From Sphaerolaimus hirsutus (Eukaryota > Nematoda > Chromadorea > Monhysterida > Sphaerolaimidae): a stretch of DNA of 64,000 nucleotides. The DNA is taken from contig OZ038452.1 of the NCBI GenBank assembly GCA_964036195.1, forward strand, positions 15,494,704-15,558,703, given 5' to 3'. Of the stretch, positions 1 through 64,000 are shown in pieces (position 1 is the stretch's first letter; each line of letters opens with the position of its first letter). The position numbers were made by a program, and so were the translations under genes. The notes beneath the pieces were generated by a model. That model saw only the letters and a program-made list of their open reading frames with translations, had not been told where the DNA came from and made no database searches.

Positions 1-359
1 CATATTATCGATATATCGAACCTGTATAATGTCCTTAATTAAGTTATTATTTTTGTTTTGAGATATTTGTGATTAATTTGATTTGCTTATAGTATCTAAG
101 TTGATGAGTAAAAGTAAAGTATTTAATGTTATCTTTGTTGGAGTGCTTACTCCACATTTCTTGTATTTGGTTTGGCCACATACCTACTGAACTACCTACC
201 TCATATTTGAAGCCAGAAAATGCTGATATGCTGCTTTTTTGCAACATGCCCTTAAACAATTGGGTTATAAGTATGAATTGTAATATCTACCAATTTTTGT
301 TTGTCTGATACAATTTGATTCGTCATGTTTTTTCTTCGATTTTTTCATTCTGACCATTG

Positions 360-721
360 TAAACCTTGTTAAAATCAATTGTACTTTTCAGTAAAGAGAT
401 AATCAACCATGTTTGCAACCATATGAAAATACAACATGCTGCTTGAAATATGCCTTGCTATACCAAAAGCTAAATATCAAATATCGAAAATATCGAAATA
501 TCGATATCGAATATCGGCCATTTTTTAGTATCGAATATCGAATATCGATATCGAGGGTCCATATCGTATCGAATATCGATATCGAAAATTTTGAAAAACT
601 ATCGAATATCGAATATCGATATCGAAAATTTTGAAAAAATATCGAATATCGATATCGAAAATTTTGAAAAAATATCGAATATCGAATATCGATATCGAAA
701 AGTGATATCGTTTGAACCCTA
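360..721. mobile_element. hAT-type MITE remnant with ATATCG array
   Basis: Only the right end is clear: it finishes with ATATCGTTTGAACCCTA. The body is an array of ATATCG/AATATCGAT units broken by GAAAATTTTGAAAAA spacers. The left portion (about 360-480) has a second copy at about 52920-53040. No target duplication could be assigned. Confidence 0.6.
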
Positions 722-1041
722 GATAAGGGAAATTATGGAATTTGATGTTTGCCCCAGACAGTGAAGCTGGCACAATCACGATCAATTGAGATATCACACA
801 TGTAATATATTTTCCGTTGATTCCACAAGAACAGTTGAAAAACTGCATTTTTTTGTCGTCACAGAAAATGCGTGTAACCGCCGCCTAATATATTCAATTT
901 TCCATTTTTTCCCAGAGATTTTGCCAACCCTAGTTCAGACTATGTTGATTTTGCAAATAACCTATCCAACGCTCCGACGAAACAGAAGTTGACCGAAGTT
1001 GAATGTAGTATTATGCAACATAAGTTTATAAATGTAAATAC

Positions 1042-1243
1042 CTGTAATACACGTCTTCAGCTTTGATGAGTCTTCTCCATTTGGGTGTGGCAATGTACTG
1101 CCACAATGGCAAGGCAAATCTGAGTTCACTCGAAATGTCAAACATGGTTCTGTTGGCGTTGATCATGGTGCCAGCGAGCTCCCATCCGGGACGATGCGAA
1201 TGAAGTGCGCCAAGTCGTTTTTCAAAAACGAGTTGACCAGAAG
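1042..1243 (-). CDS. Cytochrome P450 (mitochondrial clan), exon 4 of the visible part
   Basis: This is an internal exon of a P450 mono-oxygenase read on the minus strand. The acceptor AG lies just above 1243 and the donor GT is at 1041-1040. The frame contains LVFEKRLGALH, then NANRTMFDISSEL and ALPLWQYIATPKWRRL. These match the region of mitochondrial-clan P450s (CYP12/24/27 type) before the I-helix, where a [VF]-[FE]-[DE]-K-R-L-G block is followed by a W-Y-x-x-TP-x-W-x-x-L block. It joins the 1322-1418 exon in phase 1. Exons with the I-helix, ExxR and heme-binding cysteine are not present and should lie left of coordinate 1. Family assignment is confident; the specific CYP family is not. 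Confidence 0.85.
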
Positions 1244-1321
1244 CTGCGTGGTCGTTTTTGCAATAGTATCTTCTCGGAAGATGCTATTAGAAAGAAACTG
1301 ATATGGGTAAATGAAAGTCAC

Positions 1322-1418
1322 TTTCAAAGCTCCATCTTGAGACCAAATCCTTGAAGTTGTCAACGCGGTGTTCGCGGTTGGCACTACCCAATACACATTG
1401 TACGAAGTCGATGGCCAC
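1322..1418 (-). CDS. Cytochrome P450, exon 3
   Basis: This 97-bp minus-strand exon starts after an AG acceptor (ATGCAG before 1418) and ends at a GT donor (1321-1320), leaving phase 1. It encodes VAIDFVQCVLGSANREH followed by FKDLVSRWSFE. That is the stretch which in P450s follows the C-helix and ends in the [RK]-W-[AS]-x-E motif. Both junctions keep the reading frame with the neighbouring exons and the conserved P450 spacing, which supports the splice model. Confidence 0.85.
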
Positions 1419-2240
1419 CTGCATATTTACCACGTTTCAGGGCCGTATCCAGGGGGGGCGGGGGGGAGGCTGCAGCCCCCCTCCCCTTCCCGGGGTGAGA
1501 CCTGAAAAATACCGGAAAATGCAAGTTTCGGTACGATTTTGAAAGGTGTCATGCAAAAATTTTTGCGCGCACGCGCGCATTTGCTCCCAGGCATTAGGAA
1601 TATCACTATATTACTCCCTGTAGCCGAAATACCCATCAAAATTTACTAACTGTGCGTTTTTGCTGTAATTGTATCTATATATTTACATACGTAAAATATA
1701 CAGCATTTCATGGCGCTGGCGCCAACGACAATGGCGCCATGGCGTAGCGCCTACAAATGGCGCCAGCGCCGTGGCGCCATTCCGTCACTCTATAGGTAAA
1801 AATTTCGGGTGGGGGCTGAGCCCCCCCTCCGTTTGTCGGGTTCCGTTGAAGTTGAAAATATTTTTATAGCAAGTTCCATCCCCAATCGGTATCGGTATCT
1901 AAAACCCAAGGGGCTTTCAAATAAAAAACGATCAAAACACCCGCTTAGAACAGCTAAATCTCCATCTTTTTTGCAGAGTTGTTAAAAGTACCAAACTTTT
2001 TTCAAAGCATGCATATGCGTAAAGCATTTTGTTTTTACTCACCCATCGAGTACAGAAAGCGTAGAGTAGAAATTTTTTACTTTTACTCACGAGTAAATAT
2101 GAGTAAAATATTTTTTTTACCAGAAAGCGTAAATTCGAGTATTTTCGCTATCAGGAAAGCGTAAAAGCGAGTAAAATCACCTTTTCTTTCTGGAAAAAGT
2201 AGAAGGGAGCCTTTTGTTGTTTACGCTGTTTACGGAGAAT
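1419..2240. other. P450 intron sequence with degenerate MITE remnants
   Basis: No coding sequence was recognised. About 1434-1870 is a degraded relative of the CAAGGACGTAGCCAGG-type element. It has G-rich and C-rich runs, the GCGCGC palindrome module near 1563-1580, and a GGCGCCATGGCG-type palindromic stretch near 1710-1785. From 1974 a CAGAGTTGTTAAAA-type end begins a remnant related to the element at 4609-5421. Confidence 0.5.
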
Positions 2241-3257
2241 CAAGGACGTAGCCAGGGGGGGGGGCGGGGGGGGCGGCCCCCCCCCTTCCCGGGCCGGACC
2301 AAAAAAATGTGCCAGAAATGGCACTTTCAGAACACCATTTTGTCGACAGTTTGAACAAATTTTGCGCGCAAGCGCGCATTTGCCCTTCGCAGCAAATATT
2401 TTCGGCTGGCCCGTTTCCGCGGCCTCAACGCCAGTGAAAATGGACTCAATTCCTGTCCATGTCGCTGTATACGCTGTAAAATACAGACGTATACTGCTTT
2501 TTGGTGCCAATGCCAACGCCATTTGCGCCATGGCGTGGCGCCTACGAATGGCGCCAGCGCCATAGCGCCATTCTCCTACTACAGGGTAGGGTTCAAACGG
2601 GATTGACTTTTCGGGATCGGGATCGGGATTCACTTTTTGAGATTTCGGGATCGGGATCGGGATCGGGATTGGGGTTTCGGGATCGGGATCGGGATCGGGA
2701 TTGGTTTTTTGAGATTTCGGGATCGGGATTGGCCGGGATTGGGGTCACGGGATCGGGATTGGGATACGCATTTTTCCGGGATCGGGATTGGGTTCTAGGG
2801 ATAGAGATTTTGGCCATTTTTCTGGCATTCACAGTTGTTCATAAAGGTCTCAAAACACTGTTGGATGCCAGAAAAGTGGCATAAAATTGACGCTGGGGGT
2901 TTGCATCAACTTTTTTGCATGCAAAAACGTCATTATTTCACTTTTTATAATTTCCACTAATTTTTCCAGGATCGGGATCCCAAACTTGGGAGTTTCTCGG
3001 GATCGGGATCGGGATTTGAAAACTTTCGGGATCGGGATTGGTATTTTTGAGATTTCGGGATCGGGATCGGGATTGGGGTTTCGGGATCGGGATCGGGACT
3101 GGTAAATCCCGGAATTTCACGGGATCCGGGATCGGGATCCCGTTTGAACCCTACTACAGGGGTTAAATTTTAGGGGGGGGGGCGCCGCCCCCCCCGTTCG
3201 CCGGGCTCCGTATACAATCCGCCCCCCCCCCGCTCAAAAATCCTGGCTACGTCCCTG
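2241..3257. mobile_element. hAT-type MITE, CAAGGACGTAGCCAGG family (nested insertion inside)
   Basis: The ends are CAAGGACGTAGCCAGG and CCTGGCTACGTCCCTG, near-perfect terminal inverted repeats. The flanking 8-bp CGGAGAAT is duplicated at 2233-2240 and 3258-3265, diagnostic of hAT-type insertion. The interior has G/C homopolymer runs, the GCGCGCAAGCGCGC palindrome and a GGCGCC-rich palindrome. A second MITE occupies 2587-3153. There is no transposase, so it is non-autonomous. It lies in a P450 intron. Confidence 0.85.
2587..3153. mobile_element. hAT-type MITE, TAGGGTTCAAACG family with GGGATC arrays
   Basis: Terminal inverted repeats are TAGGGTTCAAACGGG and CCCGTTTGAACCCTA. The 8-bp duplication CTACAGGG lies at 2579-2586 and 3154-3161. 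The body is mostly iterations of the hexamer GGGATC separated by short spacers such as TTTTTGAGATTTC. It is nested inside the 2241-3257 MITE. Confidence 0.9.
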
Positions 3258-3539
3258 CGGAGAATGTTTAAGCTAGACAACAAAAAGGTGTTTTTTTCCT
3301 ATTAATAACTATTCTTTATGAAAAGCAGGGGTCTGGAATACAAAAAATACTATTTCTGTACTGCAAAAATTACTCTACTGTACTTGAGTACTCTCAAAAA
3401 GTAAGCGTACAGGCGAGTACAGATACTTTTTTTAAAGTATGAGTATGCGTATTTACTCGGTACTTGAGTATGCGTACTTTTTGAGTAAAAGTAAATACTC
3501 ATTAACAACTGTGCTTTTTTGCTGTAAAATCAAGCTGAC

Positions 3540-3633
3540 CTCATCAACTAATTCAAAATATTGCTCCACAGCCTTCGGTCGCAACATCGCCTGCTGCACT
3601 GCCGAACGAAGTCTGTACCATTCGTCGCCGTTC
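3540..3633 (-). CDS. Cytochrome P450, exon 2 (C-helix W-x-x-x-R)
   Basis: A 94-bp minus-strand exon. It opens with [17 protein letters not shown] and continues [14 protein letters not shown]. The W-Y-R-L-R sequence is the classical C-helix WxxxR motif, whose Trp and Arg contact a heme propionate. The acceptor (ATGTAG before 3633) leaves phase 2 relative to exon 1 and the donor (3539-3538) is phase 0, so it joins exon 1 as GLGNM-NGDEW and exon 3 as VDE-VAID. Both junctions read as expected for mitochondrial-clan P450s. Confidence 0.88.
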
Positions 3634-3940
3634 CTACATCATTGAGAAATAAAGTTGGTTAAATATTCAATTAAATAAATATTTTACACATTACAAATGG
3701 TAAATTCATGTAATAATCGAGGTTATCAGCACTTATAGCACACGCCGTATATGCTTGAAAAAGCCCCCCCCCCAGATCCATCATATAAACGAATTGGGGA
3801 AATTCCCATCACATATATCCCCCATTGAAACGACATGGACAAAACCACATCCCCTCGAATATACGTATGAAAGAAAAAAGTTATCAGCAGATATATTCAA
3901 TAATTGTCAAGAGATAAATAAAATAATACTCGTTACACAC

Positions 3941-4405
3941 ATGTTGCCCAATCCCAAGCTCATTTCCTTCATTTTTCTGTAGTACTGGACAGTTTCCTGC
4001 AGAGGCACAATGTGCGGCGTCCTTCCGTCGGCCGTGAATACACTTTTCGCATCTTCAGGTTCGAACACATGCAGAACTTCCCTGCCAAACCCTCTACATT
4101 CAACAACCAAGGGCCCATATTGTGCGTGAAGTGTATCCAGAGTTTTGTGGTACTCGCTGATAGGAGACAGGCGACCTTTGTACAGATTTCGGAGGTCATT
4201 TTCCAAGGAACAAAAAAGCCTGCACGGCTCTCAATGTTGTCTCCCAACCAAATCGCAGTGCTGGCAAGCTGCCAAGAATTGGCCATGATGGAACTTTTGG
4301 AATTTCTCTGTATGGACGGCAGGTGGTGGCAGCAATAGAGCTGTGGTCATGACGTACACTTAGAGGCCTCCACAGATACCTGACGCTTCCGAATTTCAAG
4401 CTCAT
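3941..4405 (-). CDS. Cytochrome P450, first coding exon with mitochondrial presequence (frameshifted)
   Basis: The likely start ATG is at 4405. The first roughly 35 residues are rich in Arg, Ser and hydroxylated residues (MSLKFGSVRYLWRPLSVRHD), as in a mitochondrial targeting peptide. They are followed by the proline-rich hinge IPKVPSWPILGSLPAL. Further on come LDTLHAQYGPLVV, HVFEPEDAKSVF and VPLQETVQYYRKMKEMSLGLGN, the conserved A-helix, beta1 and B-helix region of mitochondrial-clan P450s. The hinge and the HAQYG part are in different frames. The switch falls near 4200-4215, close to a run of six T (minus strand), and no sensible intron explains it. It may be an assembly error or a real lesion. 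The donor is at 3940-3939 (GTGTGT). Confidence 0.8.
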
Positions 4406-4608
4406 TGCGCAATACTTAGGTTTTGATCTGCCAATCAGGCAAGAGCGTATTCTGGCAGCGTGCCAGGTTCAACAGAAGTGGATACAATAAAAATAATAAC
4501 GCGAACAAGACCACATGACATTATTCACCAAACCCCGACAGCAGTTACCGAAATTATAAAAATGTTAAGCCCACGCCAAATATTAAAAATGCCATCACTG
4601 GCGCATGG

Positions 4609-5421
4609 CAGAGTTGTTAAAATACCGGTATTTTTGGAAAGCGTAAGCGTAAGCGTAAATACACTTTCCAAATTTTCAGTATGGATACTTAAAGCGTACC
4701 GTAAGGTATTTTTAAAATACCTGGGAAAGCGTAAATAAAAGCGTAAGCGTAAAAATTTTTAAGAGACGTTTTCTCGGTGAATTCTTTCCAAATCAAGCTC
4801 TCAGCGACATTTTTCGGATGTCCACTTAGTAGTCTGCCGTCATATGTTGTTTGGCAATTCATCGGCAGCGACACTTACCGTATTTCTTATAATAGGAGAG
4901 CACCGTTCAATTTTTTTCGTCAACTTTTTTTGCCTGCCGTTATATGGGAGGTGCCGTTCTATTGGAGGCTGCCGTTATATTAGAAGAAACACGGTAAGTC
5001 ATCTTGTTATCTTCCAACTTGGAGTTCGTGCTGTCGACGGCGACAACATCGTCGTTATAATCCATTTTCAGCCCAAAATTTCTGATCTGAAGCCACGATT
5101 TTGCTCGACGACACAGTATTAGCAAGACATTCAGGCTGCGACACAATTTGTTCCACTATTTCCAGCACATTACTGCACGCACGCAGTAATTTTTTTGGTA
5201 CGAAGTTTCGTTCACTTTTTTTTTGTGGTTTTATGCTTTTTCAAAAGTGTAAAACTGAACCGTGTGAAAAGCTTTTTTACGCTTTTAGTACCCGGGTATT
5301 TTGGCCGGGAAAGCGTAAAAAAGCGTACGGGTATTTTATGAAAGCGTAAGCGTAAGCGTAAGTATAAATACCCATTTACCCGGGTATTTCGGGTAAGCGT
5401 AAATACGCTTTCGCAACTCTG
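4609..5421. mobile_element. hAT-type MITE, CAGAGTTG family with AAGCGT arrays
   Basis: The ends CAGAGTTGTTAAAATACC and TACGCTTTCGCAACTCTG are inverted repeats, with the 8-bp duplication GCGCATGG at 4601-4608 and 5422-5429. Next to both ends are iterations of GGAAAGCGTAAGCGTAA. A small inner inverted-repeat insertion, with ends like CTTACCGTATTTCTT, occupies about 4875-4998. Confidence 0.85.
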
Positions 5422-6046
5422 GCGCATGGTGTGCTTTCTCAATGGAAATTTGAAAACAATGAAAAATTCCGTTCCGCATTCGAACCTCTTTGAATTCGGG
5501 GATCGGGTCACGTATGATAAATTGGCCCATGGCCAAGTTATCAGTCGCGTATTGTACGAACGAGAGTGAAAGCTAGGGCTCGAAACACGATTTTTTTCAA
5601 ATTCGAGTTCAAGTCGCAACCCCAAATTTTTTACGGTCGAGTCGGCGAGTCGAGTCAGGCAAGCCAGTGAAAAGTCGGTCAGGCAAAAATCTCGAGTCTC
5701 GAGTCGAGTCGGATGCATTACTTTTTGGTATGACCCTTGCAGAAGTTTTTGATACTGGTTTCCCTTTCAATGTTTTCACACACACTTAATGAAGTCTAAA
5801 TGCCAACAGTTCATTTGAATATCAAGATAAAGCAAAAATAGAACTTTTTATCACTCATGCTGCTACAAATAAGGTTGCAAAAAGAAAATCAGCCTACAGA
5901 TGGATAATTAACGCTTTTTACAGCATTTTTTTGGTTCAGTGCCAACATTGTGCAATGCATTTGAGGTGGTGTGTATATCATGGATGGTGTGTGTATTTCA
6001 TTATGTAGAATTGTATGGTAACAAGAAATTTGAGTTTTAACACCAT

Positions 6047-6982
6047 TCAATACATATAATAGAATAACCCCCCCGGTCTTGCAACCTTGTCATTAATACA
6101 ATACGATAACCCCTCGGGTCTTACAACATCACCATTATGGGCCAGATAGCAACACCTTGGACAATGCCCATTTCCGTCAGAACTCTCAACGATGCGCTCA
6201 TGCAGCCCATCCTGCCTAATGACGCCAAATCTACAGCACCTAACAGGGGACTTGGTTACCTTCTGCACGCGTGGAACGACAAACGATGGCAACACGCCAA
6301 CAAGATAATCGCACAATTCCGACAATTCAACGAGCGACATGTTGTCCACTGAACGCTTAACAATTGCCCTACAAGCCTTACGCTTGCCGCGTGCGCGGGA
6401 AACCTGTCTGCCAAACTTCACCAGCTTGGTGCCTTTCGACCTAGCTATTCCGAGGGACGTAGGCTTCGGAACTTTTCGGTCTACTTGGTTGCCACAGCTA
6501 ACAAAGTCCGGTCGCGCAAATTGCAAAAGCCTGCGGCTAATCACGTGCAGCTGTAATTTCCCCTTCTTACCCACCAAATACCAAAGGTTTCTAGGCTGCA
6601 CAACTTTCTTCAGCCTTTCAGCGGTTCTCTCCAAAACACCACAAATTCCGGGCTCAATAAAAGCTGGCTCCATGATCAAGTGATCGAGCAACCACTGCTG
6701 AGAAGCATCACTAATCACCTCGCCATTGGGCAAAACAGAGTCAATAACAAAATCACCAGCGCCCTGAACCTTTTCCGCATACGTGGCCTTTCGCTGAATT
6801 TGAAACAATTCCGACATGGGTTCAAAACTATCAAAAACTGGGCCCATTTCCAAATCATCAACCTCCCAGAAACCTTCAGAACTTGGCGCGCTTTCAGAAA
6901 CAGAAACAAGACTAGCCCACGCTTCGAAAACCGACAACTGAACATCATTCGAATGCAAGCAAACAGAAGCGACTTCCATCAT
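6047..6982 (-). CDS. LTR-encoded 311-aa ORF (3' LTR copy), probable N-terminal part of the gag-pol frame
   Basis: I do not recognise a domain. The ORF starts MMEVASVCLHSNDVQ, is acidic in its N-terminal half and becomes basic in the middle (GKRKACRAIVKRS). It contains one hairpin core, read as KVPKPTSLGIARSKG. It reaches the LTR edge and then runs two codons into flanking host DNA. The same last 36 or so codons (from CCYLAHNGDVVRPEG on) lie at the start of the open frame that continues through the primer site into gag-pol. Thus in an undamaged 5' LTR this ORF would be continuous with gag-pol. In the 3' LTR it has no downstream partner. Real expression is unproven. Confidence 0.55.
   Translation of the reverse strand: MMEVASVCLHSNDVQLSVFEAWASLVSVSESAPSSEGFWEVDDLEMGPVFDSFEPMSELFQIQRKATYAEKVQGAGDFVIDSVLPNGEVISDASQQWLLDHLIMEPAFIEPGICGVLERTAERLKKVVQPRNLWYLVGKKGKLQLHVISRRLLQFARPDFVSCGNQVDRKVPKPTSLGIARSKGTKLVKFGRQVSRARGKRKACRAIVKRSVDNMSLVELSELCDYLVGVLPSFVVPRVQKVTKSPVRCCRFGVIRQDGLHERIVESSDGNGHCPRCCYLAHNGDVVRPEGLSYCINDKVARPGGLFYYMY
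6051..6055. repeat. Target-site duplication TACAT, left
   Basis: TACAT precedes the LTR end here and recurs at 36807-36811. With this choice the far U3 end begins TG, as most LTRs do. A 4-bp ATAC pair (6050-6053 and 36810-36813) is the alternative reading. Confidence 0.65.
6438..6482. repeat. Hairpin-core copy, LTR ORF (5' LTR partner about 32985-33025)
   Basis: Variant core ATTCCGAGGGACGTAGGCTT with inner pairing TTCCGAG against CTTCGGAA. The outer stem is short (GACC with GGTC). It lies inside the 311-aa ORF. Confidence 0.6.
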
Positions 6983-8506
6983 GATTCACAAATTAGAATT
7001 AGACGTAATTAGGATCCACTAGCTGGAATGAGCCAATAGACTGAGTAGAGAATTAGTTGCACCGGAGTAAGCTTGAATTACACTAATTGGGTTTCTCGAA
7101 TAACGTTGCAAATAAGGTTTCCAAAGTATTTGAATATTTCCAATTTACCTTTCCACCTTCCAAATCAAAACATTAATACAAAAATGACTAAATAACACTC
7201 AGGGTCATATAAGCTTAACCAGACAGGTGAGGATAGCAGTACGGTACACTGGTAAGAGACCACACAAGTCCAGGTACTTAAGTTCTAGCTTGGCACAGCA
7301 CCACTATCAAAAGTAATTCTACGACGACGTAGCACAACTGTTTGGGCCCTTACGAAAGCCTAGAGCGAGTCAATAGGTGTACAGCCTACTTCAGCTTATA
7401 CTACGCCTAAAACAAGTCCACAGAGGTCCAGACGTACAGTAAGCATCACAGATGGTGGGTTCTCCCCATACAACACCCTATCTTAGCTATACCGGCAGCT
7501 CCGTGTGGCCACTCCTGCCCCTGTGAACCTAAATGTCACCGTGCAGAGGGAAGAGAAGGCCTATGCCAGAGTTAGCAGAGAATGAATAACCAAGGGTAGG
7601 CTCATTTCAGCTGGTAAATCACTGACTTAGTAATTAGAATTGGATTGAATAGACTGATGATAATCACAAGATTGGGGCTCTCTTTTATGGGTCTGAAATG
7701 CCCAAAACTGGTTTGCAGCTGGGCGGAGCCAACCAATCACCAGAGTACATTCAAAAGTGTAACCAAAATAAGTGACCTCAGCTGAACAGAGCCATGTACC
7801 ACAAGGGTTACTTTTTAATGGAACAAAAGGGAATGGTGACTTGACATTCAGGAACACCTTTCTTCTGGCACTCAGCCAGCTAGCAAAACCAAACCTGGAA
7901 CTGTGCCAAACTAGAAGGTAAAATACCTACAGTAACCTACCAAATGTAAACGCACAAACTAGCAGCTTAAAAGTACCTAAACTGAGTGAGACTCTCAAAA
8001 CTAAACATGATATAATTAAAAACAAGCCGAGTGAATCCACAGCTACTCAAAACTGCAAACAAGTGCAGAAGGACCAAAAATACAAAGATAACCGTATTTG
8101 CTCAACCGTGAGCTCGTCCAACCAGCGTACCAATCGACCAACGCGAAACCAAACACAAAGTGCAGAAATGCAAAACACAGAATTAAGTGCGAAACACAGA
8201 AATAAGTGCAAAACACAGAAATAAGTGCAAAACACAGAAATAATGGCAAACGTAAAAGCACAATCACAAACACATGCAATTATCACAAACTAAGGGGGTT
8301 AGGTGGGTAAATAAGTGCACATAAACACAAATACCTGCGCAATAAATCACCAATCGCGGCACCTACCGCGAACCTATTTCCTAACCCTACACCTACAACC
8401 TACAAAATCACAAAACTCCTCCCTGTGGCAGCAGTGGCTACGGGATATGTGCCAAATTACACACAAAAACGGCCTTTTTGGCACTCTTCCAATTTCCTTT
8501 GGGATT

Positions 8507-8553
8507 GGCCCGTCTCTACTCCGAAGGACGTAGACTTCAGGAGCTATCGGGCC
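8507..8553. repeat. Hairpin-core copy, LTR (5' LTR partner about 35051-35097)
   Basis: Variant with inner stem CTCCGAAG paired to CTTCAGGAG and loop GACGTAG. The outer stem is GGCCCG against CGGGCC, and pairing can extend to flanking GGGA and TCCC. Confidence 0.65.
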
Positions 8554-8596
8554 GCTCCCTATTTTACTATTTTACTTAAGGCACATATCCCTCCAG

Positions 8597-8660
8597 AAGG
8601 GGTGACCCGTCTCTACTCCGAAGGACGTAGGCTTCAGGAGCTATCGGGGCCATCCCTTCC
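8597..8660. repeat. Hairpin-core copy, LTR (5' LTR partner about 35141-35204)
   Basis: Same variant core as the preceding copy, but with a different outer stem, AAGGGGTGACCCG against CGGGGCCATCCCTT. Reuse of the core with a new stem is typical of the family. Confidence 0.65.
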
Positions 8661-8766
8661 GGTGGCCACTCCCACCAAGAGCTCTCTGAACGGCCGAAAC
8701 TCTGTCGCTCCGCGGACGTTTCCGGCGGCCATCGCTGTCGACGCTCGCGGGGACTGGGTAGGGGTT

Positions 8767-8773
8767 TTTTATA
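8767..8773 (-). promoter_or_regulatory. TATA-like box in 3' LTR (equivalent at 35311-35317 in 5' LTR)
   Basis: The minus strand reads CTTATAAAAAACC here. It lies downstream of the two CRE palindromes and about 1.8 kb upstream of the LTR ORF start, as expected for a core promoter at the U3/R boundary. The start site cannot be fixed from sequence alone. Confidence 0.35.
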
Positions 8774-9118
8774 AGTTTCTGAACAATAAACTGTCGCCAA
8801 AACACGGCGGCAGCACTTAACCCCCCTCGAAAATACGCTTGGTGCCATTTTTCAGAAGTTGGCACTCGGCCAAGAGTGGCCGATTTGACACTCTGCAAAA
8901 ATCCCCAAAACGCCCAAAATCCCCCTCTCCCGGGTTCCGGCGGTCGGCGGTCGTCCAATGGCGGCGGCGCGGCGCTGTCGCGGCCGTCGGAGTCATTCGC
9001 CGGCGCCCATTCGGTCGCCATACCCAGGGGAATCGATTTTCGCTCGGCGCTGCTTTTCTTTTTAATGAAAGCGCCATAAGTTTCGCAAAAGTTAGGTTTC
9101 ATTCCCGGAGGTGTCGAA

Positions 9119-9126
9119 TGACGTCA
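9119..9126. promoter_or_regulatory. CRE palindrome TGACGTCA, U3 module 1
   Basis: A perfect ATF/CREB consensus palindrome. The 5' LTR has it at 35663-35670. It belongs to a roughly 225-bp U3 module that also carries one hairpin core (9236-9262). Confidence 0.55.
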
Positions 9127-9221
9127 CCCGGGCCTTTTCATGAGTGAATACGGCTAATCAGGCCGTTTCGCTAATTAGGGCCGGCGACATAGCGCCATCG
9201 ATATACAATTCTATCGTAATT

Positions 9222-9275
9222 CGCGCTTAATCACCGTCCCAGAGGCGTAGGTCTGGCACTTTGGTGATCTGGCGC
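9222..9275. repeat. Hairpin-core copy, U3 module 1 (5' LTR partner about 35766-35820)
   Basis: Core 9236-9262 (TCCCAGAGGCGTAGGTCTGG). The outer stem GCGC..ATCACC pairs with GGTGAT..GCGC. Confidence 0.7.
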
Positions 9276-9348
9276 CAATTACCATAGTTGGCGTTCGTTG
9301 CGCCATAAGTTTCCTATAAGTTAGGTAATGTATGGGGCGGCGTCGTGA

Positions 9349-9356
9349 TGACGTCA
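9349..9356. promoter_or_regulatory. CRE palindrome TGACGTCA, U3 module 2
   Basis: The second perfect CRE. It is in the duplicated U3 module, whose start GCGCCATAAGTTTC repeats that of module 1, and is again followed by a hairpin core (9446-9471). The 5' LTR copy is at 35893-35900. Confidence 0.55.
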
Positions 9357-9430
9357 CTTGGCCCAAAAAGGGGTCAATATGGCGTCCCCGGCGACTAAAG
9401 CGCCATAATTAGGATTTAGTAGCGTTAATT

Positions 9431-9485
9431 GACGCTGGGTCACCGTCCCAGAGACATAGGTCTGGCACTTTGGTGGCCCGCCGTC
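9431..9485. repeat. Hairpin-core copy, U3 module 2 (5' LTR partner about 36731-36795)
   Basis: Core 9446-9471 (TCCCAGAGACATAGGTCTGG). The outer stem GACGCTGGGTCACC pairs with GGTGGCCCGCCGTC with few mismatches. Confidence 0.7.
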
Positions 9486-9548
9486 GATTATCGCATTACA
9501 TACTATACCGACCTTTTGAGCGCTGGCCCAGCGCGAACTGGCATTACA

Positions 9549-9566
9549 CTTCCTCCCCCCTTTTCT
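9549..9566 (-). promoter_or_regulatory. Polypurine tract of the retrotransposon
   Basis: The minus strand reads AGAAAAGGGGGGAGGAAG, directly followed by TGTAATGCC, the U3 start. It is the expected primer for plus-strand DNA synthesis. Confidence 0.8.
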
Positions 9567-10198
9567 AAAAGCGCGGGTTAGTCAGCGTAGCAGCGGCGAA
9601 GAGGGTGTTAAATACTGTTTTCAAGGAACTGCTGAACTGATGTTGATATTTTTCATGTATTTAAAGCGTTGCGGTGTATTTCAGGTAAATGTTTAAAGTA
9701 CGTTACAATTGCTACGAGATCGCAAGTGGAGCCCTGGAAAATACACAAACATGTGCACTGGAAGCACCCTAGTAAAGCGTCGAAACAGAATCTATAATTA
9801 TGGCAAGAAAAATTTTAAGGCAAGAATCATGAGAACCGTAAATGAGACCGTAAGACAAGTGGAATGCCACTAAAAATATAAACTAAACGCGACTAAGTGA
9901 AACCAACTACCAGGCTAGAAAATATTCACAACAGCACGAAATACAACAATTCACAAAAGGGATCCCGGTAGAAAACATATCCAGCTAACAATTCTTTAGA
10001 CTTATCATAAGCGCAAAACGAGGGCATTTTTATCTTGGTGGCACAAGCGCGCTGCTAATCGAATTCGCGGCTAATGTCACAAAACCCATAACTCATACGG
10101 TTTACCTCCACAAAATTACAAAAATCGCCACGCGCAACTGATTGACTGCGCTTACTAAAAGAAAATTTCAGAAAAGCAATATCAAAACGTACACAATG

Positions 10199-10251
10199 GG
10201 TGCTTTGGTCAGTCCCAGGGACGTAGGCTTGGCACTTTAGACCGCTGCACC
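10199..10251. repeat. Hairpin-core copy
   Basis: Core 10212-10239. The outer stem GGTGC-TTT-GGTC pairs with GACC-GCT-GCACC, that is 4 and 5 bp around a symmetric internal loop. Confidence 0.7.
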
Positions 10252-10417
10252 TAATTTTACACTAGAAACCAAATTAATACGCGTCTTGGTTCACCTGTAC
10301 CACAATAAAAGGTGATAACTAATACAAACTAAATTTAACACAAATTGTTGTTGGAATTACTACGTTTAACCTAAAGCGGAAAAATAATACTCAACGAAAA
10401 TTTGGAGCCATTATCAT

Positions 10418-10750
10418 TTAAAATTGCAGTTTAATATCTACGAAATTGCCGGTCTGTTCCAAAGTAACGCTAATTGGGAAAGTGTTCGGGTTAATAACCC
10501 GCATGGTCACATGCATGGGAGGGCCGACGGAAAGATGCGGGTCATAAGTGAAATCAGTTGGTGAAATCGACGGCTCCCTATCGGGTAGGCAGTGGGCCGG
10601 TACTTGCATTGAGGTGCCAGTGCCATGGATTTGACATTGTTGGATCGGTGCCACATGGCCAGTTACTGCCAACAGTGGCTGGTCATTCCCAAAAGCCGTG
10701 CTTCCCCACAGAAGGACAGACTCACTCAAGCTGAAAGAAATTTTGGTCAT
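10418..10750 (-). CDS. Small ORF of unknown function, 110 aa
   Basis: Starts MTKISFSLSESVLL, contains HVTMRVINPNTFPISV and ends DIKLQF. Alternating hydrophobic residues suggest a beta-rich fold, but no family is recognised. It lies in the 3' region of the element in the element's sense, 35 nt after another small ORF. It could be a genuine accessory protein or chance. Confidence 0.3.
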   Translation of the reverse strand: MTKISFSLSESVLLWGSTAFGNDQPLLAVTGHVAPIQQCQIHGTGTSMQVPAHCLPDREPSISPTDFTYDPHLSVGPPMHVTMRVINPNTFPISVTLEQTGNFVDIKLQF

Positions 10751-10785
10751 TGTGCACAGTTTTTACACTGAACCCATGAAAATTC

Positions 10786-10973
10786 TCACTTTTCGCGACG
10801 GGGATCTTGCCAGTCAAGCTCACGTTGAAGTGGCTGTGTGAGCCGCATTTCCCCAGCGGTCACATGCATGACAATTTCATTGTCTCCTTGGTACATAAAT
10901 TCATGGAAATTTACATTTGGTGAACCAGTCATTGTCAAGCAATGAGTATGGCCAGCATTTTGATTTTGATCCA
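10786..10973 (-). CDS. Small ORF of unknown function, about 62 aa
   Basis: The frame is open further upstream (to 11190), but the portion from the internal Met at about 10973 (MDQNQNAGHTHC) looks the most protein-like and includes FMYQGDNEIVMHVTAG. No family is recognised. It may be part of the same split product as 10418-10750. Confidence 0.22.
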
Positions 10974-11525
10974 TGGTCAAGAAAGATAGATGCAGAAAAA
11001 TGTTTCCTGTGCAAAAATATTCCGTTAAAGTTTCAAGGAAAACATGAGAGGATTTTGGAAAAACATAAAGATTGAAGTGAAACTGAACTAAACTGTTTTC
11101 CACTAATATGGCCATTGTGTGGCTGCAAAAATTTGTTCCCAGCCATAACCAGCAAAAATTATTGGTGATTACTTTAAATGTGGGAAGCAAAAAGTCTTTA
11201 TCCAGGTGGCTGTTTACAAGAAAGTGTTCAAGGTCACTGGAGTTTTAAAGGAAAACTGTGTGCACAAAATTCCATGAGTCCAGTCCAAATAGTTACACAA
11301 TGACCGGGGCCGTCCTGACAATTCTAAATACACATGTAAAGCCAGGGGCCCTCCTTAATGTGACCACGCTGGTTTTTTTTTAAGCACGAGTTTAATAACG
11401 TACAAAAAAAAAGCGGCATAGAAAACTAGGGGTAATTGTTCGCAGCGATACTCGATATGTTTGAGGTAGAAATATTTAAAACAACTGAAAATATGCGGTA
11501 TGAAGAAATACAAATTTTACCTTGC

Positions 11526-11599
11526 CTCTGGGTCCAGGCCATGGGGTAGTCCCAGGGACGTAGGCTTGGCACTTTAACCCCTCGACATGGTCCCCAGAG
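11526..11599. repeat. Hairpin-core copy
   Basis: Core 11550-11576. The outer stem is long: CTCTGGG and CCATGGGG pair with CCCC, CATGG and CCCCAGAG across small loops. Confidence 0.7.
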
Positions 11600-11670
11600 A
11601 CGTGATACCAAAAATATGTGCAGAATTGCAGTCTAAGTAGAAGAATTTCCTTTCATTTAAAAGAAAGAGT

Positions 11671-11745
11671 TAGGTGTGTGTGTGTCAATACCAACCCCAA
11701 GGACGTAGGCTTGGCGCTTTAGGTTCCAACGCACACACACCGCGC
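11671..11745. repeat. Hairpin-core copy with GT-rich stem
   Basis: Core 11696-11721. The stem GGTGTGTGTGTG and ACCAACC pairs with GGTTCCAACG and CACACACACC. A hAT MITE is inserted immediately at its base (11746). Confidence 0.7.
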
Positions 11746-12287
11746 TAGGGTGTCAACTTTCCATTTTCCGTTTTCCGTTTCCGCTTTCCGCAGGCAAATT
11801 TTGTTCCGTTTCCGTTTCCGTTTTCCGGCTGCTAAATTTTTTTTTCCGTTTCCGTTTCCGTTTTTCCGGCTCATTTTCCGTTTTCCGGCTAAATTTTTGG
11901 TTTTTCCGCCTTTTTTCCGTTTTCCGGTTCAATTATCTGTTTTTCCAGCTTTTTTCACTTTCCAGCTCAATTTTTTGTTTTCTGTTTCAGCCAAACTGGT
12001 AAACATGCATGCAGGCTCTTAATTATGTGAATTTTGCCCATTTTTAGCAAAATTTCTGCAAATTTTTTTCCGTTTCTGGCAACATTTCAGCAAATTATTT
12101 CCGTTTCCGGCATATATTTGGCAAATTTTTCCGTTTCCGTTTCCGTTTTCCGGCCTTTCATTTTTCCGTTTTCCGTTTTCCGGCAAGTGCAAAATTTTTT
12201 CCGTTTCCGTTTCCGTTTTCCGGCAAGTGCAAAAATTTTTCCGTTTCCGTTTCCGTTTTCCGCCAAAAAGTTTTTGTTGACACCCTA
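11746..12287. mobile_element. hAT-type MITE, TAGGGTGTCAA family with TTTTCCG array (nested in retrotransposon)
   Basis: Ends TAGGGTGTCAAC and GTTGACACCCTA. The 8-bp duplication CACCGCGC lies at 11738-11745 and 12288-12295. The body is iterations of TTTCCGTTTTCCGG. It is younger than the retrotransposon. A relative lies at 46507-47399. Confidence 0.92.
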
Positions 12288-12511
12288 CACCGCGCCCCTA
12301 TAAATTACTGCTCGTCACACAAAAAAAAGTAAAAATGGCAATCCAAAAATGACAAGAATAGGGAAAAAGTCCCAAAATGCGAGATAAATGACAGAAAATG
12401 CGCGAATGGGGAAATACCAGTTTCAATTGTAAGCGAAACAATGGCGTAACTGTTGAATTCTGAGGTCATTTAATTTATTTCCTGAGGTAGCTTGAACCCG
12501 TCTTATGCACC

Positions 12512-12581
12512 ACAACGCTACACGGCTGGTGACAATCCCAAGGACGTAGGCTTGGCACTTTAGGCACCAGACCGCATTGCG
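12512..12581. repeat. Hairpin-core copy
   Basis: Core 12535-12561, with the inner stem variant CCCAAGG..CTTGG that pairs perfectly. The outer stem CGGCTGGTG pairs with CACCAGACCG, extended by CGC and GCG. Confidence 0.7.
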
Positions 12582-12712
12582 AAGTGACACTGTTTCCGAA
12601 AAAATAAATGATTACAGTTGTTGGTTTCAAAGTATTTGGTTGAATTGCGAAATCCGATGGGGTTAAAGGGCGAAACAAATGATTCTCAATTTGAAAAGAC
12701 CAGCAATACCAT

Positions 12713-12774
12713 GCCGTGTGCCACCAGTGGCAGTCCCAGGGACGTAGGCTTGGCACTTTAGCCACCGACGGCAC
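12713..12774. repeat. Hairpin-core copy
   Basis: Core 12733-12760. The outer stem GTGCC..GTGGC pairs with GCCAC..GGCAC. Confidence 0.7.
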
Positions 12775-12817
12775 ATTACACGATAAAGCTGTCAATAAGG
12801 GTATAATATTCTGGCAA

Positions 12818-12890
12818 CTATGCGGCTGGCCTTAGAATAATCCCAGGGACGTAGGCTTGGGACTTTAATTCACCAGTCAGCCATCATAGT
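12818..12890. repeat. Hairpin-core copy
   Basis: Core 12841-12867. The roughly 20-bp outer stem ACTATG, GGCTGG and GAAT pairs with ATTC, CCAGTCAGCC and CATAGT. Confidence 0.72.
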
Positions 12891-12995
12891 GCACATGCAC
12901 TGCAAGGAAAGGAGCCCTTTTATTTCGAAAATAAGTAGCATTTTAAAAATTGCGCAGCTGTGTGAGGCTTTATAACAGTGACCTCGTCAGTACGT

Positions 12996-13066
12996 CGCCG
13001 TGCAGTGCTGGGGGCAATCCCAGAGACGTAGGTCTGGCACTTTAGACCTCAACACCGCATTGCGCC
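12996..13066. repeat. Hairpin-core copy
   Basis: Core 13018-13044 with the AGA..TCT inner variant. The outer stem CGCCGTGCAGTGCTGGGG pairs with CCTCAACACCGCATTGCG, including G.T pairs. Confidence 0.7.
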
Positions 13067-13114
13067 GTCATGGCAAGGATAACTGCATAGTTAAATTTCA
13101 ATAAATCTGGCATC

Positions 13115-13162
13115 GCCATTGGATAATCCCAGGGACGTAGGCTTGGGACTTTAATCCTCCGG
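13115..13162. repeat. Hairpin-core copy
   Basis: Core 13127-13153. The outer stem GCC..GGAT pairs with ATCCTCCGGC. Confidence 0.65.
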
Positions 13163-13233
13163 CTTAATTAGCTCATATAAAAGTATAGCCATCAACACAG
13201 TTGTCGAATAAAATGGTCAGAAATCAAGGAGTT

Positions 13234-13301
13234 GGGTGTATTTGCGTCGAGACAATCCCAGAGACGTGGGTCTGGCACTTTAGTCCCGACACCCATACAC
13301 C
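13234..13301. repeat. Hairpin-core copy
   Basis: Core 13255-13281 (GACGTGGG loop variant). The outer stem GGTGTAT..GTCGAGAC pairs with GTCCCGAC..ATACACC. It lies just before the stop of the 1656-aa ORF (13326). Confidence 0.7.
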
Positions 13302-13325
13302 GCGCTCCTCTATATCTGATAGATG

Positions 13326-16300
13326 CTACTTGGTGCGAGCCTGGCGCAGGTGATGCACCCTACGGCTGGCCTTATTTGCACCTCGCGGCAAATTGTGCTC
13401 GCGTTTGATTACTGCAAGTTGTGGAATGGGACGCTGGCCCAGTTCCACCTGTTGTCCGATCGCAATGGTTGGATCTTGACCTTGGACAAACTGCACGGTC
13501 ATGATAGTTGGCGGGATTTCGTTAGGGTCATACCGCCGAACCGCCCTGCACCGTGCAATTCTATCCAAGAGTGCAGTGGGCAGCGGTTGAAGCGGCCGCG
13601 GGCGTCGGACAGCGCCTCGGCATTTCGCGAGAATGGACATTGCCAATTCATTTAGGCTCAGAACAGGCCACGGACGCTGAACGGGTTCACGCGCTAGCTG
13701 CTCCGCCATTGTCATATGCAACCGGCCCAGCCAGTTGTCACCCCACGTCTCTACGTTTGTCCAAGGAGTCCGGTCATTCATACCTTGCTTAATACCCCAA
13801 AACAAGTCATACGGGCTCGCCTCGATAAAAATCGAATCGGGGTTGTTGACGAGGGCGTTCCGGTAGACAGAGCAGGTCGCCAATTTGAGTCGCAAAACAG
13901 CGTGCATGGCTGCGATGGCAAGACCGCAGTCGTGCCACTCCCGCTGTTTCAGTTTCCAGTTGGCGATTCTACCCTCCCTACGCCAGGACGTCATTTGAGA
14001 CTTGCAGCGACTAGGCTCCGAGTGTCTAAGAAGGGGCACGATCAGCTCGTGGTCCCCGCTAAAGATCAGCTGCAGAACGTGATACAAGTGCTCAGATGAT
14101 GGCACGTACAGATCACCCATTAGTGGAATGGGGGCACTAAAAAAGTTCCCCAACGGACTATCTCCAGAGAAAAATAGATACGTGTGGTAGTTGCCAATCG
14201 ATATTGTACCCACGCCTGCGTGCACGTCCGGTCTTCCCAAGCCGGGACTTCCATCCAGTGCAAGCAGCCGGAGGATATACAACCGAAAGTCAAGCCAACG
14301 GCCTAAAGATGTGTTCAGCACGGGTTGCAAGACAAGGTCAGAGGGTCTCTTGACAGTCGCACACACGATCTTCGCGCGCAACAAGAAGGCCGTAAACTCG
14401 TCTCGAGTCTCATCAAGCATCGTCCGCAACTGGTCCAGGTCTGCTTGCCGAAGTCGGTCTTGCCATCTGACCCAGGTTCGTGGTGCTTCGGGGAAACGCA
14501 CACAATATGCCGCCCACTGTTTGTTCGAGAGCACCAACACGCGTAGGAGCTCCCGCTGTTTGCGCCAGAACGACAGCCAATTAAGGATGCTCCTAGTCAG
14601 TGCCGTATTCCTACCACCGCCAAAGTAGTGGTGCCCTATTGGCAGAATGGGCAGTACCTCCTCCGAGTTGGTGAAAACATTGGGTGGCACAGGCACTTCC
14701 AAGGTCAAGGGCGGTTTGTCGCTGAAGCTATCAAGGAAGAAGCGCAGAGTGCGTCCCACATTTGGGGTGTAACGAGACTCGTCCAAGCTGAGGCTCATAA
14801 GCATCTCAGCATAAAGGGGGCGGAGTGGGAGGGGTACGCTTTCGACGTGCAACCTCTCCCAACTGGGCGCGTACGTTTGCTCCGGCTGGAGCCACTCGCT
14901 CATGGGCCTCCTCAGCGGGTGTCGCGGGGACCAATCAGGGTCATAATGCCCTCTACCCCTCGCGACGGCCACTAAGCGCGCGAGTTCAGCCGGCCCAAAC
15001 GCATTTGCCAACCGGTGATCCGGCTGAGCCTCCCCTGGCGCCGCAAGTGGGAGTCCTGCGTTCCGCACCAACTGCAGTTGTTTAGTCTCCAAGTTGAAGA
15101 ACGGTCGGACGTCTTCCCCTTGCATCGTTGCCGCGTAATACTGGCGAAAAACATCAAACAACTGCGCGATGTGTTCTGGGAGCAGATCATCCCAGTACTG
15201 CGTCATGGGTAGCCAGGCCTCCCGGCGCCAAACCTGGATCATGCGACCCTCAATAGAGACTTCGCAATAGAAATAGGGGGTGCTGTTCATAATCCCCAAG
15301 ACCAAACCTGTTTCGAGCATAATATACGGGGCATTTTGCTCGCGAAAGAACTGTCGGCCCTGCTCGTGAGTGTGGAAGTTATTCACGGGCAGGTTAACCG
15401 GGGCCACTTGGACCTCTCCATCCGGCTGGATGAATGCAGCCGGTGGCACGTAGGCATCGCGGACTGGGATCGATCCAAAACCGTCAAAGGGGTCGTCTCC
15501 CAGTTCCGGCACGAAATACGCTGCCGGTTCTAAGGGTTCAACCAGGCCAAATGAGGACCACACTGCTGTTTTAGAAAATCCCAGCGCGTCCAGTCTCTCT
15601 TTGTCCCCCGAGTCATCGTGACCAAGCAATGTCCCCGCCAAAGCGCGAATTCTATCGTCGATTGCGCATTCGAACACTTCCTTAGCGAGCTGGTTGCGCA
15701 CCGGCTGGAGAGGTACGATGCGGAGTCTATAGGTGCCCTCGGCCCGGTTTGCCGCCTCCACCTCTTGGAGCCAGTTAGCCGGAACGTGGTCGGCCGAGAC
15801 ACCCGCATCGGACTGCTCCTCGTTGGCTGCGACCTCCATTGGGAGTACAATTTCCAGCTGTCCCGCTACGCTAGAGGCGGCCGAGGACATCCCTTCATCT
15901 ACCGACTCATCAGGGTTCAAAATGCGCCGGCGGGGGTCATCGGGAGCTGGCAAGGCGCGAGGCTCTACCAGACCGACATCCCACGTACGCACGCCAGAAT
16001 CTAACTGGGTAAAAGGGCGCTTATGCGGGTCGAAGAAGAAGTTGACCAGGCGGTTAGGCGCCGAGCCGTATTGCGCACCCTGGAAACCCGCGACGTCCTC
16101 CACAGGAAGTCCGTCGTCAAAGCAACCATGAAGCGGGTAGTTCTTATTGAGCCAAGTGTGAACGGGGTTGCCGTCAGGAGCTTCGCTCGTGCAGATCTTC
16201 TCAATGGGCTCTACGGGGCTGTCCCCATTGTCAAACCGTCGCAGGAGGAAGTGCTCCGCGTTATGGATAACCTCAAACCTTAGAGGCTGCTGCGGCTCTG

Positions 16301-18296
16301 GCGGGGCAATTTGGCTCCTCACGGAGTGCAACACCTCCAAAGCCTCAGTGAACGAAAGCACTGGCGGTGTGTGGCATAGCTGATAGGGCAAAGAGGCACC
16401 AAATCGGACTCGCTCCAGGGGCTCACAAGTGGGTGCCCCTAGCAACGCCGCGAAGTACTGCTCGCGAAATTCCCACGCCAATTGTTGGCAGAATATGATC
16501 CTATCGAGGGTCGACTTGGCCGGAATACCGGGGGGCAGCGGGCGCTCGTTGTAGGGCTGAAAAATACGCATGTTTCGTTCGATCGAGCGAGAAGTCCAAT
16601 CGCGCGGGCACCAGCCGCAGATGATGTGCACCGCCAGTCGGCTCGTTTCATTGTAAAAGTGACACAATGGCGAGGCGAGCGGCGTTGCACCGATGTCCGC
16701 TGGCTGTTCCGGCCGCGCGAGGCGTGGTCCCACCAGGCCGACATGCATAATCAAAGCGTGAAAGTAATTTAGCGCCTCAACTTCAGCCGGCTGCGCCCCT
16801 TGGACTTGTAAGTCGAACAGAGCCTTCTCAAGGGGGCACGTGTCGGCGGCCAGCGTGGGTAGTAGTGTGCCGACTGGGGGCGTTGCCCAACCATAGTAAA
16901 TCTGGTTCAGCCGACACACCAGCACCCACGTCTTCCACTCGACGGTGTCCACCCGAGGCGGCTCGCGATTGTAGGCTGCAATGGAACCATAATTCAGGCT
17001 GACGCGAGCAGTAACCTCGTCAGACAAATTCGCCTCGTCGAGAATGTGCGTCTCGGCCAACGCAGTGCAGCGGCCGCGCGGAAAAACACAGCGCACTTGC
17101 CCAAATTCAATATCGTGGACAAACCAATCGTCACCCACCACCACGACTACAGCGCACTGGCAGTGCAGGGCGGTCTGGGTGCCCTGGCCGAAAACACTAA
17201 AGGCGTTCGGAGGCGTGCTGTTTTCCGAGTATAGCAAAACGGTCGGGATACCATAATGTATCGCCAGGGTACTGAGCCAGCACCGGCGAGGCACCTCGGC
17301 TCTACCCGTGACGACATCCAACCAATCCACACTTGCCATTGCGCACGCCGTGGCTAACAGGCGAGCCGGAAAGTCCGCGGAAGGAGCGTGCGCTTGTCGC
17401 AGAATGTGCATGCAAGCGAGCAGGGGCGAGAGTGTGCCGGCGCACAGCGGCAACAAGTAAAACACCCCTTCTGAGGCAGCAACTGTATCCCAAGCGCCGC
17501 GACCGTGATTCAAAAACGACCATGACTTGCTATTCAAAGTTCGGAGGGGCGGCACTCCGTCGTGCATTTTTCCGAAGTCCGAACGCGGGCTAGCCCAGGG
17601 AACGGTGGGCAGTTGCCAACGCAGAAGGGGGTGGGTGCGCGTGTTGTGGATATTGGCCATCGGCACTGGCCCGCATGAGTTGGTCTTTGCTGAAAAATCC
17701 AGCGCAGTTGCTAGCGGCGTGGTCCCATAGAACCTACCATGGCCCACCGCTTCGAGGCGACCGCGAAAGTCGCCATACACCGCCGCATGATCTATGCGCG
17801 GTAGCCCACGAAGCTGGTGATTCGGCAAGTTCTCGTCGAACTCCAAATCCGGCTCGTCATAGCGGTAAGGGGCGGGGCCTTGCCAGAGTAAAAACGTGGC
17901 GCGCGCATATACATCGGCCGGCAGCAATGGGTGCGGTTGCGGCTTAAATGCAATGTCCGGGTGCTGTTGAAAGCGCGCGTAATTCATCCACTCCAGGAAG
18001 CACCGCGTGTAACTTAGGAGCGTAGGCGATAACTGCGCCGCTAACTTCCACCGAAGCGCGCTCATGGGAGCGTCGGTCGACCCGAAAACGTGATTCTGCT
18101 CCAAATCCAGCGACACCACTAAAGTAGGGGGGCCACCATCATTCGGGGTCACCGATCTGGCGATTTTCAATTTGCGCCACAAGGTGCGAATGTGCACGCT
18201 CATCATGGTCTCCATAGAAGGTTCATCGTGCCTAATCAGCATCAAAAAGAACCAGTTGACATACTGGAAGATTTGCGGGAGGAGCACAATCAACAA
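13326..18296 (-). CDS. Giant cargo protein, up to 1656 aa, with C-terminal NADAR (YbiA-like) domain
   Basis: The recognisable part is residues about 1373-1535 (13692-14180). It contains FFSGDSPLGNFFSAP, then VPSSEHLYHVLQLIF, then EASPYDLFWGIKQG, then WGDNWLGRLHM. This is the order and spacing of NADAR-family signatures (FF..xSPLSNF, SSEHYYQ, EASPxDxxWGIG, NLLG). NADAR proteins are linked to NAD/ADP-ribose chemistry, including removal of ADP-ribose from guanine bases. The first roughly 1370 residues are not recognised. About residues 345-420 (RRCWLSTLAIHYGIP, then CAVVVVVGDDWFVHD) look faintly like the second half of an OTU-type cysteine protease but lack a visible catalytic Cys motif. The C-terminal 120 residues are Arg/Pro-rich. 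The ORF overlaps the 635-aa ORF in the +1 frame. A start at 18242, within ATGCTGATTAG, would fit termination-reinitiation. The region is visibly richer in G and C than its surroundings. Confidence 0.85.
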   Translation of the reverse strand: MLIVLLPQIFQYVNWFFLMLIRHDEPSMETMMSVHIRTLWRKLKIARSVTPNDGGPPTLVVSLDLEQNHVFGSTDAPMSALRWKLAAQLSPTLLSYTRCFLEWMNYARFQQHPDIAFKPQPHPLLPADVYARATFLLWQGPAPYRYDEPDLEFDENLPNHQLRGLPRIDHAAVYGDFRGRLEAVGHGRFYGTTPLATALDFSAKTNSCGPVPMANIHNTRTHPLLRWQLPTVPWASPRSDFGKMHDGVPPLRTLNSKSWSFLNHGRGAWDTVAASEGVFYLLPLCAGTLSPLLACMHILRQAHAPSADFPARLLATACAMASVDWLDVVTGRAEVPRRCWLSTLAIHYGIPTVLLYSENSTPPNAFSVFGQGTQTALHCQCAVVVVVGDDWFVHDIEFGQVRCVFPRGRCTALAETHILDEANLSDEVTARVSLNYGSIAAYNREPPRVDTVEWKTWVLVCRLNQIYYGWATPPVGTLLPTLAADTCPLEKALFDLQVQGAQPAEVEALNYFHALIMHVGLVGPRLARPEQPADIGATPLASPLCHFYNETSRLAVHIICGWCPRDWTSRSIERNMRIFQPYNERPLPPGIPAKSTLDRIIFCQQLAWEFREQYFAALLGAPTCEPLERVRFGASLPYQLCHTPPVLSFTEALEVLHSVRSQIAPPEPQQPLRFEVIHNAEHFLLRRFDNGDSPVEPIEKICTSEAPDGNPVHTWLNKNYPLHGCFDDGLPVEDVAGFQGAQYGSAPNRLVNFFFDPHKRPFTQLDSGVRTWDVGLVEPRALPAPDDPRRRILNPDESVDEGMSSAASSVAGQLEIVLPMEVAANEEQSDAGVSADHVPANWLQEVEAANRAEGTYRLRIVPLQPVRNQLAKEVFECAIDDRIRALAGTLLGHDDSGDKERLDALGFSKTAVWSSFGLVEPLEPAAYFVPELGDDPFDGFGSIPVRDAYVPPAAFIQPDGEVQVAPVNLPVNNFHTHEQGRQFFREQNAPYIMLETGLVLGIMNSTPYFYCEVSIEGRMIQVWRREAWLPMTQYWDDLLPEHIAQLFDVFRQYYAATMQGEDVRPFFNLETKQLQLVRNAGLPLAAPGEAQPDHRLANAFGPAELARLVAVARGRGHYDPDWSPRHPLRRPMSEWLQPEQTYAPSWERLHVESVPLPLRPLYAEMLMSLSLDESRYTPNVGRTLRFFLDSFSDKPPLTLEVPVPPNVFTNSEEVLPILPIGHHYFGGGRNTALTRSILNWLSFWRKQRELLRVLVLSNKQWAAYCVRFPEAPRTWVRWQDRLRQADLDQLRTMLDETRDEFTAFLLRAKIVCATVKRPSDLVLQPVLNTSLGRWLDFRLYILRLLALDGSPGLGRPDVHAGVGTISIGNYHTYLFFSGDSPLGNFFSAPIPLMGDLYVPSSEHLYHVLQLIFSGDHELIVPLLRHSEPSRCKSQMTSWRREGRIANWKLKQREWHDCGLAIAAMHAVLRLKLATCSVYRNALVNNPDSIFIEASPYDLFWGIKQGMNDRTPWTNVETWGDNWLGRLHMTMAEQLAREPVQRPWPVLSLNELAMSILAKCRGAVRRPRPLQPLPTALLDRIARCRAVRRYDPNEIPPTIMTVQFVQGQDPTIAIGQQVELGQRPIPQLAVIKREHNLPRGANKASRRVHHLRQARTK

Positions 18297-20139
18297 TTTT
18301 GGGTATCGCCCGGCTCCCCGCGGCCAAATAACTCGCCAACATGGACGTCAACACGCACGGCACAATTTCACGTAAGCGCTGCAAAATGCGGACTGCCACG
18401 TCAGAAAATCTCCAGACATCCCTTAACTCCTGTAACCACCTGCACCACTGAGGGCCAGTCGCAGGCATCCCACCGGCCTGGGGCCAAGCCCATGTCGTCA
18501 GTGACCTGTCTGTCAACAGTCGGTACAGGACTCTCCCCAGGTAAGTTACGACCAAATCCTCCAGCCAATTCAGGCGAGGATCCGAAGGCGCCGATTTCTG
18601 GTTACGTTCACAAAAGGCGTTTGACAACCGGCGTAACTGTTTTGGCGGGTATCTGTGAGAGAGTCTGTGCCCGACTACGTCCAGTTGGTGTGTCGGCATG
18701 AACCCGGTACCCCCATCATCGCTAATCGAACGGAAGTGGTCGACCGCCTCAATGGGGCGGGACGTCGGGGATCGAATGGGGTTCCAGCATGCGAAGATGA
18801 ACAGGTCCAAAATTGTTTGCGCGCGATACCCTTGGATCTCCAAGATAGCCTGGAGGTCCCTGGGGGTGGAGCTCAAAGCGTTTGCAAACCAAGCGTCGTT
18901 CACCGGGACCTCCACGGTATCAATTGGGGTGTGCTTCGAGCCAATAGGGCACTTGAGTGTCTGTCCGGAAAATAGTTGCCAGGCGGCGGCAACGAGCACT
19001 TCGACTGAAATGTCGGTACAGTCATCCTTATACTCCGCGCGAAATTCATCGGTGGTCACCAGCAATTTTTCCAGCACTGGAATACAGCTCAACCATTGTG
19101 TGGTGGTTGTGGTGACTCCGGTGGTGTTACAAGGAGGAGGCGGTGTACCGGACATTCCAATCAAGGTTGCCTGCTCCGCCTCGGATGCGTACAACCGAAC
19201 AGACTGGGGGTCATTCCACGCAAACAATAGTTTCCCAGCCAAGGGGGTCCAGTCATTCGTGGTGGAGCGCAACAAGGCGATCGGAACGTGAACCACGACG
19301 CGGTTCGGAAAACACAATGAAACCAAAAACGGGTTCTTATCGTGGCTGTCACGGGGCTTCTTATAGCCGAGCGAAATTGAAATCGTGCTGGGCTGGTCCT
19401 GTCCCATGGTGGGCAAGTAATCGCCCAGGTTCTCCAGTTGCCTGGCATTCTGAATGAAGACTTGCACGATGGGATTGCCAGGATGACACGCCCAAATCTG
19501 TTTGAATTTCCGCACAAACGCGGGGCGCGTATGCATCCAACCATCAAAAGGGTCCTCCGATGTGTAATCCAAGAGGCTTCGGAATCCGAACCGCTGTCTG
19601 CCCGGTTCATTTACGGGGTACAGAAACATTTCCGGTATGAAGGTCGCGACTGCCGCCACAACCTCTCTTTTGGCACTTCTGATGGTTGATGCATGGTTCC
19701 GCACGGCGGACAACATCTGCTCGGCTAATTGACGCCCCGTCACGTTCACGTCAACTAAACGCCAGTCATCATTACGCCGCGGTGTCACAAACAATTTCGG
19801 AGGCAAACCCCTAGCCGCATTAAAGGTCAGCACCTCACAGAGCCGGTTTGGCGCGTCGCTAAGAGTGGGCAGTTTGCAGGTTCGGAGAAACGCATTTGCG
19901 TCTTTGAGCAGGGCCTGGTCGAGCAACCGATAGTTGCCACTATTTAGGGTCTCCTCGAAAGCCGTCGGTGAAAAGTTGGCGATATGATTCCCCAACTCGA
20001 ACACCGTCGGCGACACGTTTACCGAATCGGGGCTATCCAACTCGCCCAAGCTGCGGCGAATTACGCCGTCCCTGTGAGGTACATCCCACAACACACCGTC
20101 ATCATCATATACAGAAGTAGAAGTGTGCGCTTGTGCCAT
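18232..20139 (-). CDS. Cargo protein of unknown function, 635 aa
   Basis: Starts MAQAHTSTSVYDDDGVLWDV and ends LVLFDAD. No domain is recognised. It has a short Pro/Thr low-complexity linker (PPPPCNTTGVTTTTT) near residue 335 and otherwise reads as a soluble globular protein without signal peptide or clear membrane segment. It precedes the NADAR protein on the same strand, and its last 65 nt overlap the longest form of that ORF. The two are probably expressed from one transcript. G/C-rich codon use resembles the 1656-aa ORF rather than gag-pol. A structural or capsid-like role cannot be excluded. Confidence 0.7.
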   Translation of the reverse strand: MAQAHTSTSVYDDDGVLWDVPHRDGVIRRSLGELDSPDSVNVSPTVFELGNHIANFSPTAFEETLNSGNYRLLDQALLKDANAFLRTCKLPTLSDAPNRLCEVLTFNAARGLPPKLFVTPRRNDDWRLVDVNVTGRQLAEQMLSAVRNHASTIRSAKREVVAAVATFIPEMFLYPVNEPGRQRFGFRSLLDYTSEDPFDGWMHTRPAFVRKFKQIWACHPGNPIVQVFIQNARQLENLGDYLPTMGQDQPSTISISLGYKKPRDSHDKNPFLVSLCFPNRVVVHVPIALLRSTTNDWTPLAGKLLFAWNDPQSVRLYASEAEQATLIGMSGTPPPPCNTTGVTTTTTQWLSCIPVLEKLLVTTDEFRAEYKDDCTDISVEVLVAAAWQLFSGQTLKCPIGSKHTPIDTVEVPVNDAWFANALSSTPRDLQAILEIQGYRAQTILDLFIFACWNPIRSPTSRPIEAVDHFRSISDDGGTGFMPTHQLDVVGHRLSHRYPPKQLRRLSNAFCERNQKSAPSDPRLNWLEDLVVTYLGRVLYRLLTDRSLTTWAWPQAGGMPATGPQWCRWLQELRDVWRFSDVAVRILQRLREIVPCVLTSMLASYLAAGSRAIPKIVDCAPPANLPVCQLVLFDAD

Positions 20140-21945
20140 TATAACGCGCCCTCAACCCAAAACGAGTTTTCTACCGGGATCAAAAAAATTCCAACGAAAA
20201 GGGTTACGACATTAAAAATTCACGCGAAAAACAAGGAATATACAGAAAAATTAAGTTTCAAACGTAACAAATATAATCACACAACAACTTCCAGGGGGAC
20301 ACAACCAGTGGTCCCAACTCAACCGAGGCACGGCAGAAACGGGCCGCGTGTCAATCGCGAGCGTGTGCACGTTGCACGATCGTGAAACACTGCGGTGTTC
20401 AAAGCTGATGGTTCACACTGTTTCCACTAACTGGCTACATCGCAACTAAATTATTGCACAACAAAAAGTGAGTAAGTCACCTTAGCAACAGAACTGGAGG
20501 GCAGCGAAATGAAGGGCGCCCAGCGAGCCACTGCCGACACAATCTGTGATCAAGGCTAACATCAGTACACCTCACAACATGACAGATCTTCACAAGGGTA
20601 ATTGTGTCCACTCACCAAAAAGGCAAAAGACAGCGACTAGTACGCCCAAATGGCCACGAAGTACGATAAAGCGGGGGGAAGCTGGTAGCGGGCGAAGTCG
20701 CCCTCCGAGAAATATAATTACGGGCCGGGTGCGGGGGCGGGAAAGTTTAATACCCAAGTCTGTATTGAGAGGGTTTTTTTTGTCAGAATTTGTATGCAAT
20801 AAAAAAGGTGGAAAAAATAGCAGGAAGGCAGCGCTTATCTCACTAAGTGCAGCGGGCCAGAGCGAACTACCGCGCTTGGGAAGGTTGTAAATTTAGTAAG
20901 AATTTAGGTGTCAGGTTGTCTAACGAGTCCGCGGTGGAGACCTATGGGGCGCGGTCTAAGGCGAACAAAACATAGTGTGGCTCAATCAAGACGGAGATGA
21001 TCTTTTCTCCATAATGTGGGTGCATATCTTTTACCCAAAGCATCAGAGCCAAAACTAACACAACGGCGCAAAGTGGCTGATGAACCCAATCCCAGGGACG
21101 TAGGCTTGGGACTTTAGGGTCACCAGCAACTTATGACGCACGCCCCACATGGCACGTCTTCATACTGTTAAGAGACAAGGTTATAATAACGTGCGAGTTG
21201 GACAATGGTTAAAAGGACACATGGATCACAAGAATAAATAGGGTGGTGTTAGTGCACTACCAGCTGAGCGCTCTCAGACAATGGACGGACAGTGGTGAAT
21301 AATAGCCGTAAGTACGGGCAATCAACATGCATGGAGAGTCTCACTCAGACGGTCACTTCTCAAATTGCCGATGACAACGCCTGTCCTCGATGGGCGAGAG
21401 ACATGAGCGAGCACTTGTCTCTCGCGCATTGAGGACACCGCAGCACCCAAGCGACCTCACAAAAACATGCTCTCACTTTTTGCATCACTACCGTGTTCCC
21501 AACAACTTAAGTATACCACTCACGCAGTCTAAATGTGAAAGCAACAATCTTTTTAGCTGGGCCTCACGATCTTTTGAGGAGGTGCAACTTTTCTTTTACT
21601 CACCCGTAATGGTCTACAAGGTGTCCTATATCACACAACAGGATAACCACATGAACGAGGTGGACTATGTAAAGATGCAGTAGCAAGACGTTTCCCGGTG
21701 CCTGTGGTCGACACCTAGGACACGTTACTTCCAACCTGACTATTAAAATTTATAGAGACATGTCCATACAGGGGTGTTATCAACATGCTCGATGGTTGGG
21801 TTATGATGCCAATGGTATCATAAAATCCAGGAGAAGATATTTTGAAAGAAATTAAAGCGAAATACTTAGAAGGAATTACCAAGAAGGAAAAATTACTACA
21901 TATTACAGAAGAAGAAAATTACAAAATTACATGAAAAAAATTACA
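20140..21945 (-). other. Non-coding spacer between gag-pol end and cargo ORFs
   Basis: About 1.8 kb with no convincing ORF. It holds one hairpin-core copy at 21073-21130. No matching LTR body was seen left of the U3-like remnant at 21946. It may contain the 5' leader or promoter of the cargo transcript, but no clear box was identified. Confidence 0.5.
21073..21130. repeat. Hairpin-core copy, spacer
   Basis: Core 21090-21116 (TCCCAGGGACGTAGGCTTGG). The outer stem GTGGCTGATGAACCC pairs with GGGTCACCAGCAAC. It is the only copy between the cargo ORFs and gag-pol. Confidence 0.7.
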
Positions 21946-21984
21946 TACTATACCGGACCTTTGGCATCACACTCCTCCCCCCTT
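21946..21984 (-). promoter_or_regulatory. Internal polypurine tract plus U3-start remnant
   Basis: The minus strand reads AAGGGGGGAGGAG followed by TGTGATGCC and a GGTCCGGTATAGTATGTAAT block. This matches the terminal polypurine tract and the start of the 3' LTR (9494-9566), except for a roughly 23-bp palindromic GAGCGCTGGCCCAGCGC insert there. It lies just past the gag-pol end, about 10.4 kb from the primer site. It is either a central polypurine tract or the scar of the original 3' LTR. Confidence 0.65.
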
Positions 21985-22093
21985 GCGTGGTCTAACCACA
22001 GGTTGCTTGGAAACGAAACTTAAAGAAAAGAGAAACTTAAACTACGGTCTCACACATATTGCTTATTACTCAAAATATAACTTCCAGGGTGGC

Positions 22094-23005
22094 TCACTTT
22101 GAATTAGAACGCACACATTTACCACTTCTGAGTACCATGCCATCACCTGACAGTGGCTTGCCACCAGGCGTCACACCAGTGTCAGTTTCCTCACCAGAAA
22201 CATCATGTGTCGGCAGTTCACTGTCCAACGGAACCTCACGCACCTTGCGCAGAGCGCGACCGGTCCAAATCGCACCGGAAGCTACAGAGTCCTTCACCGG
22301 AAGTAGTTTATCCAGGTTAACACGGATTGCTGCCGCATCGCATTGGTCGATGCGTTTAATTTTGGCTGTCTTCCCTTTAAGCTCCAAAATGCGATAAGGA
22401 CCGATGTACGGACGGGCAAGTTTATACGCAGGGCCAGTCACGACACCTTCTGCTAAGTACCACACACGCTGCCCTAAGTCAGGGGCTTACATTTCTTATC
22501 ATACTGAGCTTTTTGTTGTGCTTGCGCCAAATCGATCAACTCTTTGGCAATTTTCCAAGCCACGCGTATACTGGACAATCCGTTCATGGTACTTTGGATG
22601 TTCATTATACACAAGTTGCGACGTTTCCAAAAACGACGTGTCGCCGGGAAGCGGCATGTCGCGACCTGTTGCCAAAAAGTGCGGAGATTCGCCAGTACTT
22701 GCATGAGGTATGGCTCTATACCAGTACAAGGCAGGGGCAAGCCACTCATCCCAGTCAGTGGGGCGCAGAGTGCACATTTTCGCCGACATGTCTAACAAAG
22801 TGCGGTTGAAACGCTCTACTAATGCATTCGCTTGTGGGCGGTACACGGTGGTCTTACGATGGTCTGTTCCCCAAAATTGAGTCAACCCATGTAAAATTGC
22901 GTTGCAAAATTCCGATCCATTATCAGTGACGAGTATGCGTGGGACACCATGATCTGAAACAAATTGCATAAAATGGTATGCCACTGTTTCCGCGTCTTTT
23001 AATCG
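22094..23005 (-). pseudogene. Integrase C-terminal half and GPY/F module, frameshifted
   Basis: The gag-pol frame shifts at about 22997-23007. A second frame then carries the integrase Asp and Glu (VTDNGSEF at about 22915-22935, NALVERFNRTL at about 22800-22828) to about 22570. A third frame carries the tail WKIAKELIDLAQAQQKAQ to about 22485. A last frame holds ARPYIGPYRILEL (22381-22412), the GPY/F module typical of many Ty3/Gypsy integrases, and stops at 22094. These are three single-base shifts within 520 bp. Either this copy is dead or the assembly is locally wrong. Confidence 0.85.
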
Positions 23006-26000
23006 ACAATGCGTACGCACAAGGGTATTTTGTAAATGCATCTTGCAAGACCAATACGTACTGAAAACCATTTTGCGACATTGGCATTTTTAGAACATCC
23101 ATATGAATACGGAAAAATGGCTCTGCCACCACTGAAATAGGGGTGAGCGGGTTGAGACGTTTACGACCCTGTCCTGTCCTAGTAGCGCACTCCAGGCATT
23201 TATCCACAGCACGATGAGCATCCATGGTCAGTGTGAACCACCAAAAGTAAATCCTTAGCCACATAGACAACTTGAGACCAGCTGGGTGCCCCCAGGAATG
23301 AAATCTTTCACAAAGCTCTGAAGTAATTTCTATTGGAACCACCAGACACGCACGACGACTAGCATTTCCCATAAACCACAATACATCATGCGCCACACAA
23401 AACCCAGTATAGTTGCGATCTAACCAAGTATTGAAGCGCGCGTGTTTTGTGTATTGCCTAGTGGTCAAAAACAGCTTAATGGACTGAGTATCGGGGTCGG
23501 CTTCCTGACCTTTTATAATCCACTGCCAAAACTTTTGGGTTTCCTCAGCGACAGATTCTAGCGTAAAACCCACGATACCGTCTATCGCGAGACCTGCATC
23601 GCGGATTACGTCGACATCCTTACCGGTCATGTTAAATCTTTCAACGGGGGTGGACTTAGCTTCGAAAATTGAGGGGTTGTTCGATTTTGGTGTTCTATCC
23701 TGACTAGCTGGTTGAGGTATATTGTCCAATACTTGGATGTGACCTACACCGAGCGGGGGGTGCCATTCGTAGTGAATTTCGTCAGAAATTTTTGTAATCT
23801 CAACAGCAGAGTACTCAGACAAGTCGGGTTCGGGTTGATTCAACGGGTGCGCTTGCCACTTATCAGTAAAGGTGGTCAGGGGGCAGATACCAGCGGGTAC
23901 CTCTTCGGGGTCGAATTTACCTTGTAAATGATCCTCAGTCCACTTATGGAAATTAACCGACTCGGCAATACGCGACAACGCATCCGCCACACTATTCTCA
24001 CTACCGCGTTTAAAAATGATCTCAGGTTGGTAAGCCATCAAAAACACATACCACTTGTCTAAGCGAGGGTTCTCAGAACGGTTTTCCAGTGCCCATGTAA
24101 GCGTGCGGTGATCCGTTACAATAATAACTTCTTGTTGTGTCAAATAATGTTTCCAGTATTTCAAGGACCAGACAATAGCTAAACACTCCAGTTCCGTGGT
24201 ATTGTAACGTTTCTCAGCACCTTTTAACGCGCAACTAGCATAAGCGACCACGCGATGGCGGCCCGCATCATCCATCTGACTCAAAACCGCGCCTAAACCA
24301 CTGCGAGAGGCATCCGTGTGCAAAATAAATGGGCGACCCTCTTTAGGGTAGGCTAAAATTGGGCCTTCTACTAAACGTTTCTTAAGTTCTTCAAAGGCAG
24401 CCTGACATTCGTCATCCCAGGTAGTCTTAGCACCCTGAATTTTTAAATGCAACGGTCGTGTAATAAAGGAGAAACCCTCAACCCAGCGACGGTAAAAAGA
24501 ACACATGCCCAGGAATTGACGGATTTCCTTAGTGGTTACTGGGACTGGGTAATTTTGGATAGTGGTGATTTTTGACTGTTGCATCTCAATGCCTTCCCTT
24601 GTTAGGACACAACCCAGAAAGTTAACGCGTTCTTTAAAGAATTCACATTTCTTAATACCAACTTTGAGGGTGTATCGGTCGAAACGAGCAAAGACATCAT
24701 CCAAAAGTAAGTACATACGTTCCTCGGTTTCGGCACAAATCAGAACATCATCCAGGTAAAAATGCACACGGTCTGGGTCTAAACCCGCAAGTACGTTGGC
24801 GATGAGCCGACTAAATGAGGCTGGCGCGTTGACTAGGCCAAACGGCATGAATTTATACTGAAACAGACCAACATGGCTAGTAAATGCAGTTTTTGGAATA
24901 TCCCGAGGGTCAATGCGCATCTGCAGATACCCAGACGCTAAATCAAGCGATGAAAAATACTGGGGGTGCACAAGGCCAGCCATGTCAATCAGATCAGCAC
25001 AATTTGGCAATGCAAAACAATCACGCTTGGTCACTAAGTTCACACGACGGTAATCGACGCATAATCGCAGCGCGCCATTTTTCTTATGCACCGGGACAAT
25101 TGGGGAAGCCCAGGGAGACACTGACGGTTCGATTATTCCTAATTTCAACCACAGCTGCACTTGACGTTCAACTTCCTTACGTAACCCGATAGCTAATCTA
25201 CGGACTTTCTGTTGAATCGGGGGAGAATTTCCAGTTTCGATAGGGTGGTAGATTATATCGCCTGTATCCCCCATATCAAAGTCGGACAGTGAAAAGATGT
25301 GGTGGCGTTCTAATAGCCAGTCACGCAACACCTGTTGCTTTTCCAAGGGGAGATGGCTAAGTACTCCTTCGTCCAGAATTTTCCCAAGTTGGTGCAATCG
25401 AGTCTCAGAGGGTGATTGGGCGGTAATTACAGGATCCTCAGGGGGTTCTACCTGTGTGGAAGCCAAGTTGGCTTCACAGAGAGCCTTAGACAAAGGTATC
25501 TGTACTGTTTGCCACCATACGTCAGCGAATTCAACTGCCAATTCATTCATGTGAAAGTCATTAGTTGATTCAACCACTACCTCTTCGGCCCAGCCAAGAG
25601 ACTGGCAGGCAAATAACACCATCTCCTTGTCCGAGTGATTTGCAAACGGAACGAAGAGTTCATTTCCGTTCTCTAGTGGTAACAAGGTGTTTTCGAAGTT
25701 TTCGAAAAAGTGTGCATGTGGGCTAAAAAGAACCGTGGTGAGTATCTCCTGGGGAGCACCTGCCAACTCAGCGGGCACATAAGACACGGAGCGCGGTGGG
25801 CATACCCAGTTTTCTGTTGCAACAACCCCAACAGCACCGGTGCCCTTACTTGGAGAGAAATAGGGAACGGGTGACGAGGAACAAAGCCTATTTACATCTG
25901 TTTTTGGGGCCAAATACAGTTCTAAGAGTGATCCTACAGTGTAAATGTTGCTAGATTGAACTCGTTCAATTGCTTCTGGAATATTTTCACCTGTTTTTGC

Positions 26001-29000
26001 AATGGCGCCTGTACGTAACCCGGTGTCTACGTAGGGAATTTCCCCTTCATAGAGCAAGCAAGGTTCATCGCCCGGGATGAGGTACCGTTTATTGCTGTGC
26101 ATAACTGGTCGTGTCATACAAGCGCCAGGGCAAATAGGTAGGAACCAAAATTTAGCATAATCGCCAATACCTATAATGCACTGAGTGCCTTCGAAGGAAA
26201 TCGCAAAGTTTATGCGTCGTGTCTCCGTACCGATCGAGACTGTCAATTGGATCGAGTAAAGTAACGTATGTTTATGTCCTGTATAGCCTTTACAAACAAG
26301 GGGTTTTTCCAATTGAAAGATTCGACGGTCTAAACATTTCCCTGAAAGACTCTCAATTTGCTCTAATAAGGACACGGGAATGGCGCTTAATTCCGCGCCA
26401 GTATCGGCTAACACTAGGTAGGGTCCTACACCTTGAATTACAGCACGGTGATAAATACTAGGTGTAATTAAATCACGCACAGTGTGCTTTGGGCGCGTCA
26501 TCTTACCACTTTGCAAGCGAGCACCCAATGGTTCGGTTACTACAACTTGTGCGGCATTACATTGGTATTCCACGCGTTTGACACCTAAATCCGGGGAGAG
26601 TTGCTCCCAATAATATTTTTTACAGTCACGACAGGTCTCTCGGCCAGCATCAGAAGTGCTGAGGTCTAGAGCAGCAACTACAGACGTGTGTGTCGCGGGG
26701 TTAATAGGGCAAAACATATTAATAGAGGGTGTCCAGGTAGAGGTTTGTGTTGGTACTTGCACAGTTCTTGGACTACCCAACACTACATGCTCCAGGTCAT
26801 CAGTGCCCGCGGTATCACGAATCCCAGGGACGTAGGCTTGGGACTTTTGCGTGGTTACCGCGAGGGCTGAGGTCTGGTCAGGTTCGCAAGATTGAATGCG
26901 AATTTCCGGAATACTTGGGTGTGGGATCGAGTCACAAACATGATCAACCTGGGGGACACCAGTCAAGGTTTTACAAAAACTTGCAGTGGGCCTCTTGCCA
27001 GCTACTGAGTCACTGAGCGCGCATGCCGTCCCAGGGACGTTGGCTTGGCACTTTGGCACGGCGCCCTTTGGCTCAGTAGTAGACGTGTCCACCCACTGCG
27101 TAACACAAACGTCAAAATAACTTATCGGAGTTGGGTCAGAATGGTTATAAAGTTCTGGACAGGAACCCAGAAAGTTCACATGCACGTCATTCTCTTCTTC
27201 GGCTAGCGCGTCCGTTTCTAGTGGTGCCATATCCGAATAATCATATTGGTACTGATGCATAGTTTCCGAAGGGTATTCATTGTAATAACCTTGCAAGTCA
27301 TTAGGGTCTGCTACTCCCTCAACTAAGTCATTTTGCAAATCAGTGTAACCAATTTGATCGTCGGGTATGATATCATACTGTGCGTACAGCTCATTGACAT
27401 TCTGCACAGGCATGTTTTCGGGGCACTCACGCGAGAAATGGCCAGGCTTATTACACTTAAAGCACTTAAGTGGCTCACGCGGCGTTTGGGCTGGTGCAGG
27501 GCCAGATGAGGTAGGACCGGTTGCACGACAACCACACTCCTCGGTGGTATGGCCAGCCATTTTACATTTATCACAAAAATAGCTCTTGTAAGCATTGGGA
27601 GGCTGTCGACCGGGCTTGTCAATAGCTACTACAGGTGGCCCTACATCAACTGTTGGACGCGGAGCAAAACGCGGACCTTGTACGGCAGGTGGTAGACGCA
27701 TAGGCGGAATATCTCGTTGCGGTCTAATTGGCATGCGCTGTGCATTGAACGGAGGTTGAGCACTAGGCTGCGCTTGTGGCGCGGAAAAGGCAAATCGCGG
27801 GTTTTGGCGCATATCCATCGGTGGTCGAAACATTGGCCGTTGGCCAGCCAACATACCGCCACCCAACTGCTGACGGTTGTCACCCATGCGTGCACTAGAC
27901 ATTTGCTGCCGCAGTTGCGAGAGTTCATCGCGCATGCGCTTAAACTCAGTGTCCTTAGCTGAGCGGTCTTGCTCAAGCTTACGGTTTTCCAGAGACTGTT
28001 GAGCGACTTTAGCATGCTGGATCAGCTTGTCGAAAGACTCGAGTGAAGCAGAGTTTAACTCAACTAATTGACGCAACTCGGAATTATGCTGACCCAAAGC
28101 ATGCAAAAATCCCTCAATCATGCGCAATTCACGCTCGCCGTGATTCACATCTTTCAACTGCGCAGATTCGGTCATCAAACGGCGTCGCACAGTATCAATT
28201 GTATCATTCGGTTTCCAATTCATAAGTGTAATCGCTCGGCATGTAGCTAGCACATGTTTTGCCTGACCAAAGTGAGCTTTAAGAGCTGATTCCAGTTTCG
28301 TAAAAGAGGTCTGGACTTCCTGTGGTTGACCATAACACAGCGTGGCTGCATCATGTTCCAACACAGCGGCCAGAGTCAAAGCCATTTCTTCGTCAGAGGC
28401 TATTTTGCAGATTCTACATTTCGCGGTAAACTGTGCTAGCCACTGGCCGACATCAACAGACGCTTTACCCGAGAACATGGGACAACCAAGCATTTTAAGC
28501 TTCTTAATACGCTTAGCCAAATCCTCGTCCGAGCTAGTTGCGGTACTAGGCGGGTCATTTGATACATTCGGTTGTGAAACTTGAGGCTGGGCTCGTGATT
28601 GAGCACGTCTTTGGTCTAATAGGGCTCGCATGTTAGCGTTCATAGCCTCCATCTGGTCACACATATTAGCATATTTTTGGTCCATTTCTGACTTAAGTTG
28701 ATCTAAAGCCGAAGTGGGGGCCACAGAGGAACTGAGATGTGCTGGTGGAACTGAGAGTCTACCGGTGTGCTGGTGTCCCGTATGATATAATCTCTGGGGC
28801 GCCTGCACAGCGGCGGGTGCAGGGGCTCCACCAGCCGAGTCAGGCTGCTGGTAACCCTGGTGCGACAACAGAAAGTCATATTGGTTGTCCCACGTTCCTA
28901 CGTCATCCGGCTGTATCATATCTACGTTAGCATCGCAGCTGACACTATTCGTTACCCGAACAATCTGTGAGTGCGCGTTTTGAGCGGTAGGCAGTTGTAA

Positions 29001-32000
29001 GCGATGGCGAGAGTGCTCGAAGCGATTATTTCGGTCAATTGGAAGCATCGGGGTAGTGTGCACAGGCACCGCCGAATATCGTCGTGCCAACTTAGTGTAG
29101 TTAGCCCCAACTTGCTTGTAATCGCGACGAGCATCACTAGCCAACTTATACAAAAAGTGACCATTAATATGGTACTGTTCGGGTAATGGATAAGTGTCTG
29201 TTATGCCTACCGTTTCGCCATGCTTAATAGAACGGTCAAGCGTATCAACAAGCTTTTGCACAAGGAAGGCACAGCGCTGAAATGCAGTAAGTAAGCTATC
29301 TGGGAACCAGCCATAGCGAAACACAAGTTGGAAAATGTATTCAGACTCAAAATAGGCAGCAATCAACAACTTTGAATAAGTGCGCACAAGATCGGTGTTC
29401 CGTGGATCAATGATGGCCCAGGGTGTGTCCATAATACCAACTGTAGGCAAAATACGACCAACCCAAGTGGTTTTGACGTCAAGCTCAGCCACTGGGCCAA
29501 CAGAGAACTCCGGACCTACAGGTTCTACCCAAGCGTGCGTAGATAAGTCAGTCAATACAATGCGCGGCGGGTCGGTTTGCACTTTGACAGACGGGTCAGG
29601 CGGCCACTGATGTGCCGCCATGTGCCGCATAGGGTCGGGGCTCATTAGGTGGGCTATTAAGACATTATTCCAGGCGGGGGGTAAGGTCGAAATGCTACGG
29701 TTCAACGGGGTAGTATACATGGATGGTTGATGCACACTCTGGTGTGGCTCGAGTACTCGCGAAGGTTGCGGTTTGGGTGTCGAAACAGGGGTTTTTCCAC
29801 GCAACTGGTGTAGCCAGTCTAATCCAAAACCGATATTATTCAGCAAATTCTGGCACACCAACCGACATTTCTGAGGAGTACACCTGTCTGAGACCTGACC
29901 AATATGCATCGCACAAAGGGCATTGTACTGCGCAAAGTCCAGATTCTCTAGATGGCACAAAAGGTCTCGGGCAGAGTCCAGGGTATTACCAAGGTGTGCA
30001 AGCAATTCTTTCCTTGTCTTATGAGCGACAGGGCCATTAACTTGGCGCTTAATCTCAGGTAATATGTCCGCAAACGCATGGTTGAGGCGAATGCCTTCAG
30101 CTATGCATCCGTGAAATTGCGCCATAGCGTACCGAGCTGTTTCTGGCAGAGTGCCAAGCAATGGCATATACGTGTTGAATCCGGTCCGGTGCACATCGAG
30201 GTAAACCCAGGCCTCTGTCAGGCTACGCAGGGCTGCAGCGCGTACTGTTTGGGGTACACCCTTATTTTCTAGGCCAAAGACACCAGCCGTTGATTTAGAC
30301 TGAATCTGAGAACGAAGGGCAGTCCAATCTCTAGCTGACTGTGCAGAAACTAGCAAAACGGATTGCATAAACGCGAGCGCGCACTGAACAGGGTAAGCGC
30401 GTGATTGTGGGCGCGCAGGACCAGGGTCTGACGCTGCTAGTACCTGCTGGTTCGCTTGCCTCTGAGCCGGCATAGCCATATCAACGGGCAGCCTAGTCCG
30501 AGCATTCACACCAGTGCAGAAGTTGCTGAGTAGGGACTGTAAATCGCCCGCTAGGGAATCAACCCGGGGTTTCAAGTGAACACTTAGGGTACGGTCAATG
30601 GAGTCTTGCAAGGACCCACGAAATGGCAACATTGCCTGTGACCACGTTCGAAGGGTCATCAGGGCCAAAGTAACATTATCCAGGGTGGTTTGCTGGGATG
30701 GGTCAGAAGGTGTCACAGTAGCAAGGTCGAACAATAGCTGATCTAACTTATCTATCTCGGGATCAAGCTCGCTTAGAAGTTGTTCAAAGGGTTGTAATAC
30801 ATCCCCAATGCACTGATCTGAGGGTTTCAGGTGATTCCATAATTTAGTAGGTTCACATGCTTGTTGCAAGGGGGAAATCATAGTATCGATCTCTGGGTGG
30901 TTGTTCGTCAGTAATTCTCGATGTTGTCTCACCGACCCAATGGGGGGTTGGAGTTGAGGGCTACTAGTAGGGTTGGAAGGTGGTGGTTTCACGGGGGTAA
31001 TTAGGTCACAGACAGCGGTAGGGGGTCTACTAGGGGATTGAATGCTCAGACACGGGGAACTAGTAGCTTGAGGGAAGTCCTTGTGGGGTCGTCTTAACAC
31101 TGTATCCCGAGATTCGTTAACATACGACATCCCTGGCTCAGAGGTATATGCTGGAGTAGCTAGGTCAGACATCCGGTCCCGAGAACCCACAGAATCGCCA
31201 ACATCATTACACAATATACCGCGGCGGCTGGTGCTGGCCCATTGGCCGACAGGGCGCGCGCGTTCCCTACCGTCTAGCTCAAAGAAGCTCTGCTGGTTAG
31301 AATTGCTGCGGCGGCGAGTAACCACACCCAAGGATGAATTATACTGCAACATATTAATATCCACAGCGTGAACCATGTAATTATCATTGGCGTCTGGCGT
31401 CGTGTGCGCTCCACTCAGTGCAGCGGGGTCGGCCATATAATCGTCAATAATTTCGAAAGAATTGAGCGAGTCCTCAATAAATACTGTTTGAAACGATTGG
31501 GCTGCGGACAAGGTAGTGGAGCACACACGTTCCAAAGCCACATCCGTGTCACAAGTAGAGTCATCTAGAGTGCTAGGCTGGCTAGCTGCCAAGTCAACAC
31601 TGTGCTCGAATTGACCTTGACCCACAATCCCAGAGACGTTGGTCTGGCATTTTAGTGAGTCACTATCAATTGAAGCATGCGATGACAAGCTCCATTCAGT
31701 TGAAAACTCAAGGTCATCAGAAGACCCTGATACACCATCATCAGCTGGCAAATACGAATACTGGCCAGCTGCCAAGTCCACATCATGCTTGAATTGACCC
31801 TGACCCACAATCCCAGAGACGTTGGTCTGGCATTTTAGTGAGTCACTATCAATTGAAGCACATGGCGACGAGCTCAGTTCAGTTGATTGCTCAAGGTCAT
31901 CAAAGGACCATGATGCACCATCATCAGCTGACAAATATAAATATTGATAATCAAACGAGTCAAAAGAGTAGTCAGTGGTCACGTATTTTTCACATGATTG

Positions 32001-32285
32001 ACATAGCTCTGGCTCGACATCAGTAGTTTCAAAAGTTTTGAACTGACAATTGACTGACACGGGGCATGAAAAAGATTTTGGAAATTTCAAAATTCGCATC
32101 AAAAATTGCCGCCAGGGCATGGTGTATCGTAGTCTCTCAAATTTGGAAATTTGACTCTGTTGCAGCACGGATGGGGCAGTATGCCAAGAAATCAAACAAT
32201 AATAGGCGCGTGACACACATTTCAAATGTTCAAAACGCTTACGCAAAAGCCAACATTTGTGGTTCCAGTATGTGCACGGTAGCAT
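22923..32285 (-). CDS. Gag-pol polyprotein (gag, protease, RT, RNase H, integrase start)
   Basis: The frame is open from inside the 5' LTR. The first Met after the primer site is at 32285, giving about 3120 residues. The gag N-terminus has two 61-residue repeats (31580-31945). Further on are a Gln-rich region, two CCHC knuckles (CDKCKMAGHTTEEC at about 27530-27572, CFKCNKPGHFSREC at about 27420-27462) and an aspartic protease motif ADTGAEL (about 26388-26408). The RT has SPWASPIVPVHKKNG, a FYLDD box (YLDD at 24747-24758) and LGMCSFYRRW. RNase H has HTDASRSGLGAVL and VTDHRTLTWAL. The integrase HHCC finger (HSWGHPAG to CLECA, 23180-23300) and first catalytic Asp (HMDVL) follow. Domain order is Ty3/Gypsy. 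Four hairpin cores lie inside the frame. It ends at a premature stop after a frameshift near 23000. Confidence 0.93.
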   Translation of the reverse strand: MLPCTYWNHKCWLLRKRFEHLKCVSRAYYCLISWHTAPSVLQQSQISKFERLRYTMPWRQFLMRILKFPKSFSCPVSVNCQFKTFETTDVEPELCQSCEKYVTTDYSFDSFDYQYLYLSADDGASWSFDDLEQSTELSSSPCASIDSDSLKCQTNVSGIVGQGQFKHDVDLAAGQYSYLPADDGVSGSSDDLEFSTEWSLSSHASIDSDSLKCQTNVSGIVGQGQFEHSVDLAASQPSTLDDSTCDTDVALERVCSTTLSAAQSFQTVFIEDSLNSFEIIDDYMADPAALSGAHTTPDANDNYMVHAVDINMLQYNSSLGVVTRRRSNSNQQSFFELDGRERARPVGQWASTSRRGILCNDVGDSVGSRDRMSDLATPAYTSEPGMSYVNESRDTVLRRPHKDFPQATSSPCLSIQSPSRPPTAVCDLITPVKPPPSNPTSSPQLQPPIGSVRQHRELLTNNHPEIDTMISPLQQACEPTKLWNHLKPSDQCIGDVLQPFEQLLSELDPEIDKLDQLLFDLATVTPSDPSQQTTLDNVTLALMTLRTWSQAMLPFRGSLQDSIDRTLSVHLKPRVDSLAGDLQSLLSNFCTGVNARTRLPVDMAMPAQRQANQQVLAASDPGPARPQSRAYPVQCALAFMQSVLLVSAQSARDWTALRSQIQSKSTAGVFGLENKGVPQTVRAAALRSLTEAWVYLDVHRTGFNTYMPLLGTLPETARYAMAQFHGCIAEGIRLNHAFADILPEIKRQVNGPVAHKTRKELLAHLGNTLDSARDLLCHLENLDFAQYNALCAMHIGQVSDRCTPQKCRLVCQNLLNNIGFGLDWLHQLRGKTPVSTPKPQPSRVLEPHQSVHQPSMYTTPLNRSISTLPPAWNNVLIAHLMSPDPMRHMAAHQWPPDPSVKVQTDPPRIVLTDLSTHAWVEPVGPEFSVGPVAELDVKTTWVGRILPTVGIMDTPWAIIDPRNTDLVRTYSKLLIAAYFESEYIFQLVFRYGWFPDSLLTAFQRCAFLVQKLVDTLDRSIKHGETVGITDTYPLPEQYHINGHFLYKLASDARRDYKQVGANYTKLARRYSAVPVHTTPMLPIDRNNRFEHSRHRLQLPTAQNAHSQIVRVTNSVSCDANVDMIQPDDVGTWDNQYDFLLSHQGYQQPDSAGGAPAPAAVQAPQRLYHTGHQHTGRLSVPPAHLSSSVAPTSALDQLKSEMDQKYANMCDQMEAMNANMRALLDQRRAQSRAQPQVSQPNVSNDPPSTATSSDEDLAKRIKKLKMLGCPMFSGKASVDVGQWLAQFTAKCRICKIASDEEMALTLAAVLEHDAATLCYGQPQEVQTSFTKLESALKAHFGQAKHVLATCRAITLMNWKPNDTIDTVRRRLMTESAQLKDVNHGERELRMIEGFLHALGQHNSELRQLVELNSASLESFDKLIQHAKVAQQSLENRKLEQDRSAKDTEFKRMRDELSQLRQQMSSARMGDNRQQLGGGMLAGQRPMFRPPMDMRQNPRFAFSAPQAQPSAQPPFNAQRMPIRPQRDIPPMRLPPAVQGPRFAPRPTVDVGPPVVAIDKPGRQPPNAYKSYFCDKCKMAGHTTEECGCRATGPTSSGPAPAQTPREPLKCFKCNKPGHFSRECPENMPVQNVNELYAQYDIIPDDQIGYTDLQNDLVEGVADPNDLQGYYNEYPSETMHQYQYDYSDMAPLETDALAEEENDVHVNFLGSCPELYNHSDPTPISYFDVCVTQWVDTSTTEPKGAVPKCQANVPGTACALSDSVAGKRPTASFCKTLTGVPQVDHVCDSIPHPSIPEIRIQSCEPDQTSALAVTTQKSQAYVPGIRDTAGTDDLEHVVLGSPRTVQVPTQTSTWTPSINMFCPINPATHTSVVAALDLSTSDAGRETCRDCKKYYWEQLSPDLGVKRVEYQCNAAQVVVTEPLGARLQSGKMTRPKHTVRDLITPSIYHRAVIQGVGPYLVLADTGAELSAIPVSLLEQIESLSGKCLDRRIFQLEKPLVCKGYTGHKHTLLYSIQLTVSIGTETRRINFAISFEGTQCIIGIGDYAKFWFLPICPGACMTRPVMHSNKRYLIPGDEPCLLYEGEIPYVDTGLRTGAIAKTGENIPEAIERVQSSNIYTVGSLLELYLAPKTDVNRLCSSSPVPYFSPSKGTGAVGVVATENWVCPPRSVSYVPAELAGAPQEILTTVLFSPHAHFFENFENTLLPLENGNELFVPFANHSDKEMVLFACQSLGWAEEVVVESTNDFHMNELAVEFADVWWQTVQIPLSKALCEANLASTQVEPPEDPVITAQSPSETRLHQLGKILDEGVLSHLPLEKQQVLRDWLLERHHIFSLSDFDMGDTGDIIYHPIETGNSPPIQQKVRRLAIGLRKEVERQVQLWLKLGIIEPSVSPWASPIVPVHKKNGALRLCVDYRRVNLVTKRDCFALPNCADLIDMAGLVHPQYFSSLDLASGYLQMRIDPRDIPKTAFTSHVGLFQYKFMPFGLVNAPASFSRLIANVLAGLDPDRVHFYLDDVLICAETEERMYLLLDDVFARFDRYTLKVGIKKCEFFKERVNFLGCVLTREGIEMQQSKITTIQNYPVPVTTKEIRQFLGMCSFYRRWVEGFSFITRPLHLKIQGAKTTWDDECQAAFEELKKRLVEGPILAYPKEGRPFILHTDASRSGLGAVLSQMDDAGRHRVVAYASCALKGAEKRYNTTELECLAIVWSLKYWKHYLTQQEVIIVTDHRTLTWALENRSENPRLDKWYVFLMAYQPEIIFKRGSENSVADALSRIAESVNFHKWTEDHLQGKFDPEEVPAGICPLTTFTDKWQAHPLNQPEPDLSEYSAVEITKISDEIHYEWHPPLGVGHIQVLDNIPQPASQDRTPKSNNPSIFEAKSTPVERFNMTGKDVDVIRDAGLAIDGIVGFTLESVAEETQKFWQWIIKGQEADPDTQSIKLFLTTRQYTKHARFNTWLDRNYTGFCVAHDVLWFMGNASRRACLVVPIEITSELCERFHSWGHPAGLKLSMWLRIYFWWFTLTMDAHRAVDKCLECATRTGQGRKRLNPLTPISVVAEPFFRIHMDVLKMPMSQNGFQYVLVLQDAFTKYPCAYALSIKRRGNSGIPFYAICFRSWCPTHTRH
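26792..26877. repeat. Hairpin-core copy inside gag-pol
   Basis: Core 26822-26848. The outer stem is about 28 bp long: CCAGGTCAT..CCGCGGTATCACG pairs with CGTGGTTACCGCG..TGAGGTCTGG. In gag-pol it reads KSQAYVPGI. The stem is kept although the region is coding. Confidence 0.75.
27001..27081. repeat. Hairpin-core copy inside gag-pol
   Basis: Core 27029-27055. The outer stem CTACTGAG..GCGCGCATGCC pairs with GGCACGGCGCC..CTCAGTAG. It reads KCQANVPGT in the protein. Confidence 0.73.
31603..31677. repeat. Hairpin-core copy inside gag repeat 2
   Basis: Core 31628-31654 (AGA..TCT inner pair). The outer stem TGCT..AATTGA..TGAC.CAC pairs with GTG.GTCA..TCAATT..AGCA, 17 of 23 positions. It reads KCQTNVSGI. 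Confidence 0.73.
31786..31860. repeat. Hairpin-core copy inside gag repeat 1
   Basis: Core 31811-31836. Same stem arrangement as 31603-31677, because both lie in a duplicated gag segment. It reads KCQTNVSGI. Confidence 0.73.
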
Positions 32286-32387
32286 AGGGCTAAGCTGAAA
32301 CACTACGCCCTGTACGCATGGAGGGTGGCTATGTGTGCGGTGTGAAGGGGGGGTGAAAGGGGGGTGCAACACGGTGCCGTAACCCGA

Positions 32388-32400
32388 GGTGGGACCTCCA
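32388..32400 (-). promoter_or_regulatory. Primer binding site, tRNA-Gln(TTG)
   Basis: The minus strand reads TGGAGGTCCCACC beginning 2 nt after the LTR end. It is complementary to the conserved 3' end (GGTGGGACCTCCA) of animal tRNA-Gln with anticodon TTG, from memory of that tRNA. The match stops after 13 nt. Confidence 0.75.
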
Positions 32401-32509
32401 ATATAATAGAATAACCCCCCCGGTCTTGCAACCTTGTCATTAATACAATACGATAACCCCTCGGGTCTTACAACATCACCATTATGGGCCAGATAGCAAC
32501 ACCTTGGAC

Positions 32510-32697
32510 TAGGGTTCAAACGATATCACTTTTCAATATCGATATTCAATATTCGATATTTTTTCAAAATTTTCGATATCGATATTTGATATTCGATATT
32601 TTTTCAAAATTTTCGATATCGATATTCGATATTCGATATTAAAAAATGGTCGATATCCGATATTCGATATTCAATACGATATATCGTTTGAACCCTA
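32510..32697. mobile_element. hAT-type MITE, TAGGGTTCAAACG family with ATATCG array (in 5' LTR)
   Basis: Ends TAGGGTTCAAACGATATC and CGTTTGAACCCTA. The 8-bp duplication CCTTGGAC lies at 32502-32509 and 32698-32705. The 3' LTR has a single CCTTGGAC at the same place, an exact empty site. The body is ATATCGATATTCG units. It interrupts the LTR ORF. Confidence 0.95.
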
Positions 32698-32705
32698 CCT
32701 TGGAC

Positions 32706-33526
32706 AATGCCCATTTCCGTCAGAACTCTCAACGATGCGCTCATGCAGCCCATCCTGCCTAATGACGCCAAATCTACAGCACCTAACAGGGGACTTGGCT
32801 ACCTTCTGCACGCGTGGAATGACAAACGATGGCAACACGCCAACAAGATAATCGCACAATTCCGACAATTCAACGAGTGACATGTTGTCCACTGAACGCT
32901 TAACAATTGCCCTACAAGCCTTACGCTTGCCGCGTGCGCAGGAAACCTGTCTGCCAAACTTCACCAGCTTGGTGCCTTTCGACCTAGCTATTCCGAGGGA
33001 CGTAGGCTTCGGAACTTTTTGGTCTACTTGGTTGCCACAGCTAACAAAGTCCGGTCGCGCAAATTGCAAAAAGCCTGCGGCTAATCACGTGCAGCTGTAA
33101 TTTCCCCTTCTTACCCACCAAATACCAAAGGTTTCTAGGCTGCACAACTTTCTTCAGCCTTTCAGCGGTTCTCTCCAAAACACCACAAATTCCGGGCTCA
33201 ATAAAAGCTGGCTCCATGATCAAGTGATCGAGCAACCACTGCTGAGAAGCATCACTAATCACCTCGCCATTGGGCAAAACAGAGTCAATAACAAAATCAC
33301 CAGCGCCCTGAACCTTTTCCGCATACGTGGCCTTTTGCTGAATTTGAAACAATTCCGACATGGGTTCAAAACTATCAAAAACTGGGCCCATTTCCAAATC
33401 ATCAACCTCCCAGAAACCTTCAGAACTTGGCGCGCTTTCAGAAACAGAAACAAGACTAGCCCACGCTTCGAAAACCGACAACTGAACATCATTCGAATGC
33501 AAGCAAACAGAAGCGACTTCCATCAT
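32706..33526 (-). pseudogene. Broken 5' LTR copy of the 311-aa ORF
   Basis: This is homologous to 6180-6982. It opens with the same start (33526) but shifts frame at about 33067-33071, where this LTR has five A and the 3' LTR has four. The second frame then runs to a hAT MITE inserted at 32510-32697. Two independent lesions therefore separate the LTR start codon from the gag-pol frame in this copy. Confidence 0.8.
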
Positions 33527-35928
33527 GATTCACAAATTAGAATTAGACGTAATTAGGATCCACTAGCTGGAATGAGCCAATAGACTGAGTAGAGAATTAG
33601 TTGCACCGGAGTAAGCTTGAATTACACTAATTGGGTTTCTCGAATAACGTTGCAAATAAGGTTTCCAAAGTATTTGAATATTTCCAATTTACCTTTCCAC
33701 CTTCCAAATCAAAACATTAATACAAAAATGACTAAATAACACTCAGGGTCATATAAGCTAAACCAGACAGGTGAGGATAGCAGTACGGTACACTGGTAAG
33801 AGACCACACAAGTCCAGGTACTTAAGTCCTAGCTTGGCACAGCACCACTATCAAAAGTAATTCTACGACGACGTAGCACAACTGTTTGGGCCCTTACGAA
33901 AGCCTAGAGCGAGTCAATAGGTGTACAGCCTACTTCAGCTTATACTACGCCTAAAACAAGTCCACAGAGGTCCAGACGTACAGTAAGCATCACAGATGGT
34001 GGGTTCTCCCCATACAACACCCTATCTTAGCTATACCGGCAGCTCCGTGTGGCCACTCCTGCCCCTGTGAACCTAAATGTCACCGTGCAGAGGGAAGAGA
34101 AGGCCTATGCCAGAGTTAGCAGAGAATGAATAACCAAGGGTAGGCTCATTTCAGCTGGTAAATCACTGACTTAGTAATTAGAATTGGATTGAATAGACTG
34201 ATGATAATCACAAGATTGGGGCTCTCTTTTATGGGTCTGAAATGCCCAAAACTGGTTTGCAGCTGGGCGGAGCCAACCAATCACCAGAGTACATTCGAAA
34301 GTGTAACCAAAATAAGTGACCTCAGCTGAACAGAGCCATGTACCACAAGGGTTACTTTTTAATGGAACAAAAGGGAATGGTGACTTGACATTCAGGAACA
34401 CCTTTCTTCTGGCACTCAGCCAGCTAGCAAAACCAAACCTGGAACTGTGCCAAACTAGAAGGTAAAATACCTACAGTAACCTACCGAATGTAAACGCACA
34501 AACTAGCAGCTTAAAAGTACCTAAACTGAGTGAGACTCTCAAAACTAAACATGATATAATTAAAAACAAGCCAAGTGAATCCACAGCTACTCAAAACTGC
34601 AAACAAGTGCAAAAGGACCAAAAATACAAAGATAACCGTATTTGCTCAACCGTGAGCTTGTCCAACCAGCGTACCAATCGGCCAACGCAAAACCAAACAC
34701 AAAGTGCAGAAATGCAAAACACAGAATTAAGTGCGAAACACAGAAATAAGTGCAAAACACAGAAATAAGTGCAAAACACAGAAATAATGGCAAATGTAAA
34801 AGCACAATCACAAACACATGCAATTATCACAAACTAAGGGGGTTAGGTGGGTAAATAAGTGCACATAAACACAAATACCTGCGCAATAAATCACCAATCG
34901 CGGCACCTACTGCGAACCTATTTCCTAACCCTACACCTACAACCTACAAAATCACAAAACTCCTCCCTGTGGCAGCAGTGGCTACGGGATATGTGCCAAA
35001 TTACACACAAAAACGGCCTTTTTGGCACTCTTCCAATTTCCTTTGGGATTGGCCCGTCTCTACTCCGAAGGACGTAGACTTCAGGAGCTATCGGGCCGCT
35101 CCCTATTTTACTATTTTACTTAAGGCACATATCCCTCCAGAAGGGGTGACCCGTCTCTACTCCAAAGGACGTAGGCTTCAGGAGCTATCGGGGCCATCCC
35201 TTCCGGTGGCCACTCCCACCAAGAGCTCTCTGAACGGCCGAAACTCTGTCGCTCCGCGGACGTTTCCGGCGGCCATCGCTGTCGATGCTCGCGGGGACTG
35301 GGTAGGGTTTTTTTATAAGTTTCTGAACAATAAACTGTCGCCAAAACACGGCGGCAGCACTTAACCCCCCTCGAAAATATGCTTGGTGCCATTTTTCAGA
35401 AGTTGGCACTCGGCCAAGAGTGGCCGATTTGACACTCTGCAAAAATCCCCAAAACGCCCAAAATCCCCCTCTCCCGGGTTCCGGCGGTCAGCGGTCGTCC
35501 AATGGCGGCGGCGCGGCGCTGTCGCTGCCGTCGGAGTCGTTCGCCAGCGCCCATTCGGTCGCCATACCCAGGGGAATCGATTTCCGCTCGGCGCTGCTTT
35601 TCTTTTTAATGAAAGCGCCATAAGTTTCGCAAAAGTTAGGTTTCATTCCCGGAGGTGTCGAATGACGTCACCCGGGCCTTTTCATGAGTGAATACGGCTA
35701 ATCAGGCCGTTTCGCTAATTAGGGCCGGCGACATAGCGCCATCGATATACAATTCTATCGTAATTCGCGCTTAATCACCGTCCCAGAGGCGTAGGTCTGG
35801 CACTTTGGTGATCTGGCGCCAATTACCATAGTTGGCGTTCGTTGCGCCATAAGTTTCCTATAAGTTAGGTTCCGTATGGGGCGGCGTCGTGATGACGTCA
35901 CTTGGCCCAAAAAGGGGTCAATATGGCG

Positions 35929-36682
35929 TAGGGTTGGGAATTTCAAAATTTTCGGTTCCGGTTCTCGGTTCTCGGTTCCAAAAGATTTCGGTTCGGGTAT
36001 CGGTTCTCGGTTCCTGAAAATTTTCGGTTCCGGTTCTCGGTTCGGTTCCTCAACTCGGTTCCGGTTCGGTTCTTTCGGTTCTAAAATGATTAAAATGTCG
36101 GTTCCGGGTAATAAAATAACCGGGTATCGGGTAATAATCGGTTAATGATGTATTTAGAACGATTTGCGGCCACATGGAGCCAATCTGATGATAATACCGT
36201 AGTGGGGTGAAAAATGAGCGCTCGCGCGCAAAATTTTTTATGCTGACGCCGAAAAAATTTCATCATATTTATCAAAGCAATTTGATAAATATGATGAAAT
36301 TTTTTTATGTTTGTTCTTTTATTCAGGTGGGATATGGCAGATTTCATTGTTAGGTGTAATGTCGCTGGAGTATATGTGAAATTACACGCTCCCGCGCAAT
36401 CATTTTGCAAACAGATGAATTTTGCAATTCTGAACACGCACGAAGATGTTCAGCTGCTGTTATAAGGCTTAGATGTAGGTGTTGAAAAAACGCTGTTTAA
36501 AAATTAAAGATTCCTAGAAAATTTCGGTTCTTTCGGGTATTTACTTCGGTTCCGGGTATAAGTGTCGGTTCTCGGTTCCGGTTCGGTTCTCAAGCTCGGT
36601 TCCGGTTCTCGGTTCTCGGTTCCAAAATAGTGCTCGGTTCTCGGTTCGGTTCGGTTCGGGTCGGTTCGGTTCCCCAACCCTA
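35929..36682. mobile_element. hAT-type MITE, TAGGGTTGGG family with GGTTCTCGGTTCC array (in 5' LTR)
   Basis: Ends TAGGGTTGGGAATTTC and GGTTCCCCAACCCTA. The 8-bp duplication ATATGGCG lies at 35921-35928 and 36683-36690, with an empty site in the 3' LTR near 9378-9385. GGTTCGGTTCTCGGTTCC iterations flank a unique centre with the GCGCTCGCGCGC module and a palindromic ATTTGATAAATATGATG stretch. Confidence 0.95.
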
Positions 36683-36806
36683 ATATGGCGTCCCCGGCGA
36701 CTAAAGCGCCATAATTAGGATTTAGTAGCGTTAATTGACGCTGGGTCACCGTCCCAGAGACATAGGTCTGGCACTTTGGTGGCCCGCCGTCGATTATCGC
36801 ATTACA

Positions 36807-36811
36807 TACAT
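36807..36811. repeat. Target-site duplication TACAT, right
   Basis: This is the partner of 6051-6055. It directly abuts the U3 end, which in the element's own orientation begins TGTAATGCG. Confidence 0.65.
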
Positions 36812-37101
36812 ACGCCAAGCCAATGGACAATATATCACACATGTGGTGTGGAAATGCGCGGAAATGAAATTTTTTGAAAAATATGTTAAAAAGTTCATAT
36901 CAAAATTGATTTTTTAGGACATTATTCAATGGGAACATTGACTCGAAATTTGCCAAAATTTCGAGTCGAGTCAGGCAAAAACGTCGAGTCTCGAGTTTGG
37001 GCCATATTTTTCCGGTCGAGTCAGACGAGTCGAGTCGGTACTTTGTTTTACCCTCGAGTCACGAGTCGAGTCGAGTCAAGTCAAGTCGAGTTCGAGCCCT
37101 A

Positions 37102-37537
37102 GTGAAAGCGCTCAACTTATTTGTTGCTTGTAACGTATGCAAGACGTAGAAAAAATCTGATATATAAGTATGTAGATGGTTTAAATCCAGTTCTTATGTA
37201 ACACTGTCATTTTTAACGTGTGTTCTGCACTGCATGGATCACACAAACACACAACTGCAGCTACACAAGCATTTATGTTCTCTTTACACTCAATTTGGGG
37301 GCGGGGGGGGGTGTATTTTGAGGGGGTATAAATTCATTGTGACCATTTTGAGGGGGGTATTTTGTGGAAATAAGGTAGCTCCATTTTGCCAACTATCACC
37401 TTTATAATCTACACATCCAAAGGTAAAAAACCCCAGTTAAAAATTGCCGCACCGCACACTCAAAATTGGCAATGTGAATTCCAAGGTTTTTAGTTAGTAT
37501 TTACCGGTCATAACGTAACTCTAAATTTGGTTCGAAC
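37102..37537. other. Intergenic, MITE-related fragment
   Basis: No gene seen. About 37270-37380 carries G-rich text resembling the ACCGTATTTCCTCGAAATACCCCC foldback family. Confidence 0.4.
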
Positions 37538-37807
37538 TAGGGTTGGCCGATGTTTTTTTTAAACGTTTTTTTTCAAAAAAAAACATGACTTCCGAAATGT
37601 TTTTTTTTTAAACATCGGCCGAAATTTTTAGTACTAAGCACTAGGTATTTTGCCAAAGTTTCGCGCGCAAGCGCGCAATTTCACACACAAATTGACATTG
37701 GTGGTTGTTTTCATTGGTTTTGTGGCATTTTTAGTATCAAAGTATCCGTTTCTATCTGCTACCATGGGTTAATAAGCCGTAATATGTTGCGTTTTTTTCC
37801 AACCCTA
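37538..37807. mobile_element. hAT-type MITE, TAGGGTTGGCCGATG family (short form)
   Basis: Ends TAGGGTTGGCCGATG and TTTCCAACCCTA. The 8-bp palindromic duplication GTTCGAAC lies at 37530-37537 and 37808-37815. It contains the GCGCGCAAGCGCGC module and a GTTTTCATTGGTTTTGTGGC block shared with the longer relatives at 52278 and 55584. Confidence 0.9.
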
Positions 37808-38319
37808 GTTCGAACAATTTTAATTTCGGACGCTTCGGACAATATGAGATAGGATCTTTTGTAGTTATGACTTTGATTTATGGCTTTGCAAAAAACGTTC
37901 GAATTCATATTGCCAATTTTGAGTCTGCGGCGAGCCATTACGTCAATGCTTACATTTTCCGTGATGGATGTCCCTTTATTCACGATTTATTGAAATACCA
38001 TTTCCGCAACTAGCATTTAAAAATCACCTATTTTTTGGTAAATATATATAAATATATCACTCTAAATTTGGAAAAATATAAATATATATATAAATCACTC
38101 AAGGTCCTCAGAAAATATAATTAAATTACTGAAAAAATTACTCTAAGCTTGAAAAAAAATCACAAAAAATCACTTGCGCTTTATTTCAATTTCAAGCATA
38201 TTGTGGGTTCTTGCAGGCTTAATTAACCATATTTCCTCGAAATACACCCAGGGGGTTTATTTTTAGAGTGAGAATTTTGAGGGGGGTTAAACAAAGGAGG
38301 GGGTTTTTTGAGGGGGTAT

Positions 38320-38564
38320 TACCGTATTTCCTCGAAATACCCCCCTCAAAATGGAACTATGAATTTGTGGTCCGGGAAATGGATAACAGACGTTCAAAAG
38401 ACTTACTGTGTTACATTAGAACATCGTTTATACCATCTACAGCCTTATATAAGGCTGTAAAAACTTATAAATGGTGGTTATTGTTGCATTTTTCACGTTT
38501 TTCTCTCAAAACTTTCACGCTGAAAAAATAAACCCCCTGGGGGGTAATTCGAGGAAATACGGTA
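38320..38564. mobile_element. Foldback MITE, TACCGTATTTCCTCGAA family
   Basis: The ends TACCGTATTTCCTCGAAATA and TTCGAGGAAATACGGTA are inverted repeats, with internal runs of C and G. A partial copy precedes it (about 38228-38319). Related copies or remnants are at 37270, 38770 and 57971-58348. The duplication was not resolved and may be TA. Confidence 0.7.
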
Positions 38565-39951
38565 TTTTTAGAACTACCAGTACTAAACTGTTGTTTGTGA
38601 CATGCAGACATAGTGAAATGCAACAATAAGCACCATGTATAAGGGTCTATAGACTTATATAAGTATGCAGATGGTATAAAACAGGTGTTCACGTCACACA
38701 GTCATTGTTTTTAACATCTGTTCTGCATTGCCCGAAACCCGAATCACAAACTGTAGCTTTTGTCGTTTACATTCCCATTACACTCAAAAGGGGGGGGGGA
38801 TTTCGAGGGGGGTTATAAATTCATGCTATTATAAATATATGCTAAATTCATGCTAAAAAATTGCTATGCAGCCACTGTGATTTTGTGCATCAGGTTACAT
38901 TTTCAGCAAAAAAATGGGCTATGAAAACTCAATTTTATTATTATTGAGTAACAGTTTTTCTGCCATTTTCACATATAATGTGACCCACCATAAAATAGAG
39001 CATAAAATTCTGTATATAACCTGAAAATATGAATTTTCTCTGACCATCCAGTGTCTTATAAAGCTACTTTTTTGGAGTTGGCAAAACTGTGAAAACTCAG
39101 GGCACATGGCTACATTTTTGGCGACATTTGGCGACATTGTGGCAAAACTAGTGGCACTGGTGTCACCATGGCAACAGTTTTCCCAAGTTGATTCCCATAT
39201 ATGAAAACTGTTGCCATGTCACCATGTCGCCATGGGGTATGGAGACATGTCACCATTCAGTTTTCCCATGATGAAAAAATTTTGCAATTCAGTTTGCACA
39301 TTATGTATGCATGAGAAAAAACTTTCCAAATGCATGTCATTTGGAAAACTACAACAAACATTGCATACCATATGTGTAAACTGTATGGCCATTATTTGCC
39401 ATTTCAGTTTTCACTGTGACTTTGTGGGGAAACTGAATTGTTTTCAAATGCAGATTAATCAACACGGTTGAATGATGTTATTTAATTTTAATGTGAATTT
39501 AAATTTATGATAGTTTGAAATTGAAAATTTGAAAACTAATACACATATAGCATACAAAAAAAGTAGTCTGAATGTCACCATGTCGCCATTTCAGTTTTCA
39601 CACAAGTCACTGTGAAAACTAGTGTGTGTAGGGCCAATATTTATCTGCTTTGAACACTATTTTAACTCAATAATGCTCTACATGAGCAGAGAGATTTTCT
39701 GGAGAAAATCACTTGCAAAATTATCTTGCACAAATTACATGTTTTAGTCATAAAGCGCAATACTTGCATCACAACATATCTAGTATGAGTGATTTTATCA
39801 GTGATTTTTTTTTCAAATTGCAAAAATATACATAAATATTTCACTCAACATTTGAAAAAAACTGTAAATATATATATATAAATCATGGGTTATTTATAGT
39901 TATTGTGATTTTTGAAAATATAAATCATGGGTTATTTTTCAATGCTATGTG
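38565..39951. other. Intergenic AT-rich region
   Basis: No gene recognised. About 39030-39260 contains repeated CACCATGTCGCCATG-like phrases. A G-rich foldback remnant is near 38780-38820. Confidence 0.4.
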
Positions 39952-40410
39952 GAGGGACGTAGCCAGGATTTTTGAGCGGGGGGGGGGGGGGGCGGATTGT
40001 ATACGGAACCCGGCGAACGGGGGGGGGGGGGCGGCGCCCCCCCCCCTAAAATTTTACCCCTGTAGTAAAGGAATGGCGCCATGGCGCTGGCGCCATTTGT
40101 AGGCGCCACGCCATGGCGCCACTGGCGTTGGCATTGGCACCAAAACACCAGTATACGTCTGTTTTTTACAGGCATATAGAGTGACATGGACAAGAATTGG
40201 GTCCATTTTCACTGACTTTGAAGCCGCGGGGACCAGTCAGCCGAAAATATATGCTGTGAAGAGTGAAGGGAAAATGCGCGCTTGCGCGCAAAATTTTTTC
40301 AAACTGTCGACAAAATCGTCTTCTGGAAGTGCCATTTCTGGCACATTTTTTGGTCCGGCCCGGGAAGGGGGGGGCGGCCGCCCCCCCGCCCCCCCCTGGC
40401 TACGTCCTTG
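39952..40410. mobile_element. hAT-type MITE, CAAGGACGTAGCCAGG family (inverse orientation)
   Basis: Ends GAGGGACGTAGCCAGG and CCTGGCTACGTCCTTG, with the 8-bp duplication GCTATGTG at 39944-39951 and 40411-40418. Its interior is the reverse complement of the 2241-3257 element without that copy's nested insertion: GGCGCC palindrome, GCGCGC module and G/C runs. Confidence 0.9.
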
Positions 40411-41977
40411 GCTATGTGTAACCAAAAACGTTTGTATGCATAACCAAAGAAGTGTTCAGTGTACCGTGCAACAATTCTTTAAATGGGCTGGCTGGGTCGA
40501 TTCTTAAAGTGAAGAGAGTAATTTTTGCAGAGGGCGCTGAAGCAGATGGATTTCAAATACAGATTAAATTAATTTGGTAATTACGGCAGTTGAGTTTGTC
40601 ATACTTTTGTATCACAGTTCATTGACAATGAGTTTTCAAATACAGAAAATGAAGAGAGTTATTTTTGCAAAGAGTTCTGGAGCATATGAATTACAAATAC
40701 ACTTTAAATTTATTTGGTAATTTAGGTTATTTGGATTGTTGTGCTTTTGTCTTACAGGTCATTGGTAGTGGGTATTCTTGAGCAATACAATTTTTTTAGA
40801 AAAGCTACTGCATTTCCACACTTATTTGCACACCATTGTACACCTGGTTTACACAATGTAGACAATACACAATGGTGAATTTTGGTTGTTGTTCAATGCA
40901 CTGCATGATTTTATTACCCAGTACCCAAAGATTTTATTACCTGAACCTGACACTTGGATCCAAAAACCTGACCTGAAACCCAGCCTTGATACCTGAACCT
41001 GATACCCACAAAAAGTTTGGAACCAATTCCTGATACACAACCTGACTTCTTTTGGACCCAATATAAAATAAAAGACAGCGTTTTAGTAGGGGGTTTGGGG
41101 GGGGGTCACAACACCTGCCCAAATTCACCAAATCCAAATCCCCAAATCAGCTATCTATTTATCCCAGATGCCCTCAGCTATCTATCTATTCCGGAGGCCC
41201 TCAGCTATCTATCTTTCCCTGAAGCAAATTTTTTGGTTAGTATCCGTATACCCCCCCCCAAATCGTCCAGCTATCTACCTATCTGGAGGAATCTTTGAGA
41301 AATTTTACCCCAATTTTCACTCAATCTCACCAATTTTCATACCGTTCTATAGTTTTTCACCATCAAAATTACGTACATGTGTACATTGTTCATGTGTTTT
41401 ATTGCCAATTTTCAGCTATTTCGTGCTCTTATATGCTTTTATACCTAGTTTTAGATATTTTTCACCTACTTTTAGTGATTTTTTCTCCATTTTCATCCTT
41501 TTATACCTTTGAAGAGCCTATATTTATATGTATTGAACCACTGCGAACCCCCCCCCCCCCAACCCTCGAAATTTTCAAAGCAATCTATCCTTCTGGAGGA
41601 GCAATTTACTATCTATATGAACCCCTGCGAGGGTCCAAATCTTCAAAAGCCCTGATATCAGAAGCCAAAAATTATGAGATTCACAACCTAAATATGTACC
41701 TACACTCCGGGAAATATGTCTTTATGTTCCTGAGCAGGAACAAATTTTTTTTGACGCCCTCCCATTTAATGTGTGAGCACTGTCAAGGTATATATAGTAT
41801 AAATTCTGGTAGATGAAGGTGCTTTTGTGTCACACGTCAATTCTCAGATTTCTGAGTGCATTGCTCTTCGTATTATGGCCATCTGAAGTCAAATTTCTGG
41901 TAGAAAAAAGTCTTTGTTTTTTTGAAATAATGTAAAAACGGTGAATAGAACATGTTAGAACAAAAAATAGATCAACG
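40411..41977. other. Intergenic region with CTATCTATC-rich repeat
   Basis: No gene recognised. About 41090-41640 is a CAGCTATCTATCT/CTGGAGG-rich interspersed repeat that recurs inverted at 51950-52277, 53500-53600, 54800-54880 and 63102-63420. About 40900-41060 is a CCTGAACCTGATACC-type array. Confidence 0.5.
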
Positions 41978-42330
41978 ATGTTGTGCCCATGGCACTCAGG
42001 ACTTCACTTATCCAACTTGTGCACCACAAGTGAACTGCCTAGCACATTCAGAGTCTCAACGAGCAAGTGTTGAACTCTGCCAATGGTGCTCTTCGCGGCG
42101 TGTGAAGAAAGTGAATGTGACCTCTTCTCCTGGGATGGAAGAAGTCTGACATCAATGTTTCCACCTTCTAAGATATCACACAGGAAATCATATTCTAAAC
42201 ACCTGGGGAAAGAGGGAAATAGATCTATAAATGAGTCAGAATTGACTAATAATAACAACTTAATGCAGACTTATTTATGAACCCTGAAACCTGACCTTTG
42301 CGGGTTTCAGCACAACAGTGGAAACACTAC
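41978..42330. repeat. Direct repeat copy 1 (about 353 bp)
   Basis: Nearly identical to 43498-43867. It starts ATGTTGTGCCCATGGCACTC and ends GTGGAAACACTAC. The two copies bracket 1.17 kb. Inside, TGTTGTG near the start and CACAACA near the end are inverted, which is LTR-like, but homology extends slightly past both. Confidence 0.7.
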
Positions 42331-43049
42331 ACCCCCCTCCATGACACCTGAAGGGGGTCACACACAAAAAGACCTTGTGAAAACAAAAATGATGTAATCA
42401 CTCAAAAGCAAACAGAAATACCCATTAAAATAGTAAAAATGTGTTGAACAGGTCAAAACCCTAGAAAGTTTCATGAATTTACAAATCATGTAGACTTCGC
42501 TTGAATAAATTGGATAAAAGCAACAGAAAAACAAAAAAATCTATACAGTGTTCACAATGGACAGAACATAAATAAACCATGGTAAAAAATCACGGATCAG
42601 TGGCACATGGTTTCTTTTGCTGCCATTTCACTTTACACTTCCTTCTGTTGTTGTGATTGTTGCCCACTGTTGACTTCTTGGTAACCAGCCCATTGCTGGC
42701 TGCATTCCAATGCAAAATGCAGGAAGGTATTTTCTTGGCTGGTCACTCCACTGGTGTGTGCCGTGCTTGCACCATTCTCGCAATCTGGTGCCCACTCTGT
42801 TGTCGGGGGACCTGTGCCGCTAACACCACCTGCAACAGGGACTGCATGCCATCTGTGGGAGTCATAATGAACAACGTAATGTCTTGGATGATCTGATTCA
42901 GCACGGTGTCATATTGCAGTATGGACAATGAGGCCTGTGTGGTCATTTTCCAGAGGTCTGAGTCTGCAGTGGCGACAATTGCCCGTTTTACATCTGGTGG
43001 TGGATTCTGGCTGCTGGTTGCCACCATTCCTTGTACATGCTGTACCTGT
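42331..43049. other. Unique segment between the direct repeats
   Basis: A minus-strand open frame of 128 codons (42743-43129) is present, but I recognise no protein family. It may be a fragment of a transposon accessory protein or chance. Confidence 0.3.
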
Positions 43050-43435
43050 GATATGTTGCGCCCACAGCTCAATGAATGCACTCCACAAGTGGTAGTCTTC
43101 CAACTCAAGCACCCTGAGTGTGTGTACATTTAGCTGACACTCAGCTGAGTGCACCACTCTATGTACTCTGTGTTGATCTGCGTTGAGCCCACGGCTCACT
43201 GAGTGCGCTTCACAAGCGCTGTTTTTTATACTCAGGCACCCTGAGTGTGTGACGCAGTACCTTTAGCCGATGCTCAGCTGAGTGCACCACTGTGTAATCT
43301 GCGTAAGTCTGTGTTGAGCCCACGGCTCAGTGAATGTGCTCCACGAGGGTCAATCTGCATCCCTTGCCCAGGCGCCCTGAGCACTCACAGCGATACCTAT
43401 AGCCGACACTCGGCTGGGTGCTCCACCTTGTGTAT
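43050..43435. repeat. Tandem repeat, three units of about 130 bp
   Basis: Three diverged units begin near 43060, 43188 and 43318. Each has GCCCACGGCTCA, GCACCCTGAG and CAGCTGAGTGCACCAC phrases. They lie between the two direct repeats. Confidence 0.6.
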
Positions 43436-43497
43436 GCTGCACGGGAGCAGTGGATTCAACTGAAAACTTGACATGTTTTCAGTTAAGTACGATCACC

Positions 43498-43867
43498 ATG
43501 TTGTGCCCATGGCACTCAGGACTTCACTTATCCAACTTGTGCACCACAAGTGAACTGCCTAGCACATTCAGAGTCTCAACGAGCAAGTGTTGAAATCTGC
43601 CAATGGTGCTCTTCGCGGCGTGTGAAGAAAGTGAATGTGACCTCTTCTCCTGGGATGGAAGAAGTCTGACATCAATGTTTCCACCTTCTAAGATATCACA
43701 AATTCATGTGGTAAACGCAGGATATCATATTCTAAACACCTGGGGAAAGAGGGAAATAGATCTATAAATGAGTCAGAATTGACTAATAATAACAACTTAA
43801 TGCAGACTTATGTATGAACCCTGAAACCTGACCTTTGCGGGTTTCAGCACAACAGTGGAAACACTAC
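43498..43867. repeat. Direct repeat copy 2 (about 370 bp)
   Basis: Partner of 41978-42330. It differs by an insertion of about 17 bp near 43700 (AATTCATGTGGTAAACGC) and scattered substitutions. Confidence 0.7.
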
Positions 43868-46506
43868 AACGAATAACACATCAAACCTGCACTGCTCAAA
43901 TATCACACAAATTTGAAATCAAAATTTTATAGTGAGTGGGCCCCACAACTAAAATGAATCAACTCTGTCAGTCTGTTCTGGACTGAATCAGACAAATATT
44001 GACCAGGCATGGTGCATATTTTTTAATTGAAGAACAATTTGAAAATGTTGGCACCATGCCAGCTCTTGACTGCACTGATTTTCTGAAATGTGAAAAAAAT
44101 CAAAAAACTGTGTGACAGGTGCTGCGGTTTTGTTTAGTGGAAAATTGAATATATACGCAGGAGTGGGGCCTTATTACTACTATGGGGGGTCAACATCATG
44201 ACAACCCCTATGTATGAGTTTCACCCCCCAGCAACCCATACTACATGGATAGTTCAGCATTGAACCAAAAAAATCAAAAACATAAAGACATTTTTCCCGG
44301 AGTGTACCTCTGCCCCTAGATATGTCGTAAATCATGATGCAAAGGGACCCATGAAAATTTATGACTGCAGATGCATCATGAAGCAATTTTATCAGTTTTG
44401 CATTTTTTTTGCTGTGGAATAGTGTTCCATTTAATTTTCTGCTGTCATAGTTACAGTGGCTTAGATACTGTGAGTGCAATATGCAGACTTTGACGGACTG
44501 ATAATTCAGTCCGTTAGCTACAAAATTTTGATGATCCAAGTAAAATGTTATCATATTTACACACATAAACTTTTATCAGATATCTATTTTGATAAAAGGA
44601 TGTGGAGTTAGTGTCATGGTTATAACATAAATACATACATACATACATATACATGTACATACATCATCTAGGTATTTTTGTTTGCATATGATGAAAAGGT
44701 ATGCCATTTTTATTGCATGGGAAAACTGTGACAGTATCATAGTTGTTAAGATCTATTTATGTTCACTTGAAAATAAATATGTACATGTGAGTTCTGAGTA
44801 CACATTTACATTACCTGTAAAAAGTACCTCGCTTACTCGCTCTTATGCATACTTTCTGAAAGTACTTGAGTACAGAAAATATGAGTATTTAAAATATGCT
44901 TTTATTAGGCAAAGCAGGGAAAAAGGGAGAAAAACTAAAAGTATGGAAATATAGCCAAAAATGGATATATAAGCACATAGGTATATAGCTGAAAGCATGG
45001 TTGGTTTTAGTAAAATTCTTTTTACTAAAATTGTATTTTATTTTTATTAAAATTGTATTTTATTTTAATTTTATTCATGTTTCAGTTTATTTTATTTTAT
45101 TTTATTCTGAAATGTCATTAATAAGATAAAATGAAACCATTTTACAAAAATTTTACAAATATTTTACAAAATTTTTACAAAAAATCGGAAATCTTGGATG
45201 CAAGGACATAAAACAATGTGCATGCTAGAAGCATGCAGATGAATACAAAAAAAAATTTATGTAAACTTTTGACACGAGTTGTGAGGTAGGCATTTTGTAT
45301 TTTGACCCTCAGGAGGTCCTAGATATATGCATCTAATGGCTCCTCCCAAGGGAAGATACCTAAAATTTGGTTGTTGTTTTTTTGGGTGGGGGGGGGGCTT
45401 GCGGGGTTCAATATATATGCTTTTTCAAGGTATGGAACGAAGAAAATGGGAAACAAATCACATAAATTAGTGATGTTTAAGGTGAAAATATTTTAAAAAA
45501 TGTGAAAATTTGCAATTTTGAGCAACAGTGTTTCAATCACAACAATGAAAGATACAACAAGGCACTAGTTCTGCAAATTGGCAGCTAGTAACTTAAGCAA
45601 CACGATAGAAAACTTTCTATAGAATTTAACAGACACTTGAGTTTTTGTAAAATTTTACTCAAATTGTACAAAAATTCAATTTATTGTACAATTTTACAAA
45701 AATTCAAATTTTAGTAAAATTGTATTTTTATTTTATTAATTTTCCATTTTATTTTATTTTATTCTCTAATTTTCCATTTTATTTTTATTTTATTTTTATT
45801 TTTTTCTGAGATTTCTCCAACCCTGGCTGAAAGTATTTGGATGTAAAAACAGAAAGTGCATGAACTAGTGAATTTGAATTGAAAATGAGCAAAAACGTAT
45901 GAAAATTGGTGATTTTGAGTGACTTTTTCTGCAAAATTTCTCAAAAATACTCACTTCCTGGGCAAAAGTGTTTTACTCATGAGTAAAAGTAAAAAAACCT
46001 ACTTTACATTTTCTGTACTCAGGGTTAGTAAAAAGAAATACATAATGTTTACATATACTTTCAAAAAAGTCCAGTTCATTCAACAACTCTGGACAATATT
46101 TTGCATGTTTTGAACAATGAAAAAGATAAAAACCAATACTGTGAGAAAATGGTGCCATTATACTTTAGTGTGTCACTTTTTACAAAAAAGCCAATTCTAC
46201 CAGTGTCAATATTTTTTCAGTCTACAGCACCATTTTGCAAAAATAACACCATGTTTTGTCAATAGCATCCATCATTCTGTCAGAATGACACTAATTTTGA
46301 GTTAATACGATGATTCTATAAGGATGGTGGTATTTTTGACTCTATATTACTATACCATGAGAATGGTGATATTTTACGCCATTAGCACTATTCCATCAAA
46401 ATGGCACTATTTTGTACTCCATCACACCATTGCATACATACAATATGATGCCATTTTCAAGTCGATGACACCATTTCATTAAAATGGGACAATTTTGGAG
46501 TCTAAC
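43868..46506. other. Intergenic AT-rich repeats
   Basis: No gene recognised. It contains an (ATAC)n microsatellite at 44631-44665, TTTTATTTTATTT-rich low-complexity stretches at 45040-45110 and 45720-45815, and repeated ATGGCACCATTTTG-like phrases at 46140-46490. Confidence 0.5.
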
Positions 46507-47399
46507 TAGGGTGTCAAATTTCTGTTTCCATTTTCCGTTTCTGCTTTTCCGCAGGAAAATTTTTTACCTTTCCGTTTTCCGGCAGCTGAAAATTTGTTAC
46601 ATTTCCATTTTCCGGCAGCTGAAATTTTTTTACCTATCCGTTTTCCGGCAGCTGAAAATTTGTTACCTTTCCGTTTCCGTTTTTCTAGCCCATTTTCCGG
46701 CTGAAAAATTTTTACCTTTCCGTTTCCATTTTTCCATTTTCTGGCTCGATTTTCAGCTTTATGGCATTTTTCCATTATTTTTCCAATATGTATTTATCTT
46801 TTTTCACTATGGTGTTTTTAACTGCCAGGTTCTTGTGTCATTCATAATTTTTATCTGTATCCAAATCTGTAAAAAACACAAAGTAATTTTGGACACATAC
46901 TTTGCAGTCTGCTGAGTATACTTTTTACTATTCAGATACATCAAAGTTCACTTTTGCTAAATTCTTATTGTTGTTGTATTTAGTGTACTTTTGCTACCTT
47001 TTGATGATTTTTTGTTGGTTCAGTTACAAGTGGTTCAGTTTGTTGGTTGAACTACAAGTGAAGTTACTGGCATGATTTATAGTTGCAGAATGTACAGCTA
47101 CCACAATCAAAGCCAAACAGCCAAACTTGCATGCAGGTTTTCCTCCTGCAAATTTGTCCATTTCTATGCAAATTTCACTTTATTTTTTACATTTCCATGA
47201 AAATTTCGCTTTCCGTTTTCCAGCATTTCATTTTTCCGTTTTCCGGCAGATAATTTTTTTTACCTTTCCATTTTCCGCTGAGTGAAATTTTTTTACCTTT
47301 CCGTTTTCCGGCCCATAATTTTTTTTACCTTTCCATTTTCCGTAAAGTTAAAAATTTTCACCTTTCCGTTTTCTGTAAAAAAATTTTTTTGACACCCTA
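46507..47399. mobile_element. hAT-type MITE, TAGGGTGTCAAA family with TTTTCCG array
   Basis: Ends TAGGGTGTCAAATTTC and TTTTTTTGACACCCTA. The 8-bp duplication AGTCTAAC lies at 46499-46506 and 47400-47407. TTTTCCGGCAGCTGAAA units occupy both sides of a unique centre (about 46790-47200). Same family as the copy nested in the retrotransposon. Confidence 0.92.
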
Positions 47400-47546
47400 A
47401 GTCTAACACGCCTACACCATTCCATGAAAAATGGCACCGTTTTGGATATTATAATACCATAATGGCATCACAGTCAAAGGCGCACTGCACACTGCAAAGT
47501 GTAACGATCGGGTCCGGACGTTTAAATTTCCACCAGGGCAGAATTA

Positions 47547-47785
47547 TAGGGGCCGCGCACACTGAAACCGAATATTTCGGCATACGCACGTTTTTGACAA
47601 ATGCCGAATTAAATGCTGAATAGAAAAAAACTTGCTGAACCAAAATCGTCCAGACGTTCTCAAAATTCAATATGAAATGCCTAAAATGCTGAACTAAAAC
47701 CGTCTGAACGGCAATTTTTCAATTCAGATTCGGCAGATGAAAAGTGCGTATGCCGAAATATTCGGTTTCAGTGTGCGCGGCCCCA
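47547..47785. mobile_element. PIF/Harbinger-like MITE with long inverted ends
   Basis: The ends GGGGCCGCGCACACTGAAAC and GTTTCAGTGTGCGCGGCCCC extend as inverted repeats for about 40 bp (through ATATTTCGGCATACGCAC). TTA flanks both sides (47544-47546 and 47786-47788), as in Harbinger-type insertions. It is nested in another inverted-repeat element whose ends CACTGCAAAGTGTAACG and CGTTACACTTTGCAGGTG lie near 47488 and 47950. Confidence 0.75.
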
Positions 47786-48670
47786 TTAAGTCAGTTCGGA
47801 TGATTTTATTTACGACACATCTAAAAAACTACTGAAATTTGGGTCGGTTCGGACGATTTTTAATTCCACCCCTTTTTTTAATTGCGCCTTTGAATTCCAC
47901 CCATGCAAAAATCGTCCGAACTTCCCGTTACACTTTGCAGGTGTCGCACTATTGAAGAGTGTCGCATTATTGAAGAGTGTCGGATTATTTTCACACAACA
48001 TGCCCAAACCTGTCGCACTATTGGAGATGTCGTATTATTGGAGACCTGTCGTATTATTAGAGCATTTACGGTAATGGTCACAATGTGAAATGCACAGTAA
48101 AAAGATATGACGTCAAACAAAACGTAATACGATGCGGTAATTGCGCAAAACGTGCGCACGCGGCCACAGTCGCATTACAAAGCAGTGACTGCGCTATCGC
48201 AGGCCTCGGTGACTCACAGCAGCTGAACCTTTCGGTTTTGTACCTTCGTCCCACTTTGCTCATTCTTGGAAACTTTTGCATAAATATTTATAACGCGCAG
48301 TGAATCAAAATTCGGAGCCTCTTATCGTTTCTCCCCATTCTATTTCGATGTCAATGTTGTGAAAATATACCTTCGCGTACATATTCCGACTAACCGTATA
48401 CTGCACGCCGATCTCGTAATACTAATTCGCACAAGCAAATCAATGACGTCATTTGAAATATTGAACACATTGAGGTTGTTCCCATCAAATTTGAACGAAT
48501 GTGACCTCTGCCAAAATTTAAAGGAATGGGGCACCGCATTTAAAATTGGCTCACGTCCAAGCCTTTATTGGATACGTATAAAGTTCCGTCCATGTCACTC
48601 ATAATGGCCGCGGAATGCGATTAAGGTACCGAAAATTGTCGCTGATGACGGCTGACACACTAGTTACAAA

Positions 48671-49317
48671 TGAGGCGTCTAATTCTTAAAGTCGACAAGT
48701 CCAAAATATGAAAATTTTAAGTTAGGCCCGGAAACGTCATCTGGGGCTACTCCCGCACATTTTTCATCCTTTTCCATAAATTTTTTGATCTCACATGCCC
48801 ATAAGGCAAAGTGCCAAATTTGACATTTTTAGGGAAAAATGCAAAAAAATTGTGCAAGAAGTCGACAAGTCCATTCAGTTTTGGGCTAAAAGTCGAGAAG
48901 TCCACTTTCCACAGCCTTATTTTATGGGGAAAAACGCAAGAAATGTGATAAGTCCATCATGAACACCGATTTCTAAAAGTCGAGAAGTCCATAAATTTCC
49001 CATAAGGCAAGCACAATGCCAGGGGGAACAAAAATGTTCTCGAGTGCAAGAAGTCGACAAGTTCATTTACCTCCCCAAAACGGTTTTGTTCTGTCCGAGT
49101 AGAATTTTTTAGACACCCAATTTTTCCATTATATGTTGAGAGCAGGGGCTGAAAATTTGACACTTTATTGTTAACATTTGGAACTTAATGTTGAGCATGA
49201 GAGAGCCCCATTGAACATGCACCAAGGACCTGGAATAGGAAATGAAACTTTAAATGTGATTTATACAAAATCGCATTTTGTGGACTTAGAATTAGCGCTT
49301 TAGAATTAGACGCCTCA
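48671..49317. mobile_element. MITE with AAGTCGACAAGTCC repeats
   Basis: The ends TGAGGCGTCTAATTCT and AGAATTAGACGCCTCA are inverted. The body repeats AAGTCGACAAGTCCA or AAGTCGAGAAGTCC about six times. The target duplication is unclear. It lies about 0.5 kb upstream of the ABCA start codon. Confidence 0.7.
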
Positions 49318-49759
49318 AATGTATGTGCACTGGTCTGTGTCAATTCAGATTTTGGCTTCACGTGTAGCAGAGCGATGTTTCAATGCACTTGCCATTATAT
49401 TTATTTTTCAACATTGCTGCATGTGCATTTAGAAATCCCTCTGCGTCACATGAAAGCGAAATTTGAGTTGACACAGATCAGTTGATACACATGAGGATGC
49501 CCCAGCTATCGTCAACTATGGTTCTGTATACAAACTGATGTATCCAAACATTGTATTGGCCGGCGGCCAAGTTTTTATGCGGTGTATCCCCGAATTGAAA
49601 TGATTAAAGCAGCGATGTCCTTTTCATCGTGACTCATCTGGAAATTCATAGATCTTTTAACATATCGTGTCGTACGTTTTATTTAGATATTTGTTAATTG
49701 CCGACGAGCAATCAGACTCGGCGCGGATGTGCTGTGTACTCTCTTTTTCAGGCTCGACT

Positions 49760-49798
49760 ATGGTGCGCTTGCGGGCTGCTGTTTGGATAATCTTTTAA
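49760..49798 (+). CDS. Possible upstream ORF of the ABCA transcript (12 codons)
   Basis: ATG GTG CGC ... TAA, 42 bp before the ABCA start. It follows a CTCTTTTTCAG that looks like an intron acceptor at 49751, so a spliced 5' leader is plausible. Speculative. Confidence 0.25.
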   Translation: MVRLRAAVWIIF

Positions 49799-49840
49799 AT
49801 CCCGCGGGATAACAGTCTCGACGACAGTTCCACGGGCGAA

Positions 49841-49975
49841 ATGCCGCTGTGGCTGCGTCAACTGGGCGCGCTGTTATGGAAGGATTTCAAAATACAGTAC
49901 CGGTCGCCTGTGTGGACGGTGTTCGAGCTGCTGCCCCCCATCATCTTCGCAATCCTGGTCGCTTATATGCGTTCG
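49841..49975 (+). CDS. ABC transporter subfamily A, exon 1 (first transmembrane helix)
   Basis: Encodes 45 residues starting MPLWLRQLGALLWKDFKIQY, with a hydrophobic helix PPIIFAILVAYM. A short cytoplasmic L-x-x-L-L-W-K-[DN] start followed at once by a membrane helix is the hallmark of ABCA N-termini. ABCA proteins are full-size lipid-handling transporters with large extracellular loops. The proposed donor at 49976 (GTGGTT) is phase 0 and weak; GTTGGT shortly after is the alternative. Confidence 0.8.
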
Positions 49976-50314
49976 GTGGTTGGTGTCCTTACACTTCTAT
50001 TCCAGACGCTTTTGTTGGCATTTTACGCTTGGTGAAGTCGGAGGTACCCTGTATAATATGTTGGCAGGCGGCCAAAATTATTTTGAAATCGATATGAATT
50101 AAAAGGCTTATGTATGTAACCATGTAATATATACGAAAATAGCAATTCGGCAAAAGTGAAAATCGGCGAAAAGGGGAAACTTTTTTAGCTATTTTGAGCG
50201 CTTTCACACCCTTTCGTTAATACTCAACCGGTAACTTGGACAGGAGCGGGGCCAACTCGCCATAATTACGTGGCCCGATCCGGTGTTCATTAACTGATCG
50301 ACTTTTCGGCTGTA

Positions 50315-50582
50315 TTGGCGCACCGCACACTGAAATTTTGCGTTCAGCGTTCGAACGTTTTTGCACCCTGAACTACAAACGCTGAAATCAAAATCTAAAG
50401 AACACAGCGTTTTTGAAGCGTAAATAATTCGGAATTCGAAATATTTCGCGCATTTTGCATGCGAGCCGATTTTTTACGCTTCAGAAATGTTGTGTTCTTC
50501 ATATTTTAATTTCAGCGTTTGTAGTTCAGCGTGCAAAAACGTTCGAACGCTGAACACAAAATTTCAGTGTGCGGTGCACCAA
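50315..50582. mobile_element. Foldback MITE in ABCA intron 1
   Basis: The arms TTGGCGCACCGCACACTGAA and TTCAGTGTGCGGTGCACCAA are inverted for about 75 bp, continuing through GTTCAGCGTTCGAACGTTTTTGC. It ends 42 bp before ABCA exon 2. One-ended relatives are at 53790-54110 and 58640-58905. Confidence 0.8.
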
Positions 50583-50624
50583 TGTCTTCACTCTGACAAC
50601 TGGCAAATGTTGCGTGATGCGCAG

Positions 50625-50850
50625 ATCGAAGTGAGCTGGAGTGAGTCGCGGCGCGACACGTTATCCTTTCCCGTGCCGACCGCCCAGTATCTGTGTCCGC
50701 TGAATCAGTTCGGCTATGGACGCGGTGCAAATCTGACGCTGCTGTATGCACCGGAATCGCGAGCGATAGACGACGTGATGGACGAGTTGTTGAAGAAGAT
50801 GGAACAGTACATCAAATCGCCCCAAGGCTCAGCTGTTTTTGCACGCAAAG
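50625..50850 (+). CDS. ABC transporter subfamily A, exon 2
   Basis: 226 bp between acceptor GCAG (50624) and donor GTGACT (50851). It encodes IEVSWSESRRDTLSF, QFGYGRGANLTLLYAPES and DDVMDELLKKMEQYIKS, then a phase-1 end. ABCA3-like proteins have such a first-loop segment (a residue run of the type L-x-Y-x-P followed by an amphipathic helix). It joins exon 3 as ARK-GFDTG. Confidence 0.78.
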
Positions 50851-50993
50851 GTGACTGGTATTTTTTTTGGTGCGACCACAGTCAAATTCGAGGCTATTTA
50901 GGTTCTCATGCAAGTCGCCTCACGATTGGGTGGTTTCGGGGATTCATATAAACAGCGGACGGGCCAGGTGTGGCGCCTACTTTCTGAATCGGT

Positions 50994-51052
50994 GCAGGAC
51001 GCCATATCTCCAGCTGTGGTGGGGGGATTTATTCGAAATTTAGAGGGGATAT
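50994..51052. repeat. Interspersed repeat fragment
   Basis: The segment GACGCCATATCTCCAGCTGT through TTCGAAATTTAGAGGGGATAT recurs inverted at about 63600-63690, so it is part of a repeat family rather than exon. Confidence 0.55.
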
Positions 51053-51737
51053 GAAGGGTGTGCTTCTAAAAGTACACATCTACAAAAAATCGATTTTGAG
51101 ATAATCGCGATTGAAAGTTTGGAGCATGCAATACCCATACATGGGTATTGGGTATGGGAATTTTGGGTAAGGGTATTTCGGCCATATTGTTGGGTATCCA
51201 CATGCATGGGTATAATCATTGATTATACATATAACACTAGCTATATAAAATTTAAGGAATTGTATTTTTGTAGTACAGTATTTACATTTTAAAGGAACAA
51301 ATTGGTAATAGCGTCTAGATCGGTATTTTTTAAAGCACAAAATCAGAAAGCTGTAGATCGGTACTTTTACCCATAATAAAAAAACACAAAATGAGTTTTT
51401 GCGAAACCGGACACCAATCTGACATCGGTACTTTTAGAAGCACAAAAAATAATGTGCAGATCGGTACATTTAAAAGAACAATTTTGAAAACAGTGTGTAG
51501 ATCGGTACTTTTAAAGACACAAAAGCTGAAAAAGCTTGTAGATCGGTATTTTTAAAATTTCAGAAACTGTATTTTGCGATTTTTTTGCTTTTTTCGACCA
51601 CCCATATCTCAAAATTGAATTTCGCACCCCCACATATTATATATATTTTTGAAGCGCATTTTTATGGGGACCCCAGAAATGGTCCTAACTCAAATTTGTA
51701 AAATTTGTAGATCGGTACATTTAGAAGCACACCCTTC
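51053..51737. mobile_element. MITE with AGATCGGTACTTTTA repeats (ABCA intron 2)
   Basis: The ends GAAGGGTGTGCTTCTAAA and TTTAGAAGCACACCCTTC are inverted, with ATAT on both sides. The body repeats GTAGATCGGTACTTTTAAA about seven times. Confidence 0.75.
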
Positions 51738-51744
51738 ATATACT

Positions 51745-52277
51745 CAAGGACGTAGCCAGGCGGGGGGTGGGGGCAGCGGCCATGTACAGTGGGGGGCGTC
51801 CATGGACAGTGAATTTTCAAAAATCTGATGTTTTTGTGGCGACCCACTCTCAGGTGGGTCGCCGGGACCACTCCTTCCGTGTACAGTACTGAGTGGGTGT
51901 CAGGTACACCTCCTCAAAGTTTCGATTAAATCCCCCCAACAGGTTTAGTTCGGGACAGGGGTCTCCAAGATTTCGGCCCTCTCAGGGGCTGGATAGATAG
52001 CAAATCGCTCCTCCGGAGAGATAGATAGCTGAAAAATTTTCTGGGGGGGGGCTCGCGGGGGCAAAATATATAGGCTGATACATAGAAGGCAGAAAGGGGG
52101 AAAAATCGCGAAAAACAGGTGAAAAGTAGTTAAAACAGGCTAAAAATAGGTATATAAACAGGTGTATTAGCGAAAGCCGCGATTTTGAAGGTGAAAAGTA
52201 TAAAAAGGTATAAAAATGAGCGATTTGAGTGAAAATTGGGGCGAAGTTTCACAAAAATCGCTCCAGATAGGTAGACA
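51745..52277. mobile_element. Repeat remnant, CAAGGACGTAGCCAGG start
   Basis: Starts CAAGGACGTAGCCAGG like the hAT MITEs at 2241 and 39952, but no matching right end was found. The right part (about 52060-52277) matches 63102-63297 closely and is a separate interspersed repeat with AGATAGATAGCTGA phrases. Confidence 0.5.
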
Positions 52278-52913
52278 TAGGGTTGGCCGATGTTTTTTTT
52301 AAACGTTTTTTTTTTTTTAAAAACATGACGTCCGAAATGTTTTTTTTTTTAAAAAAACATCGGCTGAAATTTTTAGTACTAAGCACTAGGTATTTTGCAA
52401 AATTTTTGCGCGCAAGCGCGCAATTTCACACACAAATTGACATTGGTGGTTGTTTTCATTGGTTTTGTGGCATTTTTAGTATCAAAGTATCCATTTATAT
52501 ATGCTACCATGGGTTAATAAGCCATCATATGTTGCTGTAGTATATAATATTGAGGTAATGTGCTTCCATGTACTTCCACAGTGTGTAACTTCACTCCCAA
52601 AGTAACAACCTCGTTTTATAACCTTGTTTGATCAGTATTCCGTGCCAAACTTTACCTGAAGTCACGAACATTCGAAAATAAGGCGATATACGAACGATAT
52701 GTCGACGAAAAATGGATATTTTTGACACAAATCACCACTTATAATGCTATCCCATGGCTCCACAGACATTATATGGTCATATATAACATCACAGAGTATT
52801 GTCTGATATACCTATATATGTTGACACAAGGTTATATCTGGGAGCTTTTAAAAAAAACGTTGTTTTTTAAAAAAAAACATCGAGTTAAAAAAAACGTTTT
52901 TTTTCCAACCCTA
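52278..52913. mobile_element. hAT-like MITE, TAGGGTTGGCCGATG family (long form)
   Basis: Ends TAGGGTTGGCCGATG and TTTTCCAACCCTA. The flanking 8 bp (GGTAGACA and GGTGAACC) do not match well, so the copy may be recombined. The interior shares GTGCCAAACTTTACCTGAAG and neighbouring text with 55584-56274. Confidence 0.7.
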
Positions 52914-52919
52914 GGTGAA

Positions 52920-53195
52920 CCCTGTAAAATCACCATTTAAATTTCAGTAAACAGATGATCAATCCAATCCAGTAAAGAGATGACCATGTTTACAACCACA
53001 TGAAAATACAATAAGCCACTTGAAATATGCCTTGCTGTACGAAAAACAAAATATCGAAGTATCGATATCGAATATCGAGCATTTTTTTATATCGAATATC
53101 GATATCGAGGGTCCATATCGTATCGATATCGAAAATCGAGTTTCTGAAAAAAATATCAAATATCGATATCGAAAAGTCATATCGTCTGAACCCTA
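52920..53195. mobile_element. hAT-like MITE remnant with ATATCG array (copy of 360-721)
   Basis: Right end ATATCGTCTGAACCCTA; the body is ATATCGAATATCGAT units. The unique left part matches 360-480. The left terminus is not resolved. Confidence 0.6.
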
Positions 53196-53276
53196 CCTAT
53201 GTATGAGCTACACTGAAAAAATGTCATCTATCTTTGCGAACCCCTTATTGTAACCCCATATCATGATTTTCATCAG

Positions 53277-53372
53277 GTTTCGACACTGGCCGCAAATTAG
53301 AGGAGTACGCCGTGTCGCATATCAACAAGCTGAATTGTAGTGAAGGGTGGAGCTGCAGTATCGATATACTCG
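53277..53372 (+). CDS. ABC transporter subfamily A, exon 3
   Basis: 96 bp between acceptor CATCAG (53276) and donor GTGAGT (53373). It encodes GFDTGRKLEEYAVSHINKLN and CSEGWSCSIDILG across the junctions. It corresponds to the ABCA loop segment where a G-F-x(5-6)-LE-x-Y run precedes the GIVF strand. Confidence 0.82.
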
Positions 53373-55004
53373 GTGAGTGTTCATTTTCCCATGCAAGTAT
53401 TTCGACGTTTTTCCATTTCAACGAGACAGAACTCCCACACGCAGGAATTTTTAGTTATGCATTCAAACCAAGGGTCTTGTAGATTTGGACCTCCGCGCCG
53501 ATTCATATAGCTCCTCCGGAGGGATAGATAGCTTAAAAAAGGGGGGGGGTCGCGGTGGTTCAATGTAGGCTTTTCAATGGTATATAAGGAAGAAAAGGGA
53601 AAAAATCGATAAAAGTTCGCCATTCCTGGCATCTTTTATGTCTGTTCGATAAATTTTTTCGGGATCGGGATTTGTGTTTCGGGATCGGGGCTTTAACACT
53701 AAAATGGCACAAAACCAATGAAAGCCACCTCCAATGGTACAAAATGGTATGTACAAATACGCGATTGTGCGCAAAAAATATGTAGTGGATGGCGCACCGC
53801 ACACTGATTTTGGACGTTCAGCGTTCGAACGTTTGAAATCCGCTGAATTGGAACTCGCTATCCGCGGTTCGGACGCTTTCAGTTCAGCAGTTTAATGGCC
53901 GCCATATTGATTTTTCAAAACGTTCGGACGAATTCGGACAGATTTAGGTGCATTTTTGACCAGTTTTCGTCATTCGCTGAACTCGACATTTCAGCGTTTT
54001 TCAAAATGGAAGTGTCCGAACACTTTCATCTGGCGGTTCAGCGTCGCAGTTCCGCGTCGAGGTTCAGCGCATGAGTCGAGTTCAGCGGCCGTGCTACTCT
54101 TGTGAAATGATATGTATCTCATTCACGATGTGAGATACATTCATAAAATTTGAATGTGTATTTGACTGGTATTTAAGCTTGAAAAAAGAAGAGAGACAAG
54201 TTTTTCCAAAAATCATTTATTTTTGAGTTTCTGCAAATTTTCTCAAATGCATGAATTTGCAGTTCCGCGTCTAACTTTCAACAACCGGAATCATCAACAA
54301 CCTGTTAAAAAAAAACGTTTGAACAGTTTGAATTAAGCAACAAGAGTAAGTAGGGTATAAATGGGATTGGGATTACTGTTCAAATGGGATTGAGATTGGG
54401 GGATTAATATTAGGGACCAGTGGGTTGTGTTTTTTCTGGGTGGAGATTCAGACAGGTAATTTCGAAATTCCCTGTATGATAAGTTGGCAAAATGCTAAAA
54501 AAATTGACATCACTGTAAATAAAAAAGGTGTTTAAATAATATATATATATATATATATATAGATGAGATAGGGCATATGGGAAACAAACTATGTTTTTTT
54601 CAACACCATGTTTTTTTAACATTTTTTTTTCAAAGCTCACAGATATGGCCTTGCGTCAATATATAGGCACTGCACTATTCCACATGTAAACCTATCCCGC
54701 AAGTTGACCCAGAACACATTTTATTATACTCGACATGCTGAAAATAAACAATAAAACACATGACTTTATGATTTTGAAGATGAAAATCTATAAGAAGCAT
54801 GAACATTAGCGATTTTGGGTGAAAATTAGGGTAAAATTTCTCAAAAGCGCCCCAGATAGGTAGATAGCTAGGCAAATCGCGGGGGGGGGGTGTTCAGGGG
54901 AAAGTTAAGTTCAGGAAGGGGTAAGCCCCCCTCTCTTACCCCTGTGGGTATAATGTGTCTATAATGGGTATACATGCGGATGGGTTTACATGTGGAATTG
55001 ACCC

Positions 55005-55300
55005 AACATAAACACCTTCCCAGTCACGTCCGACAGCCATTTTTTGATTTTACTTCTTATATCCTATCCCCAGTTCCAGGACGCCCCAGAGGCTGAAACT
55101 TGGGGAAGATATTGGCACAACCCCCCTCTACTTCGCATGAATTGGGGGGGTCGCGGCAACCCCCCCAATTCATGCGAAGTAGAGGGGGGTTGCACCAATA
55201 TCGCCCCCAAGTTTCAGCCTCTGGGGCGCACTAGAACTGGGGATAGGATGTAAGAAGTAAAACCAAAAAATGGCTGCCGGACGTGACCGGGAAGGTGTTT
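55005..55300. repeat. Large palindrome, arms about 140 bp
   Basis: The left arm AACACCTTCCCAGTCACGTC to the AATTGGGGGGGT centre pairs with the right arm ACCCCCCCAATT to GACGTGACCGGGAAGGTGTT, with a spacer of only about 6 bp near 55155. A few mismatches remain. Confidence 0.85.
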
Positions 55301-56160
55301 ATATAGGTATATCAGACAAGTGGCAATCAGACTCTGTGATGTTATATATGACCATATAATGGCTGTGGAGCCATGGGATAGCATTATAAGTGGTGATTTG
55401 TGTCAAAAATGTCCATTTTTTGACGACAGGTTCATATATCACCTTATAGTTGAATGTTAGTGATTTCAAGGGAAGTTTGGCACGGAATAGTGATCAAACA
55501 AGGTTAAAAAATGTTGTTACTTTGGGAGTGATGTTATACACTGGAGGTACATGGAAGCACATTATCTGAATATTATATACTACTAGGGTTGGCCGATGTT
55601 TTTTTTGAACGTTTAATTTTAAAAAAAACACGTTTTTTTAAATAAAAAAACATGACGTCTGAAACGTTTTTTAAAAAAAACAGGCGAAATTTTTAGTACT
55701 AAGCACTAGGTATTTTGCAAAATTTTTGCACTCAAGCATGCAATTTCACACACAAATTGACATTGGTGGTTGTTTTCATTGGTTTTGTGGCATTTTTAGC
55801 ACCAAAGCATCCATTTCTATGTGCTACCATTGGTAAATAAGCCATCATATGTTGCTGTAGTATATAATATTCAGGGAATGTGCTTCCATGTACCTCCACA
55901 GTGTGTAACATCACTCCCAAAGTAACAACCTCTTTTATAACCTTGTTTGATCACTATTCCATGCCAAACTTCACTTGAAGTCACGAACATTTGACTATAA
56001 GGGGATCTATGAATATGTTGACAAAAAATGGTCATTTTTGACACAAATCACCACTTATAAAGCTATCCCATGGCTCCACAGCCAATATATGGTCATATAT
56101 AACATCACAAGGGTATTGTCACTTGTCTGATATATGTACCTATATATGTTGACCCAGGGC
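55290..56160. repeat. Inverted repeat, arms about 290 bp around a MITE end
   Basis: 55290-55583 is the reverse complement of about 55860-56160 (phrases CATGGGATAGCATTATAAG and CTTATAAAGCTATCCCATGG). A TAGGGTTGGCCGATG end at 55584 lies between the arms. Confidence 0.8.
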
Positions 56161-56274
56161 CATATCTGGGAGCTTTCAAAAAACGTTTTTTTTTAATTAA
56201 AAAAACGTTTAAAATATAAAAAAACGTTGTTTTATTCAAACATGGCGTTAAAAAAACGTTTTTTTTCAACCCTA
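55584..56274. mobile_element. hAT-like MITE, TAGGGTTGGCCGATG family (long form)
   Basis: Ends TAGGGTTGGCCGATG and TTTTTCAACCCTA; no clean 8-bp duplication. The interior carries a decayed GCGCGC module (GCACTCAAGCATGC) and the GTTTTCATTGGTTTTGTGGC block. Confidence 0.7.
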
Positions 56275-56517
56275 ACTGGGACTGGGAAATATGGCATCTA
56301 CGATTTTTTCGGGATCGGGATTGGGATTTTGAAAATCTCGGGATCGGGATTGGGATTTTGAAAATCTGAGGATCAGGATGGGATTGCCTTCTTCAAAAAA
56401 AATCTTTATAAATTCTTTTAAATAAAAAATGTCCGTAGATTTTTGGAATGCTAATTCTGATCCGAAAAGTAGAAGAAAAAACAATCCCGATCCCGTTGGG
56501 TCAATCCTGTTTGAAAC

Positions 56518-57300
56518 TAGGGTTCAAACGGGACCGGTTTTTCGGACCGGGACCGGGACCGGGACCAGAAATTTTTCTTATTGGGACCGGGACCGGGACC
56601 GGGACTAGGTGGTCCGGACCGGGACCGGGACCGGGACTGGCATTTTTCAATTGTCGGGACCGGGACCGGGACCGGGACTGGGGCATCCGGACCGGGACCA
56701 GAATTTGCCGAACCAGGTACCAGGACCACAGCCCCCTTTTGAGCCCTATCGGGACCAATAACCATTTGAATGCATATTTTCAGAAGTTTCATACGATTTT
56801 CACACTTCATTCAATCAAAATTGTCATCAAAAATATAGTAAAAGTCACAAAAATGACATAATGCACAAAAATTATGACAGTGAATACTAAGTGATACATA
56901 AGCTGGCGCAGTGCTTTCTGAAGGTAAATTATATTTTCAGCCTTCTCTGATGTCGAACATGAATGAGAATGTTTGGAACTCACTAAAAAAACGTCAAAAA
57001 TTCGTGACAGAACGAGAATATGCGCCGACTGGCGCGAATTTTTTTGAATTTTACAAGTATTTAAAAGGCAAAATCTGGATCCAGTCCGGTCAATTTTTCT
57101 TATCGGGACCGCTGAAAAATTCCGGGACCGGGACCGGGACTGGGTGGTCGGGACCGGGACTGGGACCGGGACTGGCCTTTTTCAATTGTCGGGACCGGGA
57201 CCGGGACCGGGACTGGGGTGTCGGGACCGGGACCGGGACCGCCCCAGTCCCGACTTTTTGCCGAACCATGTACCGGGACCGCGGTCCCGTTTGAACCCTA
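56518..57300. mobile_element. hAT-type MITE, TAGGGTTCAAACG family with GGGACC arrays
   Basis: Ends TAGGGTTCAAACGGGACC and GGTCCCGTTTGAACCCTA, with the 8-bp duplication TTTGAAAC at 56510-56517 and 57301-57308. Same terminal repeats as 2587-3153, but the hexamer is GGGACC instead of GGGATC. Confidence 0.93.
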
Positions 57301-57970
57301 TTTGAAACCCAGCCATTTGTTTATACAATATGTATCTAACTACACTTGAAAGCTAACAAACCTTCAATGAAAGGAGCTATATGAGCTATACGAGTTGTAA
57401 CGATGGCAAACTCTCCAGAAAAAAGTATTAAATTTTTTAAGTATTTTTCTGAAATGACTTTTTGAATTTTGGAAATTTTCCCCAAAACAATTTTCGAATT
57501 TTCGAATTTAGTTTTCTAATTTTCAAATTTTTGTGGTAGTTTTTGAATTTTTTGGTAGTTTTCGATTTTTTTGGGTAGTTTTCAAATTAAAAAAAAATAG
57601 TTTTCGAATTTTTTGAAAAAATTTTTATTCAAAACTTAATTGAACTCGGAACTCAACGTTTTACGTCTCTATTGCAGCTCAGACGCATCGCAAGTCAATT
57701 GTCAATTGATTTGGAACGTTGAACTTAAGAATACATATCAATGCCTCATATTACCTAAAAAAATTCGAAAAGTCTTTTCAAATCTTTTGAAAAAAATCGA
57801 TTTTTATGTATTTTTTTCACCGCGTGCTCAAAAATTAGAAAAGTCGAAAAAAATTCGAAAATTTGAAAACGTTTTTGAATTTTCGAATTTTTTTTTTGCC
57901 ATCGTTAACGAGTTGGCATAAAAATATATTTAGAATGTTTTTCCATTGTCATTCTGAATTTTATGTCTAC

Positions 57971-58348
57971 CATACTTTCTCGAAATACCCCCCGGGGTGA
58001 TTGTTTCAGAGTGAGATTTTGATGGGGGTTAAACAAGGCTTATTATTTCGCTAGAATTTTTTTGAACTTCCAGTACTTATTTGTTGTTTGTAACATACGC
58101 AGACGTAGAAAAATGCAACAATAAGCACCACGTATAAGAGTCTATAGACATATTCTTTACCCTGTTCTAACGCATCACAGACATTGTTTTAGCGTGTTCT
58201 GCATTACACAATCACAAACTGCAGCTTTTCTATTTACGTTCTCTTTACACTCAATTTTGGGGAGGGGCTAATAAATTCATAATTCCCATTTTGAGGGGTG
58301 TACTTCGAGACGGGGGTATTTCGAGGGGGTTATTCAAGGAAATACGGT
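57971..58348. mobile_element. Foldback MITE, ACCGTATTTCCTCGAA family
   Basis: The left ATACTTTCTCGAAATACCCC and right AAGGAAATACGGT ends are diverged inverted repeats with C and G runs inside. Related to 38320-38564. Confidence 0.6.
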
Positions 58349-58413
58349 GCATAAAACATGACGATGTACTGCGACTTTATGTTGACTCGTAAACATATTT
58401 GGGAAGTTATGGT

Positions 58414-58595
58414 GGCAGTCCTAAGCCCTGTAAAGTGTAAAGTGTCAAATGTAAAATAAAATGCAACGTGAACTGTCAATTGTCATGCAAAGTTCAGTAA
58501 TAAAATCTTTTCTTTTTTGTTTTGATTGACACTTTACTTTGCATTTGACTTTACATTTGACACTTAACTTACACTTTACAGGGCTTGGGACTGCC
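58414..58595. mobile_element. Short palindromic MITE, GGCAGTCCTAAGCCCTG family
   Basis: The arms GGCAGTCCTAAGCCCTGTAA and TTACAGGGCTTGGGACTGCC are inverted and continue with AAGTGTCAAATGTAAA. ATGGT occurs on both sides and may be the duplication. Confidence 0.7.
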
Positions 58596-59042
58596 CCCAT
58601 GGTTTACTAGTGTACGTGGCTGCATGGCGGCCCCCAACGACACCAATCCACTTGTAATTCCGTCCAGCACTCCAGAATTATCTTCACAGTTCAGCGTTTG
58701 AAATCGGAGTTCAGTGTTCGAGATCATTTCAGCGCGCCAAATCGTCCGAATTTTTCACTTGGTGAATTGACAAACCGCCTAATTTTAATCGTCCGGACGA
58801 TTTGGAGTTCAGCGCTTTTGGAGGTTCCGCGTTTTTAGTTCAGCAGATGGCAAAAAACGTTCGAACGCTGAACTCGAAAAGGCAGTGTGCGGTGCGCCCT
58901 TAGGTAAGTACTAAAATTTCCTCTGAGGGTTTTTTTTTTAACGATTCCGATGCTTGCGTTAAAAAACGTTCTTTAAAAAAAAAATTCTCCCCGTGCGCAA
59001 ATATGTCGACAATAAAATCTCAAACGTTCCTATCGTTCGCAG

Positions 59043-59234
59043 GTGGCATCGTGTTCTCTGGCGATGTATTATCTTCTGGGCTTTCGGCAGTTGATGTGTC
59101 GACCACTATCCGAATGCCTACTGTGCGCGGCAAAATTACCTGTTTTGGTTCCGGCTTCTCGGGCTGGTTTTCTGATGCGCCTCTGCGTCCGTCGAAGGTG
59201 GACTTGTTTCGCGGTGGTGTGGCTGGTGTGGACA
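59043..59234 (+). CDS. ABC transporter subfamily A, exon 4
   Basis: 192 bp between acceptor TTCGCAG (59042) and donor GTAAGT (59235). It encodes GGIVFSGDVLSSGLSAVDVS and TTIRMPTVRG, then the rest of the loop to GVD. ABCA first loops contain a conserved [AG]-x-[IV]-F strand followed by an IR[LM]P motif, as seen here. Phase is 1 on both sides, consistent with exons 3 and 5. Confidence 0.82.
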
Positions 59235-59486
59235 GTAAGTGGCGATTTCTGTAGTAAAATAGTAGTGGGTTCGTGGTTGATTATTTAGGGTTTTTTCCGC
59301 TACTCGGTTATGTGTTTGAAAAAATGATACTAGAAAATCGAATGAAAAACTGTTCAGAGTTAGGTAAAAATTTGGCCGGAGTTGGTTAAAAATCTATTTT
59401 GTAGATTGATGTTTTCATCTCACAAATCGTTTTCATCAACCAACCCCATGCGGAGGATAATACATTAACCGCCAGTTTTCTTACAG

Positions 59487-59740
59487 ATCCGTACCACACA
59501 CTGGGCTTCACGCTTATCCAGCACGCATTGGCCGACGTCTTCGTCTCCCAGCACAGCGCCGAAATAAGCAGCAAATTTTCGGATATGACCATCGCTGGTT
59601 TCCCGCTACCCGGCTCTTATTCATCCATCTTCATGATGTTATTCTCAACTATGTTTCCTATTCTGATGGTGTTATCGTTCGCGGTGCCCGCCGTTTACAC
59701 GGCGCGTCACGTGACTGCGGAGAATGAAGCCTATTTGAAG
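59487..59740 (+). CDS. ABC transporter subfamily A, exon 5 (second transmembrane helix)
   Basis: 254 bp between acceptor TTACAG (59486) and donor GTAGTT (59741). It starts NPYHTLGFTLIQHALADVFV, has the AGFPLPGSY stretch (the ABCA [RK]xPxPPY-like site) and a long hydrophobic helix MMLFSTMFPILMVLSFAVPA, and ends ARHVTAENEAYLK. The final E-[NK]-E-x-x-LK is the conserved end of ABCA transmembrane helix 2. It ends in phase 0. Remaining exons (other helices, both ATPase domains) must lie beyond 64000 or beyond the gap. Confidence 0.88.
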
Positions 59741-61439
59741 GTAGTTTTTTTGTGGGGGGGGGAGGGGGTGCGCCCATAGGGGATTTTCGGGTTAGCATTT
59801 TGAGCGGGGGGTCAACCTGCCGGCACGTGCTTATAACTCAGGAACCGCTTGGCGAAAAATGTTGAAATTTGGATATGATATGGTTTCAGGTTGGGGCTAC
59901 GCACAATTTCGACGAAATTTTTCTACGACCTCCCAGACCGGAGATAGGGGGGGTCTATAAAAAGGTGGTCATTTGCTTAAATTTTGCCTGTCGCTCAGAA
60001 CATGCAAACTTTGCACTCCAATAAACCGGCTATTTCTGGGCCGATTTGGATCGTTTAACACTTATAATTATCGGGACAACCTGCAGATTAAATTTTTTTA
60101 GTCATTTTAGTGATGTCTAAATTACGTATGCCGATTTAACCCGGTTTTTCAACACGTAAAATTTTTTTCTGAACATGCTATCAGATACTTTAGACAACGA
60201 AAAGTCGTATAAAACAAAAACGAGTTCAATATCTCTTTCCGATCAAAAGTTATAGCGCTTCAAACTTGAACCCATGAACATTTAAAATGATCAGAATAAC
60301 ACGGAGATATCGTTTTTATGCAAAGTTAACTTGTATGCATTTTTATTATGATAATTTCATTCAACAGTTCACATTATTTTGATGTATTGTAAATCTGATG
60401 AGATATACGAATAACCTGTGAATAAAAACGTTATTCTGATCATTTTAACAGTTCATAGGTGAACATCGGCTGAGAAATGGTCGAGATATGGAGTTTTTAA
60501 CTTGCATGCATTGTTCATCATGTGGTTATTTATGTGGATGGGAGGAAAAGTTTGAAGCGCTATAACTTTTGATCGGAAAGAGATATTGAACTCGTTTTTG
60601 TTTTACACGAATTCTCGTTATCTAAAGTATATGATAGCATGTTCAGAATAATCTATTTTTCGTGTTGAAAAACTGTGTCAAATCGGCATACGTAATTTAG
60701 ACATCACTCAAATGATTAAAAAAATTAAATCTGCAGATTGTCCCGATCATCGGGTGGGCGCGCCAGCGCCATCCCTCGCTGCCGAGGGAGGGCGCAAGCG
60801 TCCCACCCATAATATGGTCAGAGACACCTAAATGCGGAAATTCGATAATTGAAATAAGAATAACGGCAGAATGCCTTAAGCTATAATAAAACCGTTTATA
60901 CCGTTGGAAAGCCCGTGTCGAGAAGTACCATGTCTCCAATTTTCAGACCAATTGGTTGAGTTTCAAAAAAGTTATTCAACATTTTTGTTCTGAGAGGCTG
61001 TTCTTGTTCTTGTTGTTGTTGTTGTTGGGATGAAAAACTTCAAAGTGTAATAACTTCTCTAAAACACAACCAATCTTCATGGGTGATGGCTCATATGAAA
61101 GAGCATATGATGCAATTTATTATTTTATAAAAAAAATTTTACAGGCTCCGCCCACTTTAGGACTGTAGTTGTTTGAAGTTTTCAAACATGAATAAATAAA
61201 AAAATTGAATACAAACAAGGGAATAAAAAAAATTTGTTGATGTGCGCAGGGACAAGGGCTTTCAAATGAGCCCAATTTCACCAATTTTGGTTAAGATTTA
61301 GAAAAGTTATTCAACTTTGCTTGTTTTGTGTAAAATGCGCACGAGTGATGAAAGTGCTGCTTGATACTTCATAATTGCTTTATACAGTCACCATGTGGTT
61401 TTTTAAGGGTTACGATACCAAAGTGTGCCATTATGGAGT
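59741..61439. other. ABCA intron 5, first part, with a large foldback
   Basis: No exon recognised. 60065-60755 is an imperfect inverted repeat (arms about 200-250 bp). A GT-microsatellite-like GTTGTTGTTGTT run lies at 61010-61030. Confidence 0.5.
60065..60755. repeat. Foldback, arms about 205 bp, near-palindromic throughout
   Basis: ATCGGGACAACCTGCAGATT near 60080 pairs with AATCTGCAGATTGTCCCGAT near 60750. CGCTTCAAACTTG near 60265 pairs with AAGTTTGAAGCG near 60553, and the central part (AATGATCAGAATAAC with GTTATTCTGATCATT) is also inverted. Confidence 0.75.
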
Positions 61440-61619
61440 GGCACCATTTATTTTTTCATTTTAAAATTTAATTTTAAATTAATAAATTTTAAATCATTTA
61501 AAATTTTATATGGTTGTTTTTCTATTATATATTTTTCAATTTTAATTTTAGTTTTTCACATTAAATATTTAGATTGTTAATGTAATTTTATTTGTATAAA
61601 AAAATTGTTGATTTTTGTT

Positions 61620-62901
61620 TGAAAAAAAAAAAAAAAATCTATTTTATATTATATTTTTATATCTTCATAGCTTTATATCTTTATATCATTTTAAATTATT
61701 TGCTTTTTAATTTTATTCTTATCTACTTTATTTTTACAACTTTATTGATATTAAAATCAAAATAGATTATTTTTATATTTTAATTTACTTTTTTTAATAT
61801 TTTTTTTATTTGGGTTACTTTTTTATTATTTTGATTTTAGGTTAAATTTATTTGTATAAAAAATGGAAACAATTGATTTTTTTAAATAAAAATAAATAAA
61901 TAATTTTTTTTCAATGTTTTTATATCCTTATAGCTTTATATCTTTATATAATTTTCAATTATTTGCTTTTTAATTTTATCCTTATCTACTTTATTTTTTA
62001 AATTTTATTTATATTAAAATCAAAATAGATTATTTTTATATTTTAATTTAATTTTTGTAAAAAAATTTTATTTTGGTAAGTTTTTTATTATTTAGATTTT
62101 AGGTTAAATTTATTTGTATAAAAAATGGCTACAATTTAAAATAAAAATAAATAAATAATTTTTTTTCAATGTTTTTATATCTTTATAGCATTATATCATT
62201 ATATCATTCTAAATTATTTGCTTTTTAATTTTATTCTTATCTACATTATTTTTTCATTTATTTATATTAAAAACAAAATAGATTATTTTTATTTTTTTTG
62301 TAGTATTTTTTATTTTGGTAAGTTTTATTATTATTTTGATTTTAGGTGAAATTTATTTGTATAAAAAATGGAAACAATTTCTTTTTTTTGAAAATTGAAA
62401 TAAATTTTTTTAAATATTTTTATATCTTTATAGCTTTTTATCATTTTAAATTATTCACTTTTCGATTTTATTCTTATTTACTTTATTTTTATAATTTAAT
62501 TTTTTAATTTAATAAATTATCTTTATATTAAAATGTAATTTAAAAAAAAATTTTTTTGGTTAGTTTTTATTATTTTGATTTTAATTTTATTTATATTAAA
62601 ATCAAAATAGATTATTTTTATATTTTAATTTAATTTTTGTGAAATTTTTTTATTTTGGTAAGTTTTTTATTATTTTGATTTTAGGTTAACTTTATTTGTA
62701 TAAAAAATGGCTACAATTGATTTTTTTAAATTAAAATAAATAAATAATTTTTATTATATTTTTATATCTTTATAGCTTTATATCATTATATCATTCTAAA
62801 TTATTTGCTTTTTAATTTTATTCTTATCTACGTTATTTTTTGATTTATTTATATTAAAAACAAAATAGATTATTTTTTTATTTTAATTTAAATTTTGTAC
62901 T
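61620..62901. repeat. AT-rich tandem array, unit about 240 bp
   Basis: Phrases such as GTATAAAAAATGG, TATATCTTTATAGCTTTATA and TATTAAAATCAAAATAGATT return about every 240 bp, five to six times, with small changes. The array runs directly into the N gap. Confidence 0.75.
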
Positions 62902-63101
62902 NNNNNNNNNNNNNNNNNNNNNNNNNNNNNNNNNNNNNNNNNNNNNNNNNNNNNNNNNNNNNNNNNNNNNNNNNNNNNNNNNNNNNNNNNNNNNNNNNNN
63001 NNNNNNNNNNNNNNNNNNNNNNNNNNNNNNNNNNNNNNNNNNNNNNNNNNNNNNNNNNNNNNNNNNNNNNNNNNNNNNNNNNNNNNNNNNNNNNNNNNNN
63101 N
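62902..63101. other. Assembly gap (200 N)
   Basis: A run of exactly 200 N, probably a placeholder of unknown true size next to an unresolved tandem array. Confidence 0.95.
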
Positions 63102-64000
63102 AGGCAGAAAAGGGGAAAAAATCGCGAAAAACAGGTTAAAAGTAGCTAAAACAGGCTAAAAATAGGTATATAAACAGGTGTATTGGCGAAAGCCGCGATT
63201 TTAAAGGTGAAAAAAGTATAAAAAAATATAAAAATTAAAGATTTTGAGTGAAAATTGGGGCGAAGTTTCTCAAAAATCGCTCCAGATAGGTAGACAGGTG
63301 GCCGATTTGGGGATAGATAGCAAAAAAATTGCATCCGTAATAGATAGATAGCTGAGCGGCCTCCGGGATAGATAGATAGCTGGCGGATTGGGGGGGGGGC
63401 AGCGCCCCCCCAGCCCCCCCCCCCCTAGGAGACCCCTGGTACGGGAGACATTTATATGAACAAAACATGGGGTGCCGGACGTCGCTTGTACAGCGATTTT
63501 CAGCTTGGATTTTCGGGTAAAAATAGTCATGTATACAGCGGCCCATGCTTAGGTGGGTCGCGGACCTTCCCCAGCCCGTATATAGACATAAATAGTAGTG
63601 GTGGGTTTTGAATATATCCCCTCAAAATTTCGAATAAATCCCCCACTACAGCTGGAGATATGGCGTCCGGCACCGACTCAGAAAGTTTGTGCAGGATCTG
63701 GCCTGTCCGCATTCTTATTAGGGTTCAAATGGGATTGACTTTTCTCTTCTACTAGTAGAAGTCAAGACTAGTAGAACTTAGCATGAATAAATAAAAGCTT
63801 TTACCCTCAAAATGTCACAAAACCCATGAAAACCCTACCACTGGTAATGGTAATGGTAATATGCATGAGAAATTGCGCGCTTGCGCGCCAAAAAATTGCT
63901 ACCTAGGACAAGTCTACCAAAAATTTTGCCTTTTGATTTTTTTAAATTAAAATCAGTTTCCACCCTGTGATATAAAAAAAATCAGATTTAAAAAAAAGAA
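63102..64000. other. Intron or intergenic repeats after the gap
   Basis: 63102-63297 matches 52060-52277. 63300-63430 is the AGATAGATAGCTG repeat with G and C runs. 63600-63700 is an inverted copy of 50994-51052. A TAGGGTTCAAATGGGATTG end begins at 63719 (hAT family). A GCGCGCTTGCGCGC module is near 63873. No exon seen. Confidence 0.5.

What the first reader, a model, noticed from the sequence alone, without database searches (positions are those of the whole stretch)
6056..36806. A family of about 24 same-orientation hairpins with conserved covarying core and unrelated stems inside one retrotransposon
Seen directly: 14 interior copies (cores near 10212, 11550, 11696, 12535, 12733, 12841, 13018, 13127, 13255, 21090, 26822, 27029, 31628 and 31811) and five in each LTR share TCCCA-RR-GACGTAGG-YY-TGG-SACTTT. 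The RR and YY positions covary: GG with CT, AG with CT, AGA with TCT, and a GAAG..CTTC variant. Each copy is enclosed by an outer stem of 10-28 bp whose two sides match each other but not those of other copies. All have the same strand sense. None was noticed outside the element or in its cargo ORFs. Conserved loop plus changing, self-complementary stems argues for a selected folded RNA or DNA structure rather than simple repeats. Candidate roles (inference): packaging or dimerisation signal, a site bound by an element protein, small-RNA precursor, or a self-spreading hairpin cassette.
Basis: seen in the sequence. Interest (0 to 1): 0.9.

Follow-up and report, generated by a model that had tools for sequence, protein, structure and literature searches.

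The report
Repeated RNA hairpins in giant retrotransposon
A 31-kb virus-like jumping gene, present in dozens of copies in one genome, carries about two dozen look-alike hairpins whose tips are nearly fixed while their stems change letters on both sides and stay paired, which points to a new multi-copy docking site in the element's RNA.

Summary
The window holds a 30.8-kb Ty3/gypsy LTR element coded on the minus strand. A covariance model finds 18 strong hairpins in it (14 interior, 2 per LTR; E 6e-10 or better) and 6 weaker LTR variants, all on the coding strand; outside the element nothing rises above noise. Outer stems differ between hairpins but stay paired: 6 of the 10 best of 1275 column pairs are proposed base pairs. 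Among orthologous hairpins from the window and 18 fetched loci, mismatch per base is 1.6% in the apex, 4.6% in the outer stem, 12.3% in the flanks. The 348-Mb genome holds 730 exact cores against 0 for a reversed control and 62 reverse-transcriptase rows of this family. Rfam has no match.

Wobble pairs favour the coding strand only moderately, so a hairpin in the genomic RNA is likely, not shown: outer stem, AAA bulge, inner stem, loop CCUACGUC. Best reading: a multivalent protein-docking array, most likely Gag-bound packaging or condensation signals; export elements are the main rival. Function is inferred.

The parts
6054..9508 (-). 3' LTR (3455 bp), five hairpins
   Evidence: self-BLAST, 99% identical to the shared parts of the other LTR
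32401..36813 (-). 5' LTR, same five hairpins, with extra stretches 32509-32697 and 35929-36682 absent from the 3' LTR
22923..32519 (-). gag-pol ORF (3198 aa in this copy): zinc knuckle, RT, RNase H, integrase zinc domain; integrase core in another frame at 22499-23071
18232..20139 (-). cargo ORF, 635 aa, no relative found; no hairpins
13326..18296 (-). cargo ORF, 1656 aa, C-terminal NADAR domain; no hairpins
32380..32400 (-). likely primer-binding site (TGGAGGTCCCACCTCGGG) next to the 5' LTR
   Evidence: read; inference
10199..10251 (-). hairpin, 3' noncoding region
   Evidence: R1 65.3 bits
11536..11588 (-). hairpin, 3' noncoding region
   Evidence: R1 65.1 bits
11681..11733 (-). hairpin, 3' noncoding region; carries the U-A to C-G change; paralogue of 13242-13294
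   Evidence: R1 58.1 bits
12522..12574 (-). hairpin, 3' noncoding region
   Evidence: R1 65.3 bits
12720..12772 (-). hairpin, 3' noncoding region
   Evidence: R1 63.4 bits
12827..12879 (-). hairpin, 3' noncoding region
   Evidence: R1 62.4 bits
13004..13056 (-). hairpin, 3' noncoding region
   Evidence: R1 62.8 bits
13113..13165 (-). hairpin, 3' noncoding region; weak outer stem
   Evidence: R1 62.3 bits
13242..13294 (-). hairpin, just 3' of the cargo ORF
   Evidence: R1 62.3 bits
21076..21128 (-). hairpin between pol and cargo ORFs
   Evidence: R1 60.6 bits
26808..26861 (-). hairpin inside gag-pol ORF, after the zinc knuckle
   Evidence: R1 45.6 bits
27015..27067 (-). hairpin inside gag-pol ORF, after the zinc knuckle
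   Evidence: R1 59.9 bits
31614..31666 (-). hairpin inside N-terminal part of gag-pol ORF, in a 183-bp tandem repeat
   Evidence: R1 60.4 bits
31797..31849 (-). second copy in the 183-bp tandem repeat
   Evidence: R1 62.4 bits
9223..9275 (-). LTR hairpin (also 35767-35819)
   Evidence: R1 61.5 bits
9432..9484 (-). LTR hairpin (also 36738-36790)
   Evidence: R1 61.6 bits
6447..6475 (-). LTR variant hairpin, same loop (also 32990-33018)
   Evidence: R1 20.8 bits; fold
8505..8560 (-). LTR variant hairpin, GAAG/CTTC inner stem (also 35049-35104)
   Evidence: R1 9.1 bits, noise level; fold; 248 genomic matches to this core type against 0 in control
8603..8651 (-). LTR variant hairpin, sister of the previous (also 35147-35195)
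   Evidence: R1 14.0 bits on the loop only; fold

Best explanation
Shown: a family of about 24 hairpins per element copy with a near-invariant apex and variable outer stems that stay paired, changing less than their flanks, in a giant Ty3/gypsy element. Written on the coding strand: variable outer stem (about 8 to 30 pairs in the folds), a position mostly unpaired, a 3-nt AAA bulge on the 5' side, inner stem RU-S-CCARR paired with YYUGG-G-AY, and 8-nt loop CCUACGUC. Inferred: the hairpins work in the element's sense RNA as a multivalent docking array for one RNA-binding protein that reads the loop and the AAA bulge while the outer stem only presents them. Most likely the protein is the element's own Gag (one zinc knuckle by Pfam, a second by eye) or a cargo-encoded protein, and the array marks, condenses and packages a genomic RNA of some 27-31 kb, much as MS2 coat protein reads a bulged A plus a loop motif on many hairpins. 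New hairpins arise, at least in part, by duplication of whole hairpins, after which stems drift with compensating changes.
For: Covariation: score 0.452 against 0.193 shuffled, 0 of 500; permutation p 5e-5 to 3e-3 for four outer pairs and 5e-4 for the closing pair, 6 of the top 10 of 1275 column pairs are proposed pairs; 72 distinct of 150 aligned hairpins give 0.388 against 0.174 (related rows, fitted to the model). Own arms against swapped arms 37.7 against 17.7. Mismatch gradient apex 1.6%, stem 4.6%, flank 12.3%. Restriction: one ordinary gypsy element of the same genome has no match above 7.4 bits. Hairpin strand equals RT strand in the window and in 13 of 13 fetched clusters that have a listed RT row beside them. 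Paralogue pair 11702/13263: 6 double changes that keep pairing, 3 single (a two-sequence fold favours paired columns). Copies in LTRs, gag, an intergenic stretch and the 3' region fit a multivalent site. Precedents: bulge-plus-loop packaging signals, PMC6281560 (passages); Gag sites in Ty1/Ty3 RNA not precisely defined and possibly scattered, PMC4974528 (passages).
Against: No binding, expression or packaging data. The two cargo ORFs (6.8 kb) and the RT-integrase part of pol lack hairpins, and 9 of 14 interior copies sit between the last ORF and the 3' LTR, which suits a 3'-UTR function (export, localisation, stability) as well as packaging. Strand preference is moderate: 100 G-U to 63 A-C (p 0.005), but 43 to 30 at depth 30 (p 0.16), 26 to 17 at depth 20 and 18 to 9 at depth 12 (none significant), and 32 to 31 by events among orthologues. 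In the apex one variable pair wobbles on the sense strand (columns 18-41) and another would wobble only on the antisense strand (24-35). So a DNA or antisense structure is not excluded. Strict counts of compensated double changes among orthologues are small (4 compensated, 2 not).
Confidence: 0.42

Rival explanations
1. Nuclear export or cytoplasmic-routing elements: the hairpins recruit a host factor (such as NXF1) so that a very long RNA leaves the nucleus, like the CTE of M-PMV; copies add up.
For: 9 of 14 interior hairpins and those of the 3' LTR lie in the 3' part of the element; cargo ORFs downstream of pol suggest subgenomic RNAs (inference); multiple CTEs have additive effects in PMC4829213 (passages). 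That the CTE lies near the 3' LTR is recalled.
Against: No likeness to any Rfam family at the curated cut-offs and only one chance-level match in the 3' region; about 24 copies per element, some in gag and the 5' LTR.
Confidence: 0.22
2. Small-RNA precursors: the hairpins are processed by Drosha/Dicer, with a fixed tip as processing signal and changing arms as products.
For: Long imperfect stems, and six hairpins spaced 107-198 nt apart at 12543-13263, look like a precursor cluster.
Against: Conservation is the reverse of a miRNA family (recalled pattern): apex 1.6% mismatch, stem 4.6%; no Rfam match.
Confidence: 0.1
3. RNA localisation, stability or translation control element in the 3' region, bound by a host protein.
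For: Position of the main cluster.
Against: Copies inside coding sequence and both LTRs; no Rfam match.
Confidence: 0.12
4. Single-stranded or cruciform DNA structure used in reverse transcription or integration.
For: Strand preference of wobble pairs is only moderate, and the hairpins fold on either strand.
Against: G-U excess on the coding strand at full depth; no obvious reason for two dozen copies in a DNA role (inference).
Confidence: 0.08
5. A selfish hairpin cassette that copies itself within the element with no benefit to it.
For: Some hairpins are duplicates of others, e.g. the 183-bp tandem at 31578-31946.
Against: The three isolated genomic places that were fetched were element remnants, so no insertion into foreign sequence was seen; pairing is kept after duplication, which suggests selection.
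Confidence: 0.04

Closest known systems
MS2-type dispersed packaging signals (coat-protein-binding stem-loops; PMC6281560, passages read)
   Same: Many hairpins in one genomic RNA share a 5'-side bulged A and a loop motif, while stems vary.
   Different: Here the apex looks far more conserved, the host element is an LTR retrotransposon, large coding regions are free of hairpins, and no binding protein is known.
M-PMV constitutive transport element (PMC4829213, passages read)
   Same: Structured RNA recognition unit in an LTR retroelement that acts additively when repeated.
   Different: About 24 units per element, copies also in gag and 5' LTR, and no Rfam hit. Sequence was not compared directly with the CTE.
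HIV-1 TAR / RRE stem IIB (recalled, no call)
   Same: Hairpin with a 3-nt bulge (TAR), or G-G mismatch (RRE IIB), below a short stem.
   Different: Single site each; U-rich bulge in TAR; no Tat- or Rev-like protein identified here.
Burro giant gypsy-like elements of planarians (PMC6431247, passages read)
   Same: More than 30 kb, gypsy-type pol, large extra coding capacity.
   Different: None of the extra domains named for Burro was found by Pfam here; cargo is a NADAR protein and an orphan protein; the passages read do not mention repeated hairpins.

Membership tests
Dispersed packaging signals | many stem-loops with a shared recognition motif across one genomic RNA | tested here: met
   24 copies in this element, covarying stems; that they are in RNA is inferred
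Dispersed packaging signals | motif in loop plus 5' bulge presented by variable stems | tested here: met
   loop CCUACGUC and AAA bulge conserved with few variants; outer stems variable
Dispersed packaging signals | bound by the coat/Gag protein and needed for assembly | not testable with these tools
   needs binding and packaging assays
Constitutive transport element | near the 3' LTR (recalled feature) | tested here: inconclusive
   9 of 14 interior copies lie between the last ORF and the 3' LTR, 5 elsewhere
Constitutive transport element | binds NXF1 and exports intron-containing RNA | not testable with these tools
   needs export and binding assays
miRNA gene family | arm (mature) sequence more conserved than the loop (recalled feature) | tested here: not met
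   apex 1.6% against outer stem 4.6% mismatch
Any described RNA family (Rfam 15) | score above the curated cut-off | tested here: not met
   0 matches in 64 kb; in 9150-13400 one match at E 1.4, far below its cut-off
Simple dispersed repeat or MITE | whole unit, arms included, is alike between copies | tested here: not met
   5 of 120 pairs have arms above the 99% level, 17 above the 95% level
Burro-type giant gypsy element | over 30 kb with gypsy pol | tested here: met
   30.8 kb, RVT_1, RT_RNaseH, rve
Burro-type giant gypsy element | BIR, MATH, BCL2-like, ankyrin or env-like domains | tested here: not met
   only NADAR, zinc knuckle and pol domains reach Pfam cut-offs or E 0.01; profile-profile search, by which env was found in Burro, not run

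The most novel reading that the evidence does not exclude
A previously undescribed RNA family in which one giant LTR retrotransposon writes the same protein-docking hairpin two dozen times into its own genome as a packaging and compaction code, letting it exceed the usual size limit of such elements.
Probability: 0.35. Interest if true: 0.88.

Novelty: new variant of a known kind. Interest (0 to 1): 0.72.

Why it matters
Where Gag binds the genomic RNA of LTR retrotransposons is not precisely defined even in Ty1 and Ty3 (PMC4974528, passages read), and packaging capacity is named as a possible limit on retrotransposon size (PMC6431247, passages read). A natural array of two dozen near-identical docking sites in a 31-kb element, with 62 reverse-transcriptase rows of its family in one genome for comparison, makes both questions directly testable. 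The strongest part, a covarying hairpin family under constraint, does not depend on which role is right.

Tried and rejected
Rejected: known Rfam family; origin in viruses or prokaryotes (no exact match to a degenerate 19-base core in the viral collection; 26 matches to a degenerate core in the prokaryote genome collection, which I judge chance level because my own letter count expects about 60); simple repeat; miRNA-type conservation. Kissing through the palindrome ACGT in the loop was set aside because loop variants break it (ATGT at 9453, ACGC in others).

The 120 RT relatives listed of 515 found were 28-47% identical. R-scape is not available. Paper searches, none of which listed a report of such hairpins: (no paper at all).

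Rows dropped: 31818 (tandem duplicate of 31635) was left out; the 5'-LTR duplicates (32999, 35071, 35168, 35788, 36759) were left out; one search printed but did not count 31818, 35788 and 36759 and did not hold the LTR variants; the LTR variants are not in model R1. In some searches, four groups of one hairpin each were skipped: 170 of 174 hairpins in 12 groups were used, identical sequences counted once. One search aligned the best 150 of 167 matches. One search failed with a script error and was rerun.
Full report
WHAT IS THERE. The window (64 kb of a 348-Mb, 762-contig genome; G000:C3:15494704-15558703) contains one LTR element at 6054-36813. Its LTRs are 6054-9508 and 32401-36813 and match at 99% or more over the shared parts; the second has two extra stretches. 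The ORFs are on the minus strand: a 3198-aa gag-pol frame with zinc knuckle, reverse transcriptase, RNase H and integrase zinc domain, the integrase core in another frame, then a 635-aa and a 1656-aa ORF, the last with a C-terminal NADAR domain (E 1.3e-12). It is therefore a giant Ty3/gypsy element, and the 5' LTR is the one at 32401-36813. A likely primer-binding site lies next to it (inference).

THE HAIRPINS. A covariance model built from 16 of them finds, with filters off over both strands of the window, 18 matches of 45.6-65.3 bits, then the LTR variants at 20.8 (two), 14.0 (two) and 9.1 bits (two); the best match outside the element has 9.6 bits, E 3. So the 9.1-bit variant is recognised by its fold and its own genomic pattern, not by the model. 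The 24 are on the minus (coding) strand. Fourteen are interior: nine between the last ORF and the 3' LTR, one between pol and the cargo ORFs, two after the zinc knuckle inside the gag-pol ORF, and two in a 183-bp tandem repeat in its N-terminal part. The four coding ones share one codon phase (the two in the tandem are one event). The two cargo ORFs have none.

ANATOMY (coding strand, unless said). Variable outer stem; one position that is unpaired in 12 of 16, C-G in 3, A-U in 1; a 3-nt AAA bulge on the 5' side; a pair that is G-U (8), G-C (6) or A-U (2); a pair U-A (15) or C-G (1); a position C-G (4) or unpaired, mostly G-G (12); CCA with UGG in 16 of 16; a position G-C (6), A-U (2) or unpaired A-C (8); a closing pair G-C (10) or A-U (6); loop CCUACGUC with single-letter variants. 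The row 26829 is out of register by one base in the outer stem of this alignment. The LTR variants keep the loop but change inner stem and internal loop.

IS IT MORE THAN CHANCE, AND IS IT CONSTRAINED? Covariation score 0.452 against 0.193 in shuffles (0 of 500) and at most 0.169 in slid registers; the number of further pair types does not exceed the shuffles (237 of 500 reach it). With the tandem duplicate removed (15 rows), 6 of the 10 best of 1275 column pairs are proposed pairs; permutation p is 5e-5, 1.2e-3, 2.5e-3 and 2.8e-3 for four outer pairs, 0.023 for a fifth and 5e-4 for the closing pair. The other nine proposed pairs, invariant, mismatched or too variable, give no significant signal. 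The two arms of one hairpin pair with mean score 37.7 against 17.7 (sd 6.8) for arms swapped between hairpins; 14 of 18 exceed the 95th percentile and 6 of 18 the maximum; the four lowest are 6456, 8527, 13134 and 10220. Among orthologous hairpins (174 in the window and 18 fetched loci; 170 in 12 groups used) the mean mismatch per base is 1.6% in the apex (348 sites), 4.6% in the outer stem (658) and 12.3% in the flanks (541). The core pattern itself was required to find the hairpins, which lowers the apex figure somewhat. Over the alifold pairs, changed cells are 104 to G-U, 96 to Watson-Crick, 63 to unpaired on one side, 18 double changes that stay Watson-Crick and 1 that does not; this count uses a structure fitted to the alignment and leans towards it. 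In the stricter count, with Watson-Crick pairs shared by folds of both strands, there are 69 G-U, 46 A-C and 37 other single changes, 4 compensated and 2 uncompensated doubles.

HOW THE FAMILY GROWS. Arms of 5 of 120 hairpin pairs are alike above the 99% level of shuffles. In the pair 11702/13263 six predicted pairs changed on both sides and still pair and three changed on one side; 9453/31635 shows five double changes, 9244/31635 three and 9244/9453 two (two-sequence folds, which favour paired columns). Of 15 sources with the 12543-type hairpin, 8 hold two. So at least some hairpins duplicate as whole units and then drift with compensation, which argues against insertion of a fixed core into existing palindromes.

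WHICH STRAND. Folding each strand gave 70 G-U pairs on the coding strand and 30 on the other for 18 hairpins. With a scoring that treats G-T and A-C alike the excess is 100 to 63 (p 0.005), but 43 to 30 within 30 bases (p 0.16), 26 to 17 within 20 and 18 to 9 within 12, and 32 to 31 by events among orthologues. I take sense RNA as likely (about 0.8, judgement), not as shown.

THE GENOME. Exact matches to a degenerate 20-base core: 354 forward and 376 reverse, control 0; up to 3 mismatches 1855 against 184 in the control; a 28-base pattern 462 against 0; the LTR-type core up to 2 mismatches 248 against 0. Only about the first 100 places of each are listed. Those form clusters of one orientation; the three isolated places, which I fetched (L057, L058, L059), were a truncated copy and two solo LTRs. 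In 18 fetched loci the model found 167 matches, 161 of them strong (E 2e-9 or better), on one strand within each locus. A reverse-transcriptase query gave 99 scored rows of 2009 candidates: 62 rows at 94-100% identity, 57 of them over the whole query, then 37 rows at 37-40%. Many of the 62 lie in open frames of over 3700 aa, longer than in this copy. One ordinary gypsy element from the second group (L075, 172-bp repeats at its ends) has no hairpin above 7.4 bits. So the trait appears to belong to this family; one control element is a small sample.

WHAT IT MOST LIKELY DOES. A fixed loop and bulge on stems that only need to pair is what one expects of a protein-docking site. The number and spread of copies suggest a multivalent array. 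The element's own Gag is the first candidate, with packaging and compaction of a very long RNA as the role; this works like the MS2 scheme, where coat protein reads a loop motif and a 5' bulged A on many stem-loops (PMC6281560, passages). The 3' concentration suits an export element as well (PMC4829213, passages). Steps shown: existence, covariation, constraint, absence from the one control element, duplication of some hairpins. Steps inferred: RNA rather than DNA, sense strand, protein, Gag, packaging.

NOVELTY. No Rfam family. Eight answered paper searches listed no report of such hairpins; only open-licence papers were searched. Structured cis elements in retroelements are a known kind; two dozen covarying copies in one element are, to my knowledge, a new variant.

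Noticed in passing
13326-18296 and 18232-20139, minus strand: Cargo ORFs with no relative found in a search of 5.8 billion proteins, save a NADAR domain (ADP-ribose-related) at the end of the larger one.
   Followed up: partly
8182-8239 and 34726-34783, minus strand: A 19-bp tandem repeat (TTATTTCTGTGTTTTGCAC) inside both LTRs.
   Followed up: no
35929-36682 and 32509-32697: Repeat-like stretches in the 5' LTR that the 3' LTR lacks; the second resembles repeats near 497-722 and 53052-53195.
   Followed up: no
2245, 3246, 39956, 40399, 51749: GGACGTAGCCAGG motifs in other repeats share GGACGTAG with the hairpin loop on the + strand; none is among the matches of the hairpin model. Origin of the likeness unknown.
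   Followed up: partly
3907-4230, minus strand: Open stretch that reads like an animal cytochrome P450 exon (by eye, not tested).
   Followed up: no
L060-L074: Eight of 15 sources hold two hairpins of the 12543 type; the window copy holds one.
   Followed up: partly
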